Assembly (NCBI RefSeq): GCF_017351175.1
Contig: NZ_JAFMPN010000005.1
Coordinates: 1-64,000, forward strand
Length of the DNA stretch: 64,000 nucleotides
Direction of reading: 5' to 3'
DNA from: Desulfovibrio sp. Huiquan2017
Lineage (GTDB): Bacteria > Desulfobacterota > Desulfovibrionia > Desulfovibrionales > Desulfovibrionaceae
The notes beneath the pieces are model-generated. The model ran no database searches. It worked only from the letters and a program-made list of their open reading frames with translations, and was not told the origin of the DNA. A program made the position numbers and the translations under genes. Position 1 is the first letter of the stretch. Each line of letters begins with the position of its first letter. This document shows positions 1 through 64,000 of this stretch, piece after piece.

Positions 1-88
1 ATCTTTGTTGCTCAACTCGCTATTTAATTGTCAAAGACCATGTACGTCTTGTTTCTCAAAGAACGTCCCGCGCTTTGCGGGAAATTAC
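1..88 (-). other. rRNA operon leader (16S expected left of window)
   Basis: Read on the minus strand, this stretch has the look of a pre-16S leader. It has a small G+C hairpin (about 67-82), then a TTCTTTGAG element and a TCTTTGACAATTAAATAG element typical of bacterial rrn leaders and boxA-like antitermination regions. It lies directly downstream of two consensus-spaced promoters. No rRNA gene body is visible; it should begin left of position 1. The identification is by pattern, not alignment. Confidence 0.6.
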
Positions 89-117
89 AATCTAGATTTT
101 TCTAGACCGGCCGTCAA
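89..117 (-). promoter_or_regulatory. proximal rrn-type promoter
   Basis: On the minus strand there is a -35 TTGACG (112-117) and a -10 TAGATT (89-94) with an exact 17-nt spacer. It is preceded by an A/T-tract region (125-150) that could act as an UP element. It reads leftward into the rRNA leader. Confidence 0.65.
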
Positions 118-230
118 CCACTTTTTGAAACTTTTTTTTCAAATTTCCGAAGCGGCCAACCGTTCATTATGTTTGAGAAAGAACAAGCCGCCGGGTCGTT
201 CCAACAGGGCTTCCCCGTGCGGCGAAAGAG

Positions 231-259
231 GTTCTAGGTGAATCGCTCTCGGAGGTCAA
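231..259 (-). promoter_or_regulatory. distal rrn-type promoter
   Basis: A second minus-strand promoter has -35 TTGACC (254-259), a 17-nt spacer and -10 TAGAAC (231-236). The tandem arrangement 140 bp upstream of the other promoter is typical of rrn P1/P2. A/T-runs lie upstream (about 265-345). The rest of 260-539 holds no gene I can support. Confidence 0.6.
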
Positions 260-539
260 GCGGTTTTTTCAAAAAAACTTCTCCAAAATCACACTTTGTC
301 ATTCAACATACTTAAATAAATGATTTTTTGAAAAAAACTTTTCATGCCCTTTTCTCATCTCGTACGCTAGTCAGGAAACAAGAGCCAGGTTTCCCCTCCC
401 TTTTACCACCTTTGGCCAGGGGATAGCGCTTATGTACGAGTCCCGATATGACGCAGACACGGCAGCAAACATGGCAGATAAGGTCAAGCAAGAGCCACTC
501 CCCCTCTTCTATGCTGTCTCAATCGCTCCCGGAGGAATC

Positions 540-1436
540 ATGAGGACAACGACAAGAAACGACTATCTCGAGCGGATGAATACCGTGCTGCTCCATATCC
601 AGGCCAACCTGGACACGGAACTGTCCCTTGAGGGACTGGCAGCGCAGACCTGTTTCTCGCCCACGCACTTCCATCGCATATTCAAGGGCATGATGGGGGA
701 AACAGTGATTGATCACATCCGGCGGATTCGCCTGGAACGGGCGGCTCTGCGCCTGTGCTTCGGCGACCACACCGTGACCGGCACCGCTTTCGACGCAGGC
801 TACGAGACCGTGGAATCATTCAGCCGGGCATTCAAGAAGATGTTCGGTTGCCCTCCCTCCAAATACCAGGAGCGGCATTGGCAGGAGACCCACGACAAGT
901 TCCCGGGACTTATTCACTACAGGCCGGATGCAACGCGCGAGGCATTTCGCCTGAAAGAACGGACGGAGACAAACATGAAAGTGAGAATAGAAAATGTGGA
1001 GGCCATGCGGGTCGCATTCATCCGCAAGACCGGGCCGTACAACGAATGCGGCGATGCGTGGGACAGGCTATGCGCATGGGCGGACTCCAAAGGGCTGTTC
1101 CGCGCAGACACCAAATTCCTCGGAGTGAGCCATGACGCTCCCCAGGTCACGCCCCCGGACAAAATCCGCTACGACGCATGCTTCACCGTGGACCGAGACG
1201 TGAACGGGGAAGGCGAGATCGGCATCCAGACAGTGGGCGGAGGCCGGTACGCCGTGACAACACACAAGGGGCCGTATGATGGATTGGAAGCGACCTATGC
1301 CGAACTCATGGGGCAGTGGCTGCCGCACAGCGGGGAGAGGTTCGGGAGCAACCTCTGCTTTGAGCTCTATCTCAACGACCACCAATCCACGCCGCCCGAG
1401 GAACTGCTGACCGACATCTATATATCAATTGAATAA
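540..1436 (+). CDS. AraC-family regulator with GyrI-like effector domain
   Basis: This is a transcription regulator of 298 residues. Residues about 8-110 form a double helix-turn-helix AraC/XylS domain (LEGLAAQTCFSPTHFHRIFK, then VTGTAFDAGYETVESFSRAFK and the FGCPPSKY signature). About residues 145-298 form a GyrI/SOUL-like small-molecule-binding domain (GPYNECGDAWDRL, GRYAVTTHKGPYDGL). The reading frame is open 36 codons further upstream, but the ATG at 540 is preceded by GGAGG (531-535) and starts where AraC homology begins, so I chose it. Members with this architecture often sense drugs or amphiphiles; the ligand here is unknown. It is a single gene with its own intergenic region. Confidence 0.88.
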   Translation: MRTTTRNDYLERMNTVLLHIQANLDTELSLEGLAAQTCFSPTHFHRIFKGMMGETVIDHIRRIRLERAALRLCFGDHTVTGTAFDAGYETVESFSRAFKKMFGCPPSKYQERHWQETHDKFPGLIHYRPDATREAFRLKERTETNMKVRIENVEAMRVAFIRKTGPYNECGDAWDRLCAWADSKGLFRADTKFLGVSHDAPQVTPPDKIRYDACFTVDRDVNGEGEIGIQTVGGGRYAVTTHKGPYDGLEATYAELMGQWLPHSGERFGSNLCFELYLNDHQSTPPEELLTDIYISIE

Positions 1437-1440
1437 ACGA

Positions 1441-1470
1441 CGGGACCCGGCCGATATCGGCCGGGTCCCG
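1441..1470. terminator. bidirectional terminator (perfect palindrome)
   Basis: A perfect 30-bp palindrome with half-site CGGGACCCGGCCGAT lies between the convergent AraC-type gene and asnS. A T-rich stretch follows on the minus-strand side (TCGTTTATTC), favouring termination of asnS; it can fold for both strands. Confidence 0.75.
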
Positions 1471-1481
1471 TTCGGGCTGAA

Positions 1482-2849
1482 CTAAAACTCCAGGCTCTTG
1501 GGCGTCCTGGGGAACGGAATGACGTCACGGATATTGTGCACGCCCGTGACGAGCATGAGCATGCGTTCGAAGCCCATGCCAAATCCAGCGTGAGGCGCGG
1601 AGCCGAACTTGCGTGAGTCCAGATACCACCAATACTCTTCCTTATCGAGCCCCACCTCGTCCATCCGGGCCGTGAGCACGTCCAGACGCTCCTCGCGCTG
1701 ACTGCCGCCAATGATCTCGCCGATGCGCGGGACCAGGCAGTCCATGGCGGCCACGGTTTTGTCGTCGTCGTTCATACGCATGTAAAACGGCTTGATGATC
1801 TTGGGGTAGTCATAGACATAGACCGGCTTTTTGAACTTCTCCTCGCACAGGAACCGTTCATGCTCGGTTTGGAGATCCATGCCCCACTCCACCGGATATT
1901 CGAACTGCTTCTTGGTCTTCTTCAATATATTAATAGCCTCGGTGTAAGGCAGCCGTTCGAAGGGCTCCTTGAGGATGGTCGTAAGCGTAGGCATGAGAGT
2001 CTTGTCCACCCACTTGGCGAAAAGCTCCACGTCCTCGGCGCAATTGTCGAGCATGTACCCGACCAGATACTTGATCATCTCCTCGCCCAGATCCATGTCG
2101 TCGGTCAGATCGGCGAAGCAAATCTCCGGCTCGATCATCCAAAACTCGGCAGCGTGACGCGGGGTGTTGGAGTTCTCGGCCCGGAAGGTGGGACCGAAGG
2201 TGTAGCAATCCCCGAGGGACAGGGCGAACATCTCCACCGAAAGTTGGCCGGACACGGTCAGATTGGACGGACGCCCGAAGAAATCGTTCTCCACAGGCTC
2301 CCGGCTCCCCGCCGGAAGCGCGGTCACGCGGAACATCTCGCCCGCGCCCTCGCAATCGCTGCCGGTGATGATCGGCGTATGGATGTAAAAGAACCCCTTG
2401 TCCGCAAAAAACTTGTGCACGGCCTGGGCCAAGTGGGAACGCATGCGGAACATGGCCCCGAACTTGTTGGTCCGCGGACGCAGATGGGCGATGGAGCGCA
2501 AGAACTCATCGGAATGGCGTTTCTTCTGGAGAGGGAAAGTCTCCTGGTCCGCTTCACCGACGACCTCAAGGGTCTTGCCGCGCACCTCCCACTTCTGTCC
2601 CTGGCCCGGAGACTCCACCAGCGAACCGGTGACGGCCACGGACGCGCCCGTGCCGGTACGGCTAAGAGCCTCCTCGGTCTCCGGGGTGTGGTCCACGATC
2701 ACCTGAATGGTTCCCAGGCAGGAGCCGTCGTTCAGGGCCAGAAAAGAAAATCCCTTGTTGTCGCGCTTGGAGCGGACCCAGCCCATGATGCGGATAGTAT
2801 CCGCCGGGGCCTGTGCATTCAGCGCGTCGAGAATCTTGGTTCGTTTCAT
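1482..2849 (-). CDS. asnS: Asparagine--tRNA ligase
   Basis: This class IIb aminoacyl-tRNA synthetase charges tRNA-Asn in the cytoplasm. The length of 455 aa is normal for the family. The N-terminal OB-fold (about residues 18-100: [20 protein letters not shown]) binds the anticodon. The catalytic core follows with class II motif 2 ([20 protein letters not shown]) and the C-terminal motif 3 ([15 protein letters not shown]). The ATG at 2849 has an AAGGA-type ribosome site. Its presence suggests direct Asn-tRNA charging; whether a GatCAB route coexists cannot be seen here. The divergent 150-bp gap to ftsY must hold both promoters. Confidence 0.97.
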
Positions 2850-3001
2850 ATAGCCGTCCTTCTGCTATTTTTTTACACGCTCTTAGCCGCTCGGTCGGGC
2901 AATGGCAATACACGGGACGCAATATCCTCTATTGCCACCACCCACGAGGTAGGCTATTAACTACGCCCGAACTGAAAACGTAATTCTTATAAGAGGCCCT
3001 G

Positions 3002-4375
3002 ATGGGATTTTTTAGCAGATTGAAAAAGGCCTGGGCAAGTCCGGAGGAAGCGGCCCAACAGGCCCTGGACGAATACAAGCGGGAAAAAGGGCTGGACCTC
3101 GACAATCCGGCCAAGCCCGAACCCGCGCCCGAACCCGCCCCGGCAGCAAAGGCGACGGACGCCGCGCCCACGCCCTCCGAGGATTGGCAGGCCGGACTGA
3201 CCCTGGCCCTGCGCCAAGCCGACCCCAAACTCTCCCAATGGCTGAACATCATTCTTGAGGGCGTGGACCGAAAGGGACCGGCTCTCCGGGACCGGCTGGC
3301 CTTCCTGTTCAAGGCGCTGGGCGCACCCGACGCCGAAGCCGGGAATTTCATCGCCAAATTCGAGTCCTGGCTGGACGACATGGGCTACGATGCCGTGGCC
3401 GATTTCAAATCCGAACTCCAATACCGACTGGCCCTGGCCCTGGACCTGGAGGACGAGGAAGACGAGCGCGACCGCCTGTTCCTCAAACTTTCCGAAGGCA
3501 TTTCCAAAACCCGCGAACAGATCACCAAACGCATCGACGGACTGCTCTCCGCCCACTCCTCCCTGGACGACGACTTCTGGGAGGAATTCGAAGAAATCCT
3601 GATCATGGCCGACGTGGGCATGGAAGCGGCGGACCAGCTCATGGACAACCTCAAGGCCCGCGCCCGCAAGGCGGGGACCGACAATCCCGACGACTTCAAG
3701 GACATCCTGCGCGCGGAGCTGGAGGACATCTTCAAGGTTCCCAAGCGCATCGAGGCCGTGAACCCGCCCGAAGTATTAATGATGATCGGCGTCAACGGCG
3801 TGGGCAAGACCACGACCATCGCCAAGCTGGCCTACCGCGCCCAGATGCAGGGCCGCAAGGTGCTCATCGCTGCGGGCGACACCTTCCGGGCCGCGGCCAT
3901 CGACCAACTGCGCGTTTGGGCCGACCGCCTGGGCACCGGCTTCTATGCCAAAGCCGAGGGGTCCGATCCGGCGGCAGTGGCCTACGAGGCCATGGACAAG
4001 GCCATCAATGAGGGATACGACCTGCTGCTTCTCGACACAGCCGGCAGGTTGCACACCAAGTCCAACCTCATGGACGAACTGACCAAGATCAAGCGAGTGG
4101 TGGGCAAGAAGCATGAGGGCGCGCCCCATCGCAATGTCCTGGTCATCGACGCCACCACCGGCCAGAACGCCCTCAGCCAGACCAAGTTGTTCAACCAGGC
4201 CGTGGGCGTGGACGAGATCATCCTGACCAAGCTGGACGGCACGGCCAAGGGTGGCGTGGTGGTCGCCGTAACCCTGCAAAACAAGCTGCCGATCACCTTT
4301 GTGGGGCTCGGCGAAAAGATGGAAGACCTCCGTCCCTTCGACGGTAAGGACTTCGCCAAGGCCCTGCTTACTTAA
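3002..4375 (+). CDS. ftsY: Signal recognition particle receptor FtsY
   Basis: SRP-receptor GTPase that docks SRP-ribosome complexes at the inner membrane for co-translational insertion; 457 aa. The N-terminal acidic Ala/Pro-rich A region (about 20-60) is followed by an unusually long linker, then the NG domain: helical N domain (about 155-245), P-loop GVNGVGKTTT from residue 263, DTFRAAAIDQL, DTAGR and TKLDGTAKGG. An AGAGG ribosome site (2992-2996) sits 5 nt before the ATG. The gene is followed 27 bp later by rpsA and probably shares its transcript. Confidence 0.97.
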   Translation: MGFFSRLKKAWASPEEAAQQALDEYKREKGLDLDNPAKPEPAPEPAPAAKATDAAPTPSEDWQAGLTLALRQADPKLSQWLNIILEGVDRKGPALRDRLAFLFKALGAPDAEAGNFIAKFESWLDDMGYDAVADFKSELQYRLALALDLEDEEDERDRLFLKLSEGISKTREQITKRIDGLLSAHSSLDDDFWEEFEEILIMADVGMEAADQLMDNLKARARKAGTDNPDDFKDILRAELEDIFKVPKRIEAVNPPEVLMMIGVNGVGKTTTIAKLAYRAQMQGRKVLIAAGDTFRAAAIDQLRVWADRLGTGFYAKAEGSDPAAVAYEAMDKAINEGYDLLLLDTAGRLHTKSNLMDELTKIKRVVGKKHEGAPHRNVLVIDATTGQNALSQTKLFNQAVGVDEIILTKLDGTAKGGVVVAVTLQNKLPITFVGLGEKMEDLRPFDGKDFAKALLT

Positions 4376-4402
4376 CCCTTTTACCAAAACGGTAGAGACG
4401 AC

Positions 4403-5863
4403 GTGTCCGAAGAATTCAAAGAGCGTAATGGCGTGGAAGAAGGCGAAGAGTCCTTCGCCGAACTGTTCGAACAGTACAGCGAAGGCGGCGGTGACGACCT
4501 GTCCGTGGGCGACAAGGTGACCGGCACCGTCATCCAGGTAGGCGAAAACACCGTCTTCGTGGACACCGGCACCAAGCTGGACGGCATTGTCGAACGTGAG
4601 GAACTGCTGGACGAGGACGGCAACTGCACCGTGGCCGAAGGCGACAAGGTGGAGCTGTACGTGGTCGGCAAGGACTCCGGCGGCATCAAGCTGTCCCGCG
4701 CCATCTCCGGCATCGGCGGACTGGCCATGCTCGAAGAAGCCAAGGCGAGCGCCCTGCCCGTGGAAGGCAAGGTGGAATCCACCTGCAAGGGCGGCTTCAA
4801 CGTGACCATCCTCCAGCGCCGGGCTTTTTGTCCCGTGAGCCAGATCGACGCCCGCTTCGTGGAAAATCCCGAGGAATACGTCGGCCAGACCCTGGAATTT
4901 CTGGTCATCAAGCTCGAGGACCACGGCCGCAACGTCGTGGTCTCCCGCCGCGCCCTGCTCGAACGCGAGGCCGCCGAGTCCACCCAGACCTTCGTTGAGG
5001 AAACCAAGGTTGGCGACGAGGTCGAGGGCACCGTCACCCGGCTGGCGGCCTTCGGCGCCTTCGTCGAGATCATGCCGGGCCTGGAAGGATTGGTGCACAT
5101 ATCCCAGCTCGGCTACGGCCGCGTGGCTCACCCCGAGGAAGTCGTCTCCGTGGGCCAGAAGGTCCGGGCCAAAATCACCCGCCTGGAGAAAGACGACAAG
5201 GGACGGCTGAAGATTTCCCTGTCCATGAAGGAACTGGCCCAGAACCCTTGGGACACCCTGTCCGCCACCTTTGCCGTGGGCGATATGATCAGCGGCAAGG
5301 TCGTCCGGCTGGCCGACTTCGGGGCCTTCGTGGAGATCGCCCCGGGCGTGGACGGCCTCGTCCACATTTCCGAGATGAGCTACACCAAGCGCGTGAACAA
5401 GCCCTCGGACATGGTCAAGGAAGGCGACACAGTCACGGTCAAGATCAAATCCATCGATTTGGACAAGCGACGCATCGGCCTGTCCATGAAGGACGCCGAG
5501 GGCGATCCTTGGGCCGGAGTGGCCGATCGCTACCAGCCTAGCCAGAAGGTCGAGGGCGTGGTCGAAAAGCAGGAGCAATTCGGCATCTTCATCCAGTTGG
5601 AGCCGGGCATCACCGGCCTGCTGCCCAAGTCGGTCATCGCCCGCTCCGAAAAACCCGCCGCTTTCGAGAAGCTGCACGGCGGAGACACCGTGGAAGTGGT
5701 CATCGGCGAGGTCAAGGCCGGGGAGCGCAAGATATCCCTGACCACGGGCGACGCCCGGGAAGACGGCGACTGGAAGGAATTCGCGCCCAAGCGCAAGGTG
5801 GACACCGGTTCCATGGGGCTGCTCGGCGCCAAACTCCAGGAAGCCCTCAACAAGAAGAAATAA
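4403..5863 (+). CDS. rpsA: 30S ribosomal protein S1
   Basis: RNA-binding ribosomal protein that helps mRNA bind the 30S subunit. It has 486 aa and five S1 OB-fold repeats (about residues 33-100, 115-185, 202-275, 289-360, 375-447). Repeats 3 and 4 are the most canonical (FGAFVEI, GLVHISQL/ISEM, LSMK); the E. coli protein has six repeats, so this is a shorter form. It starts at GTG 4403 (VSEEFKER) with only a weak purine stretch upstream. It ends in a strong terminator, closing the ftsY-rpsA unit. Confidence 0.92.
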   Translation: MSEEFKERNGVEEGEESFAELFEQYSEGGGDDLSVGDKVTGTVIQVGENTVFVDTGTKLDGIVEREELLDEDGNCTVAEGDKVELYVVGKDSGGIKLSRAISGIGGLAMLEEAKASALPVEGKVESTCKGGFNVTILQRRAFCPVSQIDARFVENPEEYVGQTLEFLVIKLEDHGRNVVVSRRALLEREAAESTQTFVEETKVGDEVEGTVTRLAAFGAFVEIMPGLEGLVHISQLGYGRVAHPEEVVSVGQKVRAKITRLEKDDKGRLKISLSMKELAQNPWDTLSATFAVGDMISGKVVRLADFGAFVEIAPGVDGLVHISEMSYTKRVNKPSDMVKEGDTVTVKIKSIDLDKRRIGLSMKDAEGDPWAGVADRYQPSQKVEGVVEKQEQFGIFIQLEPGITGLLPKSVIARSEKPAAFEKLHGGDTVEVVIGEVKAGERKISLTTGDAREDGDWKEFAPKRKVDTGSMGLLGAKLQEALNKKK

Positions 5864-5883
5864 CGCGGGCCGACCGCGCAATG

Positions 5884-5919
5884 AAAAGGCCCGGTCTCCA
5901 TATGGAGACCGGGCCTTTT
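5884..5919. terminator. rho-independent terminator
   Basis: A perfect 36-bp palindrome (half AAAAGGCCCGGTCTCCAT) with A-run on the left and T-run on the right lies directly after rpsA. It works in both orientations. Confidence 0.9.
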
Positions 5920-5985
5920 CATTGAATTAGCCATTTCGTTTCTCGGGCGTTTGCTCTAGAATGGAGATAAGCCGAGGATTCCGCC

Positions 5986-6759
5986 ATGAGATGCCGACTC
6001 CGCCTTATTCTGCTCCTCCTGCTGCTCCCCGTCCATGCGTATGCGGCAGACGTCAACGTGGCCACATCCACGTATTGTCCCCTGGTCTGCGACCAAAACG
6101 ACGCACCGCACGACGGCATCATGCATGAGGTCCTGCGGCGCGCCTTCGAAGGCACCGGACATCGCCTGATTTTCCATGAAATGCCCTATGTCCGAGCCAT
6201 ACGCGACACCCTGGACGGACGGTTCGACGCAATCACCTACGCGGGCTCAACCCACGCCGAGGACTTCGTCTTCGTCCGCAACCTGGACATGATCAACGTG
6301 ATACAGTTCGCCACCCGTATCCACAGCCGGTGGCGTTACCGGGGCGTGACTTCCCTGGCGGGCATCCGCTTCTCCATTCCCAGGGGATTCCGGACCGGCA
6401 ATCCCGAGATAGACGACTACCTGGACAGCCACGAGGGGGACCCGACGCGCATCAGGATGAACTCCGACGACAACCCGACCCAGGCCCAATACGCCAACCT
6501 CGAATGCATGCTCAACGACCGCATCGACGCCATGCTCGTGGGCTCCCTGGCCTTCCGCTACATCACCCGGGAAAAGGGCGTGACCGACAAGGTCCGGGTG
6601 AACCCCGAGCCGGTGGCAATGTTCTACAACAGGATAGCCTTTTCGCCCCGCTGCCCCGAAGGAAAGAAGTTGCGCGACATAGTGGAAGGAAAAATTCGCG
6701 AGATGCGGGCTTCCGGCGAACTACGGACCATCCTCGCCCACTACGGGCTCAGCCCCTAG
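5986..6759 (+). CDS. Periplasmic solute-binding protein, family 3 type
   Basis: A secreted 257-aa protein with a clear signal peptide (MRCRLRLILLLLLLPVHAYA, cleavage near residue 20). The SBP_bac_3-like fold follows: VATSTYCPLVC..., an RAIRDTLDGRFDAITYAGST segment, and a C-terminal LRTILAHYGLSP helix typical of amino-acid-binding ABC receptors. No permease or ATPase gene is adjacent, so it may be an orphan receptor or a sensor partner, as is common in Desulfovibrio. The ligand is not predictable. Confidence 0.8.
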   Translation: MRCRLRLILLLLLLPVHAYAADVNVATSTYCPLVCDQNDAPHDGIMHEVLRRAFEGTGHRLIFHEMPYVRAIRDTLDGRFDAITYAGSTHAEDFVFVRNLDMINVIQFATRIHSRWRYRGVTSLAGIRFSIPRGFRTGNPEIDDYLDSHEGDPTRIRMNSDDNPTQAQYANLECMLNDRIDAMLVGSLAFRYITREKGVTDKVRVNPEPVAMFYNRIAFSPRCPEGKKLRDIVEGKIREMRASGELRTILAHYGLSP

Positions 6760-6788
6760 GACGGAAGGCGGGCAGAACCCGGCCGAAA

Positions 6789-7616
6789 TCAGAAAAGCGG
6801 AATGATCTCGACCTGGAAACCCGGCATCTCCAGACGCTGGTGCTGGAGCATCAGCCCGTGCGGGCACTCCCCCCCGCCGTACAGGGGATCGCCGACGATG
6901 GGATGACCTATGGAGGCCAGATGGGCGCGAATCTGATGGCGCGCGCCCTTCATGATCAGGCAGCGCACCAGGGAGGTGTCGGCCATGTTGTCGTGGGACA
7001 GGGCCGTGACTCCGGTCCAGCGGCGGAAATCCGGGTCCGACTCGGCCAGGACGCGAGTGATCTTGCGGTCGTCCGTGTCCAGCCGGTTGCGGACGGAGAC
7101 TATGCCGTCCAGGCGCCCACGCACGCGAGCAAGGTAGAATTTCTTGATGCTCCCCTGGCCCTCGTATTCGAGATAGGCCCGACGGGCTTCGGGGGTCAGG
7201 GCCACCAGCAGCAGCCCGGAGGTCATATGGTCCAACCGATTAAGCAGGACCGGGGCCTGGCCCGGGAACAGATTAGGCAAAACGGCCTCGGCGTTGGCTT
7301 CGCTCTTGCCTGCAATGAGTGCGGAATGCACCCCGCCGGGCTTATTCACGGCGGCGAACCCGTCCTCGCACTTGACGATCCTCAATCCCAATGCACTGGG
7401 TGTCGCCATCTCCTCAACTTCCTTCACTTCGACAGGTTGTCCGGTTCGGACCCGGTATCCGGGCTTTCTGGCCCGGCCGTCCACCAACACGCGCTCTTCC
7501 TCGCACAGGCGGCGCCGGAGGCGCAGGCCCGTTCCGGGCATGACTGTTTCGAGAACCCGGTCCAGGCGGAGGCCGTCGCCGGACGCGTCGATGTGGAACG
7601 TCCCTTGGAAAAGCAT
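6789..7616 (-). CDS. RluA-family RNA pseudouridine synthase
   Basis: Converts uridine to pseudouridine in rRNA or tRNA. An S4-like RNA-binding segment spans about residues 15-65 (LRLDRVLE...RVLVDGRARKPGYRV). The catalytic domain follows with NRLDHMTSGLLLVA (catalytic Asp at 129) and the C-terminal RHQIRAHLASIGHPIVGDPLYG signature. The family consensus HRLD reads NRLD here. The frame is open to a TTG at 7673; I chose ATG 7616 because S4 homology begins just after it, although the AAGGAG upstream is too far (about 14 nt) to be ideal. The target site is unknown. Confidence 0.88.
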   Translation of the reverse strand: MLFQGTFHIDASGDGLRLDRVLETVMPGTGLRLRRRLCEEERVLVDGRARKPGYRVRTGQPVEVKEVEEMATPSALGLRIVKCEDGFAAVNKPGGVHSALIAGKSEANAEAVLPNLFPGQAPVLLNRLDHMTSGLLLVALTPEARRAYLEYEGQGSIKKFYLARVRGRLDGIVSVRNRLDTDDRKITRVLAESDPDFRRWTGVTALSHDNMADTSLVRCLIMKGARHQIRAHLASIGHPIVGDPLYGGGECPHGLMLQHQRLEMPGFQVEIIPLF

Positions 7617-8035
7617 GCGCCGAGCATACGCACAAGCTCCTTCCCCGGCAAGGGTTTCCAGTTGCGTTGGCAAGGGATTTGAAGCATTCTGATCCGAAGT
7701 TTCAACACATATGGATCATATGGCAAAGGTGACGGGATGGGCTCCGAAGCTCTCTTTATATCGGCAGGGGGACCGAATCGGCTCGACATCACCATGGCCG
7801 GGGGCCGGGGGGTGACGAAGGCCGCTTTCTCCACCTCGGGCAATGGGCCGGTCAGGATGCCCGCCAAGGTCGGCGTGCCCCCGCGCAGGATCCATTGTTG
7901 CGGCCTGCGCGAGGGATCGTGCCAACAGCTCGTCTGCAACACGGCCCAGCACGGGCGCGACACGACCTTCTCAAAGCACACCCGCTCTCAAAACGGCTTC
8001 CTCCGCTCTTACGGCATCCCGGGCGAGCTGTAGCC
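7617..8035 (-). other. gene-free stretch; possible decayed minus-strand reading frame
   Basis: No intact gene is recognised here. On the minus strand, protein-like segments occur in two different frames: one with ARDAVRAEEAVLRAGVL then a stop, then VADELLARSLAQAATMDPARG, continuing in another frame as PTLAGILTGPLPEVEKAAF. This is what a frameshifted remnant would look like, but I recognise no family and codon bias alone could produce it. Confidence 0.2.
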
Positions 8036-8920
8036 ATGGCCGGATTCCTCTATGTCCTGGCGGCGGCCTTCATGTGGGGCGTCATCGGCGTGTTCACCAA
8101 ATTCGTCCTGGCCGAGGGCGTCGGAGTATTGGAAATCGCCTTCTGGCGGGCCATGTTCGGCTGGGTCTTTTTCCTGATCCATGCGACGGTGGCCGGACAA
8201 CTGCGGGCCCATCGCCAAGACCTTCCCGCCCTGCTCGGCTTCGGGGTCATCTGCGTGACCCTTTTCTACGGAGCATATCAGATCGCCATCCGCGACGTGG
8301 GCATGGCCATGGCCGCCGTGCTCCTGTACACGGCCCCGGCCTGGGTGGCCCTGCTGTCCAAGCTGGTCCTCAAGGAGGAGATGACCATGACCAAGGCCGC
8401 CTGCGTGGCCATGACCATTCTCGGCGTGACCTGCATCAGCCTGGGGCCCAAGCTTATGAGTGCGGCGGCCATCCAACTGAACCTCTTCGGCCTGGCTGCC
8501 GGACTAATCTCGGGCTTCACATACGCCCTCTATTACATCTTCGGGAAAAAATTCCTGTACCGCTACCCCACGCCGACCATCTTCGTCTACGCCCTGCCCT
8601 TCGGCGCGCTCCTGCTGCTGCCCTTCATCAACTTCACGCACAAGTCGCCCGCAGTGTGGCTGCTGCTGATCGGCATGGCCCTGGTCACCTCCTACGGCGC
8701 GTTCTCGTTTTATTATGCAGGCCTCAAACGCATGGACACCACGCACGCCTCGGTGGTCGCCACCTTCGAACCACTGGTGGCCGCGATCCTGGCCTACGCC
8801 CTGTTCGGCGAACGATTCTCCCTGATAGGCTACGCGGGCTCGTCCCTGATCATCGCCGCAGTGCTCCTGGTAATCCTGTCCGGCTCACGCCCGCACAAAA
8901 CCATGGGAAGCGAGGCCTAA
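8036..8920 (+). CDS. EamA/DMT-family transporter
   Basis: Inner-membrane drug/metabolite transporter of 294 aa with about ten hydrophobic helices in two EamA repeats (repeat 1 about residues 3-135, repeat 2 about 150-285). Each repeat ends in the family pattern (LTKAACVAMTILGVTCISLG; FSLIGYAGSSLIIAAVLLVI). The frame is open further upstream, but ATG 8036 gives normal family length and starts directly with helix 1. Only 3 bp separate it from the AddA-like gene, implying co-transcription without an obvious functional link. The substrate is unknown. Confidence 0.85.
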   Translation: MAGFLYVLAAAFMWGVIGVFTKFVLAEGVGVLEIAFWRAMFGWVFFLIHATVAGQLRAHRQDLPALLGFGVICVTLFYGAYQIAIRDVGMAMAAVLLYTAPAWVALLSKLVLKEEMTMTKAACVAMTILGVTCISLGPKLMSAAAIQLNLFGLAAGLISGFTYALYYIFGKKFLYRYPTPTIFVYALPFGALLLLPFINFTHKSPAVWLLLIGMALVTSYGAFSFYYAGLKRMDTTHASVVATFEPLVAAILAYALFGERFSLIGYAGSSLIIAAVLLVILSGSRPHKTMGSEA

Positions 8921-8923
8921 ACC

Positions 8924-11900
8924 ATGTCTGAACTTCGACAAGTCAAAGCCTCGGCGGGCTCGGGCAAGACGTACCAGCTGACCCGGCGCTTCCTGAGCCT
9001 GTTGGACGCGGCGGGCGAGGACACCCCGTTCGTCTGCACCAACCGGCCGGGCCGCGGATTCTCCTGGCCCGAAATCATGGCCGTGACCTTCACCAACAAG
9101 GCCGCCGCCGAAATGAAGGAACGCGTGGTCAACGGACTCAAGGCGAGCGCCCTGGGCCTCGAAAAGAACCCGGCCTGCTCGCGGGAAACCGCCCGGACCA
9201 CGGTCGGTGCGATACTGCGCCGTTACCATCGCCTGAACATCCGGACCATCGACTCCCTGCTGGTCCTCCTGCTCCGGCTCTTCGCCCTGGAATTCGGCGT
9301 GCGCCCGGATTTCGAGATCGTCTTTGACGAGCGGGAGCTATTCGACGCGGTCTTCGACCACTTCCTCGGCCTGTGCGAGACCGATGAACCCAGCGCCGCC
9401 CTGCTGGACGGCGCGGTGCGCACCCTGATCCGCCGGGAAGGACGCAACGGTTTCTGGGTCCAGGACACGGTCCGCGACCGGCTGCGTGAACTGACCGGCT
9501 GCGTCGAGACCCGCGCAAACGCCCTGCTCACGGACCAGGATGCCATCCTGGAACTGCTGACCGAGGAACACGCAGCGCTCATGCGGGCCGTGGCCCGCAT
9601 GCGGGAGCTGCTCAACGACACCGGCCTGCCGGTCCACGCGAATTTCCCGAAACTCCTGGCCAAGTTCGACAACCTCGGCCTGTTCGACGCACCCGAGACC
9701 AAATCCGCCTATCTCTACAAGGACACCCTGTACGAATTCGTCAACGCCAAGGGCAAGGACAAGGTGGATGACCTGGCCGAAGGCGTCTACGCCCGCTTCA
9801 AGGAAGCTTGCCGACAGTACGCCGCTGCCCACGCCACCCTGGCGGGGGCCTATTTCCTGGCCCCGGCCATCGAGATCGCCCTGCGCCTGGAAAATGGGCT
9901 GGAGGAATTGCAGCGCCGGCAGGGCATGGTCCTCAATGCGGGAGTGGCCGGGCACGTCATCGAACTGCTGGCTGACGGCGGGGCCGTGTCCGAGGCTTAC
10001 TGCCGCCTCGGATGCCGACTGCACCACATGCTGGTGGACGAATTCCAGGACACCAACCGCGACCAATGGCGGGCCATCACCCCCCTGGCGGGGGAATGCC
10101 TGGCCAAGGGCGGCAGCCTGTTCTTCGTGGGCGACGTCAAGCAGGCCATCTATGGCTGGCGCGGCGGGGATTCCGCCCTGTTCGACGAAGTCATGACCCA
10201 GCCCGACGTGGCCGGGCTGGCCGGAGACCTCGGGACCGAGAACCTGCCGGACAACTGGCGCAGCCACCGCAACGTGGTCGAGTTCAACAACCGCTTCTTC
10301 TCCAACCTGGAAGACCCGGACCAGGCGGCCGATCTGGCCGACCGCGTCCTGCCCGACGCCGATGGGCCCTTCCGCGCCGAGTTCGCCGGACAACTCATCC
10401 AAAGCTTCAAGGATTGCGCCCAGTCCCTGCCGGACAAACACCGCGACACCCGGGGCTACGTGCGCATGGAGCGCCTCGAAGGCGGCAGTCCCGGCGAGAT
10501 CGTGGAGCAGACTCTGGAGCGGCTGGACGCGCTCATGGACGACCTGACCGCCCGGCGCGCCTATCGGGACATCGGCATCCTGGTCCGCTCCCACTCCCAC
10601 GCCGCCCAGGTCTGCGACCTGCTGGTGCGCAAGAACATCCCGGTCATCACTGAAAACTCCCTGCAACTGGACCGCCACCCCGTGGTCCGGCAACTGGCCG
10701 GATTCCTCGGATTCCTGGATTTTCCCCGCGACGACGCCGCGTTCCTGACCTTCGTCGGCGGAAGCGAACTGTTCCTGGCCGAGTCCGGCCTGCCCGAATC
10801 CGAATTGCTGGACTGGCTCATCCGCCCCCGCAAACGCCCCATGGGCGTGCAGTTCCGCGAGGACTTCCCGGCCCTGTGGCGGCGGCTCATCGAGCCCTTT
10901 TACAACCAGTCCGGGCTGATGACGCCCTACGATCTGACCATGGAGGCCGTGCGCGTCTTCCGCGTGCGGGAACGGCACCCCGAGGCGGAACTGTATGTGC
11001 GCCGCTTTCTCGAAGTCGTCCATTTAGCCGAAGAGAACGGCTATGGATCCCTGTCCGCCTTCCTGGAGTACTGGGAGGAAAAATCCGACCAGGAGAAGGT
11101 CCCCCTGCCCGAGAACATCGATGCGGTGCGCATCATGACCATCCACAAGGCCAAGGGACTGGAATTTCCCGTGACCATCGTGCCCTTCCATCACTGGAAG
11201 ACCGACACGGACCGGAACTTCACGGTCCAGACGTACCGGGGACACGACCTGCTCGTGCCCCTGAAAAAAGACCTGGGCCGCCCCTACCAGGAAAGCCTGG
11301 GCCGGGCCGTACGCGAACAACTCGATCTTCTGTACGTGGCCTGGACCCGGGCTCGCGAGGAGCTGTACGGATTCTTCCCGGAAAAAGCGATCCGCGTCGC
11401 CAACCCGGTGGTCCTCAAGGCCATGGACCAGTTCCTGGAGCTGGACGACGATGGCGTGTTCGAGTTGGGCCATACCCCGGCAGAGACGCATCCCGCCCAA
11501 AAAGCGCCCCGGCCCGAGCCCCGGGATCCGGGCCCGGCCTCGGGTGAGGCCGATCTCATGGGCTGGCTCCCCCGGCTGCGGGTCTACCGCCACAACCTGG
11601 ACGACTATTTCTTCAACGAGCGCATGCGCGGCGAAGTGGCCCACCGGGTTATGGAGCACATGCGGGTCACAGGCCTCGATGCGGCCGACACGGACAGGGC
11701 CGTGACCCTGGCGGTCCAGGACTTCCCGGAACTGGGGGCGCTGTCCGATGGGGATCGGGCAAAGCTCGACGCCGACCTGCGCGCCATGGCCGGTTGGGCC
11801 CTGGGCGACAAGCGGCTGCGCGGCTGGTTGGCCGAGGGCGCGCGCGAACCCGAAGTCATCGACCAACACGGCGGTTTCAAGCGGTTCGACCTGCTCGTCA

Positions 11901-12073
11901 CCGGCGGGGAAACCGTGGTCGTGGACTTCAAGACAGGCCGTCCTGATCCGCACAACGAAATCCAGGTGCGCGAATACATGGATATTCTCGCAGCCATGGG
12001 AGGCTTCGGGAAGCCGCGCGGCTTTCTGATCTACCTGGACCTGCGCGAAATCCGCGAAGTAGGGAGAACGTAG
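8924..12073 (+). CDS. AddA-like UvrD-family helicase/nuclease
   Basis: A 1049-aa superfamily 1 helicase with C-terminal PD-(D/E)XK nuclease, expected to process double-strand breaks with the next gene. Visible motifs: Walker A SAGSGKT (residues 10-16), VTFTNKAAAEMKERV, Walker B LVDEFQDTNRDQW, GDVKQAIYGWRGGD, NWRSHRNVVEFNN, IMTIHKAKGLEFPV, LLYVAWTRAREELY. The nuclease core is VVVDFKTGRP (Asp1001, Lys1003). It resembles AddA/RexA rather than RecB because its partner is AddB-like. Its stop codon abuts the ATG of that partner. Confidence 0.88.
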   Translation: MSELRQVKASAGSGKTYQLTRRFLSLLDAAGEDTPFVCTNRPGRGFSWPEIMAVTFTNKAAAEMKERVVNGLKASALGLEKNPACSRETARTTVGAILRRYHRLNIRTIDSLLVLLLRLFALEFGVRPDFEIVFDERELFDAVFDHFLGLCETDEPSAALLDGAVRTLIRREGRNGFWVQDTVRDRLRELTGCVETRANALLTDQDAILELLTEEHAALMRAVARMRELLNDTGLPVHANFPKLLAKFDNLGLFDAPETKSAYLYKDTLYEFVNAKGKDKVDDLAEGVYARFKEACRQYAAAHATLAGAYFLAPAIEIALRLENGLEELQRRQGMVLNAGVAGHVIELLADGGAVSEAYCRLGCRLHHMLVDEFQDTNRDQWRAITPLAGECLAKGGSLFFVGDVKQAIYGWRGGDSALFDEVMTQPDVAGLAGDLGTENLPDNWRSHRNVVEFNNRFFSNLEDPDQAADLADRVLPDADGPFRAEFAGQLIQSFKDCAQSLPDKHRDTRGYVRMERLEGGSPGEIVEQTLERLDALMDDLTARRAYRDIGILVRSHSHAAQVCDLLVRKNIPVITENSLQLDRHPVVRQLAGFLGFLDFPRDDAAFLTFVGGSELFLAESGLPESELLDWLIRPRKRPMGVQFREDFPALWRRLIEPFYNQSGLMTPYDLTMEAVRVFRVRERHPEAELYVRRFLEVVHLAEENGYGSLSAFLEYWEEKSDQEKVPLPENIDAVRIMTIHKAKGLEFPVTIVPFHHWKTDTDRNFTVQTYRGHDLLVPLKKDLGRPYQESLGRAVREQLDLLYVAWTRAREELYGFFPEKAIRVANPVVLKAMDQFLELDDDGVFELGHTPAETHPAQKAPRPEPRDPGPASGEADLMGWLPRLRVYRHNLDDYFFNERMRGEVAHRVMEHMRVTGLDAADTDRAVTLAVQDFPELGALSDGDRAKLDADLRAMAGWALGDKRLRGWLAEGAREPEVIDQHGGFKRFDLLVTGGETVVVDFKTGRPDPHNEIQVREYMDILAAMGGFGKPRGFLIYLDLREIREVGRT

Positions 12074-15001
12074 ATGCGCCCCGTGATTCTGATTCCCTGG
12101 CAGACCGACTTCATGCCCGTGTTGGCCGACATGGTCGCCGCGTCCGACGATCCAGGCCGACTAACGGTCCTCTTCCCGCACAATCGCCCGCGCCGCCACC
12201 TCAAGGGGCTGCTCGCCGCGCACCCGTCCATGAAACGGCCCGCGTTCATGCCGGAGATGACCTCCATCGCGGACTTCGTGTCCGGGCTGCACCGCCGCCT
12301 TGCCCCCACGCCGCCGGTACGGGCCAACCCACTCGACTTGATGGAGATGCTCCACCGCATCGTCCTGGACCTGAGCGGCCGCAAGGGCCGTCTGCTTTCC
12401 CGCCTGCCCGAACTGGACCGCGAAGCCTTCCTGCCCTGGGGCATGCTCCTGGCCCGGCTCATGGACGACCTCCTGCGCCAGGACCTGGCTCCCCAGGACC
12501 TGGAATACATGGAGGGCGAGGTCTCGGCCTACGCCGCCGCCCTGTTGGAACAACTGCGCGCCATCCATCACGAATATCTGGCCCGGCTCGACGCCAAAGG
12601 CTGGACCACTCCGGGTTTGTCCGCCAGCTTCGTCCTCGACCATCTGGACGACGTGGCCCACGTCCTGGGCGGCAGAACCGTGCTGGCCGCCGGGTTCTAC
12701 GCCCTGAGCGGAACCGAGGACCGGCTCTTCCGCTTTCTTTGGGAGCGGGAGCTCCTCACTCCGGTGCTGCACTCGGACCCGGCCCTGGCCGAGGGCGGCC
12801 GCGCCCACTGGGCCACGGCCGAGCACACGGCCTGGCTCGCCCGCTGGGGCGTACGCCCGGAGATCCCGCAGGGACTCGACACCACTCCCCGCGCCCCGAA
12901 CATCCGGTTTTGTGAGGGCTACGACCGCCACTCCCAACTGGCCGGCCTGGCCGAGGATATGCGCGAGGTCCATGAGCGCGACACCCTGGACCGCACTGCC
13001 GTGGTCCTGCCCGACGAAGGCGCGCTCCTGCCCGTGCTGCACCTCCTGCCCGAAGTGGACCCGGAACTCGAACCGAACATTTCCATGGGCTACCCCCTGG
13101 CGCGGACCTCCCTGGCCCGCCTCATCGAGACCTTGTTGACCCTCCAGGAAAACCGCGCCCAAGACGGACGCTATTACTGGAAGGACGTCATCGCCCTCAT
13201 TCGCCATCCCTACCTCCGCCTGCTCGGCCCCGAGGACCGGCCGCTCAGGCCCGTGCTCCATTTCTGGGAAGCGACCATCCGCCGCGGCGACAAATTTCTC
13301 GCCCCCCAAAGCTGGGAACCGGACTGGGAGGACGACGCACTCAAGGATGTGGATCGCGCCGTGGCCGGCCCCCTGCTCACGGAAATCCTGACCCGCTGCC
13401 TGGCCGGATTCGAATCCACGTCCACCCTGGCCGAATTGGGTGAAGCCCTGGCCGGGCTGGCGGGCATGCTCCACGCGCACGGGGAGAAGCTGTGGCACAC
13501 CTATCTCCTGGACGCCGAGTGCCTGTTCCGGCTGACCAACTCGATCATCCCCCAACTCAAAGGAGCCGAAACCTGCTTCAAGCCCTTCGGCCGATCCACT
13601 CTGCACGCCTTCCTGCGGCGCATGCTCGACCTGGAACGCGTCTCCTTCGAGCCCGATCCCCTGACCGGACTTCAGGTCCTGGGGGTGCTCGAAACCAGAC
13701 TGCTCCACTTCGACAAGCTCTTCATTCTCGACGCCGTCGAGGAGCGGCTGCCCGGCACCAACCCCTTCGATCCGCTTCTGCCCGACCCCCTGCGCAGGCT
13801 CCTTGCGCTTCCCGACGCCCGCGAACGGGACAACGTCTCGGGCTACAACTTCTATCGGTTGCTCATGGGCGCCAGAGAGGCGGTCGTCTACTACCAGAAC
13901 GGCGTCCAGCCCGGCCTGCTCGATCAAAAATCCGTGCGCAGCCGATTTGTGGAACAACTCCTGTGGGAACGTGAACTGGCCGCCGGACGGCTCCTGACCC
14001 CCGAAGACGGCGTGGTCCGCACCGTGACCTTCCCGGCCAGCTCCCTGCCCGCCGGGCCGCCGCCCATACCGGCGACCGCCGCCGTGCGCGGGGCCCTGAC
14101 CGAGTTTTTGACCGCCAAAGGGCTGTCGCCATCCAGCCTGGATGCCTACCTGAACTGTCCCAAGCGCTTCTTCTACCAATATCTTTCCGGGGTGCGCCCG
14201 GTGGACAGCGTGGACGAGGAAGGCGACCGCAGCGAATTCGGCTCCTTGATACACGACGTGCTCAAGGAATTTCTCCTGCCCCACGTCGGCACCGGCGAAG
14301 ATCTGGCCGCCCTGGACCCCGAGCCGCTGCTCAACGCCTTCAGCGAGACCTTCCGGGCCGGACCGCTCTTCGCCCGGCTACCGCTGGACACGCGCATGGC
14401 CCTCATGGAGGCCGGGCGCTACCGCCTGGAACAATTCGTGGCCACCCAACAACCGGCCACCCTGCTCGGCCTGGAGCACCCCCTGGAAACCGTCCTGACC
14501 CAGGACGGCCTGGACATCCCGTTCAAGGGGCGCATCGACCGCGTGGAACGGCGCGAGAAGGGCGTATTCATCCTGGACTACAAAACCGGTGGCGCACAAA
14601 TGCCCAAGACCCGCTTCTGGGGGGACATGGAGCTGCTCGACCGTATGGCCGGATTCCTGGACGGCGACGTGGACCCCGATCTCCTGACGGATCTGGCCGA
14701 CGCCGCGCGATCGGTCCAGCTCCCAGCCTACCTGCACCTCTACGCCGAGGCGGCCGGGGAATCCCCGGTCAACGCCGGGCTGGTCCTGCTGGGCCAAAAC
14801 GGCAAGGAGCAACGGCTTTTCCCGGACAAATGGACCGAAGAGGAAGTGGACGAGGCAGTGGACGAGATCGCCCCGCTCCTGGTACAAACATTGGTCCGAC
14901 ACATGCTCACGGCTCCCCGGTTCGGTCCCCGACCCGGCGACCGCTGCAAGTGGTGCGACTTCTGCAAACCGTGCGGGCAGACCCCGCCCAAGGATAAATA
15001 G
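12074..15001 (+). CDS. AddB-like PD-(D/E)XK nuclease with Fe-S cysteines
   Basis: 975-aa partner of the preceding helicase. The N-terminal part is UvrD-like but shows no Walker A sequence, as in AddB. The C-terminal nuclease has VFILDYKTGG, and the Fe-S-type cysteine set is one Cys at 695 (LNCPKRFFYQY) with Cys958, 961 and 964/967 in RCKWCDFCKPC, the AddB arrangement that staples the nuclease domain. The ATG follows the upstream stop with no gap. Together they make the RecBCD-equivalent end-resection complex. Confidence 0.87.
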   Translation: MRPVILIPWQTDFMPVLADMVAASDDPGRLTVLFPHNRPRRHLKGLLAAHPSMKRPAFMPEMTSIADFVSGLHRRLAPTPPVRANPLDLMEMLHRIVLDLSGRKGRLLSRLPELDREAFLPWGMLLARLMDDLLRQDLAPQDLEYMEGEVSAYAAALLEQLRAIHHEYLARLDAKGWTTPGLSASFVLDHLDDVAHVLGGRTVLAAGFYALSGTEDRLFRFLWERELLTPVLHSDPALAEGGRAHWATAEHTAWLARWGVRPEIPQGLDTTPRAPNIRFCEGYDRHSQLAGLAEDMREVHERDTLDRTAVVLPDEGALLPVLHLLPEVDPELEPNISMGYPLARTSLARLIETLLTLQENRAQDGRYYWKDVIALIRHPYLRLLGPEDRPLRPVLHFWEATIRRGDKFLAPQSWEPDWEDDALKDVDRAVAGPLLTEILTRCLAGFESTSTLAELGEALAGLAGMLHAHGEKLWHTYLLDAECLFRLTNSIIPQLKGAETCFKPFGRSTLHAFLRRMLDLERVSFEPDPLTGLQVLGVLETRLLHFDKLFILDAVEERLPGTNPFDPLLPDPLRRLLALPDARERDNVSGYNFYRLLMGAREAVVYYQNGVQPGLLDQKSVRSRFVEQLLWERELAAGRLLTPEDGVVRTVTFPASSLPAGPPPIPATAAVRGALTEFLTAKGLSPSSLDAYLNCPKRFFYQYLSGVRPVDSVDEEGDRSEFGSLIHDVLKEFLLPHVGTGEDLAALDPEPLLNAFSETFRAGPLFARLPLDTRMALMEAGRYRLEQFVATQQPATLLGLEHPLETVLTQDGLDIPFKGRIDRVERREKGVFILDYKTGGAQMPKTRFWGDMELLDRMAGFLDGDVDPDLLTDLADAARSVQLPAYLHLYAEAAGESPVNAGLVLLGQNGKEQRLFPDKWTEEEVDEAVDEIAPLLVQTLVRHMLTAPRFGPRPGDRCKWCDFCKPCGQTPPKDK

Positions 15002-15009
15002 GAATTCCC

Positions 15010-15453
15010 ATGCAGTACAGCCAAGGCACTATCGGCAGGGTTTTCACCCTGCGCCTGGAAAACGGCGAACGGCTTCCGGAATGTCTCGAACAGTTCGCCA
15101 AGGAACACGCCATCAAGACCGCCCTGTGCACGCTCATCGGCGGCGCGGACAACGGCAACCTGGTCTCCGGTCCCAAGGACGGCGCGGCCCGGGTCATCGA
15201 CCCATTCCTCTGTCCGGTGCGCGGAGCCCACGAGGTGCTCGGCCTCGGCACCCTGTTCCCGGATGAAAACGGCGATCCGGTCCTGCACATGCACGCCGCC
15301 CTGGGGCGCGCGGGCGAAACCCTGGCAGGCTGCATCCGTCCCGGCCTGGACGTCTGGCTGGTAGGCGAGGTCGTCATCGTGGAAATCGAGGGCACGGACC
15401 TGCTGCGCCAACAGGACACCAGGCGCGGCGTCACCCTGCTGACCCAGGGATAA
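15010..15453 (+). CDS. PPC/DUF296-domain protein
   Basis: A compact 147-aa protein made of a single PPC (DUF296) domain: FTLRLENGERLPECLEQFAKEHAIKTA, then LIGGADNGNLVSGP, LGLGTLFPDENGDPVLHMHAALGR and the His-rich metal-site region. Bacterial members trimerise; plant members carry AT-hooks, absent here. It begins 8 bp after the AddB-like gene with a GGAA ribosome site and is followed 2 bp later by the FAD oxidoreductase. The function is unknown. Confidence 0.8.
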   Translation: MQYSQGTIGRVFTLRLENGERLPECLEQFAKEHAIKTALCTLIGGADNGNLVSGPKDGAARVIDPFLCPVRGAHEVLGLGTLFPDENGDPVLHMHAALGRAGETLAGCIRPGLDVWLVGEVVIVEIEGTDLLRQQDTRRGVTLLTQG

Positions 15454-15455
15454 TC

Positions 15456-16652
15456 ATGTACCACGCGCACACCGTCATCTGCGGAGCGGGCATCATCGGC
15501 CTGACCATCGCCCGCGAACTCGTCAAAGCCGGGTGCGACGACGTCATCATCTTCGACAAGGAAGCGGCTCCGAGCAAGCATGCCTCGGGCCGCAACAGCG
15601 GCGTGCTCCACGCGGGCATCTACTACGATCCCGGCACCCTGAAGGCCAAGATGTGCCTGGAGGGGAACCGCCGCATGCAGGCATGGTGCGAGGAGCGGGG
15701 ACTGCCCCTGTTCAAGTCGGGCAAGGTCATCGTGGCCCGGACCGATGACGAACTCTCCACCCTGGATGAGCTGGAACGCCGGGCCACGGCCAACGGCGGC
15801 CTGGTCGAAATGATCGACCAGAAACGGCTGGCCGAGATCGAGCCCAATGCCCGCACCGTGGACCGCGCCCTGTACTCCCCCCTGACCAGCGTGGTGGACC
15901 CCAAACGCATCCTCGACGCCATGCGGGAAGAGCTGGAGACCAGCGGCAAAGCCCGCTTCTTCTTCGGCACCCGGTTCACCGGGGCGGCCGGGGCCAACGC
16001 GGTGACCACCTCCCAGGGGGAAATAGGCTACAAGCTCTTCATCAACGCGGCCGGGGCCTACAGCGATCGGGTGGCCCAGGCCTTCGGCATCGCCGAAAAC
16101 TACCGGTTGCTGCCCTTCAAGGGCATCTACCGGGTGCTCGCCAAGCCCGCCGCCGACCGGATCAACGGCTCCATCTACCCGGTCCCGAACATCAAAAATC
16201 CGTTCCTCGGCGTTCACTTCACCCGCAGCGTACACGGCGACGTCTACGTCGGGCCCACGGCCATCCCGGCCTTCGGACGCGAAAATTATGGCCTTTTCAA
16301 TGGCATGGACAGCGAAATCCTGTCTATCCTGTTCCGCGACATGCGCCTGTTCGTGAACAACCCGAAATTCCGAACCATCGCCATGGAGGAACCACGCAAA
16401 TATTTCTTCAAACGCTTCTTCGAGGATGCGGCCCGGCTGGTCTGGGATATCCGCCCGGAGGACATGCTGCCCTCGGCCAAGGTGGGCATCCGGCCCCAGC
16501 TCGTAGACGTCAAGACCAGCCAACTGGTCATGGATTTTGTCATCGAAGAAGCGCAAAACAGCGTCCACATTCTTAATTCCATTTCCCCCGCATTCACCAG
16601 CTCCATGTATTTCGCCGAGTTGGTGGTCAAACAGCACATCCTCCATTCGTAA
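15456..16652 (+). CDS. lhgO: L-2-hydroxyglutarate oxidase-like FAD oxidoreductase
   Basis: A 398-aa DAO-fold flavoprotein. The FAD-binding Rossmann motif GAGIIGLTIARELVKAG starts near residue 8. It has the family's HASGRNSGVLHAGIYY segment and a C-terminal LVMDFVIEEAQNSVHILNSISPAFTSS region as in LhgO/YgaF. These enzymes oxidise L-2-hydroxyglutarate to 2-oxoglutarate and feed electrons to the membrane quinone pool. It is the last gene of the closely packed DMT-AddAB-PPC run. Specificity is inferred from family only. Confidence 0.85.
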   Translation: MYHAHTVICGAGIIGLTIARELVKAGCDDVIIFDKEAAPSKHASGRNSGVLHAGIYYDPGTLKAKMCLEGNRRMQAWCEERGLPLFKSGKVIVARTDDELSTLDELERRATANGGLVEMIDQKRLAEIEPNARTVDRALYSPLTSVVDPKRILDAMREELETSGKARFFFGTRFTGAAGANAVTTSQGEIGYKLFINAAGAYSDRVAQAFGIAENYRLLPFKGIYRVLAKPAADRINGSIYPVPNIKNPFLGVHFTRSVHGDVYVGPTAIPAFGRENYGLFNGMDSEILSILFRDMRLFVNNPKFRTIAMEEPRKYFFKRFFEDAARLVWDIRPEDMLPSAKVGIRPQLVDVKTSQLVMDFVIEEAQNSVHILNSISPAFTSSMYFAELVVKQHILHS

Positions 16653-16741
16653 GTTCTATCTGAAACATCCGTTTACCTTGACTTAGGCCAGAATTCGTCG
16701 CAAGGGACATTTAATCATCAGCTTTACGCGAGGTACATATA

Positions 16742-17911
16742 ATGAAACTCCCCAGTCTCAACTTTGGTGATATCACCGCCCGGCTGCCCATCATTCAGGG
16801 CGGCATGGGCGTGGGCATCTCCCTTTCCGGGCTGGCCAGCGCCGTGGCCAACGAGGGCGGCGTGGGCGTCATCGCCACTTCCATGATCGGCATGCGCGAT
16901 CCCCATCGCGCCACGGACCCCGAAGGGGCCGACCGCCGCAGCCTCATAGACGAAATCCGCAAGGCGCGAGCCAAGATGACCGACGGCCTGCTCGGCGTGA
17001 ACATCATGTGCGCCCTGACCAACTACGGTGACATGGTCCGCACCTCCATCCGCGAAAAAGTGGACCTGATCATCTCCGGCGCGGGCCTGCCCCTGGACCT
17101 GCCCAAATATCTGCGCGAGGTTTCCGACGAGATGAAGGAAGAGATGCGCACCAAGCTCGTGCCCATCGTTTCCTCGGGCCGCGCGGCCTCCATCCTCTGC
17201 CGCAAATGGGCCAGCCACTTCAACTACCTGCCCGACGGCTTCGTGGTTGAAGGCCCCAGGGCAGGCGGACATCTCGGCTTCAAGGCCGAACAGATCGACG
17301 ACCCCGAATACCAGTTGGAAAACATCCTCACCCAGGTGGTCGAGGCCGTACAGCCCTATCGCGACAAACACGAAAAGCCGATCCCGGTCATCGCCGCAGG
17401 CGGCGTATACACCGGCGAGGACATCGCCCGCTTCCTCGAAATGGGCGCTTCCGGCGTACAGATGGGCACCCGCTTCGTGGCCACCGAGGAATGCGATGCG
17501 GACCTGGCCTTCAAACAGGCCTACATCAACGCCAAGGCGGAGGACGTGACCATTATCAAGAGCCCGGTGGGCATGCCCGGCCGAGCCCTCAAAAACGCCT
17601 TCCTCGACGCCGTGTCCGCCGGACTCAGGCACCCCAAGAAGTGCGTGCACAAATGCCTGCACTCCTGCGCGGAGGACAAATCCCCCTACTGCATCGCCCA
17701 GGCCCTGGTGAATGCCTACAAGGGCAAATTCAAGAGCGGATTCGCCTTTTGCGGCGCCAACGCCTACCTGGTTGACAAGATCATCACCGTCAAGGAACTG
17801 ATGGGCACCCTCAGCGAGGAAGCCGAACGCAAATATCAGGAAGTGGGCCAAAAGTTTGCGGAGACCAAAGAGGAAGCCGAACGCCGCCTCAAAGGCATCC
17901 TGAACAAATAA
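16742..17911 (+). CDS. Nitronate monooxygenase-like flavoprotein
   Basis: An FMN TIM-barrel protein of the NMO/2-nitropropane dioxygenase/FabK superfamily, 389 aa. Motifs: IIQGGMGVGIS at the N-terminus, GAGLPLDLP, VEGPRAGGHLGF, the phosphate-binding IPVIAAGGVYTGEDIARFLEMGASGVQMGTRF. A Cys-rich insert near the C-terminus (KKCVHKCLHSC...YC) is not part of the basic fold and might bind metal or a cluster. It may detoxify nitronates or act in lipid metabolism. It has its own 89-bp upstream gap and a strong terminator. Confidence 0.83.
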   Translation: MKLPSLNFGDITARLPIIQGGMGVGISLSGLASAVANEGGVGVIATSMIGMRDPHRATDPEGADRRSLIDEIRKARAKMTDGLLGVNIMCALTNYGDMVRTSIREKVDLIISGAGLPLDLPKYLREVSDEMKEEMRTKLVPIVSSGRAASILCRKWASHFNYLPDGFVVEGPRAGGHLGFKAEQIDDPEYQLENILTQVVEAVQPYRDKHEKPIPVIAAGGVYTGEDIARFLEMGASGVQMGTRFVATEECDADLAFKQAYINAKAEDVTIIKSPVGMPGRALKNAFLDAVSAGLRHPKKCVHKCLHSCAEDKSPYCIAQALVNAYKGKFKSGFAFCGANAYLVDKIITVKELMGTLSEEAERKYQEVGQKFAETKEEAERRLKGILNK

Positions 17912-17930
17912 CGCCACCATCCGCATGACA

Positions 17931-17965
17931 AAAAAAGGGCTGCCCTAATCGGGCAGCCCTTTTTT
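17931..17965. terminator. rho-independent terminator
   Basis: A 15-bp stem (AAAAAAGGGCTGCCC and its complement) with a 5-nt loop TAATC and T-run closes the NMO-like gene. The A-run on the other side allows it to serve the convergent cyclophilin gene too. Confidence 0.92.
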
Positions 17966-17999
17966 TTGATGAAGCCCTTCGGCGGCCGGAGGCTTCTTT

Positions 18000-18506
18000 C
18001 TACTCGAACCGGCGGGCGGTGATGATGGAAACGGGGTCCACCGGGACATCGTCGAACCCCTGATAGGAACGGGTCCGGATCTTGCTGATTTTTTCGGCCA
18101 CATTCATGCCGTCCACGACCTCGCCGAACACGCAATAACCGAAATTGTCGTCATCGTCGCCGGTGTGGTCCAGGTCCGGGTTGTCGGCCACGTTGATGTA
18201 AAACTGGGACGTGGCGCTGTGCGGCTCGGGCAACCGCCCCATGGCCACGGTGCCCTTGAGGTTCTTGAGGCCGTTGGTCGCCTCGTTCTCGATGGGAGCA
18301 CGGGTTTCCTTTTCATTCATGGAAAAGGTCAGGCCGCCGGTCTGGATCATGAAGCCTTTGATGACCCGGTGAAACAGGGTGCCGTCATAGAACTCATCAT
18401 CTACGTATTGAAGAAAGTTCTCCACGGTTTTCGGGGCCTTGTCCGGGAACAGTTCAATCAGGATTTCGCCTTCCGGGGTTTCCAGAAGGACCAGGGGATT
18501 GTCCAT
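18000..18506 (-). CDS. Cyclophilin-type peptidyl-prolyl isomerase
   Basis: A 168-aa single-domain cyclophilin without signal peptide, so cytoplasmic (PpiB-like). Visible signatures: ENFLQYVDDEFYDGTLFHRVIKGFMIQTGG (with the catalytic Arg in FHRV), NGLKNLKGTVAMGR, SATSQFYINVADN and the C-terminal VFGEVVDGMNVAEKI. GGAGAC precedes the ATG. It lies 13 bp downstream of xerC on the same strand, probably the last gene of the GGDEF-xerC-ppi run. Confidence 0.93.
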   Translation of the reverse strand: MDNPLVLLETPEGEILIELFPDKAPKTVENFLQYVDDEFYDGTLFHRVIKGFMIQTGGLTFSMNEKETRAPIENEATNGLKNLKGTVAMGRLPEPHSATSQFYINVADNPDLDHTGDDDDNFGYCVFGEVVDGMNVAEKISKIRTRSYQGFDDVPVDPVSIITARRFE

Positions 18507-18519
18507 GGGGGTGTCTCCG

Positions 18520-19467
18520 TCAGTCTTCGTTGGTGTCGGTATCGTTGCGGCCCGCCAGCGGGTGCGCGTGGTCGTATACCTGCATGATGCGCTGCATGTC
18601 CAGATGGGTATACCGCTGCGTGGTGGTCAAATTCTCATGGCCGAGAAGCTCCTGCACGGAACGCAGGTCGGCCCCGGCTTCGAGCATGTGGGTGGCGAAG
18701 CTGTGGCGCAGGGTGTGCGGATGCACATCCTGGGGCAATCCGGCCAGCTTGGCCAGTTTGGACACGATGCGGTTGGCCTGCCGCCGGTCCAGCCGCTTGC
18801 CCGCACGGGAGTTGAGGAACAGGGCTTGCTCGGCATAGTTGTCCTTGAGAAAGGCATGCCGCTGCCCCAGATAGCGGCGGATGCGCTCGACCGCCGCGCC
18901 GGACAGGGGCACGATGCGTTCCTTGGACCCCTTGCCGGTGACGCGGATAACGTCGGAATCCACATCGTTGAGATCCAGACCGATGGCCTCGCTGATGCGC
19001 AGTCCGGAGCCGTAGAGAACCTCGGCCAGGGCGATGTCGCGCAGCCCCTCCGGGTCCGGGTCCACATGCGCCTCCATAAGGGCGACGGCCTGATCCACAT
19101 TGAGCACCTGGGGATGACGCTTTTCCTGCTTGGGATTGCGGATGCCTGCGGCCGGGTCCTTGGTCATGAGCTTGTGGCGCAGGAGGTACTTGAAATAGGC
19201 GCGCAGACTGGACAGTTTGCGGCCCATCGAGGTCTTGGTCAGTTGCCTGCGGTGCAGTTCGGCCAGAAAGGCGCGGACATGGTCGCGGTCGAGCCGCGCT
19301 GGACGCTCCAAAGACGCCTTGCGGCCCTGAAGAAAGGCCTGAAACTGGTCGAGGTCCGTGGCGTATGACCGGATGGTAGCCGGAGAATAGCCCTTTTCCA
19401 CCTCAAGATAGGCCAGAAAGGACCGGACGAGCTCGCCCCGGTCAGGATTTTCGGCGATCAATGACAT
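18520..19467 (-). CDS. xerC: Tyrosine recombinase XerC
   Basis: A 315-aa site-specific recombinase expected to resolve chromosome dimers at dif. The N-terminal SAM-like core-binding domain spans residues about 10-95. The catalytic set is complete: Arg157 (GSGLRISE), Lys179, His251 and Arg254 (HTLRHSFATHML), His277 (LGHENL) and Tyr286 (TTTQRYTHLD). Length and motifs fit XerC/XerD rather than phage integrases, and it is not beside a tRNA. Its start overlaps the end of the GGDEF gene by 26 bp. XerC versus XerD is not separable by eye. Confidence 0.88.
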   Translation of the reverse strand: MSLIAENPDRGELVRSFLAYLEVEKGYSPATIRSYATDLDQFQAFLQGRKASLERPARLDRDHVRAFLAELHRRQLTKTSMGRKLSSLRAYFKYLLRHKLMTKDPAAGIRNPKQEKRHPQVLNVDQAVALMEAHVDPDPEGLRDIALAEVLYGSGLRISEAIGLDLNDVDSDVIRVTGKGSKERIVPLSGAAVERIRRYLGQRHAFLKDNYAEQALFLNSRAGKRLDRRQANRIVSKLAKLAGLPQDVHPHTLRHSFATHMLEAGADLRSVQELLGHENLTTTQRYTHLDMQRIMQVYDHAHPLAGRNDTDTNED

Positions 19468-20404
19468 AGCTGCTCTTGGGGTCTGCCTTGGCTTTTTTCT
19501 TCAGTTCCATGGCGATGGACGAAACTTCGGCGTAATGGTCGATGCGATGGTCGGTGTTGACCACCACGGCCAGGGAAATGGCCATGAGCGGAAAAACCTT
19601 GGTGTTGCCTTCGCGGTCCACGGAGGTGATGTTGCCCCGCTTGCGGTCCTCGGGATCGTAGAAATGGGGAACGATCTCGTCAAAGGCCTTGATGATCCGC
19701 CTGCATGCGCTCTCGGCCTTGTCCGGGGGCAGGATGAAGACGAAGTCATCGCCGCCCACATGGCCCACAAAACTCTGCACGCCCTGATAGCTGCGGATGG
19801 TGTTGACGATGATCCGGGCGGCCATCATGAGCACCTCGTCGCCGCGCGAAAAGCCGTACTTGTCGTTGTAGGACTTGAAGTAGTCGAGATCGCAGTAGAC
19901 CAACGCGAAGTCGTCGCCGCTGTCGATGAGCTGCTGGATGCGCTGGATGATCGAGGTGTTGCCCGGCAGCTTGGACAGCGGATTGGCGTCCAGGGCGCGC
20001 ATGGCCCGGCACAACGTCAGGTTGATGCGGTCGCGCACCTCGGACGGATTGAAAGGCCGGACCAGGAAATCGTCCACCTCGACCTGGTTCCAGTTCCAAG
20101 GCTCCTCCACATCGACGGGGTCCACGCACATGACCACGGGCACCTGGCGATAGACGTTCTCGCTTTTGACCAGGTTGGCCACCTCGCGGCCGGAGATATC
20201 GGTCAGACGGTTGTCCACCACAAGCAGGTCCGGCGGGTCGTTGAACATGAGCTCAATGGCCCGCGCGCCTTTATTGAAAACCCGAAACTCCAGGACCTCC
20301 GGGGACCAGAGCGTACGCAGCATCTCGGCCAGCGACTCATCCGGGGAGAGCAAAAAACCGGTTTGCTTGCGTTGGAACAGGGATTCTTCAAGGGTCTGGT
20401 TCAT
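19442..20404 (-). CDS. Receiver-GGDEF domain protein
   Basis: 320 aa. The N-terminal receiver-like domain (residues about 15-130) has a candidate phospho-Asp at 64 (LLVVDNRL). The C-terminal GGDEF domain (about 145-310) has signature GGDDF at 217-221 and metal-site YCDLDYFK. No RxxD product-inhibition site is present five residues upstream. GGDDF departs from GG(D/E)EF, so cyclic-di-GMP synthesis is possible but uncertain. It heads a leftward unit with xerC and the cyclophilin. Confidence 0.85.
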   Translation of the reverse strand: MNQTLEESLFQRKQTGFLLSPDESLAEMLRTLWSPEVLEFRVFNKGARAIELMFNDPPDLLVVDNRLTDISGREVANLVKSENVYRQVPVVMCVDPVDVEEPWNWNQVEVDDFLVRPFNPSEVRDRINLTLCRAMRALDANPLSKLPGNTSIIQRIQQLIDSGDDFALVYCDLDYFKSYNDKYGFSRGDEVLMMAARIIVNTIRSYQGVQSFVGHVGGDDFVFILPPDKAESACRRIIKAFDEIVPHFYDPEDRKRGNITSVDREGNTKVFPLMAISLAVVVNTDHRIDHYAEVSSIAMELKKKAKADPKSSYVIDRRKS

Positions 20405-20445
20405 GTTTGCAATCTAGCACCGGTCCGGAGCCGCGTCAAAACAAG

Positions 20446-20473
20446 AGCCCTCCCGCCTGTCGGCGGAAGGGCT
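20446..20473 (-). terminator. terminator of the chemoreceptor gene
   Basis: A 12-bp stem with one mismatch (AGCCCTTCCGCC / GGCGGGAGGGCT on the minus strand), four-base loop, then CTTGTTTT. It stands between the chemoreceptor stop and the next leftward gene. Confidence 0.8.
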
Positions 20474-20502
20474 TAAAATACTGCCGGGCATGACGGCGGG
20501 AA

Positions 20503-22935
20503 TTACTCTTCGCCCCCGCCTTCGGGCCCCACGCGCGTGGTGATCTGCTTGAGTTCTTCGGCCAACCGGGCCAGGTCTCCCACGGCGGTGGTTGACTCGG
20601 TCATGGCTCCGGCGATCTCGTTGGAGACCTCGTTGACCTCCTCCATACTCCGGCTGATTTCCGTGGTGGTCGAGGCCTGCTCCTCGGAAGCGGTGGCAAT
20701 GCTGCGAATCTGGTCGTCCGCCACCTTGACCACATGGAGGATGTCTCCCAGGGCCTCCCCGGCCCTGGAAGCCAGATCCGTGGACGCATCAATGGCTTCG
20801 GTGGCCTTTTTGAAGGCCGTCAGATTGCGACGGGTGCCGTCCTGGATGGATTTGATAGCCCCACCCACCTCTTGGGTGGCGTTCATGGTCTTTTCGGCGA
20901 GCTTGCGAACCTCATCGGCCACCACGGCGAAACCGCGCCCGGCGTCCCCCGCCCGGGCGGCCTCGATGGCCGCGTTGAGCGCCAGCAGGTTGGTCTGGTC
21001 CGCGATGTCGGAAATGACGGTCATGATCGCGCCGATGGACTCCACTTCGGTCCCCAGTTCACGGATATTCTCGTCCACCACCCCGGCTCGCTCTCGGAGC
21101 TGCTCGATGGAATCGACCACGGCCGTGACCGCCTCGCCGCCGCGTATGGCGTTATCGCGCATCTGGTCGGCGTTACTGGCCGCGTTGGAGGCATTGCGGG
21201 CGATCTCAAGCACGGTGGCGTTCATCTGCTCCATGGCCGAGGCCACGTCAGCGGCCATGCTCTGCTGCCGCTCCGCGCCCCGGGTGGTCTGCTCCACCTG
21301 GGCAGCCAACTCCTGGGAGGCGGTGGACAGCATGGAGGCCACGGAGTCGGCCTGAGTGGCGGTTTGGAGCATGTCGCGCTGGACCTTGCGGATCTCGGTC
21401 TGGTCCATGATGACCTTGACCGCGCCGAGCACCTCGCCGGTTTCATCCAGCAGCGGCATGCCGAAGTAATCGATCTCCATGTGCCGTTCGCCGGGATGGG
21501 CCTCGGTGGTGGAAAGAACCATCTCCCCGCCCCGCATGGCCCGGTCGCAGGCGCATTTTTCCGGGTTGCAATCGCCGGTCAGGAAATAATCGGAACAGGT
21601 GGTGCCCACAAGTTCCGCCAGCTCCACGCCGCCCAAGGCCACGCCCGCCTTGTTCATGAACAGGATGGAGTGATCCTTGGAAATGGCCATCAGCGGCAAG
21701 GGCAGCTCATCGAGCAGGTTGACCAGGTCGTCGAGCATGTAGTTGGCGCCGGTGATGAGCCGGGAAAATTCACCTTCGAATCCGTCCGCATGGCCCCGCT
21801 CGCGAAAATTGCCGCGCTCGATGCGGCGGGCAACCTTAGCGAAATTCTCGGTCACGGAGCGCACTGTGCAGCGGATGTCGATGAGTGCTGACTGCATGCC
21901 GGCGATCTCGTCGCCGTTTTGTTTTTTGTCGTAGGTCCGCCCGAGGTCGCCCCGGGCCGTGGCTTCGGCCATGGCCACGGTCTTCTTCACCGGACGGAAG
22001 ACGAACAGAGTCAGCAGGAGATGCACCAGAGCCATGACCGCGAGAATCAACCCGACGCCGACCAATTGCATGACCTTGCCCTGGAGGGTGGCCACCGAGG
22101 AAATGTCGTCCACCGAGGCGGTCATACACACGATCCAGCCGGTCAAGGGCTCGGTGGCCACGGCCATGACCTTGCGGCCGCCCTCCCAATCATATTCGAT
22201 GACCCCTTTCTTTATGGCAATGGCTTTTTGGATGAATTCGAACCCGCTGGCATCCTTGCGGAACTGCGTCGCGTCCGGGTTGTGGATAAAGCGGCCATCG
22301 CCATCCAGAACAAGCCCGTAGCCCTCCCGGCCAATGACCACGGGGGACACGAACTGTTCCACATAGGCGTCCCAGGAACAAAACAGGACCACTCCGCCCC
22401 GCACGCCGCCTTCCCCGTCGAGGATGGGATAGCTGATGCTGAAGATGTGCGCCCCGGACTTGCGGTCGGACAGGATGCTCCTGTCCATCACCCCGGTATC
22501 GTTGCCCTTGAGGACTTCCTTGGCGAACCGCCGGGAGGAAACAAACAGGCCGACCCTCTTGCTGCCGCTTCCGCTGACCCCGGCCTTGATCTGGCCATCG
22601 GCGTCGAAGACCTCCACGCCCCAGAGGCTGGGGTTGGACTTGACGATGATCGAACAGGTTTCCTGGGCCGCTTCAGGCGCGCCTTCGACTGCGGCGAGCA
22701 TGTCCGGATTGCGGGAAAGCATCCGGGCCATGGCCCGCTGATCCTTGACGAACATGCTCAGGGAACGCGCGGCGGACACCGCCTGATCCTGGGCCGCGTG
22801 CACGGCGGAGGCATAGGCCATATCGAAGGTCGACTGGGTCACGTAGTAAACCAGGCCGCCAATGCCGGCCACAATGACCAGGCACAAGGGAATGAGCAGC
22901 TTGAGGGAAAGCCGCCGCCGAATGAATGAAAGCAT
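20503..22935 (-). CDS. Methyl-accepting chemotaxis protein (Cache-HAMP-PAS-MCP)
   Basis: An 810-aa transmembrane chemoreceptor. TM1 lies about 10-32, followed by a periplasmic double-Cache-like sensor, TM2 about 290-315 ([20 protein letters not shown]), HAMP, a PAS-like domain ([21 protein letters not shown], with a Cys-rich [18 protein letters not shown] segment), then the long coiled-coil signalling domain with the hairpin [18 protein letters not shown]. No C-terminal CheR-binding pentapeptide is seen. The frame is open 33 codons upstream, but ATG 22935 has GAGGCGG and begins with the basic-hydrophobic TM1. The Cys cluster in the PAS could sense redox or bind a metal. Confidence 0.92.
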
Positions 22936-23268
22936 GAACCGCCTCGCTGTGCTGGGGGTGGACAACACCGTTTCGCTACGGATGCGCCCGGCTCGCAGGC
23001 GGCCGGAATCTATGATTCGCAAACCGCCCTGCACAGGCAGACCAACGTACCGTTTATATACGGCATCCGGACGATACGGCGTAGATATCTATGTTAATTT
23101 GATAACTTACCCCATACAATTGGTCAATCCGACAAGGTGATAATAGCTCTCAATAAGCCGCAATTCATACCTAACCCGGTATGATTATCGGACAAAATAA
23201 ATCCACTATTATCCCCCAGGTGGGCACAATAGGCCGAATCGACACAGCCACTTGACAAAAATGAAAAA
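22936..23268. other. 333-bp intergenic region upstream of chemoreceptor
   Basis: No gene is seen. The middle part (about 23085-23250) is AT-richer than the flanks and should contain the chemoreceptor promoter; TTGACC at about 23128-23133 on the minus strand is a possible -35, but no good -10 fixes it. I looked for a cyclic-di-GMP (GEMM) riboswitch core and did not see one. Confidence 0.35.
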
Positions 23269-24111
23269 TCAGAAAGTCAAATCCGAGACTTCGAGCAGTT
23301 GCCCGGCCATCTCGTCCATGACCTTGTCCAGGTCGCTCATGCGAAACTTGAGCTCGATGAGGGCCTCGGGCCGGAGGTAGGCGGTCTGATCGTCGCCGGA
23401 ATTGCCGAACTCCAGGAGACGGACCAGGAAATCGCCTAGATGGACTACGCAGGACATGGGCTTGTAAAACTCGGCAAGTTGCGGGGCATGATGGCGAGTC
23501 ATGGCTTCGCGAATGTTCGGCGGCAATCCCCAATGGCGGGCCAGCCAGGCGTTGATGCGGTCGTGGCCGAAGCCGAGCACGTCCTTTTCGGCCTGAAAAT
23601 AGGTCAAATCCTTGGCCCGAACAGTATCGAGGATGGCCGCATGCGTGTCCGGAAGCTGCACGGCGGTGACAACCTTGCCCAGATCGTGGAGCAGACCGGC
23701 CACGGCGAACTCTTCCGGGTCCTCGAACCCGGCCCGTCGGGCGATGATGTTGCAGGCCGTGGCGCAGCCCAGCGAATGCTCCCACAGCCCCTTCATGGCC
23801 TGGACCATCATGTCGAAGACCGAAGTGGATATGATGATGCCGCGAACCACGTTGAAACCGAGCAGAACCAAGGCGTGCTGAATGGAGCTGATCCGGCCGG
23901 GAAAGCCGTAGATGGGCGAGTTAACCATCTTGAGGACCTTGGCGGACAGCACCTGGTCGGTGGCGATGACTTTGGCGATGGCCTCGGTCGAGGCTTCAGG
24001 GTCCTCCACCAACTGGGTGATCTTGTCCAGGACATTCGGCAGGGTCGGCAGGTCTTTGACCTGCAGGATCTCACCCTTGACCTGGGTCTTCAGGTCATCG
24101 TTCGCGCTCAT
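23269..24111 (-). CDS. HDOD-domain signalling protein
   Basis: A 280-aa protein consisting of an HDOD domain (about residues 15-215), a catalytically altered relative of HD phosphohydrolases used as a regulatory module. Visible segments: LPTLPNVLDKITQLVEDPEAS, DQVLSAKVLKMVNSPIYG, LLGFNVVRGIIIS, AVAGLLHDLGKVV and a late HH (TRHHAPQ). The ATG at 24111 overlaps the stop of the upstream gene in ATGA, showing translational coupling; the frame is open further upstream but inside that gene. Such proteins often act with GGDEF/chemotaxis circuits. Confidence 0.87.
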   Translation of the reverse strand: MSANDDLKTQVKGEILQVKDLPTLPNVLDKITQLVEDPEASTEAIAKVIATDQVLSAKVLKMVNSPIYGFPGRISSIQHALVLLGFNVVRGIIISTSVFDMMVQAMKGLWEHSLGCATACNIIARRAGFEDPEEFAVAGLLHDLGKVVTAVQLPDTHAAILDTVRAKDLTYFQAEKDVLGFGHDRINAWLARHWGLPPNIREAMTRHHAPQLAEFYKPMSCVVHLGDFLVRLLEFGNSGDDQTAYLRPEALIELKFRMSDLDKVMDEMAGQLLEVSDLTF

Positions 24112-24503
24112 GCGTCGCCTCCGCCGTTTTCCGGGGGGGCATCCTCTTCGCTCTCCATCTGTTTCACGGCCTGCATCTTGGCCTCCTGGGCCGCCGCCTT
24201 GATCTGGAAGTACTGGCGCATGCGATCCTTGACCCGCATCATCCACCTGTCGCCGGAGTATTGCCTGAACAGATGGTCCAGGCGATCCCTCCGCTCGCCC
24301 CAGTGGGTTCCCGCCCCGGTTCCCCCCATCTCCACAGGGTGACCCTGCACGGTGATGCGCTCGATGCTCATCCCCTCCAGCCGCGAAATCAGGCTTTCGG
24401 TCAACTCCATGCCCTCGGCCATGATGGTCATGCCGTTTTCCTTGGTCACGGCCTTAGCCAGCTTCATGCCGGGAGCGGCGAGGTTGATGGGAATCTTCTG
24501 CAT
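24108..24503 (-). CDS. Conserved hypothetical, DUF3391-like N-domain
   Basis: A 131-aa cytoplasmic protein. Residues 1-60 (INLAAPGMKLAKAVTKENGMTIMAEGMELTESLISRL) have the look of the small beta domain found before HD-GYP phosphodiesterases: a turn 'PGM.LA..V....G...L..G..LT...I..L'. The C-terminal half is helical and charged, ending in an acidic Gly tail. It is coupled by ATGA overlap to the HDOD gene, so a joint role in second-messenger signalling is plausible. I do not know an experimentally studied homologue. Confidence 0.7.
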   Translation of the reverse strand: MQKIPINLAAPGMKLAKAVTKENGMTIMAEGMELTESLISRLEGMSIERITVQGHPVEMGGTGAGTHWGERRDRLDHLFRQYSGDRWMMRVKDRMRQYFQIKAAAQEAKMQAVKQMESEEDAPPENGGGDA

Positions 24504-24577
24504 GGTGGTCTCGGGCTGCGGAATTCAAGGTTCAGAGTAGAAATACACGGCGACCGTCCATCCCACAACCCCGCTTA

Positions 24578-24850
24578 TCAAATCTTATCAAAGAAGATCA
24601 GGCACCCCATGACCACAAAGGCCACGGCCGCTATCTTCTTGATGATGTCGGTGGGCACGTATTGACAGATGAACTGGGCAAACATGACGCCCAGGAAGCT
24701 GACCAGAACCAGGGCTAGGGACGACCCAAGGAACACGGTCCAGGGTTTCTGGGTCTTGGCCGTCATGAGCATGCAGGCAAGTTGCGTCTTGTCTCCGAGT
24801 TCGGCCACGAACAACGTGCCGAAGGTGGTGGCGAGTAACTTCCAATCCAT
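24578..24850 (-). CDS. Gdt1/UPF0016 cation transporter, single repeat
   Basis: A 90-aa membrane protein with one Gdt1 repeat: the signature ELGDKTQLA in the first helix region, then two further hydrophobic helices (about 38-60, 70-88). Full-length Gdt1/MneA proteins have two repeats; small forms like this must pair. The family exports Mn2+ (or Ca2+). I looked for the yybP-ykoY Mn riboswitch that often precedes such genes; only 30 bp lie between it and the upstream dprA stop, so there is no room for one. It is probably co-transcribed with dprA. Confidence 0.85.
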   Translation of the reverse strand: MDWKLLATTFGTLFVAELGDKTQLACMLMTAKTQKPWTVFLGSSLALVLVSFLGVMFAQFICQYVPTDIIKKIAAVAFVVMGCLIFFDKI

Positions 24851-24880
24851 ACTATCCTCAAATGGTTGGTTTTTCGGTAA

Positions 24881-26119
24881 TCAATCTTCCCTAAAGCGGT
24901 CTTCCCGGGCCAGATACCACATCCCGGGCAATTGCCGGACCGCGCCGCGCATCTCCAAAACGAGCATGATGCGGCTGACAGTGGCCGAATCCCAGCCGAG
25001 CTCCCGGCCCAAGGCGTCTATGTGCATCTTGTCCGCTGCATCGAGCAGGTCCAGGACGCGCTTCTCGTCCTCGTTCAGTTCCAGGGACTCGCGGTCCACC
25101 AGGGACGGTCGCCGCTTGTGCCCGCCCTTTTCTTCGGGGATGGCGGACGCCCTCTTCTTTTTGACCACGGCATCACGCACGTCAACCCCATTCTCATCTT
25201 CGGCCGGGGCCGGGTCGGGCACATGGGCCAGTTCGCGGGCAAAATCAAAACGCAATATCTCGACGATGTCCGAGGCGGACTCCACCAGGGCGGCTCCCTG
25301 TTTGATCAGCCGATGGCACCCGGTGAAGGTCGGCTGCCCGATGGGACCGGGCACCGCAAACACGTCCTTGCCCTGCTCTCCGGCCAAGCGGGCGGTGATC
25401 AGGCTGCCGCTCCGGTGGGCGGCCTCGGCCACCAGCACCCCCAACGACAACCCGCTGATGAGCCGGTTGCGCACCGGGAAATGCCCACTCCTGGGCTGGA
25501 CGCCGGGGCCGTATTCCGTGACGACCAGTCCCTTCTCGTAGAGCTTGCGGCGCACATCGCCGTTGCCCGGCGGATAGTCCACATCCAGACCGCAACCAAG
25601 TACGCCGATGGAGGAGCCGAGCCCTTTGAGCCCGCCCAGATGAGCCTGCCGGTCGATGCCGAGCGCCAGCCCGGAAATCACAGTGATGCCGATCTTCGAA
25701 AGTTGTGCGCTGATCCGCCCGGCGGTCTCCAGCCCCAGCCGGGTGCATTCCCGTGCCCCAACCACGGCTACGCCGGGATTGCCGAGCAGGGTTGCGTCCC
25801 CGCGCACGTAGAGCATGACCGGAGGATCAGGAATCTCTTTCAGAACATCGGGAAAACGGGGATCAAACCAGGTGACCGCTTCCATGGAAAGCCGCCGGGC
25901 CTCCTTGAACTCGGTCTCGGCCCGCTCCCTCCAGGTCTCCTCCGCGCATGAGCGGGCCACTCCCTTGGACGCCAGGCCCCGGTCATGCCAGGACGGAGCG
26001 TCGCGCACCGCGTCGTAGACGCTCGGATACGCGGCGCACAACTCCCGCCACACCTTGGGCCCCAGCCGGGGGGTGTGCTTCAAGGCCAGACAGGCGAAAA
26101 TTTCTCGTTGCAGGTCCAT
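24881..26119 (-). CDS. dprA: DNA-processing protein DprA
   Basis: A 412-aa single-strand DNA-binding, RecA-loading protein of natural transformation. N-terminal SAM-like region (LALKHTPRLGPKVWRELCAAYPS), central Rossmann-like domain (about 100-310: VAVVGARECTRLGLETAGRIS, VISGLALGIDRQAHLGGL, GVLGCGLDVDYPPGN, FPVRNRLISGLSLGVLVAEAAHRSGSLITARLA), and a C-terminal winged helix (DEKRVLDLLDAADKMHIDALGRELG). The start is ATG 26119; an in-frame TTG four codons upstream lies too close to the AGAGG site. No com genes are in the window. Confidence 0.95.
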   Translation of the reverse strand: MDLQREIFACLALKHTPRLGPKVWRELCAAYPSVYDAVRDAPSWHDRGLASKGVARSCAEETWRERAETEFKEARRLSMEAVTWFDPRFPDVLKEIPDPPVMLYVRGDATLLGNPGVAVVGARECTRLGLETAGRISAQLSKIGITVISGLALGIDRQAHLGGLKGLGSSIGVLGCGLDVDYPPGNGDVRRKLYEKGLVVTEYGPGVQPRSGHFPVRNRLISGLSLGVLVAEAAHRSGSLITARLAGEQGKDVFAVPGPIGQPTFTGCHRLIKQGAALVESASDIVEILRFDFARELAHVPDPAPAEDENGVDVRDAVVKKKRASAIPEEKGGHKRRPSLVDRESLELNEDEKRVLDLLDAADKMHIDALGRELGWDSATVSRIMLVLEMRGAVRQLPGMWYLAREDRFRED

Positions 26120-26151
26120 AACGCCCGCCAAACCTCTTCAAGAAAACGACA

Positions 26152-26185
26152 AGGCCGGACCCCGGACACAACGGGAGACCGGCCT
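26152..26185 (-). terminator. probable terminator of the YbgF-like gene
   Basis: An imperfect G+C-rich inverted repeat (AGGCCGG arms with further pairing inside) on the minus strand is followed by TTGTCGTTTTC. It lies between the YbgF-like gene and dprA, so dprA may have its own promoter overlapping this area. Confidence 0.5.
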
Positions 26186-26210
26186 CGGCAAACAAGGGCG
26201 GGACGGCGGA

Positions 26211-27116
26211 CTAGCCGCCCAGCCGGGCCAATTCCTTGCGGCCAAGGCCGGCGGCGGAAGACTTGGGGAAATCCTCCACCAGGGCGCGCAGGTAGAAAAT
26301 AGCATTGTCCGGGTCGCCTACCCGGTCATAGGACATGCCGATCTTGAGCAGGGCCGCAGCGGCCTTGTCGTGCTTGGGGAACTTGCCCGTGACTTCCTTG
26401 AAGGCCAGGATGGCCTGGGCGTAATTCCGCTCGGAATAATAGGTCTCACCCTTCCAGTACAGAGCGTTGGGAGCCAGGCCGTCCTTCGGGTAACGGGCCA
26501 GAAAATCGTCAAAGGTCTTCCGCGCGGCCGGGAACTCGCCTGCATTGTACTGGGCGTACCCCTTTTCATACAGCGCCTTGGGGCCGACAGCGACTCCCGA
26601 CGCGGAAGCGGCGGCGGTTTTCGGTGCGGATGCGGCCTTGACGGCCTCGGGTTTGGGGGCTTGGGAGCGCCGAATGACCTCGGGCTCGGGAATGGTCTTG
26701 GGCGGTTCGGGCGGCGTCGGCACCTTGGCCCACGGCTGCTCCGCGTCGTCGGCGACCACGGGCGCTCCCTGGTCGGCGGGCTTGCCGCCCTCCACCCAGC
26801 CGTCCTCATCGGGCTTGAGGTCAGCGGTCCAGGTCTCGCCGCGCGGCGCGTCGGCGGGTACACCCGCCTGGCCGGAACGCAGAGCGGCGAGTTCCGCCTC
26901 CACCGCTTCCATGCGTTTTTCCAGCTTCTCGCGTGCCTGGGCGTCCTCGTCGGACATCCGGCGCTGCTGCTCACGGAAATTCAGGAAGCTTTCCTCCAGG
27001 CTCTTAATGCGCCACTCCGTGCTCGCCGATTCGGTCTCGGCGCTCTTCCCCGAGGTGACGCACCCCACCAGCGGCAGGCAGATCACGGCAAGCAGAAGGA
27101 GTTTCAGGCATTTCAT
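26211..27116 (-). CDS. YbgF/CpoB-like TPR lipoprotein
   Basis: A 301-aa envelope protein. A lipoprotein signal (MKCLKLLLLAVICLPLVGC) is followed by a coiled coil (about residues 28-75: LEESFLNFREQQRRM...LEKRMEAVEAELAAL), a long Pro/Ala/Glu-rich linker, and a C-terminal TPR block (about 185-300: LYEKGYAQYNAGEFPAARKTF, YWKGETYYSERNYAQAILAF, LRALVEDFPKSSAAGLGRKEL). This is the layout of CpoB, which links Tol-Pal to peptidoglycan synthesis. Soluble CpoB is usual in E. coli; the lipobox here suggests membrane anchoring. Tol-Pal genes are not adjacent. ATG 27116 was chosen because it starts the signal peptide. Confidence 0.8.
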   Translation of the reverse strand: MKCLKLLLLAVICLPLVGCVTSGKSAETESASTEWRIKSLEESFLNFREQQRRMSDEDAQAREKLEKRMEAVEAELAALRSGQAGVPADAPRGETWTADLKPDEDGWVEGGKPADQGAPVVADDAEQPWAKVPTPPEPPKTIPEPEVIRRSQAPKPEAVKAASAPKTAAASASGVAVGPKALYEKGYAQYNAGEFPAARKTFDDFLARYPKDGLAPNALYWKGETYYSERNYAQAILAFKEVTGKFPKHDKAAAALLKIGMSYDRVGDPDNAIFYLRALVEDFPKSSAAGLGRKELARLGG

Positions 27117-27308
27117 CGGGGAGGTCTCCACACGGTCTCGTTTGGGCGTTTCATAGGCAATAGGCGATAGCCGGATTTTTTGCAAGGAATCTGACGGACA
27201 AGATGCCCATCCGGCAGGGAAATGCCCCCTTGCGCGCAACACGTTTTTCAGGCAAAAAACGCCCACGGGGCACGGTCCGCCCCGACAACCCATCGGAGTC
27301 CATCCACC

Positions 27309-28235
27309 ATGAGCATTCAAGAAACCCTGACCCTCGTCGCCTACATGCTGGCGCCGGCCTTCTTCAGCCTGCTCGGCATGGCCGCCCTCGGCAGCACGGC
27401 CATCGCGGTCCTGGCCGAGTTCTCCGCCAAGACGCGCAAAAAGATCCTTTTCGACAAATTCGGCCAGCAGATCGCGCGCATGGGCCTGATCCTGACCATA
27501 GCCCTGATCCTCATCTACGGGGCCTCCCTGGGCATCGTCATGACCAAGTTTCCGGACCTCTTCCAGGTTTACCTCACCCCCGGTTCCGCCTTCTTCAACG
27601 GCACGGTGGCCTTCGCAGTCTTCGTGGTGGCGGGCCTCCTCTACTGCACCACCTGGAAAAAACTGCGCGACGCCAAGGCCGCCCACATGGCGCTGGGGTT
27701 AATCGCTACCTTCGCCGCCGTCATCGGCCTGGCCATCGTCATTCCGGCCAAGCTGGCCCTCAATTTCTCCCAGACGGAAACGACCGGCGACGCCCTGTCC
27801 AACACCCTTGTCCTGGCCCAGCCCATGTCCGTCATGTACGTCCTGCTCGTCCTGTCGGCCGCCGCCGCCCTGGGGTTGGTCTATGTCATCGTGCGCCGGA
27901 ACAAGGACGACTACGGGCGCGACTACTACAACTTCGCCGTGCGCCTGGCCGCCCGCTGGGCCATGCTGCCCATGATCGGCTTCCTGGCCTGCCAGGGCTG
28001 GCTCTACTCCCGCCTGCCCGCCGACATCCAGACCCTCATCCTCGGCACCCCACTCGCCTACGTCTGGACCGGACTGACCATTCTCGGCGCCTTCTGCTGC
28101 TTCATCTGGCTGTTCCTCGGCCGCAACGAATCCCCCCTGCGCTTCAAAGGGCTGGCCTTCCTGGCCGTAGCCCTCTTCTGGGTCATGCATGCCCTCAACG
28201 CCGCCCTGTTCGTTAATTTCATATCCATGCTATAG
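27309..28235 (+). CDS. Polytopic membrane protein of unknown function
   Basis: A 308-aa inner-membrane protein with about eight hydrophobic helices (near 10-35, 55-80, 93-115, 125-145, 170-195, 220-240, 250-275, 283-305). Helix ends carry WKK/RRNK positive stretches. I do not recognise a family. The arrangement is somewhat like a heme-copper or cytochrome b-type subunit, but there is no convincing pattern of paired His ligands. The ATG at 27309 has GGAG upstream. It is a single gene with its own terminator. Confidence 0.75.
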   Translation: MSIQETLTLVAYMLAPAFFSLLGMAALGSTAIAVLAEFSAKTRKKILFDKFGQQIARMGLILTIALILIYGASLGIVMTKFPDLFQVYLTPGSAFFNGTVAFAVFVVAGLLYCTTWKKLRDAKAAHMALGLIATFAAVIGLAIVIPAKLALNFSQTETTGDALSNTLVLAQPMSVMYVLLVLSAAAALGLVYVIVRRNKDDYGRDYYNFAVRLAARWAMLPMIGFLACQGWLYSRLPADIQTLILGTPLAYVWTGLTILGAFCCFIWLFLGRNESPLRFKGLAFLAVALFWVMHALNAALFVNFISML

Positions 28236-28255
28236 CCAACGGACCTGACGACGGG

Positions 28256-28292
28256 AAAGGCCGGGAAGCGTATTGCTTCCCGGCCTTTTTTT
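28256..28292 (+). terminator. rho-independent terminator
   Basis: A 14-bp perfect stem (AAAGGCCGGGAAGC) with loop GTATT and a T-run to 28292 follows the membrane-protein gene. Confidence 0.93.
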
Positions 28293-28527
28293 CGCCGCAT
28301 CCGGCCAGGGCGCCGCCCTAGTCCCCCCGCTTAAGACCCTCTTGAAAGAGATTCTTAAGAATCTCCAGAACTTTTTACGTGCCTTCGGCAAAACCGTGCC
28401 TAGGCACGGTCCGTCCCCCTGCCACTCCATGCGCCATGCACACAGCTTACTGGGACAAGAACAAAAGAACCGCGTGGACCCCGCGAAGCGGAACCCAAAA
28501 ATTGAGGAAGGAAAGGAGGATGGGAGT

Positions 28528-28586
28528 CCGGGGGAAGGAGGAATGGAAAGCCCTTTTCAAAAGGTTTCCTTTCCTCCTTCCCCCGG
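28528..28586. repeat. long imperfect inverted repeat at the end of cheA
   Basis: Two arms of about 28-30 bp (outer part CCGGGGGAAGGAGGAA, inner part GGAAA..CTTTT) pair with few mismatches and almost no loop. It lies just after the cheA stop and may end the che operon transcript. The remaining 28293-28527 holds no gene; a shorter palindrome (GTGCCTAGGCAC, 28397-28408) is seen there. Confidence 0.6.
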
Positions 28587-28605
28587 CCGCCGGAGGCACT
28601 CCGAA

Positions 28606-31557
28606 CTATTTGCCCGGGATGGCTCCGGCCACAACGAGGGGTTCCTTGCGACCGAGCTGGGTGGACAGGCTGTAGATCTCATGGGGGTCGAGAATGAGCA
28701 CCACGGAGCCGTCGCCCATGATGGTTGCGCCGGACAGCCCTTTGAGATTGAAATTGTTCAAGTACTGACCGAGCGGCTTGATGACGATCTCCTGGCGTTC
28801 CAGAAGGCGGTCCACCACCAGGCCGAGACGGCGGTCGTTGTCCTGGATGACGACCATGGGCAGGACAGAGCGTTCGTCCATGGACTGGGGCATGTCGAGC
28901 AGTTCGGCCAGTTCGACGATGCCGAGCACCTCGCCGCGCAAGGTCACTGCCTTGCGGTTGTTGACGTCGGACAGCTTTTCGACCTCGATCTTGGTGGTCT
29001 CGGACACGGCGTCCAGCGGAATGGCGAAAGTGTCGCCTCCCACCTGGACCATAAGCGCGTCGATGATGGCCAAAGTCAGCGGCAGAGTCAGGGTCAGCTT
29101 GGAGCCCTTGCCCACTTCGGACTGGGTATTCACGCTGCCCTTGAGGTTCTTGATGTTGGTCTTAACCACGTCCATACCCACGCCGCGCCCGGAGATGTCG
29201 GTGACCTTCTCGGCGGACGAAAAGCCCGGCGCGAAGATCAGGTCCAGGGCCTCGCGGTCGTCCATGGCGTTGGCCTCCTCCTGGGAGATGATGCCCTTGC
29301 GCACGGCCACCTGACGGAGCTTCTCCGGGTCCATGCCCCGGCCGTCGTCCTCGACCTCGATGGCCACGGAGTTGCCTTTATGGTAAGCGCGCAGCCAGAC
29401 GTGGCCCTTGGGCTTCTTGCCCTGGGCGATGCGGGTTTCCTCGTCCTCAAGGCCGTGGTCCACGGCGTTGCGCACTAGGTGCACCAGAGGATCGCCGATT
29501 TCCTCCACCACGGACTTGTCGAATTCGGTCTCCTCGCCTTCCATGATCAGCTCCACCTGCTTGCCGGACTTGCGGCTCAGGTCCCGGACCAGCCGGGGGA
29601 ACCGGGAGAACACGGTCTGCACCGGAACCATGCGGACCTTCATGATGGTATCTTGCAGGTCGTCGGAAATACGCGCCATGGCATAGGTGGTCTCGGTCAG
29701 TTGCTGCGCGACCACATGCACTTCTTCCTGGCCCTCTTCCAGAGCGCGGGCGAGCATGGCGTAACGATTGCGGTTGATGATCAACTCGCCGATGACGTTC
29801 ATGAGGTGATCCAGCTTGTGATGGTCCACGCGAATGGTACTCGACGCCTTGGGCTTGACCTGGGCCGGAGCCTGGCTGCCGCCATTCCTTGCGGCGGTGG
29901 TGGGCATGGTCGTCCTTGCCGCCGGAGCGGACTTGGCTGCGGGTTTGACGGGCGGCGCGGCCGGAACCGGCTTGGGACGCGGTGCGGGGACCGCCGGTTT
30001 GACCGCGGGCCTGGCGGCGGGCTTGGCTGCGGCGGCACGCGGCGCAGGGGCCGGCGTCACGGACTTGGGTTTGGGAGAAGACTTGAGCACGGGCTTGGAC
30101 AGGGTCGCGCCGGGCAGGGTCTCGACGGCCGCCAGGATCATGTCCCGAAGAATGGCGTATTCCTGTTCGAGAAGATCGAGCATCAGGCCGAAATCCATAT
30201 CCGAATTGCGGGCCTGATCCACCAGTCCCACAGTCCGTCCCGCGTACTCCTTGATCTCGTCGAACCCCATGTACCCGGTAGAATTTTGAATGGTCTGGAA
30301 AGTCCGGAACAGGCCGTCCACGATGTCCCGCTGGCTCGAATCCTCGCGGAGCAGCTTGAAGGCGACCAACACGGCCTCGAACTGCTGCTCGATGGTTTGG
30401 ACGAACAGGGCTACATCCTCGGGGTCATACTCGGCGCCGGACGCGGGCGGTTCGGGCGCGGGCGCAGAGGCTGCGGGAGCGGGCTCAGCGGCCGGTTCGG
30501 ATGTCGTTTCGGCGGGCGTCTCGGAAGACGTTTCGGCAGCCTGTCGGCCTACGGGCACCGCGCCGACCACGCCGTCCACGTTGCCGTCTTCGGTGACCTT
30601 CCGAAGGACCTGGACCATGACGCTGGTGTCCAGCGGCTCCACACGGCCCGTCTCAACGTCCACCTTGCCCACCAGGGCCTCGATGAGGTCCACGGCCGCC
30701 AGGAGCAGGTCGATGAGTCCCTGGTTGGAGACGATCTCGCCCTTGCGAACCTTGTTCAGCAGGGTCTCGGCCTCATGGGTCAGGGAGTTGAGTTCCTTGA
30801 AGCCTATGATGCCGCTGTTGCCCTTGAGGTTGTGAAAATAACGGAAGGTGTCGTTGATCAGTTCGTCGTTGCCGCCCGGGTCCCCTTCCATGGCCAGGAG
30901 ACAACGGTTCAGGTTTTCGACGATCTCCTGGGCCTCTTCGAGAAAATCTGCCAGATGGCCTTCACCCACCGTGGTCAAGGCATAAGGGGTGGGATCAAAA
31001 TCGGGATCGGGTTGCGGATGAAAAGTGGTCATGTCGGCATCCCCGGCGTCTTCCGCCGCCGTGGCGGGTTCTGGTTCGATATGCTCGGTCTCGGGCTCGG
31101 CTTCGGCTCTAGCGGCGGGCGCGGAAGCGGGCGCAGGTTCGGCCGCGCTCTCATCCGGAAGTTCCCCGACCAGGGCGGCCTCGATCCGGGCAATGATGGG
31201 CGCGGTGTCCACATCGCCCTCCACCCCGCTGGTCTCCAGGTTGTCCACCATGGTGCGCAGGGCATCGGTGGCGGACAGGATCAGATCCATGATGGGCGCG
31301 GTCACACGCATGGAGCCCTGGCGCAGTTCGTCCAAGATATTTTCGGCCTTGTGGGCCAGTCCGTTGATCTTGTTCAGCCCGAGAAAGCCCGATGCCCCCT
31401 TGAGCGAGTGCATGGGCCGAAATATTTCATTGAGAAGGCCGAGATTGTCCGGACTTTTTTCCAGTTCGAGCAAGTTGGGCTCAATGGTCTCCAAGTGCTC
31501 CTTGGCTTCAACGAAAAAATCGGACAAGATTTCCGGATCGAGAAAGTCCTGGCTCAT
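28606..31557 (-). CDS. cheA: Chemotaxis histidine kinase CheA with three HPt-like domains
   Basis: 983 aa. HPt1 is near residues 5-105 with phospho-His50 (RPMHSLKGASG). HPt2 is near 200-305 with His242 (RYFHNLKGNSG). A third HPt-fold (about 380-485) has Gln421 where the phospho-His should be (RTFQTIQNSTG). A Pro/Ala/Lys linker (485-575) precedes the dimerisation domain, the ATPase domain (N box HLVRNAVDHG near 693-702, G1 DDGRGMD, GRGVGMDVV) and a CheW-like domain (about 835-975). It is the last gene of the che operon. Multi-HPt CheA is usual for systems driving outputs other than plain swimming. Confidence 0.95.
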   Translation of the reverse strand: MSQDFLDPEILSDFFVEAKEHLETIEPNLLELEKSPDNLGLLNEIFRPMHSLKGASGFLGLNKINGLAHKAENILDELRQGSMRVTAPIMDLILSATDALRTMVDNLETSGVEGDVDTAPIIARIEAALVGELPDESAAEPAPASAPAARAEAEPETEHIEPEPATAAEDAGDADMTTFHPQPDPDFDPTPYALTTVGEGHLADFLEEAQEIVENLNRCLLAMEGDPGGNDELINDTFRYFHNLKGNSGIIGFKELNSLTHEAETLLNKVRKGEIVSNQGLIDLLLAAVDLIEALVGKVDVETGRVEPLDTSVMVQVLRKVTEDGNVDGVVGAVPVGRQAAETSSETPAETTSEPAAEPAPAASAPAPEPPASGAEYDPEDVALFVQTIEQQFEAVLVAFKLLREDSSQRDIVDGLFRTFQTIQNSTGYMGFDEIKEYAGRTVGLVDQARNSDMDFGLMLDLLEQEYAILRDMILAAVETLPGATLSKPVLKSSPKPKSVTPAPAPRAAAAKPAARPAVKPAVPAPRPKPVPAAPPVKPAAKSAPAARTTMPTTAARNGGSQAPAQVKPKASSTIRVDHHKLDHLMNVIGELIINRNRYAMLARALEEGQEEVHVVAQQLTETTYAMARISDDLQDTIMKVRMVPVQTVFSRFPRLVRDLSRKSGKQVELIMEGEETEFDKSVVEEIGDPLVHLVRNAVDHGLEDEETRIAQGKKPKGHVWLRAYHKGNSVAIEVEDDGRGMDPEKLRQVAVRKGIISQEEANAMDDREALDLIFAPGFSSAEKVTDISGRGVGMDVVKTNIKNLKGSVNTQSEVGKGSKLTLTLPLTLAIIDALMVQVGGDTFAIPLDAVSETTKIEVEKLSDVNNRKAVTLRGEVLGIVELAELLDMPQSMDERSVLPMVVIQDNDRRLGLVVDRLLERQEIVIKPLGQYLNNFNLKGLSGATIMGDGSVVLILDPHEIYSLSTQLGRKEPLVVAGAIPGK

Positions 31558-31647
31558 CGAGATTCCTCATGCGACGCCGGGGTCCCGTTCACGGGCCCGC
31601 ACCCCCGCCGCGCCGGTTGCGTTAATGGACCGTCCGAAGCCGAACGG

Positions 31648-32016
31648 CTATCCCAGCAGCATCTTGACGTTACGGACAAGCTTTTCAGGCTGGGCTGGTT
31701 TGATCATGTACAGATTCGCCCCCACGGTCAATCCCGTCTGGATATCCTTGTCCTGCCCCTCGGTGGACAGGACCACAATGGGGATGTCCCGATAGGCGGC
31801 CTGCTCCCGGACGGTCTTAATGAAAGTCAACCCGTCCATGCGAGGCATGTTCACATCGGACACGATCAAATCGACCTCGGACAGGCTGTACAGCTTCTCC
31901 AGGCCGTCCAGACCGTCCTCCGCCGTGGTCACCTTAAAGCCTTCCTTTTTCATGATGAAGGCCACCAGGTTTCTGACGGTCTTCGAATCGTCCACTATCA
32001 GAATATGTTTAGGCAT
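31648..32016 (-). CDS. cheY: CheY-type response regulator
   Basis: A 122-aa stand-alone receiver. It has the acidic pair DD at 9-10 (ILIVDDSKTVRNLV), phospho-Asp near 54 (LIVSDVNMPRMDGL), the Thr/Ser switch (VVLSTEG) and Lys near 105 (MIKPAQPEKL). The GGGGGAG site lies right before the ATG. It sits between cheR and cheA, so it is the expected phospho-acceptor of that kinase. Confidence 0.95.
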   Translation of the reverse strand: MPKHILIVDDSKTVRNLVAFIMKKEGFKVTTAEDGLDGLEKLYSLSEVDLIVSDVNMPRMDGLTFIKTVREQAAYRDIPIVVLSTEGQDKDIQTGLTVGANLYMIKPAQPEKLVRNVKMLLG

Positions 32017-32074
32017 AACTCCCCCTGATTAACACGGCATGCGCCACCTTATCAAATCCACCACAGGACATGTC

Positions 32075-32950
32075 CTATTCCTCCTTTTGATAGATGATGG
32101 CGCCCGGATAGTGAATGGGCTTGAACGCACGGGTAATGTTGTGCAGCGATTCTGAATGCCCGATAATCAGATACCCGCCCGGCAGCAGGTTGTCATAAAA
32201 TGCATTGATAACGCGCTTTTTCATCTCATCGTCGAAATAGATGATGACGTTTCTGCAAAAGACGACCTGCGAACGCTCCACCCGCTTGAGCTGCACGCGG
32301 TCGCGAAGGTTTATCTGGCCGAAGCTGACCAGCCGCTTGACCTCCGGCTTGATCTTGTTCTGCCCGTTGTTCGCGTCGAAATAGCGCGTGACGATCTCCT
32401 CCGGGGTGGTCCGCAGGGTGTAGTCGTTGTACACGCCCCGCCGGGCCGACTCCAGAACCCGTTCCGACAGGTCGTTGGCGGAAATGCGGATGTCCCAATT
32501 GGGCAATTCGGCCTTGAGCATCTCGTGGATGATGATCGAGATGGTGTACGGCTCCTCGCCGGTGGAACACCCCGCCGACCAGATGCGCAGCCGCCTGCCC
32601 TTCTTCCGGCAGGCGCCGAGCACGTCGGGCAGGACCTCCTCCTGGAAGACCTTGAGCTGAGGCGGGTTGCGGTAGAAGCTGGTCTCGTTGGTGGTGATGA
32701 CCTCGTAAAGCTTCTTCATCTCCATGCCCTTGGCCGGATCGAACCGCAGGAGATTGTAATATTCGTCAAAATTCTTCAGATTCAGCTTCTTGAGCCTGCT
32801 CCCGAGTCTATTTTCCAATAAATACTTACGGTTATCCGCTATATAAATGCCACATTCGGCATAGATGAAATCCCGCAGGTTGGCGAACTCCTGATCGGAG
32901 ATCTTAAGTTCCTTGCCGAGGGATATGGTCTTGGAGAAAAGGGACGACAT
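32075..32950 (-). CDS. cheR: Chemotaxis protein methyltransferase CheR
   Basis: A 291-aa SAM-dependent glutamate methyltransferase acting on chemoreceptors. The N-terminal helical domain (about 18-85: FANLRDFIYAECGIYIADNRKYLLENRLGSRL) contacts receptors. The catalytic domain contains ETSFYRNPPQL, RIWSAGCSTGEEPYTISI (SAM-binding), ISANDLSERVLESARRGVY and VVFCRNVIIYFD. No TPR extension follows. It is part of the cheB-HEAT-cheR-cheY-cheA operon. Confidence 0.96.
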   Translation of the reverse strand: MSSLFSKTISLGKELKISDQEFANLRDFIYAECGIYIADNRKYLLENRLGSRLKKLNLKNFDEYYNLLRFDPAKGMEMKKLYEVITTNETSFYRNPPQLKVFQEEVLPDVLGACRKKGRRLRIWSAGCSTGEEPYTISIIIHEMLKAELPNWDIRISANDLSERVLESARRGVYNDYTLRTTPEEIVTRYFDANNGQNKIKPEVKRLVSFGQINLRDRVQLKRVERSQVVFCRNVIIYFDDEMKKRVINAFYDNLLPGGYLIIGHSESLHNITRAFKPIHYPGAIIYQKEE

Positions 32951-32965
32951 TCCGGTGGGGTGCTC

Positions 32966-34897
32966 CTACATGTCCTGTATTTTGGAAATGGCTTCCTCGG
33001 CGGCGCTGACCAGCTCGTACTCGTCGCTGTTGGTCACTTCCAATAGGGCCGCGAAGGCTGCGCTGCCGCCGATATTCCCCAATGCTTCGATGGCTTTCAT
33101 GACCACGAACCGGTTGGAGTTATTCAGCATGTCGATCATGAGCGGTGCCGCCTCGGTTGTGCCGTGCGCGCCCAGGGCGTCCATGGCCCGGATCTTGACC
33201 CAATCGTCCTCGTCACCCAGGGCGTGCAGGAGGTGCGGGATCATCTCCTCGTCATAGTGCCGCCCCATGATCTCGATGACCGTCAAGCGCACGTCCTTGC
33301 TCTCGTCGGCCAGCCGGTGCAGGACCAGGGGCCGCCAGATGGCCTCGTCGCCGCCGGACCCGGCCAGGGCCTCGATGGCCACCTTGCGGATGTCCGGGAC
33401 CTCGTCCTCCACGGCCTGGGTCAGGATATCCAGATTCTCCATGGGCCCGAGCTTGCCCAGGGCGTAGGTGGCCATGAGCCGCTTGATGGGTTCGGCGCTG
33501 TGAAACATCTCCTGGAAGCGGGACTGCACGGCCGGGCCGTCGATGGCGATGCACGCCTCCAAGGCCGCCTCTTTCACATCGTCGTACGGGTGGTCCATGA
33601 GCAGGAATATCCTGTCCGCCACCTTGGGCAGGCGAAGCTTCTCGCCGAGCAGATAGACCGCGCTCTTGAGCACGGTGCCGTCCTCATGTTCGTTGAGGAC
33701 CTTGATGAAGAAATCCTTGGCCTGTTCCCCGCCCTTGGTGGCCACCACGCCGACAATCTGGCGCTGGACAGGCAGAGTGGCCTTCCAGAAGGCGTCCATG
33801 AGCACCTGGCAGACGCAGTCCTCCAGAGAACAGGTATCGGGAGCTATCTGGGACAAGACCTGCACAGCCACACGGGCCACATCCTGATCCTCGCCGAGAA
33901 GCCCCGCCTTGAGTGCCTCGGTCAGCCCGATCTGGGCCAGGAAGCCGATGATCGACTGCAAGCGGTCATGGTCGCGGTCAAGGTCCAGCCGTCCGGCGAT
34001 CTTCAGGATGCCGGACGAGGCCTCTTCACCGCCCACGTAGGCCAAGCCCTGGATGGCGGCGTCCTGAATCTCCTCGTCCTCGTCCTGCAGCGCCACCAGC
34101 AGATAGCGGCGAAACCGCTCACGCTCGTCGTCGCTGAGCAGGGTCAGGGACTTGCCGCCGAGGATCTTGACGATGGCTTTGACGATCTTGTTGCGCAAGG
34201 CGGTGGGCGCATCGGCTATGCGCCGAAGCAGCATGGTCACGGCCTTGACGTTGCCCATTTCGCCCAGGGAATCGATGATCATGGAGGCGACGAGGTCGGA
34301 CGCCCCGTCCAGGGCCTTGACCAGAGCGTCCACCGAACTGGTGTGCCCTATCTTGGTCAGGGCCTCGATCACGGAATACTGGACCCACTCCTCGTCGTTG
34401 ATGGCCTTGTTCAGGCAGGGGGTGGCCTCTTCCATGCCCAGTTCGCCCAAGCTTACGGCCGCCTGGTAGCGGACGTTGACTTCCGGATCCTTCAGCAGTG
34501 CCTCGCACAAGGGGTGGACCGCCAGGATGCTCCCGGTGGAGCCGAGGATATCGGCCACGAAAATTCGAATATCCGGGTCTTCGTCCTGGGTCAGGGCGAT
34601 AAGCGAGGGCATGTCCTGGTTGCCCACCTCGCGCAGGATGTCCATGGCCAGGTTGCGCACCGGAGCCTCGTCGGAACGCAGCAACGGAATAACCGCCGCC
34701 ACGGTCTCCCGACCGCCGATCTTGCGCAGAGAACTGTCCACCGCCTCCTGGATGCCCAGATGGTTGGTCTTAAGCAGTTCCGCCAGCTTGGGCACGGCCT
34801 CGACGCAATTGTCCTCTCCGGCCCTGAAGGCGCTCTCCCGGACGATTTCCTTGTTGTCACTGCTCAGCAAAGCCAGATAATCGGTACAATCCGCCAT
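32966..34897 (-). CDS. HEAT-repeat protein of the chemotaxis operon
   Basis: 643 aa made almost wholly of HEAT/PBS-lyase-type helical repeats of about 30-32 residues, from residue 10 to the C-terminus (for example AVDSSLRKIGGRETVAAVIPLL, DILREVGNQDMPSLIALTQDEDPDIRIFVADILG, AMDALGAHGTTEAAPLMIDML). There is no signal peptide or catalytic motif, so it is a cytoplasmic scaffold. It lies between cheB and cheR with short gaps and GGGGGAGG before the ATG, so it is expressed with them. The partner is unknown; binding to CheA, CheR or receptors is inference from position. Confidence 0.88.
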   Translation of the reverse strand: MADCTDYLALLSSDNKEIVRESAFRAGEDNCVEAVPKLAELLKTNHLGIQEAVDSSLRKIGGRETVAAVIPLLRSDEAPVRNLAMDILREVGNQDMPSLIALTQDEDPDIRIFVADILGSTGSILAVHPLCEALLKDPEVNVRYQAAVSLGELGMEEATPCLNKAINDEEWVQYSVIEALTKIGHTSSVDALVKALDGASDLVASMIIDSLGEMGNVKAVTMLLRRIADAPTALRNKIVKAIVKILGGKSLTLLSDDERERFRRYLLVALQDEDEEIQDAAIQGLAYVGGEEASSGILKIAGRLDLDRDHDRLQSIIGFLAQIGLTEALKAGLLGEDQDVARVAVQVLSQIAPDTCSLEDCVCQVLMDAFWKATLPVQRQIVGVVATKGGEQAKDFFIKVLNEHEDGTVLKSAVYLLGEKLRLPKVADRIFLLMDHPYDDVKEAALEACIAIDGPAVQSRFQEMFHSAEPIKRLMATYALGKLGPMENLDILTQAVEDEVPDIRKVAIEALAGSGGDEAIWRPLVLHRLADESKDVRLTVIEIMGRHYDEEMIPHLLHALGDEDDWVKIRAMDALGAHGTTEAAPLMIDMLNNSNRFVVMKAIEALGNIGGSAAFAALLEVTNSDEYELVSAAEEAISKIQDM

Positions 34898-34935
34898 ATC
34901 GTCAGACCTCCCCCTTCTCTCTCGCGGGTCGCTCG

Positions 34936-35982
34936 TTATTTGTATAAATTCGCCATGATGGATTCGGCCATGTCGTCGAGATCCACGATTTCATCCACCA
35001 GATTTTCTTCCACCACAGCCTTGGGCATGCCGTAGACCACACAGGTGGAATCGCTCTGGGCCAGAGCCCGGCCCCCTTTCCCCTTGAGAGCGCGGATGCC
35101 CTCGCATCCGTCGCTGCCCATGCCGGTCAGGATGACTCCGAGCCCCCGGCGGCCCACCGCCTTGGCCACCGAGCCGATAAGCACGTTGACCGAAGGTTTG
35201 TACAAGGCGTCGCGGGGCTCGTCCGTGACCACCACGTCAATGCGGCTGACTTTCTGGTCGAGGATGATGTGCCGTCCCCCGGGGGCCACGAAGGCATGGC
35301 CGGGCCTGAGCACGTCGCCGCTTTCGGCCTCTTTGACAGAAATCTGGCTGACGCTGTCGAGCCGGGCCGCGAACGGGCCGGTGAAGGCCGCGGGCATGTG
35401 TTGGGCAATGACGATGCCCGCCGGGAAATCGGCAGGCAGCGAGGACAGGATTTTCTGGACCACGGGAGGGCCGCCGGTGGACACGCCGATGGCCACCACG
35501 TCGCGCACGGGACGGCCGTCCCGCCGGGGCAACAGCGCGGGCCTGTGCGCCTTGCGGGTCGCGGCCCGGGCGGCCACGTGGCGCATCTTGCGTGCGGCCA
35601 CGGTCTTGACCTTCTCGATGAGGTCACGCTCGATTTTGATGATATCCAGGGAGACCTTGGAAAGCTGCTTGGGGATGAAGTCCACGGCACCGAGCTCCAT
35701 AGCCTTCAGGGTGGATTCCGCGCCTTCGGTGGTCAGCGAGCTGACCATGAGCACGGGGCGGGGGCATTCCATCATGATATGCCGCAACGCGGTCAGGCCG
35801 TCCATCTCGGGCATCTCGATGTCCATGGTCACGACATCGGGATCGAGCTTGCGCACCATGTCCAACCCTTCGCGACCGTTGCGCGCCACACCCACCACGG
35901 AAATGCCGGGGTCTTTGTCGAGCATCGTGCTGATGGCCTTGCGCATGAACGCGGAATCATCAACAACGAGAACTTTGATCAC
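34936..35982 (-). CDS. cheB: Protein-glutamate methylesterase CheB
   Basis: A 348-aa response regulator/esterase that removes methyl groups from, or deamidates, chemoreceptors. The receiver (1-120) has DD at 8-9, phospho-Asp near 54 (VVTMDIEMPEMDGL) and MVSSLT. The C-terminal esterase has GVSTGGP (nucleophile Ser), AQHMPAAFTGPFAARL (catalytic His) and GMGSDGCEG (catalytic Asp). The start is GTG 35982, with AAGGAG 8 nt upstream; the open frame further upstream lacks homology. It is the first gene of the che operon. Confidence 0.95.
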   Translation of the reverse strand: MIKVLVVDDSAFMRKAISTMLDKDPGISVVGVARNGREGLDMVRKLDPDVVTMDIEMPEMDGLTALRHIMMECPRPVLMVSSLTTEGAESTLKAMELGAVDFIPKQLSKVSLDIIKIERDLIEKVKTVAARKMRHVAARAATRKAHRPALLPRRDGRPVRDVVAIGVSTGGPPVVQKILSSLPADFPAGIVIAQHMPAAFTGPFAARLDSVSQISVKEAESGDVLRPGHAFVAPGGRHIILDQKVSRIDVVVTDEPRDALYKPSVNVLIGSVAKAVGRRGLGVILTGMGSDGCEGIRALKGKGGRALAQSDSTCVVYGMPKAVVEENLVDEIVDLDDMAESIMANLYK

Positions 35983-36123
35983 GTATACAACTCCTTGGAA
36001 AAACGTCGCACTGTGCGCCCCGCCCGGGCGACCCCTCTGCCGCGGGAAAAACGGCCTCAATCATACGACAGTATCCCGCCCCGCCTCGACGGGGTATTGT
36101 TTTGTCTTGCAATCTCCCACTTT

Positions 36124-36141
36124 AAGGGGCTTTAGCCCCTT
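36124..36141. repeat. short perfect hairpin upstream of tRNA-Pro
   Basis: AAGGGGCT and its complement flank a TT loop in the gap between divergent cheB and the tRNA promoter. There is no adjacent T-run or gene end that it would terminate. Its role is unclear. Confidence 0.4.
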
Positions 36142-36171
36142 TGTCCACAACCTTGGACCCAACATGAAATT

Positions 36172-36200
36172 TTGCCTTGCCTTTTTAAATTCCCTAGGCT
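36172..36200 (+). promoter_or_regulatory. promoter of tRNA-Pro
   Basis: -35 TTGCCT (36172-36177), 17-nt spacer and -10 TAGGCT (36195-36200) place transcription start about 15 nt before the mature tRNA. Confidence 0.6.
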
Positions 36201-36221
36201 AAACCCACTCCTCACGTACAG

Positions 36222-36298
36222 CGGGATGTGGCTCAGTCTGGTAGAGCGCTGCGTTCGGGACGCAGAGATCGGAGGTTCAAATCCTCTCATCCCGACCA
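36222..36298 (+). tRNA. tRNA-Pro (CGG anticodon)
   Basis: A 77-nt cloverleaf with encoded CCA. Acceptor CGGGATG pairs with CATCCCG, D-arm GGCTC..GAGC, anticodon stem CTGCG/CGCAG with loop TTCGGGA (anticodon CGG), T-arm GAGG-TTCAAAT-CCTC. The region to its right changes abruptly to AT-richer, mobile-looking genes, making it a likely integration site. Confidence 0.97.
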
Positions 36299-36306
36299 GA
36301 GATTAC

Positions 36307-36342
36307 GGGCACTTACGACAACAGTTGTAAGTGCCCTTTTCT
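36307..36342 (+). terminator. terminator after tRNA-Pro
   Basis: Stem GGGCACTTAC / GTAAGTGCCC with a 10-nt loop and TTTTCTTTT tail. Confidence 0.88.
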
Positions 36343-36543
36343 TTTATCCTACACTTTTATCCGACAAGCACGTCGGATATATCCCGTGGTCAGCCCCATC
36401 TTCCAACCCATTCATTCTTTTTCAGGCCAAGGCGTGCAGAGTCCTCCGCTATCCTGGCCACCGTCTGGGCACCGCAACCGTCCATAACCATCCGCCCCGA
36501 CTCACCAGAGTCTAACCTACTATTTTTATTTCATTTCTCTTGT

Positions 36544-36580
36544 TGACGCCACGACGAATCGAGCTATGATTTCGATTCGT
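36544..36580 (+). promoter_or_regulatory. promoter with overlapping palindromic operator
   Basis: -35 TTGACG (36544-36549), 16-nt spacer and a near-consensus -10 TATGAT (36566-36571). A perfect inverted repeat CGAATCGA (36556-36563) / TCGATTCG (36573-36580) with 9-nt gap straddles the -10, the classical position for a repressor. It drives the three unknown genes that follow. The rest of 36343-36543 has no feature I can support. Confidence 0.7.
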
Positions 36581-36618
36581 GGCCGTCCTGGCCGTGAACC
36601 GCAACGACGGGGGGGTTG

Positions 36619-36945
36619 ATGGGGATATCAGATTTTTTGGCATTGGAAGTGGAACGGATTGCCACCGCCGAAGATCGGCGGTCACTGATCGAGGCGCTTC
36701 CAACCGTGGACGATCTCGTAATCAGCGAGACGCTTGTGGCGGTTCCTGGGGCCGTCTTTTACCATCTCCAGATTTCCAGGTGTCAGAGCGGTGGACATGT
36801 TGGACGGGTCTTTACCGGGTTCAGTACGACTTCGGCGTTGATCACAACGGATCCGCAGGTGCCGTCGGAGATAGCGCTGTCAAGGGACGAGCTATTCGAG
36901 AGCCAGGATGCTCTTCTCGAAATCGTCATGAACCGTGAATGCTAG
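36619..36945 (+). CDS. Hypothetical protein, first gene of unknown operon
   Basis: A 108-aa protein without recognised domain: an N-terminal amphipathic helix region (MGISDFLALEVERIATAEDRRSLIEAL), then beta-rich VAVPGAVFYHLQISRCQSGG... and an acidic helix at the end (SRDELFESQDALLEIV). A G-run ribosome site directly precedes ATG 36619. It overlaps or abuts the next gene and is the first cistron behind the operator-bearing promoter. Codon use and base composition differ from the core genes to the left. Confidence 0.6.
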   Translation: MGISDFLALEVERIATAEDRRSLIEALPTVDDLVISETLVAVPGAVFYHLQISRCQSGGHVGRVFTGFSTTSALITTDPQVPSEIALSRDELFESQDALLEIVMNREC

Positions 36946-36953
36946 GGGGAGTC

Positions 36954-37331
36954 GTGGAAATCAGCAGAAAAGGCGTCGTTCTTGACGAAAAAAAGTTTTC
37001 CGAGCTTGTCGGAAGCGCAACGAATGCAAGGCACTCGTTATCCGAGATATTCTCCGGGATCTGCTTGTATCTTGAGGAAAACGGTGAAGTCGTTGCCGAG
37101 TTCATTGCGGATGGTGGAACATTGCACTACGTGACGTTCCAACTCGGAGACTGGTTCCCAAGAGAATCTGCACCGGCAAGGATCGTCCAAGCGTACAAAG
37201 ATGCAGTAATAAAGGCTGAAAAATGCGGTGTTGTTTACGACATTTTTACTGGAGAACGAATGTTTGCTGGTGCTGGAAGGCGTGAAAAAAGTCTTGGAGA
37301 CTTGCTTCGCGAAGCGGTCGATGATCTGTAG
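36954..37331 (+). CDS. Hypothetical protein, second gene of unknown operon
   Basis: 125 aa starting at GTG 36954 behind GGGGGA; an earlier ATG at 36939 in the same frame overlaps the upstream gene and has no ribosome site. The N-terminal part is helical (LDEKKFSELVGSATNARHSLSEIFSGICLYL), followed by strands (VVAEFIADGGTLHYVTFQLGDWF) and a basic Gly stretch (AGAGRREKSLGDLL). No family is recognised. It is part of the 36619-38209 unit. Confidence 0.6.
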   Translation: MEISRKGVVLDEKKFSELVGSATNARHSLSEIFSGICLYLEENGEVVAEFIADGGTLHYVTFQLGDWFPRESAPARIVQAYKDAVIKAEKCGVVYDIFTGERMFAGAGRREKSLGDLLREAVDDL

Positions 37332-37345
37332 CCGTGGAGTTGAAA

Positions 37346-38209
37346 ATGGAAGACAAAATGACGCGAAAATCACGCCGCACCGGTGCGCTTGAAAACGGTG
37401 AAATCGACAAAAATGATGCACACCAACAGGAGATTCTGTGCTCATGGCCGGAGCTATTCTCCGTCCCCGAAGCTATGGCATCAGAGATCAATCTCCGTGC
37501 AGGATTCCTGACGATCTCAACACCTGGGATGACTGTCAACGAGTTCGGCCACGCAGTTAACGATCTCAAGAGCCATGGCCTGATCCCAGGCGGAATCCGC
37601 CCACAAAACTTGCTGTGGGACGGCCAGAATATCGTCGACCTGATGCAAAAACTCCGCGTCCTCCAGTCGTTCGGCACCGTCCATATGCACGACCTCCCCG
37701 GCTACGATCTTGGTCATCCGGCCGTCTTGACGACCGACGCGTCTTGCCAATGCTTCCTCGACGAGACCGTTCACGGCCGTCATATCTCCCAATATATAGG
37801 GCGAGTCGCTTCGATCGACGCGATCGAACATTACGAGGCCCTGGCAAAAAAATGCCTCCGATCGCCGATCGTAACGCCGGCAACCATCTACCGAGCAGGG
37901 TTCGAGTTGTCAGGTCGCGATTCCCTCCCCGACATGACCGAGGTTCGCAAGCGGATCATCGACGACGGCCCAGCAACGATCAAGACACGATGCGTATACT
38001 GCGGGACTGCCGTCAAAGTCCGTGGTTATCTGCGTGACCGGGAGCCACACTACGAAGTCGACACAACGCCACGCTGCCCTCACCTCCGTCTCCTCGTCGG
38101 TCAATTCCGCCTCGATGGCCACGGCAGTCAGTTTTTCGATTTCCTCGTCGTCCGACACGTTCGCGACCCCGACAACAAGCCCAATAATTCACACAAAGCC
38201 GACGACTGA
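37346..38209 (+). CDS. Hypothetical protein with Cys pair, third gene of unknown operon
   Basis: 287 aa, ATG 37346 with GGAG 6 nt upstream. The middle part has His/Asp-rich segments (VHMHDLPGYDLGHPAVLTTD; ETVHGRHISQYIG). Near residue 214 there is a CVYCG knuckle, then RCPHLRLL about 30 residues later, which could form a C-C-C-H metal site. The C-terminus is His/Asp-rich. No recognised family; it might be a DNA- or metal-binding phage/plasmid accessory protein. A strong terminator follows. Confidence 0.6.
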   Translation: MEDKMTRKSRRTGALENGEIDKNDAHQQEILCSWPELFSVPEAMASEINLRAGFLTISTPGMTVNEFGHAVNDLKSHGLIPGGIRPQNLLWDGQNIVDLMQKLRVLQSFGTVHMHDLPGYDLGHPAVLTTDASCQCFLDETVHGRHISQYIGRVASIDAIEHYEALAKKCLRSPIVTPATIYRAGFELSGRDSLPDMTEVRKRIIDDGPATIKTRCVYCGTAVKVRGYLRDREPHYEVDTTPRCPHLRLLVGQFRLDGHGSQFFDFLVVRHVRDPDNKPNNSHKADD

Positions 38210-38237
38210 TTCCCGTCAAGCCGTCAGCCCTCCTTTA

Positions 38238-38264
38238 GGCCCCCACTTCGGGGGCCTTTTTTTT
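38238..38264 (+). terminator. rho-independent terminator
   Basis: Perfect GGCCCCC / GGGGGCC stem with loop ACTTC and eight T residues. Stems of the same C/G type recur after genes at 58-64 kb. Confidence 0.95.
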
Positions 38265-38354
38265 CCATCTTCTTCCAACCTTTTTTCTTCCAATTTTCCA
38301 TGCGCATAAAATATTTTTTTTCGTGTTACAGCATTTGGCCATTTCCAAATCGAC

Positions 38355-38380
38355 AAAAACCTGTCAGCGCCAGGGGTTTT
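38355..38380. repeat. copy 1 of imperfect palindrome shared with 59171-59197
   Basis: AAAAACC and a core AGCGCCAG followed by GGG-TTTT. A second copy with a few changes lies at 59171-59197. Each copy ends about 118 nt from the start codon of an unknown gene (38499 on +, 59054 on -), so it may be a regulator site or a recombination/plasmid element. Confidence 0.5.
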
Positions 38381-38423
38381 CGCAATCGACTTTAGCGAAT
38401 AACATATCCAGAGCAACTACTTG

Positions 38424-38437
38424 AAATATTAATATTT
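38424..38437. promoter_or_regulatory. AT-rich perfect palindrome upstream of unknown gene
   Basis: AAATATTAATATTT lies 61 nt before the start at 38499, where a promoter should be. It is a possible operator; the -35/-10 cannot be fixed with confidence. Confidence 0.35.
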
Positions 38438-38498
38438 GATGTGGAACTATTTAGTCATGAGATGTAGCTGAACCCCGCAAAAACAAGGAGAGAAAAAG

Positions 38499-39107
38499 AT
38501 GGAACTGAACAGGGAAACGATCAGAAATACTTTCGGGACACCGAATACCTCCACCGACCGCCTTGTGCCTGTCACTGTTCGACCGGATGTCAGGTTCCTT
38601 GACGGCCGAGGCCGAGAGAAGGACTGGCTGCCGGATGTCGATGAAGTTAAGACCTGGATGTGCGTCGTCCATGGCCAATCGTACGTAAGCAAGCACAACG
38701 GCGTCGTTCTGTCCGGCCGTAGCCGCCCCCTCGTCAACGATACGTGCCAGAAAGGCGATCTTGCAACCGGAGCGCAAACCGTACGCCTCGCTCCCGGAAC
38801 GGTCGTCCAGGCTGGGATCTCAATCGTGTTGCGCAATGGTTTTAGGACGGTGACGGCGGTCGTCGGAATCGTTCCAGAACCTAACCCACTTCCCGCAGAC
38901 AATGATTTCAGTGACGCGAATCTTTGGCCTCTGGACGCCGCCGTCAAGACGTCGGAAAGCGTCACGCACTTTGCGACGATCAAGGTGGAGGGGGTTGTGC
39001 AGTTGTTGCCAGAAGACGCGCGTTTGATCTCAAACTTTCGAGAAGAGATTCGAATCCATGGCGAAAAATATGTCCGAAAGGTGTTGAATTTTGTGGCAAG
39101 CGAATAA
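38499..39107 (+). CDS. Hypothetical protein, island gene
   Basis: 202 aa, AAGGAGA ribosome site at good spacing. It is mostly beta-strand in pattern (RLVPVTVRPDVRFLDG, TWMCVVHGQSYVSKHNGVVLSG, VRLAPGTVVQAGISIVLRNGFRTVTAVVGIVP), with a short helical end. No signal peptide or known motif. It is monocistronic, with palindromes upstream and a hairpin downstream. It may be a phage/plasmid accessory gene; no function assigned. Confidence 0.65.
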   Translation: MELNRETIRNTFGTPNTSTDRLVPVTVRPDVRFLDGRGREKDWLPDVDEVKTWMCVVHGQSYVSKHNGVVLSGRSRPLVNDTCQKGDLATGAQTVRLAPGTVVQAGISIVLRNGFRTVTAVVGIVPEPNPLPADNDFSDANLWPLDAAVKTSESVTHFATIKVEGVVQLLPEDARLISNFREEIRIHGEKYVRKVLNFVASE

Positions 39108-39169
39108 GAAGAAGGAAGGACAAGGTCCAACCAAAGAGAAAAAGTCGTTTCGATTTGATTTAACAATTT

Positions 39170-39198
39170 CTCTTGAGAATCAAGAGGCTTTCTCTTTT
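39170..39198 (+). terminator. probable terminator
   Basis: CTCTTGA / TCAAGAG stem with GAA loop then GCTTTCTCTTTT, 60 nt after the unknown gene. Confidence 0.7.
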
Positions 39199-39315
39199 GC
39201 TAGAAATATTGATAACCCTCAAGGTGAGCCCCCAAACAATTTATGGGCCAGGAACTTCTCGGTCTTTCTGTTTTCCGATTCCATCTTGCTTCCATCCCCC
39301 CCAAAATGCCTTCAT

Positions 39316-39361
39316 CCCTGTCCTAACAGGGTTTGACCGCCACAGAACACCTCTGTCAAAC
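39316..39361. repeat. two adjacent inverted repeats past the end of the APE-like operon
   Basis: Hairpin CCCTGT-CCTA-ACAGGG (39316-39331) and, sharing its last G, an inverted repeat GTTTGAC (39331-39337) / GTCAAAC (39355-39361). They lie about 130 bp beyond the stop of the last APE-cluster gene and may end its transcript, although no T-run follows. Otherwise 39199-39486 shows no gene. Confidence 0.4.
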
Positions 39362-39486
39362 TGAGTCGATGAAAGTCTCCCTGAAGAGCTTTGACTGAAT
39401 TGATAGAAGAGTATGATTTTCCAATCAACCGGTTCGATGTCGTTTCATCTCTGTATTCACTGATGGACTTGTTTACAATGAACAGG

Positions 39487-40656
39487 CTACCAGTCCCTTT
39501 CTTTGCCCAACCCGTTCACGGGGATGTGTTTACCAAAGGTCCAGGACGCTGGCCGTTCGTATCTTGAAAGATGCGCCTTGGACCATTTTTGCAATTCCAA
39601 CTTTAGGACACCTATATCCTGGCCCGAACCGTAGGGCACGATAAACGCCTTGAGCCGCGTCCCCTCGTCAGATCGCATGAGACGTACCGCGCATTTTTCA
39701 ACCAAGGGATGGTCCAAAAGCACCTCCCGCACCCTGGCAGGATAGACGTTGACGCCCGCCACCTGCACAGCACAGTCCTTGCGTCGACGGGGAGTAAAAG
39801 TCGCAGGACCGTACCAATCAAGCAGATCCTGTAGAAGACACTCCGTCGCACCGCCACCTTCCGTTTTCCGGGCCAGAACAGCATCGTCGTCGGTCCGGGT
39901 CCAGTGGTCCAACAGTGTGTAGCACCCCAGATGGTCGGTGCGGTAGCCCACACCGCCGGTCTCCGATGATCCGTAAATCTCATACATCAAAGGCAATCCG
40001 TTCGCCTTGACCATTTCAATGGTCTTTGCTGGACACGGCCCGGTGGACGTGACGCCGTGCACATCTGCATGGAAATGCACGCCCATCTCGGCGAGCTTGC
40101 CCCACAAAAGAGGAAAGGCCACCATGAGGTCTCCATCTCGCAACGAACGGGCCAGCCCAGGCGTGGGCAACGGCACCACCCACCGGACCTCAAGGCCCAT
40201 GACACGCGGGAGTAGAATGGAAAAGAGAAAGCCGTAAATATGATGGCGTGGCACAAAACAGACAATCCGTTTCCTGTCTTGAAAAAGCAGGGCCAGATTC
40301 TCGACTTCCTGAACATGTTCGCCAAAATCATGTGTCGCAGGCTTGGGCTCATTGGTGCTTCCGGAGGTAAAAAATGTCATGCGGTCACCGGCAGCAAGCC
40401 ACTGCTGGTAAACACTTTCCGCCCACGCCTCCAGGGAAATCGCTCCGATGTTTGCCGGGGGCTTCGCATGAAACATGTGGGCGATGATATCGCCCACACC
40501 CTCCAGGTCGTCCACGGCATCGCACGTCGGAACAAACTCCGGACTGAGCGAACCGCCCGGCGCAAGGCGCATGCAGGCATCATAGGATAAATGAGCCAAA
40601 AGAACGCTGGAAATTATTTCACGGATATCTGCAAGTTGAAGATTGATGGCGCGCAT
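39487..40656 (-). CDS. AMP-dependent acyl/aryl ligase of APE-like cluster (ApeH-like)
   Basis: A 389-aa ANL-superfamily enzyme expected to activate a carboxylic starter with ATP and load it on CoA or an ACP. P-loop-like FFTSGSTNEPKP (residues about 95-106), YEIYGSSETGG (A5 motif), and a C-terminal region with VQVAGVNVYPARVREVLLDHPLVEKCAV. It is shorter than typical 500-aa ligases in the N-terminal part, as in ligases of aryl polyene clusters. It is the last gene of the leftward cluster. The substrate (perhaps a hydroxybenzoate-type aryl acid) is inferred from cluster type only. Confidence 0.8.
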   Translation of the reverse strand: MRAINLQLADIREIISSVLLAHLSYDACMRLAPGGSLSPEFVPTCDAVDDLEGVGDIIAHMFHAKPPANIGAISLEAWAESVYQQWLAAGDRMTFFTSGSTNEPKPATHDFGEHVQEVENLALLFQDRKRIVCFVPRHHIYGFLFSILLPRVMGLEVRWVVPLPTPGLARSLRDGDLMVAFPLLWGKLAEMGVHFHADVHGVTSTGPCPAKTIEMVKANGLPLMYEIYGSSETGGVGYRTDHLGCYTLLDHWTRTDDDAVLARKTEGGGATECLLQDLLDWYGPATFTPRRRKDCAVQVAGVNVYPARVREVLLDHPLVEKCAVRLMRSDEGTRLKAFIVPYGSGQDIGVLKLELQKWSKAHLSRYERPASWTFGKHIPVNGLGKERDW

Positions 40657-40661
40657 AAGAT

Positions 40662-41519
40662 CTATTCTCCGGTTACGCTGAACCAGACGTCACCCTCCCG
40701 ACAGGCGGTCTTCAGCTCTTGTTCCCTGGCGCCCAACGCCGCAGCGGCAAGCTCCAGGCCACAGGAAGTCGGACTCTTTCCCCAGAGATCCGTCAGGTCA
40801 CACGTGCCGAATTCTCCCTGGTCAATAACGACCGTATCGGCTTTGAAATTTTCCGGACGAGCCTCAATTTCCAGCGAGGCGAATCCCCCAGCCTCGGCCA
40901 AGAGGAAAAAGGCACTGCCCTCACCCACCGGCGGTGCATCCAAACGCCCCTCAGCGGCGTTCAAACGTTCGGTGTTGGCTTCAAGAAGCGGCGTAGTCTC
41001 GTCGGTAAAGCCCAAAAGGATGGTATCAACCCGACCTTCCGCCAACCAGAGTGCCGCTGTCTGGATTCCGGCCTGAACAGCTCCCCGCAACTGGCAGAGT
41101 GTTGTCTGCGGACAGGGGTAATCCAACAACATGGAAAGCACTCCCGCCGGGATGTTATGAACGGAAAGGGAAAAGGCGAGCGGTGAAGCCAACGCCGGCC
41201 CATCGTCAATGAGGGAGTCCTGAAAATCAAACGTCGTCCGGGACGGCCCGTAACCGGTACCGAGCACGATCCCCATACGGTCGGGAAGTACGGACAGTGT
41301 ATCGGCAGCCTCCAAAGCACGGTAAGCCGCCAGCAAAGTCATGCGGGTAAAATGGTCCATGCGCCGCAACTTGCGGGCCGGGACATACTCGGCCAGTGCC
41401 TCGGTCGGAGTCTCGTACGCCGCAGGCAGCGGCACGTCCTTGCCGTCCAAGGCTTGGCGGACCAACGCACCGTCGCCGATGGGAGCAGCCAGACCAACCC
41501 CGTGGATGGAGAGCTTCAT
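40662..41519 (-). CDS. Ketosynthase chain-length-factor-like protein (ApeC-like)
   Basis: A 285-aa protein resembling the N-terminal half of beta-ketoacyl synthases (LSIHGVGLAAPIGD; GIVLGTGYGPSRTTFDFQDSL; SPLAFSLSVHNIPAGVLSMLL). It lacks the active-site Cys: the aligned segment is TLCQLRGAVQAG, where C is not at the nucleophile position, and no HTGT or GH motif follows. Such stand-alone halves act as chain-length partners of a true KS. Its start overlaps the KS stop in ATGA, suggesting it pairs with that KS. Confidence 0.78.
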   Translation of the reverse strand: MKLSIHGVGLAAPIGDGALVRQALDGKDVPLPAAYETPTEALAEYVPARKLRRMDHFTRMTLLAAYRALEAADTLSVLPDRMGIVLGTGYGPSRTTFDFQDSLIDDGPALASPLAFSLSVHNIPAGVLSMLLDYPCPQTTLCQLRGAVQAGIQTAALWLAEGRVDTILLGFTDETTPLLEANTERLNAAEGRLDAPPVGEGSAFFLLAEAGGFASLEIEARPENFKADTVVIDQGEFGTCDLTDLWGKSPTSCGLELAAAALGAREQELKTACREGDVWFSVTGE

Positions 41520-42703
41520 CGCCGGTCCTCCTTCTCCAATATGAGGACGGAATTATTGCCGCCGAAAGCCAGTGACTGGCTCAAACCGAATCGCCCCGAG
41601 AAAGCGGTTGGACAGGCTACCGGAGAAAGGCCGATAGCCGGATCGGGTTCGCCAAACCCCTTGCTTGGCGGCAGCACTCCACGCTCCAGACAGGCCAGAG
41701 TGAAGGCAGCCTCCATGGCCCCGGCAGCCCCCAACGTATGCCCGGTGAACCCCTTTGTCGCAAAAACAAGAGATTGACTGAAACGATCGCGCAAGACGTG
41801 CCCCTCCACCAAATCGTTGGCCTTGGTGCCGGTTCCGTGCACGTTGACACAGGCCACATCCTCGCAGGTTATCCTGGCCTGCCCCAGGGCCGTATCCAGA
41901 GCCTGTAACAGCCCCCGAGCCTCGGGATGCGGAGCCGTCAGGTTGTAGGCATCACCGCAGGTTCCATAGCCCGCCACACGGCCTCTCCGGGGGGCTCCAA
42001 AGCGCTCTGCCACATTGGTAGAGGCGAGGAGCAACACACCTGCGCCCTCGCCCAAATTAAGCCCCCTACGGTCTTTATCGAACGGTCGGCAGGGTTCCGG
42101 GCTGGTATTCATGAGCCGGGCAAAACCGTTGTAGGAAATTTCGCTCAAGGCATCCGCACCTCCAGCGATGGCCACGTCGCACCAACCGGCACGAATCCAG
42201 GCTGCGGCGATGCCGATGGCGTCTGCACCGGAAGTACAGGCATTGGTCACAGTCTGGCAGGGACCGCTCAGATCGTAATGAACAGCTAGCCCCTCGGCCA
42301 GATTCCCAGCCAGGTAATGCAGGATGGGAGCCAGCTGCGGTTTCTTACCGGCTTTCCAGCTGCGATAAAAATCTAAGAAGTCGAGCGACGCGCCAACCGA
42401 GGTGCCGATGCACACCCCGACCCGAAGTTCGTTTTGCACGCTCAAGACGTCAGGCACCCCATCCAACGCATCATGAACGGCCATATGCAGTAAATTTGCG
42501 GAACGCCCTGCAGATATACTCGATGAATCTACCCACTTCTGGGGCACCTCGAAAACGGGATAGGTGACGGCCTGCTCACAGATAAAATGCGTAGGCGCAG
42601 CCGGCTCTCCCTTCCCGGCCAGCATGGTCTCCAGACAGGCATCAAGCGTGGGACCGGCCGCACAGATGCAACCCGCCCCCAGAATAGCCACCTCGCCAAG
42701 CAT
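41516..42703 (-). CDS. Beta-ketoacyl-ACP synthase 1 of APE-like cluster
   Basis: A 395-aa decarboxylating Claisen condensing enzyme of KAS I/II type. The complete triad is visible: Cys156 (VTNACTSGAD), His289 (NVHGTGTKAND), His322 (KGFTGHTLGAAG). The start ATG 42703 lies one base after the ACP stop; the longer open frame reads through the ACP gene and is rejected. It is the probable catalytic partner of the adjacent chain-length factor, elongating the polyene on the ACPs. Confidence 0.9.
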   Translation of the reverse strand: MLGEVAILGAGCICAAGPTLDACLETMLAGKGEPAAPTHFICEQAVTYPVFEVPQKWVDSSSISAGRSANLLHMAVHDALDGVPDVLSVQNELRVGVCIGTSVGASLDFLDFYRSWKAGKKPQLAPILHYLAGNLAEGLAVHYDLSGPCQTVTNACTSGADAIGIAAAWIRAGWCDVAIAGGADALSEISYNGFARLMNTSPEPCRPFDKDRRGLNLGEGAGVLLLASTNVAERFGAPRRGRVAGYGTCGDAYNLTAPHPEARGLLQALDTALGQARITCEDVACVNVHGTGTKANDLVEGHVLRDRFSQSLVFATKGFTGHTLGAAGAMEAAFTLACLERGVLPPSKGFGEPDPAIGLSPVACPTAFSGRFGLSQSLAFGGNNSVLILEKEDRR

Positions 42704-42704
42704 C

Positions 42705-42956
42705 TTATCCCTCGTTCTCGATAAACCGAGCCAGACTCTCCACCGACTGCAGGGCTTCCATTCCCTCCTCAGCGTTCTGAATCTCGGTATCGAAAAACTT
42801 CTGAACCAGCACCACGAGCTCCACCGCGTCCAGGGAATCCAACCCAAGTCCTTCGTCGCCAAACAGCGGTGCATCGTCCTCGATGGTGGCCGGGTCAATA
42901 TCCACAAGATCGAGTTCCCTTACCAAAACCGTCTTGATTTTTTCTCTGAGATCCAT
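42705..42956 (-). CDS. Acyl carrier protein 1 of APE-like cluster
   Basis: An 83-aa ACP with phosphopantetheine Ser41 in GLGLDSLDAVEL. Acidic four-helix pattern; N-terminal start MDLREKIKTVLV. GTG codons at 42965 and 42974 are alternatives. It sits between the LPLAT gene and the KS gene with 1-6 bp gaps. It carries the growing or starter acyl group. Confidence 0.9.
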   Translation of the reverse strand: MDLREKIKTVLVRELDLVDIDPATIEDDAPLFGDEGLGLDSLDAVELVVLVQKFFDTEIQNAEEGMEALQSVESLARFIENEG

Positions 42957-42961
42957 CCGAA

Positions 42962-43867
42962 TCACTCGTCCCACATGTTGAAGAAATTATAGAACTGCCA
43001 AGGATATGTTTCGACAAATTCCCCAAGTCCGTCCGCTAACATCTGGGCATACGGCCTGTATGCTTCCGGCTCCCGCCCCAGACGTTCGGGGAGGTCAATT
43101 ACCTTTGAAACCCATATTCGTCCACACCCGGAACCCGTACGGCAGGAAAAGGTCACCACCACGGGAACCTGGAGCGAAGAAGCCAGCTTGAATGCCCCTA
43201 TGGGCATCCGCACCGTGCCGCCGAGGAACTCCACACCGACCGTCCCCCGGTCACTGCCAAACGGCCTGTCACCCATGACGCAAAGCACGCCGCCCCGCTT
43301 GAGCACTTCAAGCATTTGCAGCGTTCCGCCCATGGGAGACGTCGGGTCAATGATATCGAACGACGGTCCTCCGGACTCTCCAAATTCGAAATAGTGCCGG
43401 TCCACATCCCGAACATCCCGGTACATGACAACCGCCTTGGGGGCATCGATATGGTCGAGAAAAGACATGCCTAACTGCCAGCAGCCCACATGCCCGGTCA
43501 CCAGCACCAATCCCCGCCCCATACCGGCGAGTTCCGTCATCCGCTCCCGGTCCTCGGCAGTGGCCGTCATTTCGAAATCCCCAGTGATGCCCATAACGGC
43601 TCGGTCCACCAGCATTTTGCCGAACTCCAACTGAAGCCGGAAACAATCCAGCAGGGATTGCACGAACGACCGCTTGCCGAACCGCCGCAGACGATAGTCA
43701 CGGGACCGCTTCCGAACATCGGGACGCAATGTGTAAAAGACCACGACAAAAAAAAGCATGGCATAGGCCAACGGCCGCCCTGCCAGCTGGATTGCATGGT
43801 AGAAAAGCCGGTGCGCAAACCCCGACGCCAGACTCGCACTGGACCATACCGATCTGCGAGCACTCAC
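42962..43867 (-). CDS. LpxL/HtrB-type lysophospholipid acyltransferase
   Basis: A 301-aa membrane-associated acyltransferase. An N-terminal hydrophobic helix (about 25-48) is followed by the catalytic region VLVTGHVGCWQLG with His126 (the HxxxxD/E-type site; here the acid position is Gln, as HVGCWQ) and CVMGDRPFGSDRGTVGVEFLG. It would acylate a lipid or glycolipid anchor. Its start overlaps the glycosyltransferase stop by 4 bp; in enterobacterial APE clusters I recall a single glycosyltransferase/acyltransferase polypeptide, so this pair could be the split form. Confidence 0.83.
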   Translation of the reverse strand: MSARRSVWSSASLASGFAHRLFYHAIQLAGRPLAYAMLFFVVVFYTLRPDVRKRSRDYRLRRFGKRSFVQSLLDCFRLQLEFGKMLVDRAVMGITGDFEMTATAEDRERMTELAGMGRGLVLVTGHVGCWQLGMSFLDHIDAPKAVVMYRDVRDVDRHYFEFGESGGPSFDIIDPTSPMGGTLQMLEVLKRGGVLCVMGDRPFGSDRGTVGVEFLGGTVRMPIGAFKLASSLQVPVVVTFSCRTGSGCGRIWVSKVIDLPERLGREPEAYRPYAQMLADGLGEFVETYPWQFYNFFNMWDE

Positions 43868-45033
43868 TGAAGGGACTCCTCCACCCGATCTCGGATGAGC
43901 CGGGAACGGACTATCCTGGCCAACCCGTAGACGACAACCCCGGTCAACAGACCAAAGGCCGGGCCAAGTACCAACGTGCCGAGGACGTATTCCCAGATAC
44001 GCTCCAGCGCCTCGTCACCAAGCGTCTGCATGGAGATGTCGGTCAAGAACTGTCCATGCCGAAGATAGTACCCGGCCTCCACGCACAACGCCGGGACAAA
44101 AGGAGGAATACAAAGCTGGCTCACGGCCAGCCCCATGATTTTGCTGAGCCGGAAATAGCCAAGGACAAAGACGATGGCGAGGCAATGCAGACCGATGAGG
44201 GGCAATGTGCCGAGCAGCATCCCCAGTCCTGCCGCCAGCGCAAGTTGCCATGGTGTTTCGTTCTTTTCGAGCAACAAGCGCAGAGATTTCATGGGGTGGA
44301 CAGGGCTGACCCGTCCGGTCTTGTCCTCGGTGTACCGACGGTGCGGAACAGGAAGGAAGGAACGTGCCGTCAACCGGGTATTGAGCAGGGATATCTCCAC
44401 ATTATCTCGCAGAGCGCGGAAATGGGAAATCCGCTCCCCCGACTTGGGATAATGGACGTGAATATCTACGTCCTTCAATGGATAGCCTGCCCAGGCCGAC
44501 CGGACCAGCACTTCCACCTCAAAGGCAAAACGGCGCTCATTCAAAGTGACGGCACCGAATATAGCCAAGGGATAAGCCCGGAACCCGCATTGGACATCGG
44601 AAAGACAGACCCCGGTCTGCACACGCAGCCAAAAATTGGAAAAACGCCGCCCGAACACCGATGCACCCGGAATATTTTCGCCGCTAAAATCACGGGCACC
44701 GACCACGACGGCCCGGGGATCTTCCTGTATCGCCGCCAGAAAAGCCGGGATGTCCGAAGGAAAGTGCTGCCCGTCGGCGTCCAGGGTGATGATATGCGTC
44801 TTGCCGAGACGACGTGCCTCTTCCGCCGCAGTCAGGATGGCCTGGCCTTTGCCTCGGTTCGTATCGTGCTGCACCAACCGGACCGGGAGCCCGACCAATG
44901 TCTCGATCCCGCCATCCGTGCTGCCGTCGTCCACCACCAGTACGTCGGGAAAGATATCAAGGACCTGCTCGACCACCTGACGCAACGTTTGGCCATGGTT
45001 ATAGACAGGTATGACGACAAGGATATCAATCAT
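43864..45033 (-). CDS. Family 2 glycosyltransferase fused to DUF2062
   Basis: 389 aa. The N-terminal GT2 domain (1-225) has DILVVIPVYNHG, VVDDGSTDGG, nucleotide-sugar site LDADGQHFPSD and a QCGFRAYPL acceptor segment. The C-terminal DUF2062 (about 255-385) has membrane helices (LALAAGLGMLLGTLPLIG, LAIVFVLGYFRLSKIMGLA). This suggests transfer of a sugar to a membrane lipid on the cytoplasmic face. The start ATG 45033 overlaps the radical-SAM stop in ATGA. The sugar and acceptor are unknown. Confidence 0.85.
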   Translation of the reverse strand: MIDILVVIPVYNHGQTLRQVVEQVLDIFPDVLVVDDGSTDGGIETLVGLPVRLVQHDTNRGKGQAILTAAEEARRLGKTHIITLDADGQHFPSDIPAFLAAIQEDPRAVVVGARDFSGENIPGASVFGRRFSNFWLRVQTGVCLSDVQCGFRAYPLAIFGAVTLNERRFAFEVEVLVRSAWAGYPLKDVDIHVHYPKSGERISHFRALRDNVEISLLNTRLTARSFLPVPHRRYTEDKTGRVSPVHPMKSLRLLLEKNETPWQLALAAGLGMLLGTLPLIGLHCLAIVFVLGYFRLSKIMGLAVSQLCIPPFVPALCVEAGYYLRHGQFLTDISMQTLGDEALERIWEYVLGTLVLGPAFGLLTGVVVYGLARIVRSRLIRDRVEESLQ

Positions 45034-46409
45034 GATGAAACCCCATAGAGAGGCGGCGCAGCCGATTCCTTGGGAAAGGAGATAAGGGTATCCCACAGCA
45101 GGCCGCGATAGCCAAACCGACGCAGAACGTTCATTCGCTCCTGCCCGTCCGAGGGAGGAAAGATACGGTCCCGACGTCCAGCAAAACCCTTTTTGAGCAT
45201 CTCATTGAGTTGGGCCGGGTCTACGAAGGGAGAAAAATAAAACTTTGGCTCAAGCAGTGTGTCGGCAGGGTCCACCAGCCTCTCTCGCCGGGCCTGGGCA
45301 TAGAGCGGTGTCCCTCGATATAGTCGAATGCCGGAAAAGGGAAAAACAACACAATGCTCCAGGGCATTGAGGTTGGCGATGCCCTGCCGGGCAGTCTCCA
45401 GCGTCTCTCCCGGCCCGCCGAAAATGACGAAGTGAGCGCAGGGAATGCGCGCCGCAACACAAGCAGCGTTAAACTCGCGAACATCCGCAAAGGAGAACGG
45501 CTTGTTCATCGCCTCCAACGTCTCGTCCGTGGCCGCGTCCGTCCCCACCTCCATGGCGTGCAGGCCGGAGCGTTTAAGCAGGTCCAGTGTCGTCGCATCC
45601 ACAGAAGTAGGCTGAAAAAAGCCACTCCACTTGATGGGTAACTGCTTCCGAACCAAGGCTTCGGCCAACTCAAGGTAGTAGCCGTGCGAGTCGTTGAACA
45701 CGGAGTCGGTGAAGAAAACAGAATCCACACCGTTTCGCAGGTACAGCGTTTCTATCTCATCCACCACATCAGCAACGGCTCGCGGCCGCAACCACCCGCC
45801 CTCGATGGACGGATAGGAGCAATACGCGCAACGGTTCTCACACCCCCGTTTGGTCTGCACGCTGGCGATGCAGCTCTGCTTCATGTAAAAATCCAGAATG
45901 GCTTCATCGCGAACAGGAGTAATCATTTCCTTCGATCCAAGGCCCTTTTCCGGCTTCATGACCCGAGGCGGCACATCCCCGGCTTCCAACATATGCACCA
46001 GCCGCCGCATCTTTTGTTCCCCCTCGCCCACGACACCGAAATCCGCTCCCAGGTAATCGAGAATAATCTCCGGCATAAGGGAGAATCCGGAGCCTCCGAC
46101 GACCACGGTATATCCATCCTGCTTCAAGAAATGGGCGACTTCCCGGACATGGCTCAGATACCAGTTTTCAGCAAAAGAAAGAGAATCCACGTTGTCGATA
46201 TTGCGCAGGGAAATACCGGTCAAATCCGGCTGAAACTCGGTCAAGACCGCAGCCAGTGGTTCAAGTTCCTTTCCCGCAGCCAAAAAATCGAACTGACGCA
46301 CGGTATGTCCATCCCGCTCCAGCGCCGCCGCTATCACAGACATGCCAAGCGGATAGACCGGGTAGGGTTCCGTGGTTGTATTGGTTGATATGAGCAGCAC
46401 CCGGGCCAT
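45030..46409 (-). CDS. B12-binding radical SAM protein
   Basis: 459 aa. An N-terminal cobalamin-binding-like domain (ARVLLISTNTTTEPYPVYPLG, VVVGGSGFSLMPEIILDYLGADFGVVGEGE) precedes the radical SAM core with Cys190, Cys194 and Cys197 (RGCENRCAYCSYPS), a GGPGETLET glycine stretch, and a C-terminal extension. Relatives add methyl groups or rearrange unactivated carbons. It overlaps its neighbours by 1 and 4 bp, hence is an integral part of the cluster. Since no SAM methyltransferase of the usual type is present in the cluster, it might replace one; that is inference. Confidence 0.82.
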   Translation of the reverse strand: MARVLLISTNTTTEPYPVYPLGMSVIAAALERDGHTVRQFDFLAAGKELEPLAAVLTEFQPDLTGISLRNIDNVDSLSFAENWYLSHVREVAHFLKQDGYTVVVGGSGFSLMPEIILDYLGADFGVVGEGEQKMRRLVHMLEAGDVPPRVMKPEKGLGSKEMITPVRDEAILDFYMKQSCIASVQTKRGCENRCAYCSYPSIEGGWLRPRAVADVVDEIETLYLRNGVDSVFFTDSVFNDSHGYYLELAEALVRKQLPIKWSGFFQPTSVDATTLDLLKRSGLHAMEVGTDAATDETLEAMNKPFSFADVREFNAACVAARIPCAHFVIFGGPGETLETARQGIANLNALEHCVVFPFSGIRLYRGTPLYAQARRERLVDPADTLLEPKFYFSPFVDPAQLNEMLKKGFAGRRDRIFPPSDGQERMNVLRRFGYRGLLWDTLISFPKESAAPPLYGVSS

Positions 46410-46870
46410 CAGAGTTGTCCGCCCGACCATTGTGCCAGAAATGCCGTGTAGAAATCAGGCGGCGTCAGCATCAGTTCACGCTCGGCATCCACAAAAAGTT
46501 GCACGGTATACCCGGTCGTGGTTACTTCCCCGGCCGCATTGCGGATGATGAACTCATAATTGAGTCGTGCCGCTTCGTTATAGTGCAGTAGGGTTTCGAT
46601 TCGTACGGTATCGCCAAAGGCGAGTGGCAGAATATAGTCCACATGCATCTGTTTGACCGGGGCGGTCACCCTGTGCGCGTGGAAGTCCAGGTAACCGATG
46701 CCGTAACGATGACCGTGGCTGACCCGACCGTCCTCAAAATAACTGGGATAGCGACCATGCCAGACAATGCCGAGGGGATCTACCTCCTCGAAACGAACCC
46801 GGCGTTCCACCTCGTCACGCAATGGAGCCGGGGCGTCCTTAACGGCCTTGAAATACGCATTTCTGCTCAT
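46409..46870 (-). CDS. Hotdog thioesterase (4-hydroxybenzoyl-CoA type, ApeK-like)
   Basis: A 153-aa hotdog-fold protein with the YbgC/4HBT active-site block RFEEVDPLGIVWHGRYPSYFEDGR (Asp31, His38), preceded by VERRV and followed by MHVDYILPLAFGD and AARLNYEFIIRN. It probably releases or proofreads acyl chains on ACP/CoA in polyene assembly. It sits between the dehydratase and radical SAM genes with overlaps at both ends. Confidence 0.85.
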   Translation of the reverse strand: MSRNAYFKAVKDAPAPLRDEVERRVRFEEVDPLGIVWHGRYPSYFEDGRVSHGHRYGIGYLDFHAHRVTAPVKQMHVDYILPLAFGDTVRIETLLHYNEAARLNYEFIIRNAAGEVTTTGYTVQLFVDAERELMLTPPDFYTAFLAQWSGGQL

Positions 46871-47253
46871 GGCTTCACCTCGCTGAAAGTCACACGAAAA
46901 TGAGAGACGGCATCCTCGCCGGAAAGTATACGCACCACGGCATACGGCGCGGCCCCATCTTCGGTCAGCGTTCCCGTAACCACCAGTTGTTCATCCGGTT
47001 CAACCGGTTTGAGGAATTTGGCCCGCATCACACCGGAGACGGTGTAGTGTCCGGCCCGAAGTTGGGACAGAGCCTCCGCCGCAGCCTGAGCACCCGCCAT
47101 AAGCTGGACCACGGCGGGCAGAATAGGCGCGCCGGGGAAATGGCCATCAAAACCGACAAAATCCGGCGGAAAAACAAACGTTTTTTCAAAACCGTTCTCA
47201 GTAAGGTGAAGAGGGCTACCTGCGGCCCGCACAGCGGTTTCGAGCGAGATCAT
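46867..47253 (-). CDS. FabZ-like hotdog dehydratase (ApeI-like)
   Basis: A 128-aa hotdog-fold protein with the FabA/FabZ-type motif VGFDGHFPGAPILPAVVQLMAG (catalytic His38). It likely dehydrates the 3-hydroxyacyl-ACP intermediate to give the conjugated double bonds. Works with a second, more divergent dehydratase at 50874-51314. It overlaps both neighbours by 4 bp. Confidence 0.83.
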   Translation of the reverse strand: MISLETAVRAAGSPLHLTENGFEKTFVFPPDFVGFDGHFPGAPILPAVVQLMAGAQAAAEALSQLRAGHYTVSGVMRAKFLKPVEPDEQLVVTGTLTEDGAAPYAVVRILSGEDAVSHFRVTFSEVKP

Positions 47254-47891
47254 TGTAAGGATGCTTCTTTAAGTTTCAACGTAACGACTACCCGTCGGCC
47301 CGGATCGGCATAAACGATTTCCTCCGGCAGGGAAAGCGATCTTTCTGTACCTTGCCCCCTATATGACACCGACCAGCGACGCCGCCCCTTGGCTGCCCGC
47401 TTAGTCAGCTCACCGGCAGACGGTCCCAGGAAAACCTCACACCGATCTTCTCCCTGCCCGACTAGCCACCGGGGCTGGCCATCGCCAACGGCACACGACG
47501 ACGAAGCCGTCGGGAATCCAGTGAGGAACATGCGCCGTATGGACAGGGCACACTGATCCAAAAAATGGGGAATATGCCGCGCCACCGGGCTTGCAGAGAG
47601 GGCAGTCCAGCGCCCCTCCTCCACATCCAACGAGGCGAGCGTCATCCCCAGGCCGGTGAGGACGGCTACCTTGGCACGGTGATGTACTGTATCCAGCACC
47701 ATAAACCCCGAAAGAGGCAGGACCGTTTCGCCGATGCGGAGCACGCCACTGTGACGCAGTCGATAGACGTCCCCATTGTCGTACCACTGCGTTTTGAGCG
47801 GAGGACATACCATTGGCACAGCAGGAGGCGTCGGTCGGACGCACCCGGCCGCGAGAAGCAGAACAAGCATAAGGGGTATAAAACGATTCAT
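47250..47891 (-). CDS. DUF3261-like outer-membrane lipoprotein
   Basis: 213 aa with a lipoprotein signal (MNRFIPLMLVLLLAAGC, lipobox Cys17). The mature part has a repeated beta pattern (VYRLRHSGVLRIGETVLPLSGFMVLDT, KVAVLTGLGMTLASLDVEEG) that fits the DUF3261 proteins of aryl-polyene clusters, thought to assist delivery of the product to the outer membrane. ATGA overlaps link it to the exporter and dehydratase genes. Confidence 0.72.
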   Translation of the reverse strand: MNRFIPLMLVLLLAAGCVRPTPPAVPMVCPPLKTQWYDNGDVYRLRHSGVLRIGETVLPLSGFMVLDTVHHRAKVAVLTGLGMTLASLDVEEGRWTALSASPVARHIPHFLDQCALSIRRMFLTGFPTASSSCAVGDGQPRWLVGQGEDRCEVFLGPSAGELTKRAAKGRRRWSVSYRGQGTERSLSLPEEIVYADPGRRVVVTLKLKEASLQ

Positions 47892-50251
47892 TCCGCCCTC
47901 CGCAGCAGGTTGGGGAGCAACAGCAGGGCTGTGGCCAATGCAACTCCAACACCGAGCACCACGGTGATTCCCATGGCGTGCAGCGAGGGATGGCTGGCTA
48001 AAATAAGCACCCCGAATCCGGCCAGCGTGGTCACCCCGGAGGCGAGGACGGCCGTTGTGGTATCCAGGTCCAGAGACTCATGCTCTCGATTGACCTGAAC
48101 GATGCCATAGTCGGCCCCAAGTCCGATAACAAGCGGCAGAGCCGTGATGTGGAACAAATTAAGCGGTGTTCCCGTCAGTCCCAGACCGCCAAAAACGGCC
48201 GCCACACCGGTAACAGCGGGAAGAACAGCCAGCAACGACCGGCGAACGTTACGATACAAAAGAAAAATCAACAGAACGACGCACAGACCGGAAAAGGAGA
48301 TGAAACTCCTGATATCCGTCTTCATGGCCGACTCCAGCATGGCCTTGAACCGACCGTTGGAAACCAACCGGACGCCAAGTTTCTGTTCTCTTTCCGGGGA
48401 AAAATACGCTCGAACCTGCTCCGAATCAGGGAGAAAGGTCAACACGGTGGCTTTGTCCAACCCTAAATCCGGCATAAAAATATCCCGAAGAAATCCCAAA
48501 GAGCCCTGATCAAGAGAATGCGGAGTAATCGGTTCCGGCATCCTGTTCAGCCCCTGGAGAAAAGGCGTGAACGCCACGGAGGAAAAGCCCAGATCCCCCG
48601 CCTCCGCAAGAAGGACTTCAATCGTATGCTCTCTTCGCCCTCTAGCCCAAAATGCGTCCCACCGAGCACGGTTGCCCTTCTGGGTCCCCCTGGAGGGAAC
48701 CAACGGAGCCAGGCTAGAAGCCGCGACATCAGGCAGGTCCGCACGCAAGGCGTCATATACTTTATCGTTGGCGGACAGGGCCGTTTCAACAGAACGGCCC
48801 TCGGCAAAGACCACCCCACGGCTCCGCATATCTCCCCAGACGGCAGTAAAACGTGCCTCGGCGTCACGGACGGATGCAGGCCGGTAGCCGACACTGCGCA
48901 GATCCGGGTCCAGGGAGGTCGGCAGTGCGCACCACAAACAACCAAGGAGCAAAGCGCCCCAGAGCGGCAAGGTTACGACAACCGGCAGGGACGGCAGGGG
49001 AATGCTCCGCTTCCGTCTCTCAGGCAACGCTCCGGCACCAAAAGCCGGCAATACCAGCAGCGAAAACAACACCGAAGCGACCAGCCCGGCAATGGCAAAG
49101 ACCGCCAACTGTCGAATGCCGGGGATATCGGATAAAAATAAGGCTCCAAATGCCGCACAGGAAGTCAACGCGCAATAAATGACAGGCCGGGCCACGGCAT
49201 GGACGGCCAAAGCCGGACGCTCCGGCTGCCGACGCATGGCAAAGTATACATGCATGGCAAAATCAATGGATATGCCGACCAGCACCGAACCGAAACCGAT
49301 GACGATGGCCGAGACGGTCTGGCCGAACAACGCCGCCCCGCCCAAGCCCGCTGCCATGGCTACCAGCGGTGCGGCAAAAACGCTGAGCGCCCGCCGTGAA
49401 CGGAAAAAGAGAAAAAAGAGCAGGACAAGGAATGCCGCAGCAGCAACGGAAATGACGACAAGATCCTGCTTGATGACCGAAGCGTTGGCGTTGGTATGTA
49501 CCTGGCCGCCCACCATATCGGCCGTAATGCCGGACGGTAGCGCCCGCTTCACAGACTGAAATTCCGCTACGAGTCGAGCAGCACCATCAGCATCGGTGAG
49601 ACGCGTTTCCGGCTTGGCCGTCAACAGAATCGAACGGCGGTCCTTACTGAAAATATGGCCGTTTTCCACATGGGCTTCAGTGAATCCGGCCAAATGCTTC
49701 AACCGCGCCCCCAAGCGGCTACGCCACCCAAGCGGGTCCCGACGGACGAGGGATTTCAGGGCGATGCCCTGCGGTTTGGCCAGTAGCCGCACGTCCCGAG
49801 ACAAAGCGGTCCGCACCGCCTCCGGCTTCAACTGAGGCTTCACGGCATCAAGGTCGGCCGCTGTCATCAGGTTCACCGAGTTATCCAGAAGAAATGTCAT
49901 GGCCCGCAAGGGATTGACGGACGACGGACACACAAAAGCAAGTCCATGACCGGCTAAAGCATCAATCATTTGCTCTGCACTCTGAATAAGCTTTGCACGA
50001 CTCACTTCCGGAGCGGCATGGAGAGAAATGAAGACGTTATTGGCCAGACTGGAATGGGTAAGCCGATCAAAATCTCGGGCCAGCATCCCCTGCTCGCCCA
50101 CCGGCAACATGGCGCGAATATCGGTCCTGACCGGAGTGACTGCGAACAAAGTAAGACACGCCGCCATAATCGCCAACGTCAGGAGAACCGGCGCCCACCG
50201 CCTTTTTCCGGAAAAGCCCATTGCCCGCTGCGGGCCATTGCCATGTCTCAT
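47888..50251 (-). CDS. MMPL/RND-family lipid exporter (ApeM-like)
   Basis: A 787-aa inner-membrane transporter with two sets of helices: TM1 near 18-38, a large periplasmic domain to about 250, a five-helix block (VVISVAAAAFLVLLFFLFFR ... FAIAGLVASVLFSLLVLPAFG), a second periplasmic domain and a second block (ISFSGLCVVLLIFLLYRNVRR, LGADYGIVQVNREHE, GMGITVVLGVGVALATALLLLPNLL). Conserved GISIDFAMHVY and GLGADYGIV are the proton-relay-type motifs. It probably moves the finished lipid-linked product out of the inner membrane, to the adjacent LolA-like carrier. Confidence 0.87.
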   Translation of the reverse strand: MRHGNGPQRAMGFSGKRRWAPVLLTLAIMAACLTLFAVTPVRTDIRAMLPVGEQGMLARDFDRLTHSSLANNVFISLHAAPEVSRAKLIQSAEQMIDALAGHGLAFVCPSSVNPLRAMTFLLDNSVNLMTAADLDAVKPQLKPEAVRTALSRDVRLLAKPQGIALKSLVRRDPLGWRSRLGARLKHLAGFTEAHVENGHIFSKDRRSILLTAKPETRLTDADGAARLVAEFQSVKRALPSGITADMVGGQVHTNANASVIKQDLVVISVAAAAFLVLLFFLFFRSRRALSVFAAPLVAMAAGLGGAALFGQTVSAIVIGFGSVLVGISIDFAMHVYFAMRRQPERPALAVHAVARPVIYCALTSCAAFGALFLSDIPGIRQLAVFAIAGLVASVLFSLLVLPAFGAGALPERRKRSIPLPSLPVVVTLPLWGALLLGCLWCALPTSLDPDLRSVGYRPASVRDAEARFTAVWGDMRSRGVVFAEGRSVETALSANDKVYDALRADLPDVAASSLAPLVPSRGTQKGNRARWDAFWARGRREHTIEVLLAEAGDLGFSSVAFTPFLQGLNRMPEPITPHSLDQGSLGFLRDIFMPDLGLDKATVLTFLPDSEQVRAYFSPEREQKLGVRLVSNGRFKAMLESAMKTDIRSFISFSGLCVVLLIFLLYRNVRRSLLAVLPAVTGVAAVFGGLGLTGTPLNLFHITALPLVIGLGADYGIVQVNREHESLDLDTTTAVLASGVTTLAGFGVLILASHPSLHAMGITVVLGVGVALATALLLLPNLLRRAE

Positions 50252-50877
50252 TGGACCGAGGTAAACGTTGTATCCGGCAACGAGGTATTGAGCTGAGACT
50301 GGTCAAAGGAGATGCGGGTAAAGTCGCCGTCAGTCTCATGCAACTCCAGGGAGTGGAGAACCACCCCATCCTCGGCGAACGTGATGACCAGATTGGCAAG
50401 GAACTCCTTGGCAAGCTCACTCCGAGGATGCAGTTCAAGAACCAGCGGATGCGCACTGACCTGACGGATAAGATACCGTTCTTCGAGCCATGAGATGTCA
50501 AAGGTCGTCCAGGCCATGATCTGCTGTGCGATCATGGCGACAAGCGGCGACGAATGGACAGACACTTCTCGGACTGCATCCGAGGTATCATCCCACTCCA
50601 CCCCATTGCCGCCGGAGAGAAGAAAACCCGACCGGAACGGGGAGGTGTATTCCCAGCGAAGCGAGTCGGGGCGGCGAAAGGCGAAAACGCCCTTGGAAAC
50701 AAGCACACTGTCAAACATCTTGAGGTGCTTTTCCTCGGTAAAATTGCTTCGGATGCTGACGACCGACGCAGCCCTTGCCTGCATTCCATTCAACAGCGAC
50801 TGATTAGGAACAGCATCGGCCCCGTAGGCCATGACCGGCAGAAGAAGGGAAAAAAGAAAAACAAACCGCTGTATCAT
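50248..50877 (-). CDS. LolA-like periplasmic lipoprotein/lipid carrier
   Basis: 209 aa; signal peptide MIQRFVFLFSLLLPVMAYG with cleavage near residue 20, then a LolA-type half-barrel pattern (VSIRSNFTEEKHLKMFDSVLVSKGVFAFRRPDSLRWEYTSPF, a core hallmark; LLSGGNGVEWDD). It lies between the exporter and the dehydratase gene with ATGA overlaps. It probably carries a hydrophobic product or acyl protein across the periplasm, specific to this cluster rather than the housekeeping LolA. Confidence 0.83.
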   Translation of the reverse strand: MIQRFVFLFSLLLPVMAYGADAVPNQSLLNGMQARAASVVSIRSNFTEEKHLKMFDSVLVSKGVFAFRRPDSLRWEYTSPFRSGFLLSGGNGVEWDDTSDAVREVSVHSSPLVAMIAQQIMAWTTFDISWLEERYLIRQVSAHPLVLELHPRSELAKEFLANLVITFAEDGVVLHSLELHETDGDFTRISFDQSQLNTSLPDTTFTSVQ

Positions 50878-51314
50878 CTCGCCGCCGGGGGTATCCAGAG
50901 TTTGATGTTGCCGGTTGCGACCACGTCGCCACCCTGCGAAATCCGGCCTTCCACCACATAAAACCCTTCGAATTCACCAACGGTCTCGACATCGACGACT
51001 AGTTTCTCTCCGCCACGGGCACGGCCCTGAACGACAAACCGCTGGACACCCACCAGATAGCCCCCCGGGATAGGCAGACCTGCTGCCGCCAGCTCCCATC
51101 CTCGAATGGCAGCATAGGTCTGGGCCAGCAACTCCACGAACACGAGCGGAGAAATCGTACCTCCCTCACCTGCGGCGGGCCCATCACCGGGAAGTGTCGT
51201 CTCGACACGCCCGGCCCCCTGCTCCGAGGCGACAAGAATGTCCACAAGCAGCATGGCACCCCGATGGGGGATAAGTGTTGCGGCGGGTACAGGTAGATGC
51301 ATCATGGATTCCAT
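50874..51314 (-). CDS. ApeP/FabA-like dehydratase
   Basis: A 146-aa hotdog protein with TLIPHRGAMLLVDILV near the N-terminus (His17) and GGYLVGVQRFVVQGRARGG; this fits the 3-hydroxylacyl-ACP dehydratases of APE clusters (ApeP). Three in-frame ATGs (51314, 51305, 51302) lack a clear ribosome site, so the start is uncertain. It is the first gene of the second half of the cluster, 120 bp after the lipoprotein gene with a hairpin in between, so it may depend on read-through or its own promoter. Confidence 0.72.
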   Translation of the reverse strand: MESMMHLPVPAATLIPHRGAMLLVDILVASEQGAGRVETTLPGDGPAAGEGGTISPLVFVELLAQTYAAIRGWELAAAGLPIPGGYLVGVQRFVVQGRARGGEKLVVDVETVGEFEGFYVVEGRISQGGDVVATGNIKLWIPPAAR

Positions 51315-51401
51315 AATTAAAAGGAGGCGCACCGTGTGGGATCGAGGCCCCCTCGTGTTGGCGCAGAGATGATGTAGGAAGCTATCGCAGGATGGACCGA
51401 A

Positions 51402-51429
51402 GGCCTGCGGAGAAGATTCTCCGCAGGCC
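51402..51429 (-). terminator. hairpin inside the APE-like cluster
   Basis: A perfect 13-bp stem GGCCTGCGGAGAA / TTCTCCGCAGGCC with almost no loop follows the small lipoprotein gene. There is no T-run, so it may attenuate rather than end transcription, lowering expression of the downstream genes. Confidence 0.55.
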
Positions 51430-51437
51430 GATAAACA

Positions 51438-51839
51438 CTATTGCATGACCGCCAAGTTATTGTTGATGGCCTGGCTGAGATTCTGGATCCATCCGTTGTA
51501 GTTACTATGGATTTTAGTCCCGTTGTATTTGAGATTGATGCTGCTTTTGTAATTGATGCTGTAGTCTTGCTGGTCATAAGTGATATCGACAACAGCCTGG
51601 TGCGCTCGGATATTCAGAGTCGCCTCGATAAGACCGGGTTTGATCACACGCATGTTCCAGCCGAGCCCTGTACCGGCTTTAACAATGGCATTTTGTACCT
51701 GTTGCATTGTCATGGGACCTTGTGCGGCCTGCGGGATGGCTGCGTCATTGATATTGTAGATTGGGGCGGTGCGGCAGGAGACCAACAGCAGGACTGCCGC
51801 CAGTGCACAGAAAATTAAAATCAAACGGGTACGTTTCAT
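51438..51839 (-). CDS. Small lipoprotein of APE-like cluster
   Basis: 133 aa, ATG 51839 with AAGGAG upstream. Lipoprotein signal (MKRTRLILIFCALAAVLLLVSC, Cys22) precedes a beta-rich domain (GWNMRVIKPGLIEATLNIRAHQAVVDITYDQQDYSINYKSSINLKYNGTKIHSNYNGWIQNL region). Similar small lipoproteins occur singly in Gram-negatives; function unknown. It overlaps nothing but lies 25 bp after the acyltransferase stop. Confidence 0.75.
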   Translation of the reverse strand: MKRTRLILIFCALAAVLLLVSCRTAPIYNINDAAIPQAAQGPMTMQQVQNAIVKAGTGLGWNMRVIKPGLIEATLNIRAHQAVVDITYDQQDYSINYKSSINLKYNGTKIHSNYNGWIQNLSQAINNNLAVMQ

Positions 51840-51864
51840 CACCTTAGCTCCTTGTAAAAACTGT

Positions 51865-52623
51865 CTATGTTTCCATGGCAACAAGCGCTTGGGACATCAA
51901 AGCCTTGACGTCTTTCTTCATCTCAAGATGTCCGCAAGCCGTTTGCCTGTAGTTATCGGGATACACCGGCGGAAGCAAGCGCACTATTACTTTTGCTGGC
52001 TGTATGAGCATGTTTCCCTTGGGAAGTAAGGCATGCGTGCCGGAAAAGCATAGAGGAACCACAGGGACGCCGGTTTCCACAGCTATACGAAAGGCACCGG
52101 AGTGAAAACGATGCAATTTCCCATCCGCCGATCGGGTTCCTTCAGGGAAAAACAAGAGTGAAGCACCGCTTTCCAGTGTGTCCTTCGACTGTTGAAGAAC
52201 ATCCTCCAGTGCGCGCCCTTCCGTCCGAATATACCCGGCAGCCCGCATGAACGGCGCATACCATGGAATACGAAACGGCCAGTTGCGAACCGCAAAACAG
52301 ATATTCCACTCCGGCTGCGCCCCCATGAAGAACATATCGAAAAACGAAGCATGGTTGGCTACCAGCACACAGGGCGTCGGTGGTGCAGCAGACTCCATGC
52401 ATACCGACACAACACCCCCTATCAGGCGCACCCATACTCGACCGTACAGCCAGATTATTTTTCTTGCGGTTTGATGCAGCGGCATCCCCCGCCCCAGGCG
52501 GAAAAGGCACCACCAAATCGGTAGAAGCAAAACACAAAGTACTGTCCACAGGAGTGTCAGTCCGTAGACTCCTGCATTGACCTTGATGTCAGCAAAAAAA
52601 CGACCGATCTTACTCTCAGACAT
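51865..52623 (-). CDS. PlsC-type 1-acyl-glycerol-3-phosphate acyltransferase family (ApeD-like)
   Basis: A 252-aa membrane acyltransferase with two N-terminal hydrophobic stretches (about 18-40, 60-75), the HxxxxD site NHASFFD (His91, Asp96), GYIRTEGRA and FPEGTRS (159-165), then VPVVPLCFSGTHALLPKG. It probably attaches the polyene or a fatty acid to a glycerol/sugar lipid. Its ATG overlaps the stop of the preceding gene by 1 base. Confidence 0.87.
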   Translation of the reverse strand: MSESKIGRFFADIKVNAGVYGLTLLWTVLCVLLLPIWWCLFRLGRGMPLHQTARKIIWLYGRVWVRLIGGVVSVCMESAAPPTPCVLVANHASFFDMFFMGAQPEWNICFAVRNWPFRIPWYAPFMRAAGYIRTEGRALEDVLQQSKDTLESGASLLFFPEGTRSADGKLHRFHSGAFRIAVETGVPVVPLCFSGTHALLPKGNMLIQPAKVIVRLLPPVYPDNYRQTACGHLEMKKDVKALMSQALVAMET

Positions 52624-53087
52624 TACTCTTTTTTATTCGAGGAAGGCGATGGGTAACGATCGATTTTTGCAAAAAGCATATCCATCAAATTATAAATGCG
52701 CTTCTCACCCTTTTCGAATTTATGGGCATCCCATTGTCCTACCCGCAACTTGACACGACCAACCATTTCCTTGTTGTGAAAAGCGTTGATTTCAGCATCA
52801 GAGAGAAACAGGGCGAGATCCCAGGACCACAAGCCGTAGTAAGTCAACGTCCATTCCGCATCCCCTACATGCGAGCCCGCCGGAAGGACCCGATAAGCAA
52901 TTCCTTCCTTGTCGAGCCAATGCTCCATGGCGACAATGAACCCCTCACGGGTCTCCGTATTCTTAATGATACAGATTTTTTTGGCCTGGCTGATCCCTTC
53001 TGCGGGGTCATTGATAACGTCGAATTTACCACAGCCTGCCATTGCCAGAAGAATGAAAAGAAAAAGGAGAAGGCCGCATTTACGCAT
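52623..53087 (-). CDS. Lipoprotein, Sbal_3080-like
   Basis: A 154-aa lipoprotein (MRKCGLLLFLFILLAMAGC, Cys19). Mature part with KKICIIKNTETREGFIVAMEHWL, YRVLPAGSHVG and WTLTYYGLWSWDLALFLSDAEI resembles what I recall of the Sbal_3080 lipoprotein family (conserved W-W-D-L-A-L stretch). The start is ATG 53087 behind a G-run. Role in the cluster unknown; it could be an outer-membrane anchor for export. Confidence 0.68.
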   Translation of the reverse strand: MRKCGLLLFLFILLAMAGCGKFDVINDPAEGISQAKKICIIKNTETREGFIVAMEHWLDKEGIAYRVLPAGSHVGDAEWTLTYYGLWSWDLALFLSDAEINAFHNKEMVGRVKLRVGQWDAHKFEKGEKRIYNLMDMLFAKIDRYPSPSSNKKE

Positions 53088-53107
53088 GGATAGTCCCCCC
53101 AATGGGT

Positions 53108-53365
53108 TTAGTCGGTCAAAGTTTTTTTCTTTTCCAAAACAAAGGCATGGAGATCTCCCAGAGTCCGGATGGATTGAAACGCCTCGTCCTTTTTGATCTT
53201 GAAGTGGAACGCCTGCTCCAGGACCACAACCATATCGACGGCATCCAGGCTGTCAAGATCCAAATCGTCCTTGAACTTGGCCTCGGGGCTCATCGCAGCC
53301 GGGTCAAGTTCGAATTCCTCGACGAGCAGTTCGTCGATGCGTGCTGTAACTTCCTCGTCAGTCAT
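53108..53365 (-). CDS. Acyl carrier protein 2 of APE-like cluster
   Basis: An 85-aa ACP with phosphopantetheine Ser39 (DLDLDSLDAVDM). ATG 53365 is preceded by GGAG. It differs from ACP 1 around helix II/III (VVVLEQAFHFKIKKDEAF), so the two may serve different KS partners. It begins within the end of the KS gene (8-bp overlap). Confidence 0.9.
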   Translation of the reverse strand: MTDEEVTARIDELLVEEFELDPAAMSPEAKFKDDLDLDSLDAVDMVVVLEQAFHFKIKKDEAFQSIRTLGDLHAFVLEKKKTLTD

Positions 53366-54584
53366 CATATCTCCGCAAAACAATTGAAGTATTAATACCA
53401 CCCAGCGCAAAGCTGTTCTTCAGGGCTGTGGTTATCGGCCATTTTTCAGTTTCAAGGACGTGCGACAGTCCGACACAGTCCGGCGCAATGTCTATCAAGT
53501 TTCTTGTAGGGAACACAAGTCCATTATTCATCATTGAAATAGTAGCAATTGTTTCAACACCACCGCTGGCAGCCATCGTGTGCCCAAGGTGTCCCTTGAG
53601 GCTGCTCACCTTAGGTCCAGCTCCAAGCAGCGAAGCGATTGCCGCACTCTCGGCAGCATCGCCAAGCCGGGTACCCGTGGCGTGGGCATTGACGTAGTCC
53701 ACTTCGGCCGGAGACACCCCCGCATCGTCCAAGGCTCGCGACATGCACCTGGCTATGGCCTCATCGCTGGGGCTGGCCAGGTTTGACGGATCCGAAGTAG
53801 AGGCAAATCCCAATATCTCAGCAAGGATAGTCGCATTGCGAGCCAAGGCATGATCCAGAGACTCCAGAACCAGCAAACCGGCCCCCTCCGCACAGACAAT
53901 GCCGTCGCGATCCCGATCAAAGGGGCGCGGCGTCTGCTCCGGCACCTCATTGTACCCAGTAGAAGCGGCCTCGATAACGTCAAAGGTGCCGACGGTCAGC
54001 GGATGGAGTTCGTCCGCCCCGCCGCACAGCATGACCTCCTGCCGACCTATGGCCACAGCCTCCGCCGCAAGGCCGATGGACTGGCAACCGGTGGAGCAAG
54101 CTGCCGAGGGCGCGACAACCCGCCCCGTAATTCCGAAGAACTGGGCCAGATTGGTGGCGCAGCTATGATTCATTATCTTGAAAAATTCCGTCGCCTTGGT
54201 GCCTTCAATGCTCAGGCCGTCCAGATAGCGGGCGAAAAAGGCCTGCATGGCCTGAACACTGCCCACAGTAGAACCCAGGCACAGTCCGGTCCCGGCATCG
54301 GTCAACATCGCTTCGTCAAGCCCTGCCATGGCAACGGCTTCCCGGGCGGCCAGCGCGGCATAGATGGACATCGGCGACATGGAACGCCGAAATTTTCTGG
54401 GAATGGATTTTTCGTCGCAGTCCGGCACGGTCCCGGCAATGGTCGGAACCAACCCCGAAATCTCGCGTAGTGCCGCCATAGGACGGACACCACTCTCTCC
54501 GGCCGCAAGCCCGCGCATCAAGGATTCCACTCCTGTGCCAAAGGGAGATACGGCTCCCATTCCCGTTATGACGACTCGTCTCAT
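53358..54584 (-). CDS. Beta-ketoacyl-ACP synthase 2 of APE-like cluster
   Basis: A 408-aa KAS I/II-type enzyme with complete active site: Cys163 (APSAACSTGCQS), His301 (NAHATGTRLGD), His335 (KGHLGHTMAASG). It starts at MRRVVITGMGAVSPFG, overlapping the stop of the FAD gene by 4 bp. It is likely the ApeR- or ApeO-type elongating KS; which is not decided by eye. Confidence 0.9.
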   Translation of the reverse strand: MRRVVITGMGAVSPFGTGVESLMRGLAAGESGVRPMAALREISGLVPTIAGTVPDCDEKSIPRKFRRSMSPMSIYAALAAREAVAMAGLDEAMLTDAGTGLCLGSTVGSVQAMQAFFARYLDGLSIEGTKATEFFKIMNHSCATNLAQFFGITGRVVAPSAACSTGCQSIGLAAEAVAIGRQEVMLCGGADELHPLTVGTFDVIEAASTGYNEVPEQTPRPFDRDRDGIVCAEGAGLLVLESLDHALARNATILAEILGFASTSDPSNLASPSDEAIARCMSRALDDAGVSPAEVDYVNAHATGTRLGDAAESAAIASLLGAGPKVSSLKGHLGHTMAASGGVETIATISMMNNGLVFPTRNLIDIAPDCVGLSHVLETEKWPITTALKNSFALGGINTSIVLRRYDD

Positions 54585-56068
54585 GCGTATTGCCTCAGTT
54601 CGGAGTGAAGAGATTCATGGCCCAGAATGATCCCGCAGGTCAGATAGGCGGAAATGACTGCCCCCAGAATGCCGGGTGCAACGATTCCTTGCCCGGCCAG
54701 GGTAAGCCCCTCCACCTTGGTTACCGGAGCAGGATTAAACTGATTGATGGAATGGCAGAGCCCATACAGGCTGCCCGAAGGCGCGGCGCAAAAGTCTCGG
54801 AACGTCAGCGGCGTAGCCCCCTGGACAAAACGTACGGTCTCCGAAAGTTCCGGCATCCTACGAAAGACCTCCCGCTCGAAAGAGTGCAGCAGTTCGGCTT
54901 TACGCTGCCGGTAGTCCTCGGGCCGGGACGCAGGAAGGGAATCCGCCCACGGGGCAAATGGGGAAAAAGCCTGAGAGACAATCGCGGTCACCCCCATCTT
55001 CCCCGATCCCGGATCCTCGGAAGCAGAAAGGAAAATCATGCTTTCCTGAACCGGCAACCCCCCTTTCAGGTCATCCGACAGCGAGCGCCCTGGCCAAAGT
55101 ATGACATTCTGCCCGTCAAGACTGGGGATGAGCGCTTCACTGACGCCGAAAAGCATGAGTGCTGAAGCGGTGTCCTCCAGCAGAGCCAGCCGTTTTTTGA
55201 AAGCTGGACGAAAGGCCGCGTCTGGCGTTGCTTCAATCAAACCGCGAGGGTGAGCGGTCCACAGGCAGGACGGCGCGGCGAACTCCCGCCCATCGTCCAG
55301 AACGACGCCTGTCACCCGGCGTTCCGCATCAATCTCCACGGAACGGACACTGTGACCGAGAAAAACGTCGACCCCAGCCTCGGCCAGTCGCGTTTCAAAT
55401 GCACGCACTAGAGCATGACCGCCCCCTTCCACACCGTGAGTTGAAAGCAAGTAGGACCCGGCGACCAGGGCATGAGTCGAAAAAAGCGCGTCCTCGGGCG
55501 GAACGCCATAGAGCAGGGTATGAAAGCTCAGGACCGCCTTGAGTTCCTCGTTGTCCGTCAGCTCGTCGAGAAATGTCCGCAGTGTCGTAGTTTCACCATG
55601 CAGCGTTCCATTCAAATCAAAGGGACGCGTAAAATTGAGAAAAGGAGAAGCAGCAATGTTCCGGTCGACAGCATCAAGATAGCGCTCGATAGCAACCGTT
55701 TCGGCAGGAAAACAACGGGTCAGATACGCCTTGCAGGCCTCGAATCCTGACGGGACAGCATAGCTGCGCCCGGAAGGCTCCGCCACAAAGCGGTCAAAAC
55801 CCTCAAGTCTGTACGGCTTCTTCCCAATAAGCGGCGCAATGCCGAGGTGCTTGAAATACACGTCCAACGGGTGCCCGTCTCCCAACCCGCCCACGTAATG
55901 CAACCCTGTGTCGAACTGGACACCTCCCCGACGGAAGCCCCGCACCGTTGGCGAAAGGCGGGGAAACGCCTCTACCAAGGCAATCCGGGCACCGCTCTGG
56001 GCCAGCAGCAAGGCTGCCGTCATACCGGATATGCCACCGCCGACAACGATGTGATCGAACCGAGGCAT
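54581..56068 (-). CDS. CrtI/phytoene-desaturase-like FAD oxidoreductase
   Basis: A 495-aa flavoprotein with GGGISGMTAALLLAQSG at residues 10-26, a RALVDA-like helix region, HGVEGGGHALVRAFETRLAEAG (a phytoene-desaturase-type HGxxGGxxxLxxA segment), and a C-terminal GLTLAGQGIVAPGILGAVISAYLTCG. It may desaturate the acyl chain or oxidise the aryl head. The ATG overlaps the next KS stop by one base; an in-frame ATG 21 nt earlier is in that KS. The acceptor substrate is unknown. Confidence 0.82.
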   Translation of the reverse strand: MPRFDHIVVGGGISGMTAALLLAQSGARIALVEAFPRLSPTVRGFRRGGVQFDTGLHYVGGLGDGHPLDVYFKHLGIAPLIGKKPYRLEGFDRFVAEPSGRSYAVPSGFEACKAYLTRCFPAETVAIERYLDAVDRNIAASPFLNFTRPFDLNGTLHGETTTLRTFLDELTDNEELKAVLSFHTLLYGVPPEDALFSTHALVAGSYLLSTHGVEGGGHALVRAFETRLAEAGVDVFLGHSVRSVEIDAERRVTGVVLDDGREFAAPSCLWTAHPRGLIEATPDAAFRPAFKKRLALLEDTASALMLFGVSEALIPSLDGQNVILWPGRSLSDDLKGGLPVQESMIFLSASEDPGSGKMGVTAIVSQAFSPFAPWADSLPASRPEDYRQRKAELLHSFEREVFRRMPELSETVRFVQGATPLTFRDFCAAPSGSLYGLCHSINQFNPAPVTKVEGLTLAGQGIVAPGILGAVISAYLTCGIILGHESLHSELRQYA

Positions 56069-57282
56069 CAGAACCTCAGAACGAGGCAAGAGTTGGTACC
56101 GCCGAACCCGGCAGAATTACACAGCACGTTCCGGGGCGTTGTTTCCCGAACGTCCAGGATGACATCAAGTCCTTCCGCCTCGGGCATGAGCGTGTCCAGG
56201 TTGATGTTCGGGGCAAGAAATCCGTCCCGCGCCATGAGCGTGCAGTAGACGACCTGGCTGGCACCCGACATCCACAACTCATGGCCAGTCATGGATTTGG
56301 TAGAAGAAATGGCCGGAGTGCACTCCGCAAACAAAGCGCGGAGATTGGCGACCTCGGCGCGATCCCCCGTCGGCGTCGCCGTGGCATGCGCACAAACGTA
56401 GTCGATCTCTCCGGGAACAAGCCCCGCACCCTGTAACGCCATGCGGCCCGCCCGACAAAGCCCCGTATCGCTGGGGACGGAAAGATGCTCACCGTCCGAG
56501 GAAAAACCGTAGCCTGCCACCCGTCCTAAGATTTTCGCACCGCGAGCCTCTGCCAGATCACGCCGCTCCAGCACAATTGCGGCAGCACCGCCGCTGGGGA
56601 CCAGTCCATCCCTATCCTGCGAAAACGGTCGGCTGCCCTTTGCAGGGTTGCCTGGATCCGCAGCAAAGGAGCCTAGCCCGTCGAAACTGCACATGGATTG
56701 CCAATTAATTTCCTGCGCACCGCCGCAGATGACGCGTTCCTGCAACCCGGCGGCAATCAGGGCAACGCCCTGCCCCACGGCATTTCCGCCGCTGGAACAG
56801 GCGGAACTCAAGGTCCAGGCCGCCCCTTTGGTTCCCAGCAGGGAATTGAGATTCATGGTGACATTGGAAGTCATGGAACGGAAGATGACTCCACTGCCGA
56901 GCAGTCCGGTGTCCCCTCGCTCTCGCAACAATGCTTCCTGCTCAAGGGCGGCCAGGCAACTCGAATCACAGCCGAAGACAATCCCGGTCTGGTCATTGGC
57001 CCAGTCGTCGGGGTGCAAGCCGGACATTTCCAGAGCATCCATAGTCGCAGCATGGGCATGAATGGCGTGCAGGGTCATGGTCTTGCGCTGCTTGCGCGAA
57101 AGTCGTGCGGCTGGATCAAAATCCCTAATCTGCCCCGTCAGCGGACTGGCAAATCCCAGTTCGGTACGAAGAGGATCCGCAACAATGCCGGAACGGCCGG
57201 AATGCAAGGCCTCCGCAACCGAGTCCACGGAATGGCCCAAGACGGAAACAATTCCGATCCCTGTGATAACGACTTCAAACAT
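56068..57282 (-). CDS. Beta-ketoacyl-ACP synthase 3 of APE-like cluster
   Basis: A 404-aa KAS I/II-type enzyme with Cys162 (LSSACSSGGNAVG), His299 (CAHATATPTGD) and His334 (KSMTGHELWMSGA) visible. It starts at MFEVVITGIGIVSVLG; the open frame runs 11 codons further upstream without a ribosome site. It is more divergent than KS1 and KS2 around the motifs, as expected for a specialised APE KS. It lies 13 bp after the reductase stop. Confidence 0.9.
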   Translation of the reverse strand: MFEVVITGIGIVSVLGHSVDSVAEALHSGRSGIVADPLRTELGFASPLTGQIRDFDPAARLSRKQRKTMTLHAIHAHAATMDALEMSGLHPDDWANDQTGIVFGCDSSCLAALEQEALLRERGDTGLLGSGVIFRSMTSNVTMNLNSLLGTKGAAWTLSSACSSGGNAVGQGVALIAAGLQERVICGGAQEINWQSMCSFDGLGSFAADPGNPAKGSRPFSQDRDGLVPSGGAAAIVLERRDLAEARGAKILGRVAGYGFSSDGEHLSVPSDTGLCRAGRMALQGAGLVPGEIDYVCAHATATPTGDRAEVANLRALFAECTPAISSTKSMTGHELWMSGASQVVYCTLMARDGFLAPNINLDTLMPEAEGLDVILDVRETTPRNVLCNSAGFGGTNSCLVLRF

Positions 57283-57295
57283 ATATAAAATGAAG

Positions 57296-58012
57296 TTAGG
57301 TGTAGATACCACCATTGACGGAAAGGACCTGCCCCGTGACGTACGTAGCTTGGGGCGAACACAAAAAGGTCACGACATCGGCCACTTCGTCCGGCCTACC
57401 CATCCGTCCCAACGGGATTCGACCAACGATTTCCTCTTTGGGCAGGCCATCGAGCATGGCGGTGTCAATGAAGCCGGGAGCGACGGCATTGACGAGAATA
57501 TTTCGTTTGGCGACTTCCATGGCAAGCGATCTGGTCGCACCGATGAGTCCGGCCTTCGCCGCTGAGTAGTTCGTCTGGCCGGGAACGCCCGTCTCGCCTG
57601 AGGTAGAGGCAATATTGACGATGCGCCCCTGACGCTTGCGCAACATCTTCGTAACCACAGCCTGGGTCACGTAAAAAAAACCATTCAGGTGCACCCGCAA
57701 CACATCTTCCCAAGCCGCAGGACTCATGAGCATCATCAGCCCGTCTTTAGCGAATCCGGCATTGTTGACTAGTGCAAAGGGGACTTCCCGCTCCAGCATC
57801 GGAGCAAGAATATTTTCTACGGCCTCATGGGCAGTTACATCAAACTGTAGCAAGGTGCATTGACGCCCCAACCCCACTATCTGTTCTGCGACTTTTTGGG
57901 CTGCCGAAGTATCGCTTCGGTAGTTCAACCAAATATCAAAACCAGCTTCGGCAAGCTTCACGGCAGTAGCTGCGCCGATCCCCTTACTTGCGCCGGTAAC
58001 AAAAGCTATCAT
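57296..58012 (-). CDS. 3-oxoacyl-ACP reductase FabG-like (ApeQ-like)
   Basis: A 238-aa short-chain dehydrogenase. NADP-binding TGASKGIG (residues 6-13), NNAG (83-86), catalytic Ser136, Tyr149 and Lys153 (NYSAAKAG), C-terminal [12 protein letters not shown]. It reduces the beta-keto group after each condensation. It is the first gene of the leftward APE-like cluster, directly behind the promoter. Confidence 0.92.
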
Positions 58013-58045
58013 AATTATTTGCCCTCTTAAGAAACTGAATCTTTA

Positions 58046-58074
58046 TTCATATCGGCAAACAAGTAACCCGTCAA
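58046..58074 (-). promoter_or_regulatory. promoter of APE-like cluster
   Basis: On the minus strand: -35 TTGACG (58069-58074), 17-nt spacer, -10 TATGAA (58046-58051), about 35 nt before the FabG-like start, with AAGAGGG as ribosome site. The adjoining 58075-58284 has no gene; it is a gap between the APE cluster and the next leftward gene. Confidence 0.65.
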
Positions 58075-58284
58075 TTGCATATTAGCGAACATGCGAGCGG
58101 GGAATGTCATGTTGTGATTTGCTTTCTTCTCCCGTGAGTCGCCGAAGAACTCATAGAGTTAGGCCCAGACCGCCTACAGAATTACCGCAATCTGTGCGGC
58201 GTTGACGGTATCGCCGCAACCGTCAGTTTCTTCGATTTCGCTCATTGAAAACTCGCTTCAAGAAAGAAGGAAATAAGTAAAATG

Positions 58285-58304
58285 AAAAAGCCCCTGTGAG
58301 GGGC
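58285..58304 (-). terminator. terminator of the acidic protein gene
   Basis: GCCCCTCACAGGGGC hairpin followed by TTTTT on the minus strand, 42 nt after the stop of the acidic gene. Confidence 0.85.
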
Positions 58305-58346
58305 CTTCCCTTGGCGGCATCTGGACCGCCAATGCTTATGGACCGA

Positions 58347-59054
58347 TTAATCGTTGTTAGCGTCGACAAGCTCGTCGACCAGCTCCCTGGCGTAGTCTCT
58401 GGTATCAACAACGATATAGCCGTCACTGCCGCAACCTCGGTCGTCAAGGACGTCACCCATCAGGCTCGTCAGGGCGGATACGGGATCGTCACCAAGGTCG
58501 TCCAGCGTGTAGTCACGGGTATCACCAAAGGTGGTGTGCAACGCGCCGTCCATGACCTTAAACGAGTCGGCGAAATACTCGTCTGCGGTTATGATGTCGG
58601 CCTCCGCGACATCAACGTCGAAAATCCCGTCTGTCAGCTCATCGAAGAAATCTCCAGCCTCGAGGTCCCCGTCAAAGTCAAACCCACCGACCCAGTTGTT
58701 GCCGTTCCACGACTCCTCGAAGCAGGCACGGACACGGCCAAGCATTTCCATGTTCTTGTCGATCCAGTAGGCAAGGCTGTATGCGTCGGCCATGTTGCAC
58801 ACCCCGTATTCTCCCACAAGATTGTTCCAGACGTCTCTGGAGCAACTCCCCCTCTCGTGGTGGCCGCGGGTCACGACGTCGATTTCGCCGTCACGCCAGT
58901 CAACCTGGAGGAAAATGTCCTCGCTCTCGGTGCCACCAGCCAGGTTGTCGCGGACAATGCAATCGATGGCCGATTCCGGCTCAAAGCGGCTAACCATTTC
59001 GGCAATAGCGTGCTTTGCGGCTTCGTTGTTCGTCTTTTCGTTCTCATTCCTCAT
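58347..59054 (-). CDS. Highly acidic hypothetical protein
   Basis: A 235-aa protein very rich in Asp/Glu with few Lys/Arg, particularly its last 110 residues (GGFDFDGDLEAGDFFDELTDG, YTLDDLGDDPVSALTSLMGD). ATG 59054 has AAGGAG 7 nt upstream; a TTG two codons earlier is not preferred. No recognised domain; the composition recalls DNA-mimic proteins (anti-restriction or repressor antagonists) but that is only inference. It has its own promoter/operator and terminator, and base use unlike core genes. Confidence 0.68.
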   Translation of the reverse strand: MRNENEKTNNEAAKHAIAEMVSRFEPESAIDCIVRDNLAGGTESEDIFLQVDWRDGEIDVVTRGHHERGSCSRDVWNNLVGEYGVCNMADAYSLAYWIDKNMEMLGRVRACFEESWNGNNWVGGFDFDGDLEAGDFFDELTDGIFDVDVAEADIITADEYFADSFKVMDGALHTTFGDTRDYTLDDLGDDPVSALTSLMGDVLDDRGCGSDGYIVVDTRDYARELVDELVDANND

Positions 59055-59097
59055 TCTCAATCTCCTTATTTTGTGGCGGTCCTCGCCGCCGCTGGCA

Positions 59098-59132
59098 GTG
59101 TGAATATTTCACACTACGAGCGCGAAAGTCAA
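59098..59132 (-). promoter_or_regulatory. promoter with operator for acidic protein gene
   Basis: On the minus strand: -35 TTGACT (59127-59132), 17-nt spacer, -10 AAATAT (59104-59109). A perfect inverted repeat GTGTGAA-TAT-TTCACAC (59098-59114) covers the -10, so a dimeric repressor could block the gene. Confidence 0.65.
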
Positions 59133-59170
59133 GTTTTTAGGGCATCCGAAGAGATATTTTCTTGATTCGG

Positions 59171-59197
59171 AAAAACCCGTGAGCGCCAGTGGATTTT
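59171..59197. repeat. copy 2 of imperfect palindrome shared with 38355-38380
   Basis: AAAAACC, core AGCGCCAG, TGGATTTT. It matches the copy at 38355-38380 with a few substitutions and one indel, and lies about 117 nt upstream of the acidic gene start, the same distance as the other copy from its gene. Confidence 0.5.
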
Positions 59198-59230
59198 GCG
59201 GACTTCCGCATCTTTTTGGCTGATGAAAGA

Positions 59231-59260
59231 GAAAAAAGGCCCCCATCAGGGGGCCAAAAA
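59231..59260 (-). terminator. terminator, minus-strand oriented
   Basis: GGCCCCC / GGGGGCC stem with loop ATCA; on the minus strand it is followed by TTTTTTCTC. It ends transcripts arriving from the right (the small gene at 59379-59612). Confidence 0.85.
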
Positions 59261-59378
59261 TCGAGATATGCCTCGCTCTCGGGTGGTGTTCCCTGGCAGG
59301 AGGTGTTCCCGCTTTTGAGCAACGTTGGTTCGGCCCCCCCCGAGCCACGCGGGAAGCCTGGGCGGAACTTCCGCCCGA

Positions 59379-59612
59379 TCAAATCACGGAGCAGGTCGGG
59401 TCGCGTGTTTGACGACGCGGCTCGTGTGCCGCTCCGATATGCTTAGGCCGTTCACGATAAACTGTGACAATCTTTGTTGCGTTACCGTGCGGGACTGTAA
59501 CCGCGACGTATTCATCTAGTTGATGCCGAGTGGCGCCCAGCCGCCCCGGACTTTTCTCGCCAACGGCCAAACAGGCCAGGGCGGTAGGTGTGGGGATCCC
59601 ACGTTCGTACAT
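59379..59612 (-). CDS. Small hypothetical protein, island gene
   Basis: 77 aa from ATG 59612, with no recognised motif (central DEYVAVTVPHGNATKIVTVYRERPKHIG). The ATG has no ribosome site, but an AAGGAGG lies further upstream, and the frame stays open from just after it with ALISKHAYTRMYERG; a non-ATG start (such as CTG near 59636) cannot be ruled out. A terminator follows. The gene is on the strand that drives the neighbouring small genes. Confidence 0.45.
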   Translation of the reverse strand: MYERGIPTPTALACLAVGEKSPGRLGATRHQLDEYVAVTVPHGNATKIVTVYRERPKHIGAAHEPRRQTRDPTCSVI

Positions 59613-59718
59613 GCGGGTATAAGCATGTTTTGAGATCAGCGCATTGATAATGCCTCCTTAGGTCTACTGACCAGTCAATCCATTTACGCCAATCATACCA
59701 CCGCCCCATCGCCAATCG

Positions 59719-59742
59719 CCACTTTTCGGCCGTGAAAAGTGG
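59719..59742. repeat. inverted repeat in island gap
   Basis: CCACTTTTC / GAAAAGTGG with a 6-nt loop in a gene-poor stretch (59613-59869). An additional TTCCCC..GGGGAA hairpin lies near 59822-59837. They may be terminators or operators. Confidence 0.4.
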
Positions 59743-59869
59743 CCGGTAAGGAAGGAAATTGAATGAAAAAAAAGAAGGGCAAGGATCAAAGGATCCCCGC
59801 CCCCCTTCATCTGTTAGCCATTCCCCTTCCCTGGGGAAACGGGGGGAAACACGTGTAGCGTAGCGGAAC

Positions 59870-60223
59870 GTGTTACTGTACCGCCGACAGGCGGTGCAGA
59901 AACGGGAACAGACGGAAAGGTCGGAGCTATGCGGAGTCTGGCTTGACGAAAAAGACTTTATGGTACCCTTCTGCATAAAGGCGGTTGAGATCGGGCTGGA
60001 TGCCTGGAGCCAAGAGCGCTCCCGGAAGGACGAAGCCAAGGACTATTGTCTCTGCCTCGCCTGGTCAAATCCCGGTCCAGCGTACGAATGCGGGATCGTG
60101 ACCTTCGCATTCGCACTGGCACCGCTGAAGACACAGACCGAACAACGTTCTACTTCGCACTCAGGGCGGTGCGGAGAGCATGGCTCCACGCCGCATGACG
60201 GGCATCGGGATAGACCTAGATGA
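59870..60223 (+). CDS. Possible hypothetical protein, island gene
   Basis: A plus-strand frame of 117 codons with credible codon pattern (RSELCGVWLDEKDFMVPFCIKAVEIGLDAW, DYCLCLAWSNPGPAYECGIVTFAFAL) and four Cys. GTG 59870 and GTG near 59894 are possible starts but neither has a good ribosome site. It would face the small minus-strand genes and abut the next one end-to-end. No family recognised. Confidence 0.4.
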   Translation: MLLYRRQAVQKREQTERSELCGVWLDEKDFMVPFCIKAVEIGLDAWSQERSRKDEAKDYCLCLAWSNPGPAYECGIVTFAFALAPLKTQTEQRSTSHSGRCGEHGSTPHDGHRDRPR

Positions 60224-60227
60224 CGGC

Positions 60228-60617
60228 TTAACTTCTGGCCCATACACACACCCCTTCGGCTTCGCCGAGCGGGATCTTGTCCCACTCATTTACGTGGATC
60301 TCGACAACAATGGCAGTCGGCCACAAGTCCGCTATCCCCCCGCAATCGACCATTTTTGTCAGCAAATGGAGGAAATCGGCGACACCACCAATCCGCACGA
60401 TTTCGATTCTGTCTGCCGGAACATTGGCAATAGATTCTCCGCTGCAAAGATCGAAATACTTACTGCCGTCAACCATCAACGCACCGTACGACACGAGGGA
60501 AACAGGACCATTTGATTTAGCGCAATGGAAAAGCGCCGTCACCAGCCCGTGGCGTGTCGGATTGCAGACAAGATCACCTATCAGCTCGTATTTGCAAACG
60601 TCCGTTATGCCGCCCAT
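60228..60617 (-). CDS. Hypothetical protein, island gene
   Basis: 129 aa from ATG 60617 with an excellent GGAGG 4 nt upstream. Compact alpha/beta pattern (ITDVCKYELIGDLVCNPTRHGLVTALFHC, VSLVSYGALMVDGSKYFDLC, WPTAIVVEIHVNEW), several Cys. No known domain. It lies just downstream of the RuvC-like gene in the same direction and may be co-transcribed with it. Confidence 0.6.
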   Translation of the reverse strand: MGGITDVCKYELIGDLVCNPTRHGLVTALFHCAKSNGPVSLVSYGALMVDGSKYFDLCSGESIANVPADRIEIVRIGGVADFLHLLTKMVDCGGIADLWPTAIVVEIHVNEWDKIPLGEAEGVCVWARS

Positions 60618-60683
60618 TGACCCTCCTTTTTTTGGTTCAACGAGCATTGTGCTCACACCCAAAAAAACGGTCAACATGTCTCT

Positions 60684-61226
60684 TTACTCGGCTTTTTGCC
60701 TCCAAGCCAGATAGGCAGCGGCGGCGTCTGCGGCATGTTCCAGACGGCATTTTGCCCCAGGCCATGGAGCGCTTGGCCACCGGCTTCTGGCGGCCGACAT
60801 CATCGCATCTTTCTCAGCAGACACCTCACAGGTCAGAGCCGTCTTGCCATCTCTCGGCCGTGTCGTGATCAGTTCGGAACCGATCCCTGCCGCCGCCCCG
60901 AGTATCACGCCGGCGGCCATGCGCATTGCCTGTACGGCGTTGACCGACTTGGATCCTTCGAGCGGCATCTCGGCGACGACACGATCAGGGGAATACCTGC
61001 CGACAAGGTGGATGAAGCCGTTGCCGAGCTGTCTCGCCGACTCCTCGAGCTGGACGTATTTCGGGGACTTCACCGGCACCATCTTCCCCGCCCTGTTCTT
61101 CCGCTTCTCCTGCTTCAGCTTGACCTGGACCGTGCCACAGTCAACGATCTCGTCGCCGACAAACACGCACCAGCCCAGGTTCTTCATCGCAACGTCCAAC
61201 GCCAGTATCGTTTCTTTCTTCGCCAA
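60684..61226 (-). CDS. RuvC-fold Holliday-junction resolvase-like protein
   Basis: 180 aa with RNase H-fold resolvase features: LALDVAMKNLGWCVF (Asp11), VVAEMPLEG (Glu86) followed by the helix AVQAMRMAAGVILGAAAG, and a C-terminal EHAADAAAAYLAW (His164, Asp167; the HxxD/DxxD of RuvC). Such stand-alone forms occur in phages and plasmids and resolve branched replication intermediates. The start is TTG 61226, just GAGA before it; a well-placed AGGAGG serves an out-of-frame ATG at 61240, so translational coupling or frame change may occur. Confidence 0.72.
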   Translation of the reverse strand: MAKKETILALDVAMKNLGWCVFVGDEIVDCGTVQVKLKQEKRKNRAGKMVPVKSPKYVQLEESARQLGNGFIHLVGRYSPDRVVAEMPLEGSKSVNAVQAMRMAAGVILGAAAGIGSELITTRPRDGKTALTCEVSAEKDAMMSAARSRWPSAPWPGAKCRLEHAADAAAAYLAWRQKAE

Positions 61227-61279
61227 TCTCGTTCGTCATCCAGTGCCTCCTGGAGTTCATCCTCGCTTCCTTTGCCTTT

Positions 61280-61299
61280 CCGGGGGCGGCAGCCCCCGG
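61280..61299. repeat. G/C-stem hairpin
   Basis: CCGGGGGC / GCCCCCGG with loop GGCA upstream of the RuvC-like gene. There is no T-run; it may be an mRNA-stabilising or pausing element. Confidence 0.35.
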
Positions 61300-61443
61300 C
61301 TATTGATCCTGCGTCCGCAAGCTTTTTTTATTTTCCCTTTTATTTCCTTTTCATTTGATTTCATTTATTTTTTTATATTCTTTCGCCGCCACAAAGGGGC
61401 GGTGGGCCTTTGCCTTTGCCGCCCAGGGACTCGGCAACGGCGG

Positions 61444-61641
61444 TCAGAAAAGCGAAGCCTGGCTCGGCCTCGAGGCTTCGTGTCCCCGGCGGCCGGAAGT
61501 GGTCTTGTCGTCCTGGGCTATACGCTCGTACTCGGCTGGGCCAGTCTTAATTCCGCCGAGCGGGATGACGTGGCCTTGGAACCCGTCGACAGCCGATTTG
61601 GGTCCGCCATCGACCGGCGGCACTGTTGGAGATGGGCGCAT
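61444..61641 (-). CDS. Possible small hypothetical protein
   Basis: A 65-codon minus-strand frame (PVDGGPKSAVDGFQGHVIPLGG..., ERIAQDDKTTSGRRG) with balanced composition but no ribosome site and no known relative. Neighbouring frames also stay open, so it may be chance. Otherwise 61300-62100 holds no gene I can support. Confidence 0.25.
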   Translation of the reverse strand: MRPSPTVPPVDGGPKSAVDGFQGHVIPLGGIKTGPAEYERIAQDDKTTSGRRGHEASRPSQASLF

Positions 61642-61732
61642 CGGCCACAGATTGTGTTGTTCGCGTTGCAGATCTCTGAGGCAAAACAGCCGGGGCCGCC
61701 GCCGCGCCGCCCCCCCCCATCCTAAAACAGTG

Positions 61733-61751
61733 GTTCCCCCTTTGGGGGAAC
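61733..61751. repeat. hairpin in island gap
   Basis: GTTCCCCC / GGGGGAAC with a TTT loop, next to a poly-C run (61710-61718). Its function is unclear. Confidence 0.35.
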
Positions 61752-61905
61752 TGGATTGACGATCTCAAAGTGATCTTGGATTTTTTTGATGGCTGGTGAA
61801 AAGGGAAGGTGGGCCATTCGATTTTTTCGAGAATGTGGTCTGGCTTCCGTTCTGACGGGTTCTTCGGATTGTTCATAGGGACAGGTTCACGAGGGAAACA
61901 GAAAA

Positions 61906-61927
61906 GGCCGTGGCGGCCTGTTTTTTG
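61906..61927 (+). terminator. terminator, plus-strand oriented
   Basis: AGGCCG / CGGCCT stem with loop TGG and GTTTTTT tail. No plus-strand gene upstream is convincing, so it may insulate the replicon from the left. Confidence 0.65.
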
Positions 61928-62100
61928 AACGATTCGGCGGTATGGCTGATCTATTCAGAACGGCGCATCGCCACTTCTTCCTTTCATCAGCCATCTTGAA
62001 ATCAAAACGAACGCTCTTCGTACGTAATTATTCTGTAAACTAAACACGAGATTTGTATGATCCCACGAATCCAAAGGCTGACAATGGTTTCCGGCGATTG

Positions 62101-62176
62101 TTTTTTGGAAAATATCACCACCATTTTGCGCTGTTTTTTTGGAAAATATCACCATCTTTTTTGGGGAATATCACCA
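62101..62176 (+). repeat. three iteron-like direct repeats (putative replication origin)
   Basis: Three directly repeated 20-bp units at 62101-62120, 62135-62154 and 62157-62176 share TTTTTTGG, then AAAATATCACCA (third unit GGAATATCACCA). An inverted partial copy ATATCAC lies at 62183-62196. Iterons beside a Rep gene, with an inverted partial repeat at the rep promoter, are typical of theta-type plasmid origins and their autoregulation. Confidence 0.7.
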
Positions 62177-62214
62177 CTGCGCCAAAAAGTGATATAAAAA
62201 TATAAATATAATCC

Positions 62215-62243
62215 TTGACTCTTGGATAGTTACCGAGATATTT
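62215..62243 (+). promoter_or_regulatory. rep gene promoter
   Basis: -35 TTGACT (62215-62220) and -10 GATATT/ATATTT (62237-62243) with 16-17 nt spacing, 45 nt before the start of the Rep-like gene and right behind the iterons. Confidence 0.5.
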
Positions 62244-62289
62244 GTTTAGTTATGTAGGCGACAAGGTCAATCAAAAAGGAAATTCTAAG

Positions 62290-63579
62290 ATGGTTAAAGA
62301 CAAGCTGAACAGGGTCGCACCGGTGATCAAGCAGCTCCGAGAACTGTCAGACCGACCCCAAAGCCCGGTTGCCTCCGGCGACATCACGCACTTGCGGTAT
62401 GAAACGACCCGAATGACGTACGAGGTGTCGAGTACAAGTCCACTCCCCAGGCAGTGTGACGTCAAAATCTACTATTACTGCCTCGGTGTCAGGCAGCAGC
62501 AAGAGTATGACGGAGGCGACAGAAACCGTGTAGCCATTTCTATCCTCGATATTTTGAAGGGATGCGGCATGTCTAAGTCACGGCAGAACTACGACAACGT
62601 TGTCGAAGCGTTGCGGCGATACAACGATTTGCGAATGCGCCTCAAGTACAAAGACGCTTCCGGGATCGCAGAGAACTGGTTCGGCTTGTTTGACGCAAGG
62701 ATCCGCAACCGAAACGTGGAGTTGATATTTTCCGATTTCTACCTCGAGGCGCTTGAGGCCGATGACGCAAACACCCACTTTCTGGCCCTTGAGCACATTG
62801 CAGGGCTGACCGGCCTGGCAATCCAGATTTATTCGATGATGCAGACGCACCTGTTCAGCGCGACAGATAAGGTTCGGCCCTACAAGGAAAAGGCAAGGCT
62901 GATCACGCGCAAGCTGTTCGGCGAAGATCGCGGACGTGAAATCCCTGTCAGCTCTGCTCTGACGCACTACGTCAAGCCGGCGCTCGAGCGTATCGAGAGG
63001 GAAACTGGCTGGAGAATAAGCGTCAAGAAAGACGGACGCGGCGAGGATTGCGTGTGGACATTCTCGACGGCCGAAGTTCCGAACTCTTTCCGCGTTGCCG
63101 GTCTTACAATGGAAGAAGAAGCCAAGCTCCGCGACAACGATGAACAGGTCGCCGAGACAACCGCTACGCAAGCGGCAGCGGCGTCCACGGAACTTCCCGA
63201 CGCCGTGATCAGGGCAATCCCTGAAAAGTACCGTGCAGACAAAAAGCTCCGCGAGGTTCTAAACGAACTGCTCACAAAGACAGTAGAACGAAACGTCGTC
63301 GTCTTGTGCGAGTCGGTAAACACGAGGAAGGTCAAGAATTTTGCAGCTGTCATAATGGGGATGCACAATGCCAGCACACTCCTGGAACAGGCAAAAAAGG
63401 TCGGTGCGAACAAGAGCCTCAAGACGTTCGACGAGACACTCGTTAAGCGCCTTGATGCCGCAGCGTACGTGATGGATTGCGGCGAGGACTTCTTCGCAGA
63501 GACGTGCAAGGCAAGAGGGGTAACGCCGGAGCAGGTAAGGGAATACGTCGCCAAAAAACAGGCTAACGACGAAGCGTAG
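62290..63579 (+). CDS. Replication initiator-like protein
   Basis: A 429-aa protein with two winged-helix-like halves and a helical C-terminal extension, as in plasmid Rep initiators. The N-terminal half has QCDVKIYYYCLGVRQQQ, a helix-turn-helix-like ILDILKGCGMSKSRQNYDNVVEALRRYNDLRM, and the second half IAGLTGLAIQIYSMMQTHLF, ARLITRKLFGED, HYVKPALERIERETGWRISV. ATG 62290 has AAAGGA about 9 nt upstream; the longer frame starts at TTG 62242 without a ribosome site. I infer the role from iterons plus layout; no family is firmly recognised. Confidence 0.6.
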   Translation: MVKDKLNRVAPVIKQLRELSDRPQSPVASGDITHLRYETTRMTYEVSSTSPLPRQCDVKIYYYCLGVRQQQEYDGGDRNRVAISILDILKGCGMSKSRQNYDNVVEALRRYNDLRMRLKYKDASGIAENWFGLFDARIRNRNVELIFSDFYLEALEADDANTHFLALEHIAGLTGLAIQIYSMMQTHLFSATDKVRPYKEKARLITRKLFGEDRGREIPVSSALTHYVKPALERIERETGWRISVKKDGRGEDCVWTFSTAEVPNSFRVAGLTMEEEAKLRDNDEQVAETTATQAAAASTELPDAVIRAIPEKYRADKKLREVLNELLTKTVERNVVVLCESVNTRKVKNFAAVIMGMHNASTLLEQAKKVGANKSLKTFDETLVKRLDAAAYVMDCGEDFFAETCKARGVTPEQVREYVAKKQANDEA

Positions 63580-63586
63580 CACACAA

Positions 63587-63612
63587 GAAAGCCCCCGCCA
63601 GGGGGATTCTTC
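63587..63612 (+). terminator. terminator after rep
   Basis: CCCCC-GCCA-GGGGG core with AGAA/TTCT extension, followed by TTCTTTCTTC. Confidence 0.75.
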
Positions 63613-63644
63613 TTTCTTCATTTTCATTCATTTTTCATCAGCCA

Positions 63645-63986
63645 TCAATCGTCCCACATCCCGCACCCGATGCCGATTCCGTCATCATCAAACGACAAGC
63701 ACCCGCACCCACAAATATCGTCATCAATCCCAATCGACGAACACCCGCAGAAGTCGTCGTCAATAGACGAACTCGGCCAGTCGTCATCGCCGAACGCCGA
63801 GGGCGAGGACGACATAAAATCGTAATCGGACAACAAAAAATCGGACGAAGAGTCGTAGTGAATATTACAGGGGAGATGGCTGTAAATCGGAGAATAGTAA
63901 ACGTCGTCATTATTCAGCAAATCCGCGTCATCATCGCAGAACATATCATCCGTCGATGTGATCCCGATCCCATCATCGCCGAACAT
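63645..63986 (-). CDS. Asp/Cys-rich protein without Lys, Arg or Glu (may continue past window end)
   Basis: 113 codons: 28 Asp, 8 Cys, no Glu, Lys or Arg. The C-terminal half has related units (SIDDDFCGCSSIGIDDDICGCGCLSFDDDGIGIGCG region). An AGGGTGG precedes ATG 63986, although the frame is also open to the window end. Both GAC and GAT are used for Asp, favouring protein-level selection over simple DNA slippage. It could bind metal ions; small Asp-rich proteins occur on plasmids and phages. It lies tail to tail with the Rep-like gene. Confidence 0.55.
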   Translation of the reverse strand: MFGDDGIGITSTDDMFCDDDADLLNNDDVYYSPIYSHLPCNIHYDSSSDFLLSDYDFMSSSPSAFGDDDWPSSSIDDDFCGCSSIGIDDDICGCGCLSFDDDGIGIGCGMWDD

Positions 63987-64000
63987 CGACTGCCACCCTT

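Follow-up and report, generated by a model that had tools for sequence, protein, structure and literature searches.

What does Desulfovibrio sp. Huiquan2017 make with a polyene-type biosynthetic cluster, and what is a B12-binding radical-SAM enzyme doing in it? The locus lies in the window (the whole 64,000-nucleotide stretch of DNA that was analysed) as a tight run of 21 genes at 39487-58012, all on the minus strand, in a genome that encodes dsrA (623.6 bits) and thus fits the description of a sulfate reducer. The reading we favour, and regard as reasonably probable, is that the cluster would direct the anaerobic synthesis of a conjugated polyene acid resembling aryl polyenes and flexirubins; tailored by the B12 enzyme, this acid would reach the outer membrane as an acylated, probably glycosylated lipid.

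Gene content of the cluster

From its high-coordinate end the cluster opens with an ApeQ/FlxB-like 3-ketoacyl-ACP reductase (KR, 57296-58012), a reciprocal best hit (RBH) of ApeQ at 44% identity that scores 300.7 bits against NCBIfam FlxB (below the cut-off of 340). It is followed by the ketosynthase KSb (56068-57282) and a CrtI/CrtD-like FAD oxidoreductase (CRT, 54581-56068), which matches PF01593 and reaches 101.5 bits with TIGR02733, far below the cut-off of 549.7. Next come the ApeR-like ketosynthase KSf (53358-54584; RBH of ApeR, 40%), the acyl carrier protein ACP1 (53108-53368; PF00550; NF003757 at 70.9 bits, cut-off 65; RBH of one E. coli aryl-polyene ACP), a lipoprotein of the Sbal_3080 family (52623-53087; NF040519 at 104.9 bits, cut-off 80), an ApeD-like acyltransferase of PlsC type (51865-52623; PF01553; RBH of an E. 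coli lysophospholipid acyltransferase) and an ApeA-like lipoprotein (51438-51839), reciprocal at 40% over 127 aa with an E. coli partner at the ApeA place.

The central part encodes an ApeP-like dehydratase (DH1, 50874-51314; RBH of ApeP, 27%) with no Pfam match and a weak PDB match (6qsr chain B, E=0.008), a LolA-like carrier (50248-50877; PF03548; LolA2_flexi at 98.7 bits, below the cut-off of 125) and an ApeM-like MMPL/RND exporter (47888-50251; PF03176), the RBH in both the E. coli and the Persicobacter comparisons. Between the exporter and an ApeI-like dehydratase (DH2, 46867-47253; PF07977; RBH of ApeI; ApeI-like PF22818 at 20.2 bits, below the cut-off of 28.5) sits a 213-aa LolB-like lipoprotein (47250-47891). 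An ApeK-like 4HBT thioesterase (46409-46870; PF13279; RBH) adjoins the B12-binding radical-SAM enzyme (45030-46406), which belongs to TIGR04072 (rSAM_ladder_B12) with 666.8 bits against a cut-off of 360.

The remaining genes encode a GT2 glycosyltransferase with a DUF2062 domain, resembling the N-terminal part of ApeJ (43864-45030; PF00535, PF09835; RBH in E. coli and Persicobacter), an LpxL-type acyltransferase resembling its C-terminal part (42962-43867; PF03279), ACP2 (42705-42956; PF00550; RBH of the other E. coli aryl-polyene ACP), the ApeO-like ketosynthase KSo (41516-42703; RBH of ApeO, 34%), an ApeC-like chain-length factor (CLF, 40662-41519; PF13723) and an AMP-forming acyl ligase similar to ApeH and 4-coumarate-CoA ligase (39487-40656; TIGR02372 at 256.9 bits, below the cut-off of 334.7).

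Every enzyme class listed in the initial annotation, from three ketosynthases to an MMPL exporter, was thus recovered, as were the B12 radical-SAM and CrtI-like enzymes. The one weak entry is the DUF3261-like protein: the 213-aa lipoprotein is perhaps the ApeN/DUF3261 counterpart, but it matches LolB only (E=0.083, below the cut-off) and is no RBH of the E. coli DUF3261 protein. A glycolipid product, likewise proposed, is plausible, with the single GT2 gene as its basis.

Ketosynthases place the cluster with aryl-polyene and flexirubin pathways

An alignment revealed an intact Cys-His-His triad in KSf, KSb and KSo, consistent with the claim of three active ketosynthases, while the chain-length factor carries Arg at the Cys position, as does E. 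coli ApeC. In the ketosynthase tree KSf clusters with ApeR (support 100/99), and KSb with flexirubin-type KS1 (100/99), a clade that has FabB as its sister (99/96). KSo groups with ApeO, itself on a long branch, and flexirubin KS3 at the weaker support of 87/83. FabF stands apart in the tree. Four ketosynthase-family genes lie in the cluster and one, a separate FabF, elsewhere in the genome. A grouping with fatty-acid or unrelated PUFA/ladderane clusters, which had been named as the outcome that would count against an aryl-polyene reading, was therefore mostly not seen, FabB as sister of the KSb clade being the qualification. The tree and the separate FabF also disfavour a plain fatty-acid synthase, with the same caveat. 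Chance or misannotation can be dismissed, because dozens of genomes show almost the same gene order.

Comparison with the E. coli aryl-polyene (APE) cluster of strain CFT073 (apeA-R) supports the proposed APE logic: 15 of its 18 genes, among them apeA, apeH, apeO, apeR, apeI and apeP, have RBHs in the window cluster, with matched pairs 24-45% identical. ApeJ is represented by two genes, its halves matching the glycosyltransferase and the LpxL-type acyltransferase; the latter is 24% identical over 309 aa (E=8e-11) and not a reciprocal match, since the best match of ApeJ is the glycosyltransferase. Membership of the aryl-polyene superfamily calls for ketosynthases of ApeO/ApeR type and a chain-length factor like ApeC, as well as for two ACPs, a ketoreductase, two dehydratases, a thioesterase, LolA and MMPL, and the window cluster has both sets. 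The window cluster lacks the ApeB methyltransferase and ApeG, and has in addition KSb, the CrtI-like enzyme, the B12 enzyme and a lipoprotein.

Flexirubin-type clusters, classed as such by their genes and represented here by those of Persicobacter psychrovividus pPP6 and Aureispira anguillae pAUEa, account for two of these extras. Thirteen of the 21 window proteins have significant RBHs in Persicobacter, including KSb and CRT (28% over 507 aa, E=6e-65). Across both clusters the identities are 48-50% for KR, 33-36% for GT-DUF2062 and 48% for KSb with KS1, although the stretch of Aureispira compared held no CrtI-like counterpart. KSb and the CrtI-like enzyme are therefore not foreign to such pathways, and the latter loses the oddity that had been attached to it. 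Relative to both Bacteroidota clusters the window lacks the ammonia-lyase, a polysaccharide deacetylase and a second ketosynthase, and has ApeR-, ApeA- and ApeH-like genes and the B12 enzyme besides. The Persicobacter LolA passes the LolA2_flexi cut-off, unlike that of the window, and its cluster encodes a methyltransferase resembling FlxJ (524.3 bits, narrowly missing the cut-off of 560) that the window does not have. On the sequences compared, neither the APE nor the flexirubin type includes a TIGR04072 radical-SAM enzyme, and the window cluster has one.

The B12 gene as an optional cassette

Clusters of nearly the same order that lack the B12 gene were found in the same genus and the same family. 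In 17 of 18 such relatives the gap between thioesterase and glycosyltransferase is 3-289 bp, as opposed to 1366-1605 bp in the 19 carriers. The carriers comprise the window, 17 of 20 fetched family loci and G241 from another family; left out were G424, which is of the extended type, G530, in which an ApeH-like ligase occurs together with the second B12 gene, and G593, whose organisation differs. Family carriers G578, G581, G584 and G526 lie outside this count, and L185 and L187, being short contig ends, were excluded from the 18 non-carriers. On a core-gene tree, drawn without G593, G263, G220, G378, L006 (a duplicate of G619) and genomes without all five core genes, versions lacking the B12 gene occupy six places, and 8 state changes were counted with outgroups included. 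Judged from gene order and distribution, the B12 gene is an optional, dispensable cassette.

KSb is a separate gene on the maps of 16 of 19 carriers (in G621 and G538 the sequence ends, whereas G241 truly lacks it) and 16 of 18 non-carriers (missing in G572 and G562); maps were used because direct match counts for KSb include cross-matches to other ketosynthases. Only 2 of the 19 carriers have an Sbal_3080-family lipoprotein. The FlxJ-like methyltransferase and ammonia-lyase of Persicobacter, hallmarks of a flexirubin-type cluster, were found in none of the 19 carriers (window included) and none of the 18 non-carriers.

The absence of a SAM methyltransferase from the window cluster was confirmed, in that no ORF was so assigned and searches with the methyltransferases of E. 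coli and Persicobacter gave nothing there. A strict replacement of the methyltransferase by the B12 enzyme is unsupported: none of the 18 relatives without the B12 enzyme has an ApeB/FlxJ methyltransferase either, so the enzyme is no simple swap.

A methylase or another radical enzyme?

Among solved structures the B12 enzyme comes closest to TsrM, an aromatic C-methylase acting on tryptophan C2, with both domains aligned (PDB 6wte, E=1e-30). The CxxxCxxC motif is kept in 52 of 52 aligned relatives, and Arg68, placed by the TsrM alignment at the Arg69 below cobalt, in 51 of 52. At TsrM Glu273, in contrast, all 52 have Val or Ile. This Glu is described in the text of PMC8992657 available to us as a ligand to the unique iron that blocks the cluster iron; its replacement implies that the B12 enzyme is not a non-radical methylase of TsrM type and may carry out another radical reaction.

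We consider C-methylation, as performed by ApeB in E. coli, the most likely activity. That the enzyme instead closes a ring in the polyene or dehydrates it by radical chemistry, as in OxsB, BchE or AprD4, is possible but rather doubtful, and would rival the methylation step only. With Val or Ile in place of Glu273 the cluster iron would be free for SAM (following the same portion of PMC8992657), and the enzyme weakly resembles the BchE and AprD4 families. Against this, the best PDB match is TsrM, though an AprD4-like structure is matched as well (PDB 6fd2, E=1e-9), and the best other families after BzaD (171.9 bits) are tryptophan 2-C-methyltransferase (126.4) and PhpK (90.7), both of them methylase families.

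Proposed pathway and starter unit

The product, starter, order of steps and methylation we infer as follows. The ApeH-like ligase would load a starter acid onto ACP, KSo-CLF, KSf and KSb would extend the chain by malonyl units, and KR with the two dehydratases would reduce and dehydrate each unit. Since no ORF resembles a dedicated enoyl reductase (the broad SDR family PF13561 is matched by KR alone in the cluster), the double bonds would stay conjugated. The CrtI-like flavoprotein may oxidise or isomerise the polyene, which the thioesterase would release; the PlsC- and LpxL-type acyltransferases and GT2 would join it to lipid, and LolA, the MMPL pump and the lipoproteins would export it, with optional tailoring by the B12 enzyme.

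The starter may not be aromatic, because neither an aromatic ammonia-lyase (PF00221) nor a chorismate lyase (PF04345) was matched anywhere in the genome. No cluster ORF was assigned as an ammonia-lyase, the Persicobacter enzyme as query matched none, and general family scans assigned none as a dialkylresorcinol (Dar) enzyme. The lack of ammonia-lyase had been presented as unusual, yet none is annotated in the E. coli reference cluster. Could the same machinery use an aliphatic or short acyl starter and yield a polyene lipid outside both the aryl-polyene and the flexirubin type? The ligase, below the 4-coumarate-CoA ligase cut-off and 28% identical to ApeH, would accommodate this; it is nevertheless the RBH of ApeH and stands alongside ApeA, ApeR and ApeO counterparts, and we judge such a product unlikely.

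Relationship to ladderane-like clusters

TIGR04072, whose name and description were not found in a literature search, is named for ladderane-type lipids, and extended clusters of the phylum (G285, G307, G380, G324 and others) carry the same family. They share with the window the order KR-KSb-CRT-KSf-ACP-PlsC-DH-LolA-MMPL-DH-TE ... rSAM ... GT-LpxL-ACP-KSo-CLF, to which they add a second ketosynthase of flexirubin type and additional radical-SAM genes. Their equation with the clusters of Kuenenia stuttgartiensis and Desulfotalea psychrophila, also ladderane-like, follows from the text of a paper, not through sequence: in the portion of Rattray et al. 2009 (PMC2649909) available to us, FAS clusters are described in which radical-SAM genes accompany genes for a membrane protein, a glycosyltransferase and phytoene-dehydrogenase-like proteins.

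One could therefore propose a ladderane-type or anaerobic polyunsaturated-lipid pathway, as for those two organisms, in which a fatty acyl chain would be desaturated or cyclised by the B12 and CrtI-like enzymes. The family name, the similar gene content and shared order, and the C31:8/C31:9 hydrocarbons that the accessible text of PMC2649909 reports for D. psychrophila speak for it, and the window does combine a TIGR04072 enzyme with FAS-like genes. However, the same text gives no detectable ladderanes for D. psychrophila. The compact cluster lacks the second, non-canonical ketosynthase, the two further B12 radical-SAM genes and the 194-aa, PagL-like and FlxY-like genes of the extended type, and keeps ApeA- and ApeH-like genes; a genome search with the B12b enzyme, run without its own positive control, gave no match, although the protein exceeds 500 bits in extended clusters. 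The B12 gene is absent from several lineages that keep the rest, and the ketosynthases group with those of APE and flexirubin clusters. We regard this pathway as improbable for the window. The two readings are not exclusive, because ladderane-like clusters of the phylum fall into these same ketosynthase clades.

A tRNA-Pro island

The cluster appears to sit on a mobile island of ~51 kb, whose left end is a tRNA-Pro(CGG) gene (36222-36298, plus strand). Copies of the 3' part of this tRNA occur on contig C5 at 87206-87272 and 88155-88203, close to a tyrosine integrase (85835-87028), and an Rfam scan of 34000-64000 gave nothing but the tRNA. Fourfold-degenerate sites are identical at 0.92 in the cluster versus 0.68 in the flank, and comparison at this level indicates that the window's copy was recently exchanged. 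Ten flanking ORFs had no Pfam match, and a scan of the genome contigs gave two loci only. A plasmid origin was rejected, a search of plasmids having returned nothing close to the cluster; relatives of the B12 enzyme on plasmids numbered 66 records, all below 60% identical and, among the 20 listed, at most 27.6%. The island, the named family of the B12 enzyme and its dispensability had escaped the initial annotation.

Implications for polyene and ladderane lipids

Ladderane biosynthesis is an open problem, and the available part of PMC2649909 states that in 2009 anammox bacteria offered neither pure cultures nor genetics. Here one implicated enzyme family occurs alone, as an optional cassette. 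We suggest, tentatively, that TIGR04072 comprises oxygen-independent B12 radical C-methylases (or enzymes of some other single tailoring activity) of polyene lipids, and that 'ladderane-like' clusters branched off from the aryl-polyene/flexirubin family. If so, the anammox protein Kuste2803, a candidate for cyclisation, would be a tailoring enzyme, and ladderanes would derive from a conjugated-polyene pathway, not from desaturated fatty acids. The text seen of PMC8253772 links the aryl-polyene pigments of E. coli to biofilm and the cell envelope, and our findings bear on the question of similar pigments in anaerobic sulfate reducers. Otherwise nearly equal clusters with and without the B12 gene, in one sulfate-reducer family and some in the same genus, provide a natural test of the enzyme's role.

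Gene content and ketosynthases of the cluster

The interval 39487-58012 holds a single run of 21 genes, all on the minus strand, in the order ketoreductase (KR), ketosynthase KSb, CrtI-like flavoprotein, ketosynthase KSf, ACP1, Sbal_3080-family lipoprotein, PlsC-type acyltransferase, ApeA-like lipoprotein, dehydratase DH1, LolA, MMPL pump, 213-aa lipoprotein, dehydratase DH2, thioesterase, B12-binding radical-SAM enzyme (hereafter the B12 enzyme), GT2-DUF2062 protein (GT), LpxL-type acyltransferase, ACP2, ketosynthase KSo, chain-length factor (CLF) and AMP ligase. A genome-wide PF00109 search returned four places within the cluster and, on a different contig, a single FabF-like gene. The Cys-His-His residues are kept in KSb, KSf and KSo, and CLF carries Arg at the Cys position, as does ApeC.

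A tree of 39 ketosynthases joined KSf to ApeR (supports 100/99) and KSb to the flexirubin-type KS1 (100/99), this latter clade being sister to FabB (99/96); when the flexirubin rows were omitted, KSb adjoined FabB. KSo grouped with ApeO and the flexirubin KS3 at weaker support (87/83), and FabF was separate.

Kinship with aryl-polyene and flexirubin-type clusters

For 15 of the 18 genes in the E. coli CFT073 aryl-polyene cluster (ape names as given in PMC8253772) the window contains a reciprocal best hit; it has none for DUF3261, ApeG and the methyltransferase. E. coli ApeJ pairs with two window genes, GT and, through its other half, the LpxL-type acyltransferase. Four window genes lack an E. 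coli counterpart. They are the B12 and CrtI-like enzymes, one lipoprotein, and KSb, which hits ApeR best but without reciprocity. With KSb as query we found two Bacteroidota plasmid clusters, on pPP6 of Persicobacter psychrovividus and pAUEa of Aureispira anguillae, both of which possess a flexirubin-type gene set along with an ammonia-lyase. Significant reciprocal best hits were obtained for 13 of the 21 window proteins in Persicobacter and 11 of 21 in Aureispira, one further pair in each (E=0.40 and E=0.37, respectively) being left uncounted. KSb is 48% identical to the first ketosynthase of either cluster, and the CrtI-like enzyme matches a Persicobacter FAD oxidoreductase (E=6e-65) but has no counterpart among the Aureispira proteins compared.

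From this gene kinship an aryl starter is likely, yet neither of the two known sources searched for turned up in the genome: the aromatic ammonia-lyase family (matched in 5 of 14 control genomes) and the chorismate lyase family (1 of 14) both lack a match there. The AMP ligase is the ApeH counterpart at only 28% identity.

The B12 radical-SAM enzyme and ladderane-like clusters

The B12 enzyme, without equivalent in either the E. coli aryl-polyene or the flexirubin-type cluster, qualifies as a full TIGR04072 member (NCBIfam rSAM_ladder_B12; 666.8 bits against a cut-off of 360). Searching a sample of 395 genomes of the phylum with this profile gave matches above the cut-off in 84 genomes, and at 480 bits or more in 24, the window's included. 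For all of the remaining 23 except G002 we inspected the gene neighbourhood, and in 20 of these 22 loci a second B12 radical-SAM gene stands immediately upstream of the TIGR04072 gene; the exceptions were G241, which has a compact cluster like that of the window, and G209, whose piece shows the TIGR04072 gene alone. On long contigs (e.g. G285, G307, G380, G324 and G252) these extended clusters retain the window gene order; upstream they add a second ketosynthase plus a 194-aa gene, and downstream an HpnJ-like radical-SAM gene; G195 and G240 have extended-type genes in a different order. Their second ketosynthase grouped with the flexirubin-type KS2 (100/98).

Going by the text of PMC2649909, the extended clusters are of the kind described there for Kuenenia and Desulfotalea. 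That paper lists Kuste2803 as the Kuenenia B12 radical-SAM gene, which, judging by the family name and the papers, we infer to belong to TIGR04072; E. coli expression work followed (PMC4790861). Ladderane-annotated clusters are reported from Desulfobacterota and other phyla in PMC9902471, which gives their function as unknown outside anammox bacteria. Remoter TIGR04072 members, scoring about 410-440 bits, occur in G263, G242, G378, G220 and G090 (L053-L055, L064, L067), where a SPASM radical-SAM gene adjoins the TIGR04072 gene and the clusters are organised differently; a FlxY-like ligase is also clear in these genomes except G378, where the FlxY match is weaker.

Among solved structures the nearest to the B12 enzyme is TsrM (E=1e-30), whose reaction is the methylation of an aromatic carbon. 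With residue numbers counted by hand on the pairwise alignment and residue roles taken from PMC8992657 and PMC13331322, TsrM Arg69, below the cobalt, corresponds to Arg68 here and is conserved in 51 of the 52 relatives, G209 having Lys instead; the three cluster cysteines are conserved in all 52. In contrast, the position of TsrM Glu273, a residue that obstructs the cluster iron, holds Val or Ile in all 52, and radical cleavage of SAM should therefore be possible. C-methylation would be our first choice of reaction, because ApeB is thought to methylate the E. coli aryl-polyene head group (PMC8253772) and ApeB/FlxJ genes are absent here. A one-for-one swap of the B12 enzyme for the ApeB/FlxJ methyltransferase was rejected, since clusters without the B12 gene (non-carriers) also lack ApeB/FlxJ (0 of 18).

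An optional gene in the family

The window cluster is of the compact type and has both an ApeA-like and an ApeH-like gene. Across 288 genomes of the family, the TIGR04072 gene was found in 25 (E<=1e-60) and KSf in 66 (E<=1e-85); comparison of the two lists divides the 66 into 24 with and 42 without the B12 gene. Within the genus, KSf occurs in 9 of 36 genomes, 6 of the 9 having the B12 gene; G607 and G625 are non-carriers of this genus. The B12 gene was missing from all 20 non-carrier loci inspected out of the 42 (two of them short contig ends), where gene order was otherwise the same except in details: G572 and G562 lack KSb, KR is inverted in G498 and G468, the GT-to-ligase part was not seen in G468, and the ligase precedes CLF in G522 and G527. 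The thioesterase-GT distance is 1366-1605 bp in 19 compact carriers, and 3-289 bp in 17 of 18 non-carriers (at most 40 bp in 15 of the 17), the eighteenth being G468.

A core tree of five concatenated proteins from 53 clusters, built by a quick method and having long branches, placed ingroup non-carriers in six places and implied eight state changes, outgroups included. In the B12 enzyme tree, compact carriers formed one clade (20 rows including one duplicate; 86/99) among the extended ones, with G530, which has an ApeH-like ligase and a second B12 gene, on a long branch outside it; L006 and G619 share an identical enzyme. Inheritance with repeated loss would fit this history best, although the gene may instead have been transferred alone.

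A further optional cassette is a SPASM radical-SAM gene, seen in 8 of 19 carriers and 7 of 18 non-carriers but not in the window. In most cases it is flanked by the ApeA-like gene and DH1, but in G522 and G527 it follows KSo; examples are L006 (at 4.1 kb), L112-L115, L182-L184, L189, L190 and others. The Sbal_3080-family lipoprotein (52623-53087) was present in just 2 of the 19 carrier clusters (the window and G620); the congener G631, whose cluster is 92-99% identical in other respects, lacks it.

A probable genomic island and signs of recent exchange

The cluster looks to lie on an integrated island of about 51-52 kb, from a tRNA-Pro gene (36222-36298) at its left end to about 88203 on the same contig. 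GC content, taken over 2-kb steps, ranges from 0.54 to 0.67 up to 36 kb and from 0.51 to 0.59 beyond it. Copies of the tRNA 3' part lie at 87206-87272 (67 bp, 94%) and 88155-88203 (49 bp, 98%), a tyrosine integrase (85835-87028) ends shortly before the first, and the island includes a DnaB-like helicase and a transposase-type gene. Also inside it, a 34-base AT-rich repeat forms a tandem pair (62094-62161) upstream of an ORF (62242-63579) that matches a replication initiator (RPA) weakly, at a score below cut-off. The tRNA-Pro site may be an integration hotspot, since partial tRNA copies also accompany it in G613, at distances of about 3 and 5 kb, and in G631, at about 49 kb.

DNA identity with G631 is 93.7% over 36.9-52.5 kb and 95.4% over 53.0-58.3 kb; there the cluster segments lie near 1.43-1.46 Mb, and the window's tRNA flank at 1.63 Mb (84% identity). 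Taken together, 13 cluster genes are 0.916 identical at four-fold degenerate sites, versus 0.679 for three flank genes. The LpxL (0.70), GT (0.81) and ligase (0.83) genes are lower, suggesting that parts of the cluster may have recombined.

Product and significance

An anaerobic aryl-polyene/flexirubin-type polyene lipid, tailored by the B12 enzyme, is to our minds the reasonably probable product. That the same machinery makes a non-aryl polyene is rather unlikely, although the sister position of KSb to FabB and the exceptions among non-carriers led us to put more weight on it, and less on the aryl-type lipid. Judged from its genes, the cluster is an aryl-polyene/flexirubin-family cluster of a sulfate reducer (dsrA is present in the genome) and a variant of a known cluster type, which its optional TIGR04072 enzyme ties to the ladderane-like clusters.
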